NCBI GenBank assembly: GCA_000310025.1
Contig: FN649744.1
Coordinates: forward strand, 1,600,830 to 1,649,021
DNA from: Ectocarpus siliculosus
Taxonomy: Eukaryota; Sar; Phaeophyceae; Ectocarpales; Ectocarpaceae
Length of the DNA stretch: 48,192 nucleotides
Direction of reading: 5' to 3'
The translations under genes and the position numbers were made by a program. The notes beneath the pieces were generated by a model, which saw nothing but the letters and a program-made list of their open reading frames with translations, searched no databases and was not told where the DNA came from. Below, piece after piece: positions 1 to 48,192 of the stretch (position 1 is the first letter of the stretch; every line of letters begins with the position of its first letter).

Positions 1-1005
1 CGGGGCGGGCCACCACGGGCGGGGTGAATCGATTCTCCCCGCCGCTGATGGCCGCCTCGAGATTTGAACCTGATTCTGTCAGCCATTCCACGGTTTCGAC
101 CAGCCGACTTATCTCGCGTATCTCGCGGCATGCGGCACATGGCGCCGCGGGCGTTGATGGCGCATCTGTGGAGCTCCTCCACCCGACCCAGCAGCAGATT
201 CAGGTGCAACACGGCTCCCCACAGCCTGGAAAGGGCAGACGTGAGCTCTGCCTGGAACCTGGGGTGCGCTGAAAAGGATGCCAAGAGAGAACGACGTGAT
301 CGTGCGATTTTGCGGGGGGTCGCTGTCTGCAGCTTTTGGGTGCCTATCGTTCAAATTCATGATACGCCGCGAGCCGTTCCCCGGCTCCAACACTCATATT
401 TTCATTCATGCACATGCCTGTTTATATACAACGTTCACAACGGGATACACGTCGTGGTTGTTGTTGTTGTTGTTGGAGGGGGGGCGCGCGATCCTGCTGG
501 AAAATGTGGTGCACCGACGTCTACTGCCTACCGCACGATTCATGGGTATTACCATTTTTTTCTATTCCCCGAAGGCAAGAGGTTTATACAGCATTCGGTA
601 TGAACCTGCCCCATCGCGAACTGGGAATCCCCATATGCCCGCAACAAGCGTTCGTCCCTCCATTCGCCCGCGGCCCCCGAACCAGGGCCCCCCACGGAAC
701 AGCAATAAATGCGATTTCGGGTTTTGTTGTCGCGCTGAAAACTGGCGTATTTTCATTGGCCAGTGGGTTGGCGCGGTCACGCTGGTTAAAGAAGAAACAA
801 GCGGACACAAACCGACGGGAGCTGTTCGTAGGCCCAAAAATATTGAGTCGTTATATGGACACTCGGTACGAAGCTTCACGTCCATTTCTTCACACACGGT
901 GTGACCAAAATCAATTAGAGGCGTGCCGACACAGGGAGAAGAGGGGACCGCCTACGCAGGATTTTCAAGAGTATCTAGAGAAAGAATAGGGAGGGGGCAC
1001 GCAGA

Positions 1006-1033
1006 CCCTATCCCTAACCCTAACCCTAACCCC
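1006..1033. repeat. Interstitial telomere-type repeat (CCCTAA)n
   Basis: Four consecutive CCCTA(A) units, the first imperfect, are present. This is the C-strand of the TTAGGG telomere repeat found in many stramenopiles, animals and fungi. It is far too short to be a chromosome end and lies in ordinary sequence, so it reads as an interstitial relic, such as a repaired break or a chance expansion. Confidence 0.8.
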
Positions 1034-1125
1034 AAAGCACGGATTCAATACTCCATCCCATATGTTTGCTTGATCAGTTTTGCTGCGTAGACTACTGAGA
1101 AGTGGGGAGGACAATCCAAGCAAGG

Positions 1126-1260
1126 ATGGTTTTTCCACGGCCCAGTCCCCTTTCTCCCTCTGCTCTCTTTTTTTGTTCTTGTGCTTTTGCTTTCCTTTTT
1201 TCCAGTCTATGGTTGGTTACCTCGCATAGCGTGCAGAGGCGAGCAGAGTGTCCCTTCTAG
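1126..1260 (+). other. Candidate signal-peptide exon of the DNAJC3-like gene
   Basis: An ATG opens a 44-codon frame rich in F, L, S, A and C that resembles an ER signal sequence: a short basic N-terminus followed by a hydrophobic core. It lies about 300 bp upstream of the first exon that can be placed, and a P58IPK-type protein needs a signal peptide. Against it, the hydrophobicity is what any T/C-rich tract would encode, and no strong GT donor in the required phase is evident inside the frame. It is offered only as the best local candidate. Confidence 0.2.
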
Positions 1261-1553
1261 TCTGTCGTTGATTCTATTGACTTGCGGATCCTTCCGGTCC
1301 ACGTTATTTTTCGTATACCTTTTTTGTGTAAGTTAGCCTGTGACCACGGGAATCGACCGCGTCAAGTGTTAGGCTACAGTAGTACGGACAGAAGAAAGTA
1401 CTGGGTAGAGAGGACGGAACGGTTTTTAATGTGAAGACAGCAACAGCACCAACAACAGCATCTCCGTCTAAATAGTATTTTTTTCTCTGAGACTTCTGCT
1501 GTTTCGATTCCCAATTCGTGCGTGCCTGCGCTCTCTTTTTTCTTCACACGCAG

Positions 1554-4500
1554 GCCGACGACAGCGGCGGCGCGAAGGAGGCGGCGCCGCCGTCGGCGTC
1601 GGCGCTCCGGTCCGGGGCGGAACTGGCCATCTCCAAGGGGGAGCACGAGAAGGCGATCCGCCTCTTCTCGCAGGTCCGCGTGTGTCTTCAGAAAGCAATA
1701 GATGTCGTTTTTTTTTTTTCTTTTGTAGTGCAGCTGATGTTCGACAGGGGGCCGTCGTCCTCTTGTCCCGTGCTGAATGTTGGCGACCCGGTGGCAGACG
1801 GGTCCCTCCCCTGCCTCCTCGCTTTTTCGCCGACCACCAGAAGCGATTTCGTCGCTCGGCCTTCAGGTTTCAGCAATAGGTTGTACCCCCATTGACTCTA
1901 ACTATGGTCGTGGCCGCCCAGAAGCAACTACCGCTGTGTTGACACTTGCAATGGTTGCCGCAACGTGTTCCTGGGCATACCGCTGTCCCCGTCGTTCCAT
2001 GCTTCGGCATATCTCCACGAAAACCCCATATACATTTCCCAGTACCTGCCCGTGGCAATATATGCCTTGACGAGCGCAACCCGCCCGGGTTGTCGTCCAT
2101 GGAACCCGGGCTCGAGCCTTGCACGTTTTGCCTGCTCCCCTATAGAGCAGTTCAGCAGGAGTCTCCAGCTCTTGGCTGCTGTAACCTTGGCACCAAGTAC
2201 GAGAACCTTTTCCGAACCCCCCCCCCCCTACGTTCCCGGGTGGGTGTCATGGTGTGCAGGTGATCGAGCTAGAGCCGAAGAACGAGCGGAACTTCTACAA
2301 GCGCTTCCGCGTGTTCCTATCGAAACGCAAGTACGCCGAGGCCATCCAGGACCTTTCCCGGGCGCTAGAGCTCAAGCCCAAGTACAAGCAGGTGTGTGTC
2401 CGAGTTTTGGGGCGCGCGCTACGATATTGCATGTATTTCGCCTCCGGTGTGTGTGCGCCCGTGTTTGCACGCATACCGAAAGTCTTAGGAACATCGGCTG
2501 CGGCAGGAGGTATGTTGGGTTTTTGGGCATGTTTGTGTGACGCGGGTGTTCTACCTCGCTTCGCTTGGGGAGAGGTTGCACCTGCCTGACCCTGCTTGTT
2601 TCTACTCTCCGCACCCCCCTCCCCCCGTACTGCTGTACTGCCCCGTACTGCACTATTTGCTCACGTAGGTTTCTTGCAATCAGATGTGTTTTGCCCCTCT
2701 TCGTGTTAACTTCCTGCCCACCTCTACATCACCGCTTTTTGATACAACGAGTAGTTTTTGGCTTTTTCTCGCATTGTACTTGGAAGCATGTATGTCATAA
2801 CTCCGTCCCTCTGCCCCCCCTCCGCCGCAAAAACAAAAAACATCCGACACGACGAAATAACGCAGGCGTTGGCCCAGCGCGCGAAGCTGCTTCGCATGAT
2901 GGGTCACTGCGAGGAAGCCGCCAAGGACTACGCCGCCCTCGAGGTGATCGACCCCAAGCACGCCGACCTCGAAACCCTCTACCCCCTGGCGATCACCTGC
3001 GCGCAGCGCTTGGCTGAGGGGGGCGCCGCGGAAGCGCAGAAGAACTGGGAGGTAGGTGCAGTACTAAAAAACGATGGATATGAAGAAAAGGACGGATGTA
3101 TGCTGCTCGGGAACCGTAAAAATAGTGGTCACCAATACTAAAACTAATTGCTACTATAATACCACGGGCTCTTATCTACGGAAGAGATGGATTTGTTGTG
3201 TTCTTTGTAAGAACAATCAACAGGGCAGGTGTTCTTCGGTTCATAGGACGAGAGAGCCGCCCCGGCTCGAATCATGATTCCGAGTCCCTCCCTTTCCCCG
3301 TGCTCCGTCCTCTTGAGGACGCGCGGTCAATGGTCTGACCGCTAAGGCATGCAACACGGTAAGGAGTACCCCCCCCCCCCCCCCCGCTTTGTCGTGCTCG
3401 AACCCCAACGACACATGGCAGGCTGCCGCGGAAGCGTACGACGCCATCCTGGACGAGCAGCTTGACCTTGTCGGGGCGGAGCTCCTCATCCGGCGAGCCC
3501 GGTGCCACTTCGCGCTCGGGCGGTGGCTGCAGGCCGCGGCGGACGCGGGAAGGGCGGCGAAGGTGGCGGCGGAGGCAGACGACGACAAGGTGTGCAGGGG
3601 TTTTGATTGGTGCTAAGGCCAGGGCTTGGGGTCGTGTTTTGCAGGTTTGTGTAGGTGTGTTTGTTTTCATGTTTTCATTGTTAGCATCGACCGCGCGACC
3701 CCGCTGAAAAGGCGTTAGTCTCAGTGCGACCGAAAAAGAAAGTTCTTCTAAAGCGTGTGTGGGCGTCTTTGCCGATTAGTATCGAACCGCGCTAACCGGC
3801 TAACCAATGACAATACGTCTATTCTCAGTGCGTCTACATTAGGGAAATTCTTCTATCTGTGTGCGTCTTTTTCCGTGTGGGGCGTTTGTTTGCTTGGAAG
3901 AGAAAAGACTCGCGGCGTAGAGAAAGAGACGTAGAGTAGCGGTGGTGGCTAGAGCTTGTCAAGGAGGGGATTGCCCAGCGGGGTTGGGGTTACAGGTAGT
4001 GTGGGACTTCGCATCTTGCTGCACCTGCTATGTTTGCACGAACGCGCTAGGGGGGGGGTAGGTGTGTGTATAGCGTACGCTGCTCTGCCACCCGTGTGAG
4101 CATGTAGTCTCCTCGTTGGTGGGTACGCAGGAAGTAGAGTATTGTGCGGGGGGCTACTCTGCTGCTGCCGTAGCGTTGGGGCAGTATTGTTGTCGACGTC
4201 GTCGAGATGGCGAGCGATTGCCGTGGGCGTAGTGGTTTGCCTTTTCACTCGTGCCTGCTGCCGCACGTGTGTTGTGCTTGTGTTCTCATCTCATGAAGTT
4301 GACCTGCTTGGAGGGATCATGCGAATGGGTACGCACGTACCTACAGCTCTGACTCGATGCGGTATATTCGTGTGTCGAACTAGGCGGCAAGAGAGCGGGC
4401 GGAGGCGTTGGAGCTGCGAGGGCGGTGCTACATTCAACTCGGGGACTACGAGCTAGCTGGCAACCACTTCCGACAGGTTAGCAGCATGACATTTCCAAGG

Positions 4501-7500
4501 ACATCGCCAAAAGATGCTGTTATGCTTTCAGCTCGTCGTATCTGCACTGCAGCAACCAGCCATGTGAAGGAACCCACGGGGCGTAGAGCTTCCTGCTGAG
4601 CATCAGTCAGTCTCGTGGCTTATGGGGAGGCCGGCACCGTGTCGGTTTTCTGTGTTGATTCTGCTTGCATCGATTTTTCGTTCTGCTTGGACTGATCTGT
4701 CTCTTCGGCAGGCGTCACGTCCTTTTGACAAAAGCTGACTGACGTCTTTTTTCGCAGACGCTATTTACCTCTTTGATCAAAGCCTTAATTCTGTGTGACC
4801 GACACGGATTTAAGCTCCTACTGCCAGGGTAAAGTTCTGTGAGCGCTGACTTACACAGTGATGAACCAAAACAAAATTGAACGTGTCTTCTTCGTCCTTG
4901 TCCCCCCGCGAAACAGGTCCTTCTCGACGACCCCGACAACGGTCCTTGCCGCGAGCAGCACCGGCGTTGTCGCGCCGTGGTGAAGAAGGTGGAGGCCGGC
5001 GCCGAGCTGCTTAGCAGCGGCGACGTCGCCGGCGCGACGGAGGCGTGGAGGGCCGCGACGGCGCTGGAGCCGGACAATCCGGCGTTGTTGGGGCCGTTGC
5101 TGTTGAGGGTGAGAGGGGTCGGGGAGCGGGAGGGAGAGGGAGAGGGAGAGGGCGAGGGCGAAAGAGAGAGACACAGGGAGACAGACAGACAAGAGAGACA
5201 GAGACAGAGACAGAGACAGAGGGAGTATGACGAGATTTATGCATAGTTTTGGAACAGGTTATCGGTTACGATGAGGTTCTTCTCGACACAAGGACAGGAC
5301 GCCTCTCTGGATACCGCAGCAAGTAGTGAGCACTGCGTGTAGGCGAAAAAAAAGCAACAACCAAGAGCAGGTGTAGGGTCAAGGTGTGAGAAATCGGCTG
5401 TGTATTTCTAGGGTGGTCGGCGTATGTGTGTGTGTGTGCGTCGTCGTTGGTTCTGGTTATGGTTCTGGTTCGTGCTGAATGGTACCGGGTGCCTAGCGTG
5501 GCAGGCAGGTAAGCGTTCCAGAGTGTCACCGTCTCTCCCTGCACCCTCCCCTGTGCTATTCTCCCCATGTGCTATACTGTGAGGCTATCATGCATGAAGG
5601 TGTGGGTTGTGGCTTGCCATTCTGTTCTACTTTCATGCAGGCAACCCTTTAGTTGCATACACTGCTGTGTCGTGGATATTGTATGCACTAACTACGGTTG
5701 ACGACGTTTGTGTCTGTTTGGGGTTGTCGTCGTTGTCCGGCTGTTGGCACGGATGCCACACAGATTGCTTCGGCGCATCTCGGCGCGAAGGACTGGGCCG
5801 AGACCAAGAGGGCCGCGCAGGAGTGCCTCAACACACACCCCGATGGAGAGGTGAGAAACACAGAGCGATATATGGAGAGAGGGATACCTGGAAAGAAAGA
5901 GAGAAAGGCAGGGGTAGAGAGACCGAGGGCAAAGAGATAGAGAAAAGCGGCAGGCACGACCCACAAGACGCAAGATGGGAATCGCCATGTGCTTCCGCGA
6001 ACCACGAACAGCGCCTTTCAGCATTCGTCTGCTGTCTGCTGTAGTTGGTGTGGGTGGTGTATACCTTCGCCACAGCTGCCACAGTGCTGCGTCGATACCG
6101 CCATCCGTTTATCCTCGTCACACGATGCTACAATCTTCTTTCGTTTGTTTGTTTTGTCCGGTCGCCCTTACCTTAGCATCTTCTTTTGCTGTGGTGTTCA
6201 CGTCTTTCGCCGTGTTTTGTTTGTTCAACCATCTCCCCTAGCTGTGTTGCTACAATCTTCTTTCGTTTGTTTGTTTAGTCCGGTCGCCCTTACCTTAGCA
6301 TCTTCATTTGCTGTGTTGTTCACTTCTTTCGCCGTCCGTGTGTCACTTGTGGGCTTCTTTTGTTCCGAACCCTGAAAAAAGGTTGGGGCTCAGGCGGAGA
6401 TCGTGATGGGAGATGTCCACCAGGAGGCTGAGGAGTTCCAAGAGGCGGTGAACGCCTACGCCAGAGCGGAGACCAAGGTCAAGGAGATCGGCATGGAGGT
6501 CTTGGACCAGGCTAGAGCGAAGCTCAAGCAGGCCAACATCTTGCTGGAGCAGAGCAAGAAGAAGCAGTACTACAAGGTGCGCCCACGCGGGTGGTATTTT
6601 GCGGATCGCTGGTTGGTGGGGAAACCTTTGGAGGCGTGTTTTGTAGGGGCCATGGGTACACGATTGGAAGAGTACTGTTTTGCGGTAGGGTACACGATGG
6701 GAAACACAATGTTGTGCGGTAGGAAAAGGGGCCCAGTGAGGGGGAAGTTGGACGGGGAGGGGGGACGGCGGCCTCCATGACGGTTACGGCTGATTTTCCG
6801 CGACTTCTCGCGTTATTAGTACTTGCGTTACTGGACAGTGGGAATGGAAACAGCCGCGTCATGTTCTTTGAACTGTTTTTTTATGCTGAGCTCTCCTTGC
6901 CCGCGGCCTGACGGTGCAGCTAGTTTCAAGTCGTTCCTCTTCCCAAACTCGATCTACCTTCAGGTAGTTTGCCCGTAACCGCTATCACCACCACCAACAC
7001 TACCACCACCACCACCACGTCCGCCCTCACAAGCAGCTGGTTTGATCAATTAGTTTGCTTATATCCATTCTTGCGTGCGACGGCGTCTGTCTGTGCGATA
7101 CCAGGTTCTTGGGGTCCCACGAAATGCCGACCTGGCTCAGATCAAGAAGGTGCGTCATGGCGTCATCCGTTCGTCCTTTGTGAACGCCTCGACCTTGTTT
7201 AGTGTCCGTACGTGCACATGGTGGCTCTCGGTCTAGATGATGAACACTGGTTATGCTTGTTTCGTCGGCGTACTGTAGCGCTTTCCTCTTGGTGTTTTCT
7301 AGCGTGTTCCGTGGGCTCGATCGGCTATCAACGTTCGGTCTGGACACGCACGTCAACTCTGCTGACGCAGCTCTTTTGCGCTTTTTCACAGGCGAGGTTT
7401 TGGTTGTGTATCTCCTTTTTTAATCAAAACCTGTTATATCGCGTGAGGACGACGTTCAACTCGCATTTCGCACGCGCACCTACATGTCGAAAATACCCAG

Positions 7501-8939
7501 CTTGGGCCGACAGGAGACGAGAAAACCTGCCGCCCCCCAACAACAATCTGTGAATACAAGTGAAGAAAACCATGCTCTCGGTTTTACGATGCATCCCGTT
7601 GGCGTTTCGCATTTTTCTTTTCTTTTTTACAATTATTTTTCTTGCAGTAACACAACGATTCACAGCAACTAGGGTGTTTCCAAGTTTGGGTGTGCTGGGG
7701 GGTCTTGTGTGTGTGTGTGTTTTTTTTTTGGGGGGGGGGTTGGAGGACGTGTCATCTCTACTAACAGATAAGGTGTGTTTGAGATGTATATCCCGGAACA
7801 TTTGCTCCCTCGTCGCCAGGCATATCGAGACCTGGCCAAGATCCACCACCCGGACAAGGTGCAGGGAGAAGAGGAAAAGCTAAAGTCGGAGAAGATTTTC
7901 CAGGAGGTTGCCGAGGCGTACGAGGTGCTGGGAGACGAGGAGCTCCGCGGAAAGTGAGATTCGATTGGGGGTTACTCATGGCCGTGCAGCCGTAGTCGTT
8001 GGAGCATTGACCTTACATTCCTACAAAGCCGGGCCGGAGCACGCCAGGTTTTCACCGGACTAGGCTAGCACATCACCAAGCGCGAAGCGCCGCGAGTTGC
8101 TGGGGGGGGGGTAGGTTGAGCGAGGGAGCCGGGGTTGATATCAATAAACTTCCCTGGTCGTTGTAGCGTTTAGCCGTGTATCCTATGTAGGACCCTGATG
8201 TTCTCTGCAAAGCCAGCAAAGAAGGATATGGACTTCGCCTGCTCAAGAGAAGAAACAAAACATGTTTTCGGATTTCCGTGGGCTCGAAAAGGTGGGAAAC
8301 AACACGGCCCGAAAGCGTTTGCCACACTGCTGTTGGGTTGGGTGGGGTCACATCGTGGAGGCAAGAAGTCACAATAGGAACTCGTGGGTTGCTAGCATGG
8401 TAGCAAGACCTCGAATCTGAAAACCCTCACGTTTCCGTACCTTGGTACAACCCCTCCGGCTGGTGTTGCCCCTCACCCCTCCCCCACCCGCTGTTTGAGT
8501 CTTGTCGGATTCTAGCCGTGCATTCTCGGTTGTGTGTGCGTTTGCATCGAACGCAACCCAGCACCTGACACACTCTTGTACCTCGTTTGAGTTGGATCTC
8601 CGGCAATAGGCTTGCATTTCTGTGTCCGTCAATAACATGCATAGCTCGGCGTTACAGGGCCACGCGGCACCTACCGCACATCAGTACTACTGTGTCCCGT
8701 TTTTCACGCGAAAACGCGAATCAATCACGTGGAAAGTAATGTCCATATTTTTGACCCCTCTTTTTTTTTCCCCCAAATTTGGTTTTCTTCCCGTGGGTGT
8801 TTTCAGGTACGACCGAGGAGAAGAGGTGTTCGACAACCAGGGAGGTGGCGGGGGGCAACGCAGAGGCGGTCAGCAGTTCCACTTCAACCACGGGGGCGGG
8901 AGGCAACACTTCCAGCGCACGCACGTCCGTTTCGGCTGA
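1554..8939 (+). CDS. DnaJ co-chaperone with TPR array, DNAJC3/P58IPK type (5' partial)
   Basis: This is an ER-lumenal Hsp40 that binds unfolded protein through TPRs and stimulates BiP through its J domain. Exons: 1554-1673, 2260-2391, 2866-3051, 3422-3589, 4384-4476, 4917-5108, 5764-5850, 6382-6576 (or from 6394), 7105-7149, 7820-7953, 8807-8939. All junctions are GT-AG and keep frame; only the last intron is not phase 0. The joined protein is about 490 residues against roughly 500 in animals, lacking only the signal peptide. TPR helices fill exons 1-8 (for example SGAELAISKGEHEKAI and LELRGRCYIQLGDYELA). The J domain starts at QYYKVLGVPRNADL, carries HHPD in exon 10 and ends YDRGEEVF. The G-rich tail contains QFHFN, like the FHFN end of animal DNAJC3. 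The start codon is not identified. Confidence 0.93.
3300..3385 (+). repeat. Dispersed C-tract repeat, copy 1 (in DNAJC3-like intron 3)
   Basis: This shares with copies at 36470-36662 and 43283-43563 a core that, in gene sense, reads CTCCGTCCTC, a short GAGG hairpin, GACGCG(T/C)GGTCAATG, then AAGGCATGC and AGTAC, and ends in a C-run (17 C at 3369-3385). The C-run ends 36 nt before the AG of exon 4 at 3421. Only the 3' core is shared; the upstream sequence differs from the other copies. Size and dispersal suggest a SINE, but no convincing pol III A/B boxes can be assigned. Confidence 0.7.
5109..5230 (+). repeat. GA-rich low-complexity tract at a donor site
   Basis: Runs of GAGGGA and GAGACA follow immediately after the 5' splice site of DNAJC3-like exon 6. 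The tract is intronic and purine-only over much of its length. Otherwise unremarkable. Confidence 0.7.
6127..6345 (+). repeat. Two-copy tandem repeat, period 122 bp, intron 7
   Basis: Two adjacent units begin GCTACAATCTTCTTTCG at 6127 and 6249 and are about 90% identical over most of the period. The block sits in the DNAJC3-like intron just upstream of the acceptor for exon 8 and is T/C-rich in the sense strand. It looks like a recent local duplication. Confidence 0.85.
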
Positions 8940-10536
8940 GGATGTGGCGCGTGGTGATGATGTCTTGACGCTGTTGGCAAGCACCAAGTTGGAAGTGCTA
9001 CTAGTTTCGCTTGGTCCCTCCGCAATAGCGTTAACTGTTGGGTGTTTTTGTCGTGACGTGCCCCCACCCCGGACGTACCGTTGCTGGATGTTCTTTGTCG
9101 GCGTGCTGCGGCAAGTCGCGGACAGCACGAGGGCGTTGGGGTCTTGTACGTATGTGTGGAATAGCATTAGGAGACAGGACCGACCGCACCCGTAACGTAA
9201 CGGTCTCAGTTTAGTGTCGTCGGGAATACCTCAGGAGTGTTAAGTCAGTATGACGCAATTAAAAGAGAGAGACCACTGGCCTCTCGTTTTTTTTTTTTTC
9301 AACTGTGCAAGGCATGGTCGGTGGGCGTAGTCTTGAGGTGGGGTGAGGGTTGTGCGACATCACGCTTGTAATCTTGCCGGGTGACGGCAAATGAGCATTC
9401 TCCTTCGGCCTGATGTTGGCAGAGCTACAAGTCACATCACCGCAGAAGGTGAGGGAGTTTGTGTAGTTTCCCGAAAAACACAGCTCAAACTTCGGTGATG
9501 TGTCCAGGAAAGGGAAGGAGAATCGTCCGTAAGTACAACACGCGACCGGCGGCGGAATCTCCCGAGACCAGTGAAAATGAAGTTTTTCTGCGTATAGTGA
9601 TGGTCCTCGCCCATCTTAACTCTGACCTGCGTACTGTAGAAAAATGCCGATCTATGTAGCTGCAGCTGTAAGTAAGGCTCAACAAAGCGAGCACAAGCGC
9701 CTGCCGGAGGGAAAAGCGGGCCACGAATGCAGGTACAGGTAGTCATCCACAAACTTACGAGCTTGCGTTTCCCCACACCGAATGTCCGGGAGAAGTTGTC
9801 CAACAGCGAGAGGAACACGAACTCTTCGAAACATCTTTGCTCTAGGAGCAAAAGAAGAGAGCACAGCTGTCCACATCTTGCCAGGAAATCAATGGGAAGC
9901 TGGGCAACACATGAAGCATAAACAAAGAGAAGAAAACAATCCCCAGAATCGCAGAGGCCGACCAGGCAGTGGGGCTGAACGAACATGTTCGTGTCGCGTG
10001 GGTAGCAACGGGGTGCGGGCTTGGCCAGAGCTGGAATACGCACGTTGGGCTTAAGGAACGCCTACAAGCACCGAGCGCACAGCTACGTTGCAGTTTGCAG
10101 TTTTCTCGAGAAAGGAGAAGCTTCTGCCTGCGAGTCACGAGATGCTTCATCATTGGTTACCCAGACCACGCTGCCACGCGTGGATGCTGATTGATGCCCG
10201 GAATACATTTTTGGAAGAGCGCGCATGGACAGAGGGCGGGGTAGCATGGACAGGGAAACAACAAGGTATCAGCCTGCTGACAGACGGTACTAAATCTCGT
10301 TCGACCACCAGGCAAGGTGTTGCCGTCAAGCCTATGCCACGCAGACAGCGAGAAAACTCAGTTTACCCATCAAACAAACGAAACACGGTTACAAATATCA
10401 TAGGAACAAGATAACAGAATTTGGACCCCGACGACGCAAGCAACAATGTTCTGGAGATTCGCGGCATTCGATCGATTTTCCCTAGCCTACAACTGACATC
10501 AAAGAGTTGGGGTACAGATGAGGGGGCTTCTACTAC
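8940..10536. other. 3' flank and spacer between DNAJC3-like gene and transposon
   Basis: Presumed 3' UTR followed by intergenic DNA. Open frames here, including a 203-codon minus-strand frame at 9432-10043, show no domain, repeat or splice logic. A T-run lies at about 9288. Nothing else can be supported. Confidence 0.6.
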
Positions 10537-10538
10537 TA

Positions 10539-10565
10539 CAGTCGAGGTCCCTCTATAGTGCGGGT
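10539..10565 (+). repeat. Left terminal inverted repeat of the pogo-type element
   Basis: A 27-bp sequence beginning CAGTCGAGGTCCCTC is identical in reverse complement to 13004-13030. The TA just outside is the target-site duplication. Confidence 0.92.
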
Positions 10566-10708
10566 TATATAGTGCGGGTGCCCGGTATAATGCGGGTGAA
10601 ATCGCTTGGCACAACTTAGACCCCTCTATAGTGCGGGTGCCGCACTATAAGAGGAACCCCGGTATAGTGCGGGTTTGGTCGATCTCAGAAACCTCTATAG
10701 TGCGGGTC
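10547..10708 (+). repeat. Subterminal TATAGTGCGGGT motif cluster, left arm
   Basis: The 12-mer TATAGTGCGGGT, or a one-base variant, occurs at least six times in this stretch, mostly in the same direction. One copy is followed by its own inverse (GCCGCACTATA). Regularly repeated subterminal motifs in DNA transposons are commonly transposase-binding sites; that role here is inferred. Confidence 0.75.
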
Positions 10709-10842
10709 TGACGTCATGACGGCCTAAATGCGCGGTCAAACCCGTCGACAAGTTCCGCACAACGTACACAAACCTACCCCTAGCGGGATACTGTATACTG
10801 TACCCCTACTGGCCACGAGAACAGCAGCAGCAGAGGCGCACG

Positions 10843-12219
10843 ATGCCATGTGCAGCAGGCGAACTCTGCCATCTCAGCACCCTCACACCTAAAGCCCCCG
10901 ATGGTCACCAATGCCGAGGAGGATGCGGAGGCAGACTGCACCGCATATGCGGCGAGGTGGAGGAAGAAGGCGAAAGCGAAATGAATCGCATCTGTCATAC
11001 GTGCTTGTCTTCTCAACAAGCCGCTACGGCTGCCACGGGCAAGCGGAAGCCACAAGAAGCGAGCCGCATCCCAAAACGCATGAAAGCCGTGGGAGGCAAA
11101 AAGGCGGACCGAAGTGCGCCGCGCACGAGGTTGAGTCTGGACCAAAAGATGGAGGTTCTTTCAGACCTGGACAACAAAAGCACTCAAGAGGCGGTCGCCG
11201 ACAAGTTTAGTTGCGGTGTGCGGACGATCCAGAGCATCAAGAAGAACAGGGAAGCTCTTGAGAGAGATGCCGCTTTGGCCAAAGGAAGCCGGAAGTCCAA
11301 TCGCCCAGGGGATTTTCCGGAGGTACGTGGTTCTTTCTTCTTGTTGTCATGTCATTTTCCGGATGATGAGTGCTCTCTCTGTGCTTTTCTTGTCGAGTCT
11401 ATATTCAAGTCTAATTGAGTGAACGCTTTCTCTGTTTTTTTTTCAGAACCTTCATGGGGATGTATGCTGGGGACTTCTTTTTTACTCACGACTTTTTTTA
11501 TCTGGTGGGGCCTCATTTCTTTCATTCTACAAGTATATTTGATCAAATTATTTCCTTGTCTACAAATGTTAATTTTCTGTTTCTACTCCAACGTTTGCTA
11601 CAGTTCGTCAATTGTTTATCCTCGATGCTCTCCTGTTTATGCACGCATGTTTGTTTCTGACATGCTCCTCGTTTGTTCTACTACTGTACTGTACAATACT
11701 TCATCTCAAAAATATGGATGCAGCAGCCACCTGTTCTTCTGTGGATATCTCTGCATAAACAAGTCCAGACAAAAAGACATTTGGAGGCTTTCCGCACTAA
11801 AAACCATCGACCAAGCGTACTGCATAGGTTTCGTCCCTGACCTCAATGTGTGTCCTGCTACATCAACGGCTGGTGCAGGTGGATACTCTCGTCTTGGACC
11901 TCTTCGAAAAGGCAAGGGTCGGGAAGATCTCTGTCTCCCAGGACGTCATCCAAGCTTTCGGCCGCTCCGCTAAGGCGACGCTGCTGGGTGCAGCGTCGAC
12001 TTCAGACGGCACAAGGGCGGAAACATCGGAGGCGGGCGTGCGGAGCCACCGCCTTACACGGAACTTTCCCAACACTTCGCGTCCCTAGAAAACTACGCGG
12101 CAGGGTGTGGTTTGGACGAGGCCAGCTTCTTGCTCAAGAGGGCGCGGATGTTGATGATCGAAGCGCATGCATCTAAGCCATCTCGTCAGACTGACGTCCG
12201 GGCGTATTTTGACGCGTAG
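10843..12219 (+). pseudogene. CENP-B/pogo-type transposase gene lacking the DDE domain
   Basis: Exon 1 (10843-11322, phase 0, donor GTACGTGG) encodes a Cys/His-rich segment (CHLSTL...HQCRGGCGGRLHRICG...ICHTC, probably zinc-binding) and a psq-type helix-turn-helix (LSLDQKMEVLSDL...ADKFSCGVRTIQSI). Exon 2 opens at 11879 with the start of the second CENP-B helix-turn-helix (VDTLVLDLFEKARVG). Near 11990-12010 the frame shifts into a C-terminal tail ending KPSRQTDVRAYFDA at 12219. The DDE/D catalytic domain of several hundred residues expected between them is absent from the whole element. QTDVRAYF fits the PIP-box consensus (QxxVxxYF), and pogo transposase is known to bind PCNA. Whether the frame change is real or the edge of the deletion cannot be told from one copy. 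Confidence 0.82.
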
Positions 12220-12763
12220 ATCAATGAGAGATATTTTGCTGCACGTATGTGTTGCATGAATTACTGTGTGTCGGGATTATTGCGCCTGTGCGAGTATGCG
12301 CCTGTTCTCTCATTGATCAACGTCTTCTCCCCTGTCTTTTCTCCGCGGGTGTCGGCTTTTGTTGTGTTCCTTTATGCACGTGGACTCACTTGTTCGCTTT
12401 GGAATGCTTGTTGGATAATCTCCTGTGGCTTTCATCATACGGTGGTTCCTTGTGATTGTTTTTCAACGTCCACGGAGCCGTCGATGCACTATAAAACAAT
12501 GGGACACCGAACATTAACATTTACAACATGTCGTGGACCAAATATCCTCTCGGCTGTACAGGATTTTGTTTACACCGCTGCTTCACTGCTGAATTTGCAC
12601 CACGACCCACGTGTTCTCCTAATACCATTGAGCAAACTCGGGTTTCTTTTCCTGAGGCGGCACTGATACCTATTCAGCCCCTTGTTGGTTGTATGTACTA
12701 CAGTGGCACCTTCATAACCGTCGTTATGGCCTATGTCCTACCCTTTATCCTAGTAATATCGCG

Positions 12764-12942
12764 AATAGTGCGCATACCCGCACTATTGGGGGTTCTCAGA
12801 NNNNNNNNNNNNNNNNNNNNNNNNNNNNNNNNNNNNNNNNNNNNNNNNNNNNNNNNNNNNNNNNNNNNNNNNNNNNNNNNNNNNNNNNNNNNNNNNNNNN
12901 NNNNNNNNNNNNNCCCCCAATAGTGCGGGTATGCGCACTATT
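12764..12942. repeat. Perfect 29-bp inverted repeat flanking an assembly gap
   Basis: The sequence at 12764-12792 is the exact reverse complement of 12914-12942. Between them lies a run of 113 N (12801-12913). The arms contain the element's TAGTGCGGGT motif. A strong hairpin would explain why assembly failed here. The true gap length is unknown. Confidence 0.9.
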
Positions 12943-12954
12943 TAGGCGCTTATT

Positions 12955-13002
12955 TATATAGTGCGGGTGCCCGCTATAGTGCGGGCAGAATCGCCTGGCA
13001 CA
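12955..13002 (+). repeat. Direct copy of the left subterminal block inside the right arm
   Basis: This 48-bp block matches 10566-10613 at about 41 of 48 positions in the same orientation, although it lies directly beside the inverted right TIR. In an ordinary inverted-repeat end it should be reverse complemented. The right arm has therefore been rearranged relative to the left. Confidence 0.8.
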
Positions 13003-13003
13003 T

Positions 13004-13030
13004 ACCCGCACTATAGAGGGACCTCGACTG
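13004..13030 (-). repeat. Right terminal inverted repeat of the pogo-type element
   Basis: Exact reverse complement of the left terminal repeat, ending ...GGGACCTCGACTG and followed by the TA duplication at 13031-13032. Confidence 0.92.
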
Positions 13031-13317
13031 TAGTACGATCCAGAAAGCGCAATGCGAGCGGGTGAAGACCTTTTTATACAACCACCTCACACCGCGAGTA
13101 ATTGGTATGGATTTGTGAGCGGTATATTCTTGCCGTCACAACTTGCCGCGCCAACCATCAGATAGATGCCGCCAAAAGGTAGGACGCTTGTCCTGTGTTC
13201 GTTATGACAACAATACCGGCCTGTGCGGTACACAGAAGAGAACGAAAAGATACGCCACACCGCTTCAAAAGCAAAAGCAACAGACACCTCACAGGAACGG
13301 GCCAATCAGACTCGCCT

Positions 13318-14738
13318 TCAACGCACCACGATCCTGCGGAACACGCCCTCCTCTGCCAGTGCCATCATCCAGGCCGACACACCATCGAACCCACCGACGG
13401 TGCCTTCCCGCACAGCTCCAATCCCGGCGCGTACGCCACTCCTACCCGCGCCTGCTCCACCACCGCCTCCATGTGTCCCATCCACCTCCACCCCGACCTC
13501 CACCTGCCCGTCCTAGCACAGCACCTCGGGCGTTGCTGCGGTCCCTCGGTAGCCTCAGCTGCTGCTACAGGGATCTCCACTGCCAGCCGCACCCTGTCTC
13601 GGTGGGCACGGCAAAGGACCAGGAAGCCCCGGCGACGCCAAGCCCTGTCCTGCGGAGCACGTGCCAGTAGCTTGGAAACACGCTCAAGGGGTGGGCAACG
13701 TGTTTCGAGGGCTTCAGCGATGCGTCGTATCACCATGGAGACAACCGTTTCTCCCTCTAAGTTAACGGCTGTCTCGTCCGCACCCCATCGCAACAACAGA
13801 TCCGCCGCGTCGTGGTGGCAGAAGAAACACGCACAGTGCAACGGGTTTTTTCCCACGTCGTCCTTCGAGTTGACGTTGGCTCCCAGTTGCAAGAGAGTCA
13901 GAATGGCGGCGTAGGAGCCAGATCTTGCTGCGTGTCGAAGCGGTGTTCGTCCCCTGATACCTGGACCCTCGATATCGGCTCCGGCTTCGAACAGCGCTCG
14001 GATGGCGGCGCGTTGTTCCGGTGCGCTGCGAATTTTCTGCAGATGGGATCAGCGCCTTCACCAGGAGCACTTTCACGTTGGCAACTTGGTTCTCTCTCAC
14101 CGCCACATGGAGAGGAGTACCTCGTTTGTAGTTGAGACAATTCAGGTCAATCCCCTTCTCGACCAATGCCAACACCACCTCATCTAGGCCGTGCCAAGCA
14201 GCGAGGTGGATGGGGAAATTGCCGCTCGATCGTGCCTGAACAGGATTGACTCCGCTCAGCAACAGGTCCTTGGCGATTCGCACATGACCCCCTTTGATCG
14301 CAAGGTGCAGCGGGCCGTCATTCTTGGAGTCGAGCACGTTCACATCCGCCCCAGCCATGATCAACGCCTCTGCAGCAGCCGCCTTCCCGCCGACAACCGC
14401 CAGATCCAGAGGTGTATGCCCGGTGTCGAGGGTTTTCGCTTTCATGTCTCCCCCCGCCCCTGCCCTGCGCAACCTGGCGATGACAGGCACGTTGCCGCCC
14501 TCAGCAGCCGCATGCAGCAGAGTCTTGCCATCACAACCCCGCCAGCCGGCACCGCCGTTGGCCCCGGCTCCCAGCAGCTTATCTACCAGGTCACGGTTAC
14601 CCGTGGCTGCCGCATGTTCCAGCGGAGCCCTCAGCCACTCGGCCCACTGCTCGGGTGTGTGGCCCTATCGCACACGAGTTTGAATATCGTGTCTCCGAGA
14701 TCCTGCAGGATGCTCGCACGCTCTTCGTAACCCGGCAT
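13318..14738 (-). pseudogene. Ankyrin-repeat protein gene with multiple frame breaks
   Basis: Single-exon layout from ATG at 14738 (MPGYEERASILQDLGDTIF). Ankyrin repeats run in series: LEHAAATGNRDLVDKLLGAG, KTLLHAAAEGGNVPVIA, HTPLDLAVVGGKAAAAEALI, DGPLHLAIKGGHVRIAKDLL, NFPIHLAAWHGLDEVVLAL, GTPLHVAVRENQVANVKVLL, RTPLRHAARSGSYAAILTLL, KNPLHCACFFCHHDAADLLL. A region with APQDRAWRRRGFLVLCR follows, and then a tail AEEGVFRRIV ending at 13318. Repeats, linker and tail lie in different frames: breaks fall near 14664, at two places in 14045-14054, and near 13500-13512. The first three fit loss of single G or C bases from short runs, so sequencing error and true decay are both possible. Ankyrin proteins of this layout form a large family in brown algae (recollection). 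The gene starts 288 bp beyond the transposon. No specific function can be given. Confidence 0.7.
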
Positions 14739-16021
14739 GATAGACGGTCTGTATCTCCCTTCTTATCCCAAGAAAGTCCTCTGAGCAGCTGATCCTCGTG
14801 TGAGGTGTCAAACCAGCCACGTATCTCCGTGACGCGCAAGCGAAGCTTGTGTGGCAACTACAACAGCGTTGCACACAGGGAAGCAGGGAAGCGGGGAAGC
14901 ACCTACCCGAGAGCACACGCGCAAGGGAATGTTTTAAAGTTTAGAGAGGGGGATCCATGAAAGCTCATGGTAGATTCACGGAGCCACTGACGCTGGCTCT
15001 CTGACAGTCCCTGCCTGATGCTCTTTGATCTTTGATCCCTCGCTCGCGAGACTTCCACTCTTCCACTACTGAGCTCTGTTGTGAAGAAGAAGCCCGACCT
15101 TCGGTGGGACCAGATGAAACAATGGTGGGTAAGGAAGCGAGACCGGGGCCGCCAGATGAGGACATCAGCAATGCTCAAGTTGGGATGTTCTTGCTCTGGC
15201 GGCAGGCTCACAGACAGGCGTCGCGGCGTAGAGAGACTACAGCAGAGCAGCAGAGAGTGACCAGCGAGACCAGCGAGGAGTACGGGATAAAAAAGTTGGC
15301 CACTGTTAAGTGATGCCACTTGCAAAAACTAAATGGGCGGAACCCACCAGTCCATGTATCAGGTGTGAGGAATTGAGTTAGATCAAATGTGCGACCCCCG
15401 ACTATGTAACCCATCCGGTCTCAACTGCACATGTTGCGCATACAACTGCGACCGCCTGTTTCCCGTCTGTGTTGTTTGGACATTTGTAAGAGCTTCAACA
15501 CTCTTATAGTGCATGCAGGTGTTAATTATGCTCTGCTCTGCCCGCATAGACTTTGCTTTGATCGCTGCCAATGCTGACGAATGACTCACCGAGCCTCGGG
15601 TTTTGTCGAATGCCTGTCTCCGCCGCACTTCCGGGAATATCTGGCCCAATCCTCTCGCTGTTACTTTTGGTGACACACAGACAGAGGAATTATATCACAG
15701 CCAGAACGTTAGTGTGGCATCTAACGATATGCGTGCAACTATATACAACACCGCGTTCGGCCATATCCCAGGTCTCGGTTCACACCTTCAAATGCCGCTT
15801 ACCCAGCAACTCTGCTTGGCATGAACCCGGGGGCGGCGTTCCACAGTAGGTCCAATCGGACAACTATAACACGCCCTCCGACATCAGTGCGGTACCTTCG
15901 GAGGGCCTTGAAGAAAAATATCATGTTCGAGATCCTGATGGCACATAACTCTTTAGCTCGAGGGGCAGCTATGGTACGTAGAGGTCATGGTACTCCAGTC
16001 TATGCCGTATCAAAAGGACGA
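14739..16021. other. Spacer upstream of the ankyrin gene
   Basis: Presumed promoter region of the minus-strand ankyrin gene plus intergenic DNA. No conserved frame, repeat family or RNA gene was recognised on either strand. Confidence 0.5.
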
Positions 16022-16212
16022 CCGAACGACACAAGATAACACACCTCCTGGACCGATTTTCAAAGCTCGACTACGCCACGACGAAGAGGATGCATAAACG
16101 AAAAGAAACATTTTCGGGGAGCTCTTGATGAGACGGCTTCATCGCCGCCGTTTTCGACGCTGTGACTCTTTCTGCCGTTGAGAAATCGAGTGCTATCTTG
16201 TGTCGTATTCGG
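16022..16212 (-). mobile_element. MITE copy 1, TA-flanking family, 3'-deleted
   Basis: Reverse orientation to the copy at 47407-47623. It begins CCGAACGACACAAGATAACA and ends ATCTTGTGTCGTATTCGG followed by TA. The internal sequence (CCACGACGAAGAG..., GACTCTTTCTGCCGTTGAG) matches the other copy. About 25 bp of the right terminal repeat is missing next to GAGAAATCGAG. Non-coding. Confidence 0.82.
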
Positions 16213-18929
16213 TATCGTCACCACCGGGAATAGGCCACCGCGCTGGCAGAGGTGCGTAGTCCCAACACCACAGCCGCTGATAACAACAACAACCCCGAAC
16301 ACCAGCAGCAATGTGGTTTGGGCGAGACCTCGCCACCATGTTTCGATCGCAGTCGGCAGCAGGAGCAGGCCTCTTGCCGTACGTGTTCTTACGGGCGAAC
16401 AGCTCGCCTTATGCTTCGAAGTATCCTTGCAACCGCATTCGCAAGAAGAATACAAAGTCTTTGACGCAGTGTGCTCATTTTCTCTCGCCACCTGTGCCCC
16501 CCTGCGTGTTTAGGCCATTGCCGCCACCGGTGCATACGCGACCGAGCGAGTGTATGTGGGGAGCCTGGGAGGTTGCCCGGAGGACGGTTGTGAACTCAAT
16601 TGTAGCAGGTCGGTCGAAAACACCCGCAGTCTAAACAGGGGCGAGGTCAGAAAAAAGGAACTGACCGGTGGTAGCGAAAGAGGGAGAAGGCATGGACAAA
16701 CGCTAGCAACAGGCTGCCCTCGGGAATACAGTAGAGAGGACCAAGAAGGTGGAATACTCCACGACGGTGGAGCTATGATTCATCGGTTGGGAGCGCTGCC
16801 TTTGGGCTGAAAGCAGCTCTGTTGGTGGCAGAAAGAAGCACACCAACACCTGTACCTGCCGACAACAGTACCTGCCATTAACAGTAGCAGACAGCTTCAG
16901 CTCACCTGGTGAGAGGGCGAAAATCGAGGAAGTATTGCAGAGTAGCAAACAAAGCGGAAAGGTTCGGGCGGTGGTGAGGACAATCCCACGGACAGCAGCA
17001 GCAGCGATGGATGGTGGTGGTGGCGATCCTGACGCGGCGTCACGCCTCCTAGAAACGAACTTCCTCGGATAATGTGATTTCTCTTGGTCAATGCTGCGTG
17101 ATGTTGCTGCTATATTTCATGAAGCCGTTTCTTAAGCACCGTTTTGTCTGGGATTTGTTTCTGTCTCTCCCTCTCTCTGAGGGGGGTGCCTGCAAGGGAA
17201 ACAGAAACCCGATCCGAGCGACCTTCTTATGGTTCGTTGAGGCATTGTTATTCCCAGCTAAGAAAAAGGTCAACTCAAGTTTTCGGCTCGTGTCCGATCA
17301 ACAAGCCACAGAGCGCCCTGTGATTATCTCTCGTGTCCGACCAACAAAAACACAGAGCGCCCTGTTGGTGTGTCTGAGGGCATGTGTTTGTACGGTCGCA
17401 CGCCATTGGCTGCAGTTTGTGGATGTCGTCGGCCTAAAACCCAATTCCTTCGGGTGATGCTAAGAGCTGGTAGAGAGGATCAACCCGGCCCACCTCCACC
17501 GGAAAAGTTCCCTCTGCCATGCGTTTTTGACTGGTAAGGGGAGACACACGGAGCACACACGCGGTGGAAACAAGAAAAAAGAAACAAATTTTAACACCGA
17601 AACACACTTCGCTTCACGTTTGCAGGCCGTGTGTGCAATCAAAACTGAGCAATACGCCCTGTTTCTGGGACGCGAGCAGAGGGTATGTGTATGATCACAA
17701 GCCATTGGCTGCAGTTTGCGGGTGGTGTCGCCGGCCTAAAGATTTCTCTCTGGCGTGCGTTTTCGACTGGTCACACATGCAGCATGTGGCAGGAATTAAA
17801 AACGACTCTTTTCGGCCGAAAGGGAACGTCAGTCAGTAGAGCAATGCGGCAGGGACGTTTTCAGCTCGCGCGCGGCCAACAGAACGTAGAACCCCCTGAA
17901 TTTTAGTTACCTGCAGAGGGTTTGTACATGGCTTCACGATACTGGCCTCTGTTTGGGCAGCAGACGGTCGGTGTAGTTCCTCCTTCTGGCACGATCCGGG
18001 TGTAACCCCCCCCCATTTCCAAGCTGGAAAACATCAGCCGATCCAGTAAGTAAGGCAATGGGCCTATTTTCTTACCCGCTAGCTGGAATCCTAGGAGGAA
18101 CTATTTGGCCAGTGAGAGTTTGGGAACTAGGAATTTGGCATGTTCCTCCTTCGTCCGGTCCTCTCATTTGCAAGTACGTGTAGGCTGTTGTTGCCTCTGG
18201 ATAGCGCAGTGTTAGGCCTCGTTTTGGTATTTCGACCCCTTTTTCTCCGTCATTCTGGCGATCGGTTTGTTTCCGCCTGGTACGTCGTCTTGTCTTTCGA
18301 GTCCTTTTTGCCTTTCTGCTTCTTTCGCCGTTCGCGTGGTTGAGCTTTATTTTCGGCTCCCCGCGGCGGTTTGATTTCGTCGGACCTTATGTTGGGTCAT
18401 GTCCCCCTACTGGTTTTCGCTGTCGAAACGATTGGTTTCTTACCTTTTTGCGTACGTCGCCCTATGGCGTCGTTAGGTTTTCTTTGTGATTAGTTAGCTT
18501 ATACGGGCTAGCCGTGAGTATTTTCGTCGCTTTTAGTCGTTGGGCGACACCGACTGTTTCGTGTTTTGTATCGTTTTGTCGGTACGGTTGGTTTTCGCCG
18601 TTCCGACGGTGTTTTTCCAGCATTTTCTTCCTTTCTTTGGGTTCCGACCTGCTATGGTATTTGTAGCGTTGACGTTTTCTATGATCGTGTCTATTGTCCC
18701 CCTGTTTCATTCTTAGCCCCCCGTCTTTCCCTTCTCTTTCGTTCTTTTTGCTTGGGTCAAACGATGGTCTTGCGACTCATCGTGTGAGAGGTGTGGGAAG
18801 GTGATTCTTGGTATTTTGGAGCTCCACATCCTCGATCCTTTCATTTTTTGGGATTCAACAATTATTTGTCAAGTTCCTAGGATTCAAGTATCTGCGTATG
18901 TATGAGAACCTCCAGGGTGGGCTAGTGTT
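16213..18929. other. Gene-poor stretch with degenerate repeats
   Basis: No gene supported. It contains the diverged repeat units at 17289-17880 and a strongly T-rich, A-poor + strand from about 18140 to 18800. Confidence 0.5.
17289..17880 (+). repeat. Diverged tandem/near-tandem repeat cluster
   Basis: CGTGTCCGA(T/C)CAACAA...ACAGAGCGCCCTGT occurs at 17289 and 17332 (period 43). GCCATTGGCTGCAGTTTG with flanking GT(A/T)CGGTCGCAC or TGATCACAA and the following CGGCCTAAA recurs at about 17402 and 17703. GCGTTTT(T/C)GACTGGT recurs at about 17521 and 17758. The spacing suggests an old unit of roughly 240-300 bp with a nested 43-bp duplication. No coding potential is conserved between units. Confidence 0.65.
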
Positions 18930-19184
18930 ATGGGATTTGAATGTAGCCAGTGCCAACGGTACAGCGGAGTAATTCCCAGAGGAAAGTGCGGGAGATGTAA
19001 CTCCCGATGGAAGGATAAAACAGGGGACAGGACCTTTGTGGCCCCTTTTAGAGGGAGCATGTCCTCCCCCTCTGTGCTCAGTCTACCTTTGAGAGCAAAT
19101 AAGCAACAGCAAGCACTGCTGTTCCAAGAGATTAATAAACAAGTGAGTCTTCATCAGTGTCTTCAGGGATCGCTACGCGTGTAA
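18930..19184 (+). CDS. Small hypothetical protein with a C2-C2 zinc-ribbon-like motif
   Basis: The frame of 84 codons starts MGFECSQCQRYSGVIPRGKC and continues GRCNSRWKD. That gives two CxxC knuckles 10 residues apart (C-x2-C-x10-C-x2-C), a plausible zinc ribbon. A good GTGAGT donor lies in phase 0 after codon 71 (19143), so the true exon may end there and continue elsewhere, or this may be a fragment of a mobile-element protein. I do not recognise the family. No neighbouring exon could be joined to it. Confidence 0.3.
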   Translation: MGFECSQCQRYSGVIPRGKCGRCNSRWKDKTGDRTFVAPFRGSMSSPSVLSLPLRANKQQQALLFQEINKQVSLHQCLQGSLRV

Positions 19185-19681
19185 TCCCACAACACGCCGC
19201 GTAAGAAGCCCAATTGATTTTGTGGGCTGAGAAAAGGACCTCCCTCACATAAAACCCCCCCGAAAAAACGGTGCTTAAACGGCGTTGTACACGCACTTAA
19301 AGGGTACGTCGAGATAGGAACGGTTTTTCATGTACCATGTGAAGACAAGAACAATTTTCCTTTGCGTACGTGCGTGGGCTCCGTGTGTTCGCAAACGCTT
19401 TTTCTGATTTTGTGTGGTGGCGCCTTGCTTGGTAGATGCCTATCAGAGACGACCGACCGTGACCGCGGAACCTTCCCATCTGATCGTGGGAGCGTTGATG
19501 GTCGGTACAATGTAAAGTGTGTACCACTGATAAGCATGTGCCGAATCAAGGAAGTCTAGGATGTGATGACGAGTTGCAACGATTGATACTACAGTAGTAC
19601 TATGGCAAGGTCAAACGTTTTTTTTTTTTTGTCCTGGAGATCGATCAGATTTTTACAAGACAGCAACAAAATGGAATATAT

Positions 19682-19719
19682 ATACATACATACAATACAT
19701 ACATGTATGTATGTATGTG
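19682..19719. repeat. ACAT/ATGT microsatellite palindrome
   Basis: Repeats of ACAT on one side mirror ATGT repeats on the other (ACATACATACATGTATGTATG at the centre), giving a perfect hairpin core. A second AT palindrome (ATATTATT...AATAATAT) lies at about 19815-19840. Confidence 0.75.
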
Positions 19720-21946
19720 AAAAAAACAAAGATAGATTAGATGACGTTTCGGCAGCTAGCTAGGATAAGGTCATATTTATTTGTCTCTGCCGAGCCACAC
19801 ACACGCGCATATATATATTATTGTGGTATATAATAATATGCACGCAAAGCCGCAAGGACAAGTAGTAGCAGGTGTCAACCAACGAACGATCCACTTCCAA
19901 CAACTCTCTCTCCCCAAAGAAATATCACCGGGGGGGGGCGAAATGCTGGGAAGTAAAGAACGTGGTCGGTAAAACCCATCAGGGCTAGATCCCCTCCTTC
20001 CCCTGTCTATCTATCTATGTTTCTTCACCTGGTTAGTTTATCTCCTTTGAACAACTAGACAAGGGGTGCCGGGGTACAGGGGGGCAACAAACTCTAGTCT
20101 TCTAGTGTAGATGCTTTGTAGAGTGGAGGCGTATGTATGAGGATCATGACAGGTCGAATCGCAGGACGATTATACTATGCCTCGGGTTCAACAGCGAAGT
20201 TGCGCCGCGTCCGTCTACCCTTGGTTGGGTGGAAAGAAAGCGATGATACTAAATAGGAGCAAGCGCGCAAGAATCACCTACTAGCCAACCGATGAAAGGA
20301 GGCACCGGGAAACCTAGGGCTTGGGTTAGAGAGGGTCTCCCTTTCTCTCTAGAGGGATCTCTTGAAAAACCCTTTTCTTTTCGTGCTCCGTGTAACACAC
20401 TACTCTCGCGAGTTGTCGTCTAAAAGGTCTTCCCACATAATAATAACAATGTCCCCCCGAAACATTTTAAGACAAGAGAAGGCTCAGTCAGGTGGGAAGG
20501 CAGCTTTTACGCTTGCACCCAGGGATAGAACTGTCTGCATCATCCAGTCAATCAGCAGGCATCACTCTCTCTGTTTCTTACATTTCAGAAATTTCGCAAG
20601 AATACCGAAGTCTGCTACTTACCGTCGAACCCGAATGAATCAGATTTTGGGGAAAAAGCGAAATAAACGAACAACTAACTGGCGTTTTGACGCCATCACA
20701 ACAACATTGATTGGCGTTACTTGAATTTTAAGACGTGTTCTCTCGAACCAGCCCTCTTGAGGTGCCACAAAACAAGAAATATGAATTCTCCACAAGAGAA
20801 CAACAACAACAGAACAGTGGCTGGCCATGTGCTACTAAAAGACCACCTGAAGCAACCTCAATAATAAGTGTTTGCTTCCTCCACAACAAACAAGACACCC
20901 ACAGCAATGATGTTTGCAAAGAAAGGCACCATACGACGATGATGATGGTCACGGCACGAAAGTCGATGATATGTGCATCTATTCCTCCAACGACATAATA
21001 ATAACAACACCGAGATGAAATCATGAACACAAACAAACTTCTGAAGACGAGGCTAAACGGAGTACACATGGCTCCGATCGCTGGGAAATAAATGTAGTCA
21101 ACCGAAAACGAAAGGCGGATGGAAAACACCCCGCTGCACGACCGCCTGTTGGACTGCAATCGACACACAACCAAGAACATTCGAAGTGAAGGCGGACACT
21201 GACTGGCTGTCCGTGCGCCCCGCAAGAAACGACGAAACCATTCCGGCACCAACACCACCAAAGGATCGCCGAAGACGAAAACATGGACCAACGACGACGT
21301 CGTTCGAGCAATGAAGCAGAGCGAAACGCGCGTCCTATCGTATCCAGCATCCTGTTCCGCTTATTGGGTTGACAAGCTGCCCGCCCACACGACGGGAACA
21401 ATGAGGGCAAACAATCATTCTTTCGCCATGTCGTCCATCGGCAAAGAAATGACGACCTGAACGAACGTAGCACTGACAAGAACTCTTCGAAGCAAGACTC
21501 CCAGACATGGCCCATTACACCTCCCAGAGCGCATCATCGCACTAGAGGCCATTAGAGGTCAGCAGTCAGCCAACCTCCCATCGGGTCCACTCGAAAGTCT
21601 CAGAAACTGGCCAGAAACTCACTCGTTCGTGCAGATAAACACGAACAACGAACCTGGCAATGCTCTCTTCTCCCCATCATACATACAGTATGCAAAATGT
21701 TGTTTACCGCATCCGATGCCGCTGAAGAAGACGGCAACCCACAACTACAGAAAATAACCGCTTGTTCCCAGGGACGAACAGCTCGCCGGGAAGCTAGCTG
21801 GTCCCACTGCCCCCCCCCGTGTCCTTCCCGTTCCATTCGTTTAACGGCACCAGCACATAGCACAGGAGCAATGAACGGATACATGCTCCAATACGCCTTG
21901 CTTGCAAACCTCTCATCACGCACAAGGGAGGAATGGGGGCCAGTGG

Positions 21947-21970
21947 GAGTGGGAGTGGGGGGCGGGAGTG
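21947..21970 (+). other. Potential G-quadruplex
   Basis: GGGAGTGGGAGTGGGG continues with GGCGGGAG, giving four runs of at least three G separated by loops of 1-3 nt. This fits the usual G4 pattern on the + strand. No function is implied. Confidence 0.55.
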
Positions 21971-24144
21971 GCAATAGAGTGGCACAACCGAGACGACCGG
22001 CTAGCACGGGGAAGCAACCGAGACACGCACTGCACGTAGTACATGACGCCACACAGTAATGAACAACGGCCACAGGTTCAAGGGAACTAGAGAGGGAAGG
22101 GGATCGTCCAAGAACAAGAGAACGGCTACCCCTACGCGAACGAGACAGCCCGCCACGAAGACGCGGCGGCGAAAGGGCCGAGACAGCTACTAAGGAATCG
22201 AAGTAGTAATTGAGCACATGCTCACTGGATACTGTGTTAAAAACGGTGGTGAAGCAAGCTAAAGGAGCCACGACGACAGTTTCACTGCAAACAAAATACA
22301 GAGTGGTGCAGACGGGGCTGGACAGGTAAAAACAAACCAGGAGACTTGGAAATATTTTGGCGCAAGACCCGGCAAGAAATCACGCAATCAAATTACTCCA
22401 GAAACGGGATGACGGAAAGGCAAAAAAGCTGGGCGGCAAAGTGATGAGCGAAGCGAAAGAAGAATTCAGAAAAACGAAGGGGCAGAGCAGGCGGTGGAAC
22501 TGAAAAGAACATTGGTGTCGGGTGGGCTTTGGTGGTAGAGCGCGCAAGTTGAAGTCAATCCACTCCTCGAAATTTCGGCAACGATCCACATGAGTCTAGC
22601 GAGGATACCCTGGCCGGTGCAGGGCAACGCACGTGTTCCAAGCTCACCTCAAGGAACGATAATGGGCGAGGATCTTCAACGAGACTCTGAAAGTAAGCGC
22701 AACCGGTGGGAAGTATCGTCCGCTTCCTCAAAAACGTTCTACGCGGTGTTGAGGTACCGAGTTGCAACAGCTCCCCACAACAAAACAGAAACGAAAACAA
22801 AGGCCGAACTAATTAATGCATAGACAATCATCCGTCGGCAGGCAACAGCACGGAGTCTACGGGGTAAGTGGAGGGCGAGGGCGATTGGTTCTCGTGTTTC
22901 TTTCTCCACGCGTTTTTCAACACTGGCCTCAAAACCCAAAGGCAAAGGTGCACCCGCACCCCTCGCACAAACGACACAATCAATTCAGAAACGAGAGGTG
23001 AGAGAGAGACAAAGGGAGCAACAGCTGGAACCCCCCTGTAGAGAATCACCGTAAAGTAAAACACGTTTCTCTTCGTGACAGGGTTTGGGGGACGGAAGCA
23101 CGCATTGATGCGTTCCTCCTCAACACTGCATTTCAAAAAGACAAACGAACGATACCACGAGGAAACAATGTCTCGAGGGGCGGGAACGGAGCCACGCAGT
23201 GGTTGTGTCCAAAAATCTATTAACACCCCAATCACGGCCGCCCCAAAAAACGAGTAACATACCGGCCAAGAGGCGGAGGCGGGGGGGGAGGGGGCATCCG
23301 TGCGCAGTGGTCTTACGGACGGCTCGTGAGCACACTAGGCAGCAAGCCACCATCCGGAACAGCCACAGGTCGTCGAAAAAACGGTGACTTGGCGAAGCAG
23401 GTGTTGACCATGTTATGATCAACGGCACTGGTAGCGGGAGCCGCTCCAAACACGTAACACTGGCGACAACACAAAAATAGGTGGCGGGGGAGGCAAGCAC
23501 TGGTCGTGTCGAGAAACACGTGCCCAGAGAGCCATTCCGCCTGGCATATTTTCTCTCGTGTAATGTGGGGGGGTTGGACAGATGCTCCAGCGAGAGGAAC
23601 AACTGACCCGGAAGCTACCTAGACCGCACGCGCGCGCACCTTACTTTTCGGATCGGATTGGCTGAACAACGCCGCTCTAACGGAACACCACGCCCGCAAC
23701 AAGCACATGTACGCCGGCAAAATGATGAGGCCAAGGCCCCCAACGCCGACGAGCACAAGATACGCAAAGCACAAGGAAAAAAAATGGAAATGAAGCCCCC
23801 GAAAGCAGAACGCGTACTACTTCGTAATTGAACCACAACGAAAACAAGCGTACATCTATGTACACATACAGCAGCGAATGGACACAGACAATGACGCAAC
23901 TTCGGAACGACGACTCCAACACACAACTCGGGTTTGGTCGGGAGGGTGCCGCCGCATACAGTTTCACCGCGGACCCAACCCCATCTAAATACAACCCACG
24001 TAACACAAACGGCTGTACAATCCACATACAGCAGACACAGAGGACACAGGTAAACCAAGCCGATACCAAACACAGCAGCCGCAACAACAATCAAACGCGC
24101 ACCCCTCTTCTCACCTCGCGTGTTGTGCGGCCCGCACTTACCAC

Positions 24145-26831
24145 TCACCTGACGCTCATGTGCCCCCCGCAGAGCATCTTCCCGGCGGCGCCGCCGCGGC
24201 CACCGGCGCCGCCGTCGGAGGACGACTTGGACGGGGGCGCGAACACGTCCCAGAACCGCAGGGTCTCGTCGCCGGCGCCGGACACCACGGTGCGCCCGTC
24301 GGGGGACGCCGCCATGTGGAGCACGCGGGAGGTGTGCCCGGAGAGCTCCTTCGTCTTGACCATGGACGGGTACTTCCACAGGCAGAGCTGGTTCTCGGCG
24401 TAGCCGTGGCTGGAGAGCAGCTCCTTCTCGGTGGTGGACCAGAGAAGGGAGAGCACCTGGCTGCCGGTGTCGACCGAGTTGAGCAGCGCGCCGGTCTGGG
24501 CGTTCCACGTCTTGATGCAGCGGTCGGCGGTGCCCCCGCCCGTGGCCAGAGTGTTGCGCTCGAACGGGCACCACGCGAGCGCCTTGACGGCCGCCTGGTG
24601 CTCCGTCAGGGTGAAGCGCGGCGCCGCCGTGGAGAAGCGGCCCGTCCCGACCGAGGCGTCCCACAGGCAGCAGGTGTTGTCGTTGCTGCCGGAGGCGAGG
24701 GTGCTGCCGTCCGGGGACCAGCTCAGGCCGCAGACCTGCAGGGTGGGGAGGGGGGGGGGGGAGGGGGGGCGCGGGCAGAGGTTTTATTGAGTTGAAACTA
24801 GAGTATCGGAGGTTGGGATGCATGCATCATTTACGCTTGTAGGGATTATTTAATTTTTGGTGGCAGCGCCTAGTTAGTTAGATAAAAAGTGACTACGGGA
24901 AAAGATAAAAATGTCTTCGCGTTGAACAGCAGCAAGCAAGAGGGGTTGTGCTAGAGACAGGCATGAACGGATAAAAAGAGAATCATGTCTTGGGAGGGAA
25001 GTCATGTCATGGGGGGGAAGTCATGCGAACAGCCCGTCACCAACACCTACAACCACAAAAACGATGCCCTGGTCAACCGGCTCGTGTGGTAGACAAGGGC
25101 TCGTGTGTGCAAGCTTTTTTTTGCTCCATTTGTCATGGTGCACGATGAACCAACTTCACTTTACACTAAGGCAAATCCGGCCCTCCACACACACGACAAA
25201 CAAAAGGCGCTACTGCAAAATATGAAGCGCACACTTTTGTAAAACGAAGGAGAATGTATAACGCGCTTCTGCTGTGATGCTTCCATCTCATGAATACCTG
25301 CTACACTACAGCAAGCGCGCTGCACACCTACACCGCATCCACCAACAACAACACCGATGCCTAGGTCAACCGGGTCGTGTCGTGTGACAAAGGTTTTTGT
25401 GTCCTTGTTTTTTTGTGCGGTATGTGAGTAGCAATCACGATAAACCAATCCGTTCACCAGTCAAGTCCGGCCCTTGACACACAGGAAAAAAATGCGCCAA
25501 GAGGTGTGTATTATAACGCACACGTAAAACAACATCGGGAAAAAATAGCTTGCTGCTGCTGTGATATGCATACATACTTCCGTCTCTTTAATACTACATT
25601 TCAGGACGCGAGCTGCACGCGTGGCTGTTCGGCACAACAGTGTTTCGAGGTTTAAGTGAGAAACAAGAAATTTGAAACGGCAAAGGCACCGGACCAAAAA
25701 ACACGCGGCGGAGGCGGACCCACGCAACACAACGAAAGTACTCAAAAGATACATATATCAGTACAAGCGACTCGTATATTCTACGCCTTTCTCTCTCTCT
25801 CTCACCTCCTGTGTGTGCCCTCGTAGCGTGCCGACCGCGTGCCGCTGCATTCGGAGGTCGTGGTGCACCGCCGTGGTGTCGCGGGAGCCCGAGGTGAGGA
25901 CGTGCTCGTTCCACGCGAGGGCTCCGACGCGCGCGCTGTGGCCGTTCATGCTGCGGAGCATGGTGACGGTGGACGAGTCCCAGAACTGAGTCTCGCCGCC
26001 CGCGGTGCCCACCGCGAGGTGGGTGCCGCTGGCCGTCCACGACACCGAGGAGACGTAGTCCTGCTCCCCCTCCAGGCTGCAGAGCTCGGTGATGTCGCCG
26101 CTCTTGGCGTTCCAGAGGTAGACGCACTGGCCCAGGGCCACCGCGAGGACGTCGTTGGAGCCCCAGGAGAGCAGGTTCAGGTAGTAGTCGTCGAGGAGGT
26201 CGGGCGCGTCGAGGATGCGGACGGGGGCGGAGGGGATGTGGCGCGTGGGGCGGGCGGAGCCGGAGGAGGAGGAGCGGGAGGAGCCCTTGTTCTGGCTGTA
26301 GAGGACGCGGAGCCCGTTCTGGTAGCCCTCCTCCTGCGCGGGAGCCTTGTTGCGGAAGGCGAGCACGCGGTGGCCGGGGGCCGAGGCGGCGGCGGGCGGG
26401 TGGCCGAGAAGGTTGGACTCCAGCACCTTCTGAAACTCGCCGCTGTTGCCGCCGTCGACGGCCGCAGCGGTGGATCCAGCGCCGCCGGGAGCCGTGTTCT
26501 CCCCGCCGTCGTTCTCCTTGCTCATGAGGTAGTTGGACCTGCTCATGCACATGGAGGAGCGGCTGGGGATGAAGCGGTCCCGTCTCTCGCCGCCCGCTGG
26601 CGCCGCGATTCCCTGGGCGGAAGACGTCGATGAAGATGACGAGGACGAAGCAGAGCAGGTAGAGGCGTCCGCGGCGTCCTTGAGCTGCTGCTGGGCCTGC
26701 TGCTGCTGTTGCTGCTGCTGCTGCTGGAGCTGCTTGCGCTGCCACCGCGGCAGGACCGAGGTGCTGAGCGGGGCGTCAAAGGACATGGATGCCTCGAAGT
26801 CGGCGATTTCGCTTGCGCGGGTAGCTGCCAT
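24145..26831 (-). CDS. CDC20/Fizzy, APC/C activator (WD40)
   Basis: This is the mitotic co-activator that recruits substrates to the anaphase-promoting complex and is the target of the spindle checkpoint. Two exons: 25806-26831 (342 codons) and 24145-24735 (197 codons with stop), joined in phase 0 across a 1.07-kb intron, give 538 residues. Visible: poly-Q at 34-49, C-box DRFIPSR at 85-91, KEN at 105-107, then [12 protein letters not shown] and [20 protein letters not shown] leading into seven WD40 blades ([68 protein letters not shown]). GYQN-VLYSQ and [11 protein letters not shown] place it with CDC20 rather than Cdh1. The C-terminus reads HMSVR, a -VR where APC/C activators usually have -IR. 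The TGA stop overlaps a strong donor (AG|GTGAGT at 24148-24149), so an extra 3' exon is possible. Confidence 0.95.
26680..26735 (-). repeat. CAG/CAA repeat encoding poly-Q in CDC20
   Basis: CTG/TTG triplets on the + strand encode 15 Q in a 16-residue span near the CDC20 N-terminus, upstream of the C-box. Length variation here would stay in frame. Confidence 0.85.
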
Positions 26832-27174
26832 GATGATTTTGTGGATTGGGTGTGTAGTTTATACTCGCGCTCTCTCGGTGCTTTCTCGTATACGCGATCG
26901 GACTGCTGTTGATTCAGTGCAGGGCGTGTAGCTTGAGAGAGGTGGGAAAGAGCGGGAGTGAGCGGAAGGGGGGGGGAGGACAGCGGCGCCTGGACGGCGG
27001 AAAGACAGGAAAAGTAGCCGTTAGGAATTGCGCGCTTTCCACGGGACTGTCAGGATCCGTGGTACCTGTGGTGTACCGCAAAGTATATCGCGGTGCCCCA
27101 CGAGACTGAAAACCACACAAGGCTGGCAGAGCAAGCAAGGCCGCTGCACAGGGCGTGAGAGCAGCACCGCTAGC
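26832..27174. promoter_or_regulatory. Shared divergent promoter region, CDC20 / TSR3
   Basis: Only 343 bp separate the CDC20 ATG (minus) from the TSR3 ATG (plus), so both promoters and 5' UTRs must fit here, unless an upstream non-coding first exon exists. TATA-like strings face each way (AGTTTATACT near 26856, AAGTATATCG near 27080). No element was positively identified. Co-expression of a mitotic and a ribosome-assembly gene in dividing cells would be expected but is inference. Confidence 0.6.
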
Positions 27175-30100
27175 ATGGAGCGTGACAGACCACTGAAAGG
27201 AAAGGGTGGAGGGAAGAGAGGTAAAGGTAGAGGCGGCGGCGGCGGCCGCGGCAGGGGCGGTAGGCCAAAGTCGTCACAAGGTAGGGGTCACGGCCACCGA
27301 CATCATGCTCAAGGCGACAGCTGGCGGAGGAACGGAGGAGCAGCACGGGAGATGATCGATCGCGAGAGGGACGAGTCGGGGGAATTGGCCCAGTCCATCA
27401 CTGTCAGCCTTCGCATGTGGGACTTCGAGCAGTGTGACGTGAAGAAGTGCACGGGTCGCAAGCTTTGCCGGCTCGGTGAGAACAGCGGCGGCACAACGGT
27501 GGCATATACAGCAAGCAGTACATGTACAAGTACGCGTAGTGCTGTTTACATATCATAAGTGTGGTTTTGGAGGTCATGGATGGTCTTGTTCTTCCCGCCA
27601 GCAACTGCTTGCTACGGCGGCGTGATCGTATGGTGTAGCGCCTATGGTGCTGGCACAGCAGTAGTTATTGATGTCCATGCAGAGGCCTCACCTTCGTCAC
27701 GAACCCGCTGTGCATTTTGAATTATACTAGGACTGCTGTTCAGAGACCGACCAAGTCGATTGCCGAGGCGCACCACACCACCACCTCCAGTACGGGAAGA
27801 CCCCACAGCAATCCAGTTACTGCTGTAGTCTAAATAGAGGCAGAGTAGACTACAGCAGTATTTAGTGCTGTGTGACGACTGCTGCCAAGGCCCTCTTGTA
27901 AATGCCGTATATGGTGCGGACGTTTTTGCCTGTGTGTTGTCGTGCCCTTCACAGAAATATCGGGCGCTAGAGAGTTCGTTTGAACCGTCAGCGGGTCTAC
28001 ACGCCCGGCGAGCTGTCTAGCTGCTGTACGTAGCGATGCAGGAGGAACTGGTGTGTGTAGACCCCCTCATGTGTACACGAACAGGTGGCGGAAGCGCGTG
28101 CTCTGTAGAGTCAAAGCAGCGTATAACTCTGCCGAGCAACCGTGACGCGTTATCCCAACCATGCGTTACCCACCTGCTGTGGTTCTCACACTCTTGCTAA
28201 CGCTTGCTGACTCGCCCCCCCCCCCGTTCCCAGGACTCGTCCGGGAAATGGAGCTTGGCGCGCCGTTCTCGGGACTGGTGCTCAGCCCCAACGGCGAACT
28301 AACGGTGTCGCCCGCCGACAGGGTAAGCTCGGGGAGGGGGGAGGGGGGGTGGGGGCGGAATGTATTTGACGATCAAGCAGGTGTTGTGTACTCCGTAGCA
28401 GTCAATGTCTGGCCTACTTGCCGTGCAGAAGGGCGCGCTCTGCGCGTGGGACACACTCGCAACGCCTTGTAACCCTTGTGTGCTCTCGACCTTTGTAGCA
28501 CCGTAGAACCTTTGTCCCTCGTGGAGCCGGAACTACGATTATTGAGTAGCAGCAGGCTTGAGGACGTTTTCCATGTCACTGAATTCCAGGCAACGCCAAT
28601 CCGTTCCCATATCTTGGTGATGTTTTGCAACGTTTGTGCCCTGGGTGTCGCCGAACGTACACACTTACTACCACGGTGCTTTAGTTCGTTCCGCTGATGC
28701 TTCCCACGTAGACGCCTCTCTTGCTTGATCTTGCGCATTGATGATGCTTGTGGTTGCTTTCCGTCTGTTTCGCCCCCGCACCTCCCTAGCTTCGCTACAT
28801 TCTTGTAGGTATCTTCCTATCTTCGTTGCCACTGTGAATGTCGTCGCCCTCACTGTTGCCCCCCCCCCCCAACGCCCCTGTCCCTCACCCTCACATGTAA
28901 TCCCCCTCTCGCGACCCGCCACAGGAGGTCGTCGAGACTCTGGGCATGTCGGTGATAGACTGCTCGTGGGCCCGACTCGACGAGATACCTTTCCACCAGG
29001 TACGTGTCGCCCGCAAGAGACACCAGTAGGTAGTCGTGGCTTCGTGTCCGCCCCTGCTCCCGGCGGTGTGTTTAGCTGTATTGGTACCTACGCGTGCTGG
29101 GCCATCTGCCCCGCGGGGAACAGCAAGAGGGGTGCAGCCTTTACCTATACATTCCGCGATCATGACCATCGTCTCTCGGAGGGATCGGGTGCCCTGCATC
29201 CCCCCCCTCCATTCCCGACATGTATCATCCGTCCAGATGACGGTAGCGTTCGTTCATCTCAACGATATGGATACCTACGCTCCAGTGTGCTGCTGCTTCT
29301 CCGTTCACGTCCAGCGATCTAGCGTGCGGCCTTCTGAACCGGAGTGCGAGCTGAAGAACAAATCGCTTCGCTCGAGAACACAGCAGCAGTAGAGTAGCGA
29401 GCGTAAAATGCGGAGGATTTTGCAGGTCGTGTGTGGTCTCTTCTCTCTTTCGTTGTTCCTCGTCCGAATTTCTTCGCTCGCGTTCTTGCTGCTCCGACCT
29501 TGCCTTCAGATGCGGAGAGGCCACCACCGGCTGCTTCCTTTCCTCGTCGCGGCAAACCCGGTCAACTACGGGAAACCCATGAAGCTCACGTGCGCGGAGG
29601 CAATAGCGGCCACTCTGTACATCGTGGGGCACCAGGTATGGTGGGAACTTGTTTGCTCATTCATGAACTCTGGGATCGTGACTTGTTGTGTTTTTTTTGT
29701 TTTGAATTGAACCGGACTGGAAGACCAATCGCAATCGTATCCCTTGGCCGAAGGTGATGCGGTGACGTACTGCTGCCATGATTGGCCTACGTTTTCGCGT
29801 CCTTGTTGCACGGTTGGGCGTCCTCTCGACGTGCGGAGACATACGTCAGTTGGTGCCTGGCATACTTTGCCAAATGGAAGAAAAGACGATGACGGTCAGA
29901 ACGCAATGTGCAAGATGAGATGAGGACATACCAGAACACACACGAGACTATGAGATATTGAGCACGGTTATTCTAGATTGCACGATTTAGGCGAGCACGG
30001 CAGAAGGAAAGTGCGGACACCTTGAGAAACCCTTTCTCGTGTGTGACCCAGGCTGGCGCGTGCAAAACCCGTACCGAATAGGTGGAACAATAGACGTCCT

Positions 30101-32603
30101 GAAATGAAGGGGATGACGCACACGCATGCGTGTCTCTAGAAGGATGCGAACAGTACGGCAACGCTACGGAGGAAGGAGCGTGTGTTGCTCGCACCCACAA
30201 CAGCATATAAACATGCCCATGCAAGACTTTTGTTTTTATCGCTTGGCACAATGATGAACCCGCAGGGTGGAAAGAGGTGCGCAACGAAAGCACTCAACGT
30301 TACGTGGCCCGAAACAGTGCAAACGTGAGGCTTTCGAACGAGTGCTTGGGGGGGGCATACCATGGGATTCGGGATGACCACCGACCGCACAGACGGGCGA
30401 CCGTCTTCCTCAATTTTCTCGGTTTCATCTCTTTTGGCACAAACACACTTGAGGCAACCCATCACCATCACACCCTGACCTACCAACACTTCCCCCGAAA
30501 GCGCATGAGAGTCTCTCCCGCCCTTCTTTTATGAGCGGTTACTTGTTTTTTTTTCCCAACTTACCATGTGTTGTTGACACAAACGTCCCGTGCGAAGCTG
30601 TCGCGACCCGTACGCTCACTCCGACTCTTACGGCTCAAGAATAGACGGGTGTCTCCTTGAATCCTTGCGAACACGCTTCTAGGTATTTCTTTTTGTTGTG
30701 TTTGGCTTCTCGCACGGTTGTCTTCTTGAATCCTTGCGAACACGCTTCTGAGTGTATTTTTTTGTTGTTGTTGTGTGTGGCTTCTCGCGCTTAGGACGAG
30801 GCCGTGAAGGTGATGGACCAGTTCGGGTGGGGGGCGGAGTTCCTGCGCGTGAACGAGGATGTCCTGGAGACCTACGCGGCGTGCGCGGACGGGGCTGAGG
30901 TGGTCAAGGCCCAAGTGAGTGTGTGTCACGGCGGCGGGATTATTTTCCCGGCGGCGTTTCTCGTGTTTCCACTTCGCCGGATTGGCCTGCCGGGTAATAC
31001 TAGGAGCAACGTCGTGTTCTTAGTCCCTTGACGTCAGTATTTTTTTTTTTTAGTAGATGCTTGGTTTTCGAATCTGATCGTTTGGTACTTAAGGAGCAGC
31101 GCAACAGAGGTGTACTGGTACGGATTTTTCTTTTTTTCGTACAGACATCTGTGCTGTGTGGTCAGGTAATGTGCCGCCTGACGCGCTTCTACCAATGTTT
31201 GGCCTTGTGGGACTCTGTGCTTCTGGTGTTGTGTTTTTTTGGCGGTCTGTGTTGTTTGTTGTTGGCATGATCCAAAGACAACAACGTGATCCGATCTGCT
31301 GCGTGAGGGGGATTTTTTTTATAACACTTGTCATTCGTATTTTTGTTATCACGGTTCCTCGCTGCCCCTCCCCCTTGTACTGGCGCACATCCCTCGCATC
31401 GTTAATTCCCCACCCCCATCTATCTTTCGTATTGTCAGTCTTTGTATGTCTGCAATGTCCTTGCTGCCGTTCTTCGTTTGTCTACTTTTTGAACAACACT
31501 GTTCCACCTCCCACCCAAGGAACACGAAAAAACAACGTACTCCGAATCCCGTCATTTGTTTGTCTTGGTTTCGCTTTTTTCAAAAAGGCGGCGTTTTTGG
31601 CACGATGCGAGGAAGAGGCCAACTCCCGCCGCGACGCCGTCTCGATGGAGGACATGATGCCTCCCTCGTACTCCGACGAAGAGGAGTACGGCAACCACGG
31701 TTCCGAGAACGGTTCCGAGAACGGTTCCGAGAATGGTTCTTCTGAAGGCGTCACGGAGAGAGGCAAGTTCTGCGACGCTCTGTTGATGCCCGCGGCGGTA
31801 TTAGTGGCATCTGTGTTGTTGTTTTTTCTCATCCCTTGCGGCTACATAGTCACCTCAGATGTGAAGACCGGGCAGCAGTGAAGGCCCGCACGAGAGATAG
31901 AGGGTCCAAAGGAAACTAACCCACGTTTTTTGTGTGGCATGTGTGCGAGGCATGCAGGACGATTATGTGTGAAGTTTTCTCAACCCGGGGCGATATGTTT
32001 CCGAGGCCCACGTAAAGCAAAACAATTTGTGTGCAGCGTTGGTCAGGGTAGCGCGAGAACGGAAGGGCGGCAGGGCATCGAATGGATGGACGGGTGAACG
32101 AGATTTGGCGTCTGGTCACCATTGCGAGGACCCGTGTATACAACACAATGTAGAGGGAACAGCCACGATCGATTTCTGCTAGTCGCTGGGTACCCCACCC
32201 CCTTCTGCTTCTATTCTACAAGTAGACTGCCGTTTTCGGTTCTCTTCTCAACTTCTCAAGGAGAAGGAAGGCGCCGAGTGGCCCGACGGGGGGGGCCGGC
32301 ACGAGAAAAGACAAACTCGTAAAAAAAATTAAGGCCCCGTCACTCACCTCTGCTTGCCCGGCCGTTTTCCGCTGCGTCTCCCCGAAAAATAATCTTGGGG
32401 CTGAATTTCACGCAGAAATGGCCGAAGAGCGCGCGGAGGAGAAGGAGAGCTGGAACGGTCGCGGTGACGGCAGAAAGAGAAACGGCGAGCCGTGTCCGGC
32501 GGGCGAGGAGGAGGCTGTCTCTATTGCTGCTTCAGACAGCCGAGGGGCGGCGGCGGCGGCGGCGAAGGATGGAGGAGATGCTGTCGAGCAAGTACCCCGA
32601 TAG
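27175..32603 (+). CDS. TSR3, 18S rRNA aminocarboxypropyltransferase
   Basis: TSR3 transfers the 3-amino-3-carboxypropyl group from SAM to the hypermodified pseudouridine of 18S rRNA late in 40S assembly. Exons: 27175-27475, 28234-28322, 28925-28999, 29510-29635, 30795-30914, 31588-31762, 32416-32603; all joins keep frame. The N-terminus is an RGG/RG-rich tail (residues 7-30). Family blocks follow: [107 protein letters not shown]. After this core, exon 6 adds an acidic tail with three SEN-G repeats. It then either reads on to a stop at 31881 through a hydrophobic segment (334 aa) or splices at a GC donor (AG|GCAAGT, 31763) to 32416 and ends at 32603 (about 357 aa, hydrophilic). I prefer the spliced form. 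Enzyme identity is secure; the tail is not. Confidence 0.92.
27818..27860. repeat. 14-bp perfect inverted repeat, TSR3 intron 1
   Basis: TACTGCTGTAGTCT at 27818-27831 pairs with its exact complement at 27847-27860 across a 15-nt loop. The core TACTGCTGTAGT motif, on either strand, recurs in loose form elsewhere in the window (for example about 6037, 28020, 40450, 42207, 44513). The hairpin lies in the intron and in transcribed RNA. Confidence 0.8.
30650..30794 (+). repeat. Tandem duplication ending at the TSR3 exon 5 acceptor
   Basis: Unit 1 (30650-30718) and unit 2 (30719-30793) share CTTGAATCCTTGCGAACACG and GGCTTCTCGC. Unit 2 ends in GCTTAG, the splice acceptor used for exon 5. Unit 1 has GCACGGT at the same point and so lacks the AG. 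Confidence 0.8.
31699..31734 (+). repeat. Three 12-bp repeats in TSR3 exon 6
   Basis: Three units of GGTTCCGAGAA(C/T) encode repeated G-S-E-N in the acidic C-terminal tail. They stay in frame. Confidence 0.85.
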
Positions 32604-35311
32604 CCACGACCGCTAGCCGGTAGTGGGTGATAGAGATGTAGGTCGCGAAAATCTCATGTACCAATCGTGGTCCTCTTCAGAGTGAACCAAGCGTAAGAAG
32701 AAGCAAAGCACCTCGGTGGCTGAAGAGTGCTGCGATGTGATCGGTACTCATGTAGATGTCGGATGGCTTGGGGATTTTCGGAGATTGCACTTGTTGTTGT
32801 ACATAGTGGGGTCTTGAAGGGTGTTTTCGAGCGTGTAATTCTCTTGTTTTGGTTTTTCTGTAGTGGCCTGGCAATGATAGCGAACAAATTGGATTGTGGA
32901 CTTTTTCTTGGGGGGGGACTCCGCTGTTCGTTCTTGATGAATGGAAAGACGCCAGTCTTACCTAGCCAACATGACACACATCCGCGGGGTCCCCGACGCG
33001 GGCTTGCGTACTGTGTTTCTTCGTCTGATGCGGGTGTGTGCTCTGTTAGCACTCGAACGGTCTCAGTCACGACCCAAGAAGTGGAGGTACCCTTGCCTGC
33101 CTTTCTCTTGTTTTTCACCACAATCAGTCTTCACCTCTCGACCCAACCCACACACAAATCGAACGGAGGGCAGCAAGACAGCAATACGCGACCACCAGGG
33201 ACGGGGCCCTGCAGTCTCTATCTCACCCATACCCAAACAGGACAGAGGCCCCGCAGAACATATCTAGATCGAGTACACCAAACACCCCCAGCTCTCGGTG
33301 GAGATATGATCTCAGAAACTCCCCACATTAGAAATTGCCTGGTAAAACGGCATTGTCATCCTTCCAAGTAGTCCTTCAACACGAGTCAACATATCTTCGG
33401 TTTAAGCTTTACCTATCGTGAATACCCAAGAAGACCTCAATTAATGCACCCTCTCGAGAAGGTGTCCTGGTAGTACTCATTGTACCAACGATGGCATCTC
33501 TCTCGACCATGCTTGAACGAATACACATCATTCTCTCGAGTCGCTGAAACACAAAATATCCTCATGCATAGAAACTACCAAGAACACCGTCATTCGAAAC
33601 AGCGTATCATCAAAACGTCATTACGAACTCCATCCAGTTCTGAATCCGAACGAACCAAAACTCATCGATAGTCTCCTAGAACACAAATCTTTCCACCGAT
33701 AACATTGACCAAATCCCACAAAGTTTCGGAAACACGGACGCTTCAAACATGCCCTATCAGAATATGCCCATTTCCTTCCTCCGAAAAACAAATCCAACCC
33801 AACCATATCCAAGATCACCAGAACAATGCTACGGCAATACCTTCGGGAGTATCCCAACGAAGAAGGGGAAACTATAGTGGGACAAACCTCACACAACACT
33901 TTACTAGTAGTGCCGTCGTAACAGCCCCCCCGGCGCAACATTCTCTTCCACTCATACCCCGAAAGGTGGAAACTGGCGCCCAGAATAACGCACACTGAAA
34001 GTATCCTTCCCCAGTGAACCACGATACGATTTACCTTCACCATAGGACCAAGTACGGGGTACGTACATACTGCATGAATGCGCCCACTTTTTTTACCTAT
34101 TCTGCGCTCTTCTTACCGTCCAACAACAACCAGGGCTGAATCGCCCTACCTATTGGCTTGTCGTAGCCAAGCGTGATTATTTTGCCTTTGCCATCCGAAC
34201 TTGTGTCAACCTCGCCCAGGTTCTCCCTCTATCGTACGATCTTGCTCCTCAAGCTGAATAAAACTCCAACCCTAGGTGGCACGAAATGCATCCTCCACGA
34301 CGCCTACTTCTCTTCATTTTCCAATCGCGAGAAGGGTTGAGCAGTACCTTCCCTGGAGTGCACTAAAGACAAGCACTTCCAAAATGCGGAAAGAAAACCC
34401 TTCCCTAAGCCCTCCCCATAGTCAAATCACCCTCGCCCCAAAACTAGTCTGCAACACGTATGCATCCCTTCATATATCTCAAACAACCCCCCCCCCCCTC
34501 TTTGTCCTGGCGTTGTAGGGGCGCAAGGTCAATGGTTCAACGACTACTACGGCATGCGTTTACCCCCACCCCCCCCTCCTCTGTCGGCCTTGATCGCGCG
34601 AACACGTCAGACTACTCTTGGTTGTGGGTTCTTCCCCAGCCCTCTCTCGCCCTGGCACTGCCTTTGACGCCCCGACGAGTTGTGAAACTGACATCGAAAT
34701 ACGTGGAGTCCACCCTTCCTTGCGAGTTTCTTCCTTGTGAGTTTGTACTTCTAAGGCGGGACGTCCCTCGTCCCGTCCCACTTGAAACTACTGTAGTGTA
34801 ACTCACGACCCTCCCCTCCCCAATAAAAAATCTTCCAACTTTGACGATTACTTTGCTAGGCTACCCTGTCGAGCTATCTAGCTACCAGGGAAGCCCGAGA
34901 GATAGTCACGACATTTCAATAGTTAAACCTCCTACTGTAGTACGCGTACAATCCGACGGCAAGAAACGAAAAGGGATTAGACTACTTGATTTGGCTGATC
35001 CGAAATCCAACGGTGATGATCTCTCGCACAAAGCACGCTTTGTTGTGCTTAGTCGATGGATTATAGTATCAGAGCAGGCGTGAGGCCAACGGGTAGTTCG
35101 TCAGGTCGCTTGGCCCCGGTGCCTCCCGCAGAACGAACGGGCGAACAACGCATGTTGAATCAGCAAGAAAAGGCCGAGCAGAGAGAAGGGCGGGTCATCA
35201 CTGCCCTATCGGTCACAGACTGACAGGTACAGGGCAGTGGTGAACTGTCGTTCCTCTCTGCTCGGCTTTCGCGGCTGCCAATCCTTGTCGCCATGCGTGT
35301 CGCGCGTTGGT
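32604..35311. other. Convergent spacer between TSR3 and the SYNW-family gene
   Basis: Presumed 3' UTRs and intergenic DNA. Frames of 214 (+, 32727-33371) and 140 (-, 33621-34043) codons show no domain. A weak, degenerate fourth copy of the C-tract repeat may lie at 34525-34577 (GGTCAATGGTT...GGCATGCG followed by C-runs). Nothing else can be supported. Confidence 0.5.
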
Positions 35312-38300
35312 TCAGAAGGGAGAAACGGCCCCATCCGCGGCAGTGGCAAGCCTGATGCGGATGCACCTGCTGTCGCGGCCGGGCGAGTACTCGACGACCA
35401 CGGCAGCGGCGGCGGCGACACGGGGGTTTGATTCGCCGTGTGTTCCCGTCCCGCCACGACCACCGCCGGCAGCGGACGGCGTAGCAGGCGCAGCCGGGCG
35501 CGCGGGTGTAGTAGAGGCGGCACCGATTATGCGGTGCGCCGCCTTGGTGATACCGCGCAGGGTGTTCGCCAGGAACACCATGGACGCCGAGCCGGACTCT
35601 TCCGCGCGAGCCTTGACCTGGTGCACGGACAGTCGTACACAACAATAGCAGAACATATTTAGATGCGACGGCTCGTACATACTTGTACACGATGACGTGG
35701 TTGTCTGCACGCTATGGTGGGTCAGCTCTTGCAAAAAGTTTCGTTCTGTTTGCTCGGTCGTCAATAATGGTATGCTTTTCCGGGAGAAGATCATCGTTGA
35801 TCCTCAAGCACAGTGGTCACCGTTGATCCCCAAGCACGGTGTCAATGCTTGAAATAAATGCTCTAAGAACACAATAGTCTCCTAGTGGAGGTTATCGATT
35901 CGCGCCGTTCCCCCTTGTTGTCGGGCACATCTGCTCACAAGTCACTGCAAAACATAACACCGGTCCTGATGCGTTCACCATGGCGCAAAAACAGGCTTGG
36001 CATTTACGGGTGGAATATCGCAAAGGAAAGGGAACGGGCCAAGTGGGAGAGGGCATCGACGCCACACCACGCCGGACGCGACAACTCTATCTCGAATCCA
36101 AATACGAAACAACCGAAACGGCGTCACATTGAAGGGCGTTCGGTGCTTGCTTTCTCAACAAGAAATGTTGGCACGGCGGCATGCTTATAGACCAAGAAAA
36201 AAAAAAACGTTACTACACCTGAGGCGCGTCATGTGTGTTCTCGTTGAAGGCATTTTTCGTAGGGTTGTCCCATACCTCGCCGATGGAATGGTGCTTCGTG
36301 TCCCCGGCACCAAAGGTCCCGCGGTTGTGCAGGCCGAGGACCAGCGCGTGAGCGCCGCCCAGGGTCAGCTGCCAGTATATGTCCTTCCAGCTGATCTCAT
36401 TGGCGTACCTTCGGGGCGGCATGCATGGGGTTGAAAGGGTGAGTACGCGCGGTGAGAGAAAAACTTCGGTGGGGGGGAGCGTACTCTTATGTTTTGCATG
36501 CCTTGGCGGTTAGGTCATTGACCACGCGTCCTCGAGAGGACGGAGCATCGTTCCCACAGGACCGATCACCGATGGCCAATCGTTCCTTCCTTATAAGCGG
36601 ATCAAAAATGTTTTCCCCCGTCTATTTTTTCCGATCGATGCCACTTCCCGTCTTTTCAACCCTCTGGTATTCTCAAAACACAAATGATGACCAGCCTTGT
36701 TTCTGCAATAGCGGTGTTGGTTGCTGAAATAGCCCAGGTTTTCTGCCCCAACGAGCCTCGGTCAAGCCGTGCAGCCTGTGCTTCCCAGGCATACAGATTT
36801 GTCCCCAGAAACCACGTTTCATGTCGTTGTTTAGAAGCACGAAGAAGACGACGCATCATACCTTGAGTTTTTGGTCTTGAGCTCCAACACCTTGGCGTCA
36901 TGTCCGAGAAGCTGCCCCCTCTTTTCGCACGTCAGGCCAGAGGCCGGCTTCGACTTGAACGGCAGCGTGCATGCCCGCGAGGGGAGGGGAGAGGGGAGGC
37001 GAACAAACAAGGAAAACAGGAAATTACTTATGTTGTGGTGCGCGTGGTTGTGTTATTTAGCGGCGAGGCTACGCTTGTCTGTAGGCCTTTTTTAAGTGCT
37101 TCGACGGAGAAAGTTAAAACACAATCGCCGCTGCGATTCGAGGCCGAAGGAGAACTGGCGCCGATATTGTGTAAATGGCAAAAATACGCTGCTTGCTTCT
37201 ATGGGATTGACTCCCCCCCCAATGTGTGGTACTCGAATCGAAACAATATATGAGACCTGTTAAGTAAGCCAGGACGCTCCCTGTTCGTCTCAATCTTGTT
37301 TTTCATTTTCTTTTGTAAGACAACAGCAAACAATCACGAATAAATCCGTCGGCCCACCTCACTCTTGCCTTCTCCTCCCGGCGAGGAAGAAGAGAGCCCC
37401 AGGCCACCGAGCTGTTCAACCAGCAGGTCTTCCGTACTCTTGGCGGCAGCCTTGGCTGAGGTACTTGCACCACCACCACCACCACCACCACCGGAAGATG
37501 AGGCGCGTCCCTTCCCCGCAGGAACAAGCCTGGTGGAACCAGTCCCGTCGCAGGCGTCCACCTCAGAGCGCACGAGCAGCGCCATTCCATCCATGTTCAT
37601 CTGGGGAGGGCTACACACGCAACGGGGAAGGGCGCGTTCGATGAAAAATCTGCGTACAAACGAGGACAACTCTACAGCAGTCAGGAACGTGCGCAAATCT
37701 TCGGTCGCGTGTTGCTCAGCTTTCATCAGAGAAACGGACTAAACAGAACACTTGCGTGCAAGGAAGGTGGGGGAACAAGCTTGACCCCAACTTCACCAGC
37801 GAGAGGGATATCAGAAGAGGGAAAAAAATACCGCTGTGAAGACAAAGACTTCATTACCTCCCCTCTGAGCAATATCTCGAACGAGAAGTTGTCTGTGATG
37901 CTCTAGATGTACAATCGATCTACGATTAGAGGGGACAAGCGATACGTAATGTTCTGACAACACTCAATTCAACTAGCCTAATTTTTCTCCATCGTGTTTT
38001 ATGTGCGTCGGTGCCGTATGTAGTCATCCAGAATATTTCGACATCATGGTGCAAACGTTGCGGAAGGCTTGCTCTACGAACGATGGGCAGGTACGTAGGT
38101 ACAGTAGTTCTCGACCTTCGTGACGACGCGAAACGTCCCGGCGTCCCAGGGAGCATGCGGATCCTTCTCGGTGAGCTTTTTCTCGAAGTTGTGGCCGTAC
38201 CCGTTAATGTTGTGATGGCCTACCGTCGCCCGGGTGAAGACCAGGGTCGGGTCGCCGTGTCCGTTGCTGTCGCCAATGGAGTGGATTATGAACTTGAAGT

Positions 38301-39120
38301 CCTGATTGCCAAATTCGTTGGCCGTGGTGCTATGGAATTATACGACAAGTTGCCGAGCGGCAAGAAGCGGGGGGAGCGCCAACTTTTTCCAAAATTATTG
38401 CTCATCAGGAGCCTTTCAACGTGCATGAAAAAAAATAAAATGCGCACTTGCTTGCGCGGAGTGCCCGCTGACTCCGATGCCCCAGTAAATTGTGCTTTCT
38501 ATCCCCAAAGCTTGTACAAGGGGCCAAGAGCATAGCAGTGGATAAAATACAAACGAACCCCGAGTAGTAGCAGATCAAGCGAGCCACGACACGCACATGA
38601 CAGAACTGTTAACATCAAAAAAAAAATCCGCACCCCCCCCACCCGCTAGCTAACCTCTTGACGTACAGAAAAGGAACGCTACCGGGGTTGCGCGGTATGC
38701 GCCGCGTGGTTGACCCAACACAACTCACGTGTCCCCGGGGCTGCGGCAGAACCTGAGCAGGCTCCTCAGGTTGTGGCGATCCGTCACGATGTCGACCGTG
38801 CTGATGTCGAAATCGGGGGAGCAGATGTCGAGGGAGCGAAACAGCGGCTCGGCACTGCTGAATGGTTTCATCCGCGCCCGGTTTTCGTCGACAAATGAAC
38901 CTCCGCCGTCCTTCCCCAAGACGAACCCGTGACGGCTCATGCGGCTGACATAATTACGCGGCGCGCCAGGGACGATGATGCGAGGGTGCCCCTCTCTCGA
39001 CCTCGTGCTCCAATTGTAGGAGGCTACCACCTCGGTGCCCGTGGGGAGCACGTTGCGGTGGCCAGTCTGCAGATAGATACGATCATACGAAGATCTGAGG
39101 TTGGATGGCACCACACACAT
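35312..39120 (-). CDS. SYNW/DIVTDR-family protein (labelled 'GGPP synthetase' in fungi), function unknown
   Basis: Exons in transcript order: 39120-38729 (or from an acceptor at 39066), 38329-38095, 37600-37358, 36953-36862, 36408-36276, 35617-35312. Phases 2,0,0,2,0 all join correctly, giving about 466 residues. Landmarks: VVASYNWSTRS, HPRIIVPGAP, FVDENRARMKPF, FDISTVDIVTDRHNLRSLL, LVFTRA, NGYGHNFEKKLTEKD, MNMDGMALLVRSEVDACD, KVLELKTKNSRYANEISWKD, IYWQLTLGGAHALVLGLHNR, then VVVEYSPG near the end. These match, in order, the conserved blocks I recall from fungal proteins named geranylgeranyl pyrophosphate synthetase. None of the prenyl-synthase aspartate motifs (DDxxD) is visible in the joined protein, so that name is not supported. 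A poly-G stretch sits in exon 3. The start is uncertain: the ATG at 39120 is in frame, but CTGCAG at 39067 is a good acceptor. Confidence 0.78.
36470..36662 (-). repeat. Dispersed C-tract repeat, copy 2 (intron 4 of the SYNW-family gene)
   Basis: In gene sense it reads GGAAAACATTTTTGATCC, GGAAGGAACGA, GGTGATCGGTCCTGTGGGAA, CTCCGTCCTC, GGTCAATGACCTAACC, AAGGCATGC, GAGTACGCTCCCCCCC. It is collinear with copy 3 over the whole length. The C-run lies about 60 nt upstream of the acceptor at 36409-36410. Confidence 0.82.
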
Positions 39121-39783
39121 TTTGCTGTGTTACAAACATTGCTGACTTGTTGTAAGTGGTATATTATGTTCTAATACTGTACATAGGTGTAAGATTTGTC
39201 TGTTGGCGATAGAGCTGGTGGTGCAGACTGAAAAAATTGTTGTTGATATATCGAGTACGACATCTGTCTGCCTCGTGCGCATAGACTACATACAGCAGTG
39301 CTCTACGAACGACCAGGTAGACCAGGTACAACACTTCATGCTACATCTTCTGGTCAAGGCGGGCTGCGGGTTGGGGAGGAGAGGGACGACACACATATTG
39401 ATCATACAATGAAGAGCAGACGGACCGACGGTGGTGCCAGCCTGGTCGATTGACTGGATTCGAAGTGTTTTCCGTTTCGTAAAACAGCTTGTTGTTTGGT
39501 TGGTTGGCACGGCTATAGACTAACTATACTGTGGTGTTCATGTGACCTGGTGATGTGCATGATCCGCTCAAGGCACGTAGCACAATTTACGGCAGTGATC
39601 CGTACGTCTTGCACGAGTTCAAGGTGATGCCGACACTCTCAACAAAATAAAGCTGGCTGTGATCTGTAAATCTGTGGTACGAGGATCTAACTGCCTGCTC
39701 ACGTATGCATGCTCTACGTCGAGTGTGCAGACTATATGCCTGCTCCCTGTTTACACACACACACCTGAACATCACGAGCGCGA

Positions 39784-40014
39784 ATGAGTTCTTCAGTCAT
39801 GGGCGATATCGGGGGCATTTACTGGCGAGAACCGGCAAATATTGCTGTGTGGCCGACGGGGGGGGGGGAAGCGCTCTCTTGTATGTATGTGTGTCACGGC
39901 GCGATCTTCCTCTCTGCGGACCACCCGACAAACATGATGCTGCGGTACCCCTCTTTCGGCGATAAGATGGGCTATTGGACTGGATGGACCAACCACGCGT
40001 CGACGGCAGACTAG
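39784..40014 (+). CDS. Short hypothetical ORF, Trp/Gly-rich
   Basis: A 76-codon frame (MSSSVMGDIGGIYWREPANI, then HGAIFLSADHP and GDKMGYWTGWTNHAS) whose composition (four W, mixed polar residues) is more protein-like than its surroundings. A TTCTTCAG acceptor-like site precedes MGDIGG at 39799, so it could be an internal or last exon. A run of 10 G in the middle encodes GGG. No family recognised and no neighbouring exon found. Confidence 0.25.
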   Translation: MSSSVMGDIGGIYWREPANIAVWPTGGGEALSCMYVCHGAIFLSADHPTNMMLRYPSFGDKMGYWTGWTNHASTAD

Positions 40015-43107
<3,093 letters not shown>

Positions 43108-46100
43108 TCACTTCCCGAAAAGCAGCCGTCCGAGAACCAGCGCCGTGACGGGGACGCTGATGTTGTCGTCCCCTACCAACCGTGGCGGAAACAGCTCCAC
43201 CGCCGCGCTGGCGAACGATATCGCCGCCGCTCTCGCCGCCGCCTCCGTCGGCGTAACCTAGAGGTGAAGGTTGTAGGGGTGAGGGGGGGGGGGGGGGAGG
43301 CGGCGGGGGAGCATACTCATGTTTTGCATGCCTGAGCTGTTGGGTCATCGACCACGCGTCCTTGAGGGGGGCGTACTCATGTTTTGGCATGCCTTAACGG
43401 TAAGTTCATTGACCACGCGTCCTCGAGAGGACGGAGGATTGTTCCCACAGGACCGATCACCGACGGCCCGTCGTTCCTTCCGACTTTGCCTCAGACTAAG
43501 ACGTGGCTCAAAAATATTTTCCCTAGCCTGTCTCGATATCACTTCACCGCCGTTTCACCCCAACGCCCCAGTACAGGTAACGTATTTTCCTGCCTAGGGG
43601 GAGGCGGGGGGCAAACTCGCACAGAACACAACACCAATGAACATCGGATTGAGACCATGTGCACGCGGGTCCTTGAGAGAGAAATGCGCCCGCTGTCTGT
43701 CCTGTTGCTGCTCTACACCTGTCGGTAACAAAGTGCACGCTGGGAATCCCCCACCGCTACTCGAAATCCGTTGCTGTTTTCTGTTTCAAACGGGGGAAAA
43801 AACGAACCTTGATGTTTCACGAAAACGGAGTCGTCCATCGATTCTCGATTCGGGCAACAACAACACACGAAAACATCGAAACAGATGGATGCAAGGAACC
43901 AAACATCAACCGACTGGCCACAAGTGTAACACAAAGTTATGTAGAAAAAACAAAGATAGACCAAAGTAATGAAGCAACGTTAACCCTTTTGAGTCTTCAG
44001 GCGTTCTCACTGATCATTGATTGATCATTTGCAAATGCTGGTGTAGTGGCAAGTCGTGGAGTTGCCGCCCTGCAGCCCTTCGCGCCGTGTATTGGCAAGT
44101 CCATAGGTAGGTGTGTCTAGATTATTAGCACCCGCACTAACCGGCTGACCAATGAAGAGACTTCAGTGACAGCGGGTAATATCAAGGTCTCGGGAATGGG
44201 AATGGGGCCAATCAAAATGCCAAATCATGAATCTCACAACGTATGCACATGTCAATGAACGCGTGTGTGCATACAGTACTACATACATACATATGTGTTC
44301 TTTCGCAGCACCACACATACACTCTCCCGAACGTAGGAAGCCACTGCTGCAAAGAGCAGAGGACAGCAAAAGGGAGGGGTATTGCAGTCCCTGCCGAAGC
44401 CCAGATATCGAGGATATCGTGTGGTTCCCAACAATTTGAAAATCGTTCCCAAGATCCAGCAGTCATTGTGTCAACAGCTACAACAACGAACGCTACAACA
44501 ACACTACTACTACTGCTGTAGACGAGTAAAACATATCAGCAACACATCCACACTCGTAGCGCCACACATACCACCCTCGCCCGAACCTAGGAAACCACGA
44601 GGTACAGGTGTGTGCTGGTGGATGTGCTTGTTGTTTGAAAAACACAGGAGCTCTAGAGAGTTGGCAGGGCACATTTCGGGGGGGGACAGAGAACAGAGAA
44701 GTACAGAAGTACAAATACCAGCTATGGGTCTTCACTGATCATTTTGCCCTCTCTGGACTGATCATTTACAATATACCGAAAATAGACTAGTTGAGGCAGC
44801 TAGACGACTGATCATTTCAAAGGCTACACAGCTAACCTGCCCTACTGACCGCAGCGCGACCACCCACCAACCCTTGTACGACCCTGTCTGTGGCCACCAC
44901 CCTGTCGCCGGCTTCTCTCATGGCCTACAGGTGGAGATAGCTGTTGCGTGTGCAGAAGTACACTGGTCTCTTTCTCTGCACTTCTCTCTCTCCCGCTCGC
45001 TCTCGCTCTCATTTTTTTTTTTGGCGCAAAAAAAAAAATCTGACAGTCCAGCCTAGACCCAAAGGGGTTAAAGTGCTCACCGACAAACAGCCCGAGCAAA
45101 AACACAACCAAGTCATGAAACAACAACAAAGGAAAACACTCACCGACAACAGCCCGAAGTGGTGGAACCACTGTATCATGGCCACGGACGCAAGGAACGA
45201 TCCCGAGACGAAAGCGGCCGAGCCCTCCATGCTCTTCTCGCCCCCCTTTCGCCACTTGTGCTTCCCGAACTGCCGCCCAACCAAGTCCGCCATCCCATCG
45301 CCGACCGCCATCTTGAACAATACGCATCAAACACCGAGCGTGTGAGTAGGGAGGGCACTCAGCTGAAAATCGTGCTTGCGGGGACAGATTGGGGTTACCT
45401 GTCGGCAATGTGTCTATGCGGTACCCGAATCCCGTAAGCCCGTCGTGTTACCGTTGGACATGGCAGCGTCTCACAAAACAGGGGGTCGTCATCCGGACTT
45501 CTCGGTAAGACGGCCGCGAGGCTGCTCCGTGGAGCAAAGGTCAAAACGCGGCGGCCTCTCTCATCTTCAGGAAGCAGCACCATATGCGTATATACTTCCG
45601 CTGGCGCATATGTACCTGCATCATCGCGATAAGCCCAACCACGGAAGTCCGCCACTCTACGACAGTGATGAGCACGATGGCCAGAGAGTACTTGAGCGGC
45701 CCATCCAGCGTCTCGGACGCCCTGCCCGTCCAAGCAGCGATAGGGTCGAGGTCAAACGCGCCATCGGCGACGGGTTCATGCCGAAACCCCCAGCCAACGC
45801 CGCCGTGGCAACCGTGGGTCACCCAAGAACCACTCCGTCCGCCCAACGTGGCACACACCGGAACAAGTGTAACACCAATGAAAAGAAGCAGGTTCGACTT
45901 ACAGTGGTTGGTGGTCAGGAATCCCGATTTTGGTCGGCCAGCGACAACTCTTGGTTGCGGCCACTAAATGTATACAAACAACAATACCCCCTTGACCCTG
46001 CGACATGGCGGACCAATACCACTGCAGTACAAGCATATGCGGAAGGGAAAAAGTGTTTTGAAGTCAGCCAGCAGTACATCGGTGACTCACTTTCCAGAGC

Positions 46101-47330
46101 GCGATATCGCCTTGACGAGCTCGTTGCTGCTGGAGTCATTGTTTTCAGGGTCCCCAGAGAGTCCCGCCGCTGCCAGCCGAACCGCCTGCAACATCGGCAC
46201 CTAAGAGAGAAAGAGAGAGAGAACAAACCGCATGACAAAAACATGACGCCCACAAACGAACTAAGCTGAAGGGTTGCTAAACATCAGCACGTGCGAATAT
46301 CCACGTATGATGTGTGCCGCCTTCTTGCACTACCACTTCAAACGAAAGGGTGAAGAACCATGCACATCACGTGTCAACTGCTTGCTCTCCTCACCGCGGC
46401 AGCGAACAGCCTCGCGCAGGGGCGGTTCGTGAAGAAAGGCCACAAGATCATGAACAACGGGGCTGCCGTCGTGTGCACCACCTTACGAGACACCTGTCTT
46501 AGAGAAAGCCGAAGCAATCGGGACGATAACAGAGTAGTGAGGCGCCTCTCGTGTGAGAGAGAGAAGGGCGCCAGACAAGGACAGGTTTGATTCACCAACA
46601 GATGAAAACTATTACGTTAACCTGGTATGCGACAAGCCCCTTCTCTTGAACGTCAAGCTCAGAAAAGAACGTCGATTTACCACCAATGGTGGTGGTCAAA
46701 TCGGCTCTTTGCCTCAAAAGCGCAAAACCACAATGCAGAGAATCGGAGTCTACAAGTCCCCAGCTACATACTCGAGGATTTACCACCAATGGTGGTGGTC
46801 AATCGAGTTTTTGCCTTCAAAGCGCAAGCACACAAAATCAGAGTCTCAAGTCTCCAGCTACGTTGCCTTTATCGCGCCAAACCCCACCTCAAGCCTAGAC
46901 CTGAACCAGTACCGTGTGCAACACGGGCGTCGGCCGTTGCCCACAAGTTTTCACCATTGCATTTCACTGGTGTGCCACTACAGTGCCTCACAACTACATA
47001 CCAATCCAATCCAACCCAACCCAACCCAACCCAACCGGTACCATCTCAAATCACCTCAACTATCGCATCCACCCCATAACCACATCCTGCCACACCGTTT
47101 CACACTACTACAACCCCGTACACCAGCATACCAAACCGGACCACAACCATCACACGTGATGCACGTGCACGGCAAACCAAAAAGCCCACACCTGCGGCTT
47201 CATCTTGTCTCGTCGCGCGAGGCCAGTCCAAAGCTTGACCCACACGATGCTGGCCGCCCCAACCACCGTAGAAACGCCTGCATCCCAAGCCAGGGGAGAG
47301 ATTCCAGGGGGCGGCAGCGCGCAGACGCAC
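43108..47330 (-). CDS. Phytol/polyprenol kinase family membrane protein, VTE5-like (5' partial)
   Basis: Exons in transcript order: 47330-47192, 46493-46395, 46200-46091, 45721-45616, 45311-45144, 43257-43108. Phases agree at every join; the protein so far is 256 residues. Order of motifs: DKMKPQVSRKVVHTTAAPLF, WPFFTNRPCARLFAAAVPML, ELVKAISRSGKASETLDGPL, KYSLAIVLITVVEWRTSVVG, AVGDGMADLVGRQFGKHKW, EKSMEGSAAFVSGSFLAS, GDDNISVPVTALVLGRLLFG. RKxVH, the GPLxY helix, GDGxADxxGRxxG, KSxEGS and the DDNxSVP end are hallmarks of VTE5/FOLK-type kinases, which phosphorylate phytol or farnesol from chlorophyll or prenyl turnover using CTP or ATP. Several hydrophobic helices fit an integral membrane enzyme, plausibly plastid or ER. 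The upstream exon (entering in phase 2) with any targeting peptide is not placed. Substrate cannot be told from sequence. Confidence 0.88.
43283..43563 (-). repeat. Dispersed C-tract repeat, copy 3, with a partial internal duplication
   Basis: In gene sense the full unit (GGAAAATATTTTTGAGCC... GGAAGGAACGACGGGCC... GGTGATCGGTCCTGTGGGAA... CGTCCTCTCGAGGACGCG... GGCATGCCAAAACATGAGTA) is followed by a second copy of its last 60 bp (GGACGCGTGGTCGATGACCC... GGCATGCAAAACATGAGTAT) and then a 15-C run. The C-run lies 23 nt upstream of the acceptor of the last VTE5-like exon. Confidence 0.85.
46674..46866. repeat. Two-copy tandem repeat, period 103 bp
   Basis: GATTTACCACCAATGGTGGT starts both units (46674 and 46777), with shared AAAGCGCAA, AATC(G/A)GAGTCT and CCCCAGCTAC-like blocks. 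The head contains the palindrome ACCACCAATGGTGGT. It lies in a VTE5-like intron. Confidence 0.82.
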
Positions 47331-48192
47331 CTGTGGGGGGGGTTGAGAAGTACAGCCAGCAGTCGAAGGTTTGTTTAGGGGTTGCGCGCGGGGGTGGAGA
47401 CAGCTACCGTATATGACACAAGATAACACACCCCCTTGGCCGATTTTCAAAGCTCGATTTCTCAACAGCAGGAAGAGTCACGGCGCCGAAAACGGCAGCG
47501 TTGGAATCGTCTCGTCGAGAAATTTTCGAAAATGTATCGTTTTGTTTGTGCATTCTCTTCGTCGTGGAGTAATCGAGCTTTGGGAATCGGTCCAGGGGGT
47601 GTGTTATCTTGTGTCATATACGGTAATGCGCAGGGCAGGCAGCATCAGCAGTTGGTTCTCCATGTTTTCCCCGCTGTTGATTCGCGGCGGTTTGACAATT
47701 GCCACCGGGTGCCCTCCCACGAGCTTGCCCGCCGCTTAATGGGAGCGCGATGGAGAAACAACAGCAGCGGGCGCTCCCGCCTCGTTGTCCAGGAGCGGCG
47801 TTACCCAGGAAGCATACCGTGAGGGGTGGAATCCGCTCGCATGCAGGCCGACAAACCCCGACTGCTAAGATGCTTCTGGATCGCCAGGCACGAACAGGTT
47901 GAGCAAACACAGCAGCGCTCTGCCTTCTTGCTTACGTTTATACAACCTGTGCAACGAACCACACACCAGCGGCTCGCGACATCTCGCGGTCGGGGCGCCC
48001 GCCGCGTGTCAGATGGGTGGGTCCTATGTAGAGAGTCGCTGTGCTGCGACGTTGTTTCTCAACAGGGAGCAAGAACCGTAGTTGGCCGTGTGCCAGCTGA
48101 TAAAGCCTCGCCGCACGGGCTGGGCACCCCCCCCCCCCAACCCCCCCAGGCCGGGAGGGAAAGGGCTTTTTTCAAAAATTAAAAGAGCAGGG
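47331..48192. other. 5' flank of the VTE5-like gene
   Basis: Holds MITE copy 2 and no exon that can be joined to the VTE5-like gene in the required phase. A short minus-strand frame (MENQLLMLPALRITVYDTR, starting near 47662) runs into the MITE and is probably fortuitous. Confidence 0.4.
47407..47623 (+). mobile_element. MITE copy 2, 217 bp, intact ends, TA duplication
   Basis: Terminal inverted repeats of about 52 bp (47407-47458 and 47572-47623), beginning CCGTATATGACACAAGATAA, differ at only about five positions. TA flanks each end (47405-47406, 47624-47625). No coding capacity. TA duplication and size suggest a Tc1/mariner-type MITE. The second copy is at 16022-16212. Confidence 0.9.

Follow-up and report, generated by a model that had tools for sequence, protein, structure and literature searches.

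Truncated LINE tails before predicted splice acceptors of Ectocarpus siliculosus and probable insertion of the element at poly-C tracts

The window, that is, the whole analysed stretch of 48,192 nucleotides of Ectocarpus siliculosus DNA, contains three copies of a dispersed repeat. All three lie in sense orientation inside predicted introns, and their C-runs are situated 36, 62 and 25 nucleotides upstream of the predicted intron ends (Table 1). The initial annotation, which gave these distances as 36, 60 and 23, had correctly described the copies, their orientation and the placement of the C-runs. However, the arrangement is not a general rule, as it is broken by two further relics of related tails in the same window, one of them antisense in an intron and the other predicted to be intergenic. 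The copies may belong to fewer than three genes: the gene model joins positions 35312–47982 of the minus strand into one gene of 19 exons that harbors both the second and the third copy. The copy initially placed at 43283–43563 in fact consists of two tails in tandem.

The first gene and its acceptor are secure, the exon after the first copy continuing a TPR/DnaJ protein (for the spliced protein, Pfam DnaJ with 5.9e-20 and TPR_2 with 3.5e-19). The acceptors following copies 2 and 3 were called by a self-trained ab initio gene finder alone, and the Pfam search with two protein pieces yielded no significant match. The ab initio calls include many false positives, as at scores of at least 5 there are 0.69 exons per kb in the real DNA versus 0.27 in the reversed sequence.

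Table 1. Element copies, related relics, C-tracts and control C-tracts in the window
Feature	Position	Strand	Context
5'-truncated LINE tail, ~70 nt	3301..3368	+	sense, intron of the TPR/DnaJ gene; blastn to LINE 94% over 54 nt, plus other tails
C17 tract	3369..3385	+	36 nt before intron end; next exon 3422-3589
5'-truncated LINE tail	36482..36665	-	sense, predicted intron 36409-36861; 84% identity to LINE over 191 nt
C7 tract (G7 on +)	36471..36477	-	62 nt before predicted intron end; exon 36276-36408
5'-truncated LINE tail, first of tandem pair	43369..43591	-	predicted intron 43258-44849; 79% identity to LINE over 229 nt
Second, shorter tail of tandem pair	43311..43369	-	directly downstream of the first tail
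Direct repeat GGGGGAGGCGG, probable target-site duplication	43293..43303		3' side of tandem pair
Direct repeat GGGGGAGGCGG, probable target-site duplication	43597..43607		5' side of tandem pair
C15 tract (G15 on +)	43283..43297	-	25 nt before predicted intron end; exon 43112-43257
Relic of SINE-like element sharing the tail	7967..8096	-	antisense in the TPR/DnaJ gene (predicted intron); 132 nt aligned with 88% identity
Relic tail	34504..34557	+	predicted intergenic; 83% identity over 54 nt
C12 tract, control, copy-free intron	2217..2228	+	31 nt before predicted acceptor
C12 tract, control, copy-free intron	28859..28870	+	54 nt before predicted acceptor
C11 tract, control, copy-free intron	28215..28225	+	8 nt before predicted acceptor
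C12 and C7 tracts, control, copy-free intron	24750..24769	-	14 and 27 nt before predicted acceptor

The direct repeat around the tandem pair occurs twice in the whole window, both times at this pair, with 0.02 occurrences expected. The copy at 36482–36665 lacks a C-run in its 5' flank. Of the relics, the SINE-like one has C10 (8102–8111) on its 5' side, and the intergenic one is flanked by C12 (34487–34498) and C8 (34569–34576).

As judged from sequence, the three copies are 5'-truncated tails of a LINE. As regards these three, the proposal of an intron-associated SINE is wrong; their alignments are with the end of the LINE open reading frame. An origin from a SINE or a tRNA was rejected: in the window, ARAGORN found no tRNA and the Rfam search gave no match, and the sequence continues into the LINE frame. 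The frame encodes a reverse transcriptase (Pfam RVT_1, 7.7e-34), and in one copy, L069, 932 codons are open. Proteins of L1 and R2 head the named PDB matches, with L1 ORF2p scoring best at 92.3 bits and R2 reaching 58.5. Near the C-terminus a CX1CX8HX4C-like stretch may be read by eye, as may GDFN and LDYILVD further upstream in partial copies. As to an APE-type endonuclease domain, one piece matches Pfam Exo_endo_phos_2 at only 0.036, short of the cut-off, and the other piece has no match. Introners, elements that themselves form a whole intron with splice sites at their ends, were considered and rejected, as each copy fills only some of its predicted intron (370, 453 and 1592 nucleotides long), and the splice sites lie outside the element.

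One 18-mer from the tail is present 670 times genome-wide. In 57 copies having a 5' boundary, retained after removal of six true duplicates (L015, L031, L038, L039, L060 and L061), the 3' end is constant and the 5' ends are scattered from −1428 to −40. A first look yielded 2119 candidates with the tail as a query and 111 with the 5' part, which agrees with frequent truncation, although the numbers are not strictly comparable because other elements share the tail. Indeed, there exists a separate SINE-like element of about 530 bp with the same tail. A screen for tails found SINE-like ones in L070, L071 (two) and L075, in addition to the two relics of the window.

The flanks of the copies are rich in C-runs; such homopolymers are prone to sequencing error, and many of them are adjoined by Ns. 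A run of at least six C is present in the 5' flank of 41 out of the 57 copies, although in at least eight of the 57 the run belongs to an older tail; the corresponding G-run is seen in one, and C6 or longer is found in 3.4% of random 46-mers (n=2351). In the 3' flanks the count is 50 of 57. Words of at least 12 nucleotides with two or more non-C letters are common to both junctions in nine of the 57 copies, compared to a mean of 0.64 and a maximum of 3 in 100 mispairings, and such words start within the C-run; one shared word with a C-run inside it is CCCCCCCCAGTC. Target-site duplications of variable length are thus present; C-runs make them hard to delimit, and a long shared word is seen in only nine of the 57. 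Two of the 57 copies, L020 and L025, have both flanks in common and may represent a single insertion. Among exact tails, 211 of 326 run directly into GCCCCCC. Since the remaining 115 (35%) do not, the rule is either not absolute or decays with age. The suggestion that the repeat inserts next to existing tracts is supported in a sharper form: the element enters poly-C tracts and always does so with the same orientation. The C-tract is very probably a pre-existing host target, with partial rather than strict specificity.

Such tracts are concentrated at predicted acceptors also in the absence of the element. We considered 65 predicted introns and 70 runs of C7 or longer, all screened to be free of LINE- or SINE-like tails; 13 runs near tails were dropped. 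In these introns, the density of C7+ runs is 3.53 per kb within 80 nucleotides of the AG and 0.33 elsewhere, so that 19 of the 31 runs fall into 12.9% of the intron length (p 3.9e-10). By comparison, one of 11 G7+ and two of 42 T7+ runs are found there; thus T7+ is not enriched. The acceptor-near C-runs belong to 16 of the 65 introns; examples are given in Table 1. Of the 70 tail-distant C7+ runs, 16 have an exon within 120 nucleotides in sense and two in antisense, and a nearby sense exon accompanies 11 of the 24 tail-distant C10+ runs, while among 4326 random positions the numbers are 196 for sense and 203 for antisense. An artefact of the gene finder was rejected as a cause of the enrichment: its acceptor model reaches no further than −4 to +1, two of 29 runs are found on the donor side, and in the reversed sequence one of 21 runs is near a called acceptor, with seven of 21 near a called donor. 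Neither are the acceptor-near runs old tails, as a GTAC-like end precedes one of the 19, and BLAST matches none of them to the LINE or SINE tails. The idea that G-runs at donors mirror the pattern in antisense was also discarded (one of 15). These data, derived from predicted acceptors, suggest a candidate C-based 3' splice signal in this genome.

An alternative is that the element RNA carries or extends its own 3' poly-C tail, so that the C-tract would arrive with the insertion and give rise to new 3' splice sites or reinforce existing ones; this is close to the initial proposal that the repeat supplies the polypyrimidine tract. It would account for the 3' flanks and for the widely varying lengths of the C-runs. 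However, C-runs are as described also found 5' of the copies and inside target duplications and junction-shared words, and the 19 runs near acceptors of copy-free introns carry no tail. We consider this explanation highly improbable. A few terminal Cs (GCCC) are likely encoded by the element, but not the whole run.

Our preferred explanation, which we hold with considerable confidence, is that the LINE tail integrates into existing C-tracts in a fixed orientation, and that the pattern at splice sites is a by-product of this process rather than a splicing function. The order at an insertion would be the element, its tail ending in GAGTACGCCC, and then the C-tract of the target. The endonuclease would nick the bottom strand within the G-run, and the freed 3' end, ending in G, would pair with the terminal Cs of the RNA and prime reverse transcription. 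As poly-C is enriched in the sense strand over the last 80 nucleotides before predicted acceptors and the targeting has a fixed orientation, some copies would fall in sense just before an exon, where the duplicated target would leave a C-tract beside the acceptor.

The position of copies relative to exons was assessed in a sample from the rest of the genome. Of 68 copies, 11 have repeats downstream and eight have Ns or too little sequence. The remaining 49 were reduced to 46 by exclusion of L001 (the window's own), L025 at 282 (an 18-nucleotide match) and L025 (flanks as in L020). Small loci were taken from the first 16 listed places of the tail 18-mer, excluding one identical with L010, with no score cut-off; 14 of these 15 were readable, yielding 60 informative copies. 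Fifty have no exon within 120 nucleotides, six have one in sense and four in antisense, and hence no strand bias near exons is detectable in this sample (p 0.75). The sense cases are L028, L048 and L050, with a predicted acceptor edge, L021 and L035, without it, and L080. The idea that the repeat is tolerated near acceptors only in sense is not supported, as L010, L027, L045 and L088 are antisense to a predicted exon nearby and the relic 7967–8096 in the window is antisense as well. As far as ab initio gene calls allow, the sample largely presents the picture that the initial annotation had named as speaking against it, that is, no genome-wide bias in strand or acceptor distance, or mostly intergenic copies. 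In addition, one SINE-like tail (L071:2201–2254) has sense orientation within a predicted intron, with a C-run situated 99 nucleotides before the acceptor.

Compared to the C-tracts themselves, copies are somewhat rarer near sense exons (6/60 vs. 16/70, p 0.06), and near acceptors they are not clearly commoner than random positions (p 0.056). C-targeting may thus be insufficient to explain the distribution. One possibility is selection, with insertion at C-runs everywhere and intronic survival mainly in sense near acceptors, as other insertions damage splicing. All three clear copies of the window are in sense and acceptor-proximal, a fraction above that of the tail-free C7+ runs, which agrees with selection. 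At that, the genome-wide sample is unbiased, and tail-free C-runs already have a sense bias of 16:2, making this explanation quite unlikely. It may also be chance that, in a gene-rich window of 48 kb, three tails came to precede exons, given that most sampled copies elsewhere have no exon nearby and that two related relics of the window break the pattern. However, C-targeting combined with the C enrichment at acceptors raises the prior for such placement, as reflected by the difference between C7+ or C10+ runs and random positions; we regard pure chance as conceivable but doubtful.

If the LINE indeed integrates at poly-C, it may be compared with LINE-1, where priming involves an A-tract and a T-tract and where 5' truncation and target duplications are common features. 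Both elements have truncated copies and target duplications, the predicted pairing here would likewise be between a homopolymeric RNA end and the nicked target, and L1 ORF2p is among the best PDB matches. The difference is in the homopolymer, A/T in LINE-1 and C/G here, with the inspected 3' junctions ending in C-runs and not in poly-A. To our knowledge, rather few LINEs choose simple sequence as the target. The choice of a C homopolymer, if true, would be a useful case for understanding how the endonuclease and the pairing of the RNA end set the target. Moreover, associations of repeats with splice sites can arise from a common sequence preference rather than from function.

A bolder interpretation is that polypyrimidine tracts in host introns serve the LINE lineage and its SINE as a safe haven. 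If C homopolymers of the sense strand are targeted and duplicated, the acceptor would always keep an undamaged C-tract beside it, and genes would be entered without breaking splicing and the element would be transcribed in sense; unusual poly-C 3' splice signals of the host and the target choice of the element might have shaped each other. We consider this unlikely.

Among known systems, Togen is a target-specific non-LTR retrotransposon residing in (TG)n microsatellites (PMC4640811). Elements of this type resemble our LINE by a simple-repeat target and a fixed orientation. However, the target here is a C homopolymer with partial specificity, and the microsatellite-specific elements discussed in that paper encode a restriction-like endonuclease, whereas the upstream frame here looks, weakly, APE-like (PMC4640811). 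Regarding the tracts, in mammals the PCBP/alphaCP proteins bind C-rich polypyrimidine tracts, and such a tract, when situated ahead of an acceptor, can serve as a signal for splicing (PMC4797308). There this is described for a subset of cassette exons, whereas here the C7+ runs near 16 of 65 predicted acceptors are a candidate signal.

The Ectocarpus RTE-X LINEs and the non-autonomous RTEX-N1_Ec32 of about 600 bp have been catalogued (PMC12477816). As in our case, a LINE is accompanied by a short and highly abundant non-autonomous element sharing its 3' end, 5' truncation is frequent, and many copies are intronic. Judging by this published description, our family is probably the RTE-X/RTEX-N1 group. 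In main-text passages of that paper we found no mention of poly-C targeting or placement at splice sites. The median intron length given there, 524 bp, is close to the 550 bp for the 85 introns predicted here (PMC12477816).

The three repeat copies reported in the initial annotation are present in the sequence of the window as described, and each lies in a predicted intron (see the table). The gene finder was self-written, and its training set combined the window with six 10-kb stretches (L070–L075) chosen arbitrarily, at round coordinates rather than by a random generator. Copy 1 belongs to the gene of a TPR/DnaJ protein (Pfam DnaJ, 5.9e-20), the exon 3' of the copy carrying on its TPR array. 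The placement in three different genes is unproven, since one 19-exon gene model contains both copies 2 and 3, whose acceptors are gene-finder predictions without homology support.

Predicted introns containing the repeat copies
Intron	Position	Strand	Basis	Distance from C-run to intron end
With copy 1	3052-3421	+	gene finder	36 nt
With copy 2	36409-36861	-	gene finder	62 nt
With copy 3	43258-44849	-	gene finder	25 nt

Alignment of the window copies to other places in the genome (189 Mb, 492 contigs) showed that the conserved sequence continues upstream into an open reading frame. At locus L069 this frame has 932 codons and contains a reverse transcriptase (Pfam RVT_1, 7.7e-34); its top-scoring named match in the PDB is L1 ORF2p (92.3 bits; R2, 58.5). 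By eye, GDFN and LDYILVD stretches upstream in partial copies look like those of an APE-type endonuclease, with only a weak Pfam match (0.036). Since, moreover, the 5' ends are scattered, the repeat copies are 5'-truncated LINE tails. An initial search yielded 2119 candidates with the tail, a count that takes in other elements with the same tail, and 111 with the 5' part. The genome contains 670 occurrences of an 18-mer from the tail (340 and 330 by strand) and 0 of a control pattern. The LINE shares its 3' end with one further tail type and with a ~530-bp element having a recurrent 5' end. The latter, which has a T-rich stretch and the LINE tail, was seen at L008, L022, L033, L035, L065, L067, L070:7224-7506, L071:2201-2254, L071:8446-8896 and L075:8686-9244.

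The passages of PMC12477816 on Ectocarpus describe RTE-X LINEs and the ~600-bp RTEX-N1_Ec32 with a common 3' end. Our LINE and ~530-bp element closely fit RTE-X and RTEX-N1_Ec32, respectively, the likeness being by description only. The median intron length agrees as well, with 524 given there and 550 here. The passages on RTE-X make no mention of C-tract targeting.

Insertion sites were studied in 68 copies from 62 distinct places. In 57 copies the 5' boundary lies inside the sequence analysed; of these, L020 and L025 have both flanks in common and may be a single insertion. Among the 57 copies, 41 have a run of at least six C on the 5' side and 50 have one on the 3' side, the background being 3.4% of 2351 random 46-mers; a G run of that length is found in one 5' flank of 57. 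In 9 of 57 copies both junctions share a word of at least 12 nt with at least two non-C letters (e.g. CCCCCCCCAGTC, CCCCCCCATTGTGAGCC, CCCCAAGCTTGACC), versus a mean of 0.64 and a maximum of 3 in 100 mispairings. The tandem pair in the window is bracketed by GGGGGAGGCGG (43293-43303 and 43597-43607), which has no other occurrence in the window. GCCCCCC directly follows the exact tail end in 211 of 326 cases, and when 15 copies were taken in the order listed, 13 had at least five C within the 40 nt examined. Hence the C-tract pre-exists the insertion in most cases and sets its orientation.

Flanks read by eye contain another tail directly upstream in at least 8 of 57 copies. Same-orientation, head-to-tail stacking was seen at L004, L006, L013, L032, L035, L044, L047 and L048, and at 43311-43591 in the window, as expected if the C-run of the older copy serves as the target. 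At L003, L005, L006, L007, L008, L013, L037, L055, L067 and L079, N runs begin at or soon after the C-tract; these may be assembly gaps, and the C-run lengths are therefore uncertain.

The copies combine a C-tract target, fixed orientation, junction-shared words and truncation. The bottom strand would be nicked inside the G-run, and the G's of the nicked strand would pair with the terminal C's of the RNA, priming synthesis. Target duplication would keep the C-tract beside the acceptor after insertion, and hence insertions of this sort would be mild; it is possible that C-tracts are a safe haven, where insertion leaves the acceptor's tract in place and does little harm.

C-tracts themselves are concentrated at predicted acceptors. 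In 65 predicted, tail-screened introns with an acceptor exon of at least 45 nt (window and L070–L075), 19 of 31 runs of at least seven C are within 80 nt of the terminal AG, a zone that makes up 12.9% of total intron length (p 3.9e-10). The density is 3.53 per kb there versus 0.33 elsewhere, and 16 of the 65 introns have such a run. Runs of seven or more G (1 of 11) or T (2 of 42) rarely fall there; the T runs, unlike those of C, show no enrichment near acceptors. As the acceptor model spans only −4 to +1, the C-run enrichment is not built in. On the donor side, in introns not screened for tails, the share is 2 of 29, and in reversed sequence 1 of 21 such C runs is at a called acceptor and 7 of 21 are at called donors. 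Among 70 tail-free runs of at least seven C, an exon follows within 120 nt in sense for 16 and in antisense for 2; for runs of at least ten C it is 11 of 24 and 0, and for 4326 random positions 196 and 203. It may be that 3' splice signals in the host are rich in C instead of U.

Acceptor-proximal sense placement does not appear to be a general rule for the repeat. Outside the window, 46 informative copies include five with a predicted sense exon within 120 nt and three with an antisense one. Another 14 readable copies add one of each (L080 and L088, respectively), bringing the tally to 6 sense and 4 antisense among 60 copies. The six are not clearly more than at random positions (p 0.056) nor clearly fewer than at C-tracts (p 0.06). 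Two related relics in the window also break the pattern, one being antisense within a predicted intron and the other predicted as intergenic. Flanks of 1.5 kb give noisy gene-finder calls (0.69 exons/kb in real versus 0.27 in reversed sequence), so that copies may be modestly enriched at acceptors but are unlikely to be strongly so.

LINEs targeting microsatellites are already known (PMC4640811), and C-rich polypyrimidine tracts acting via PCBP proteins are described for some mammalian exons (PMC4797308).

The window also has a dispersed repeat of ~160 nt (16028-16190 and 47405-47625, inverted, 84% alike) with a second inverted pair nearby; a similar sequence comes after a tail in L064. A predicted gene (13318-26831, minus strand) encodes, by eye, Cdc20/Fizzy-like WD40 repeats and ankyrin repeats, and could be two genes. 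Finally, 6126-6213 and 6248-6335 form a direct local duplication of 88 nt, 95% identical and 122 nt apart.
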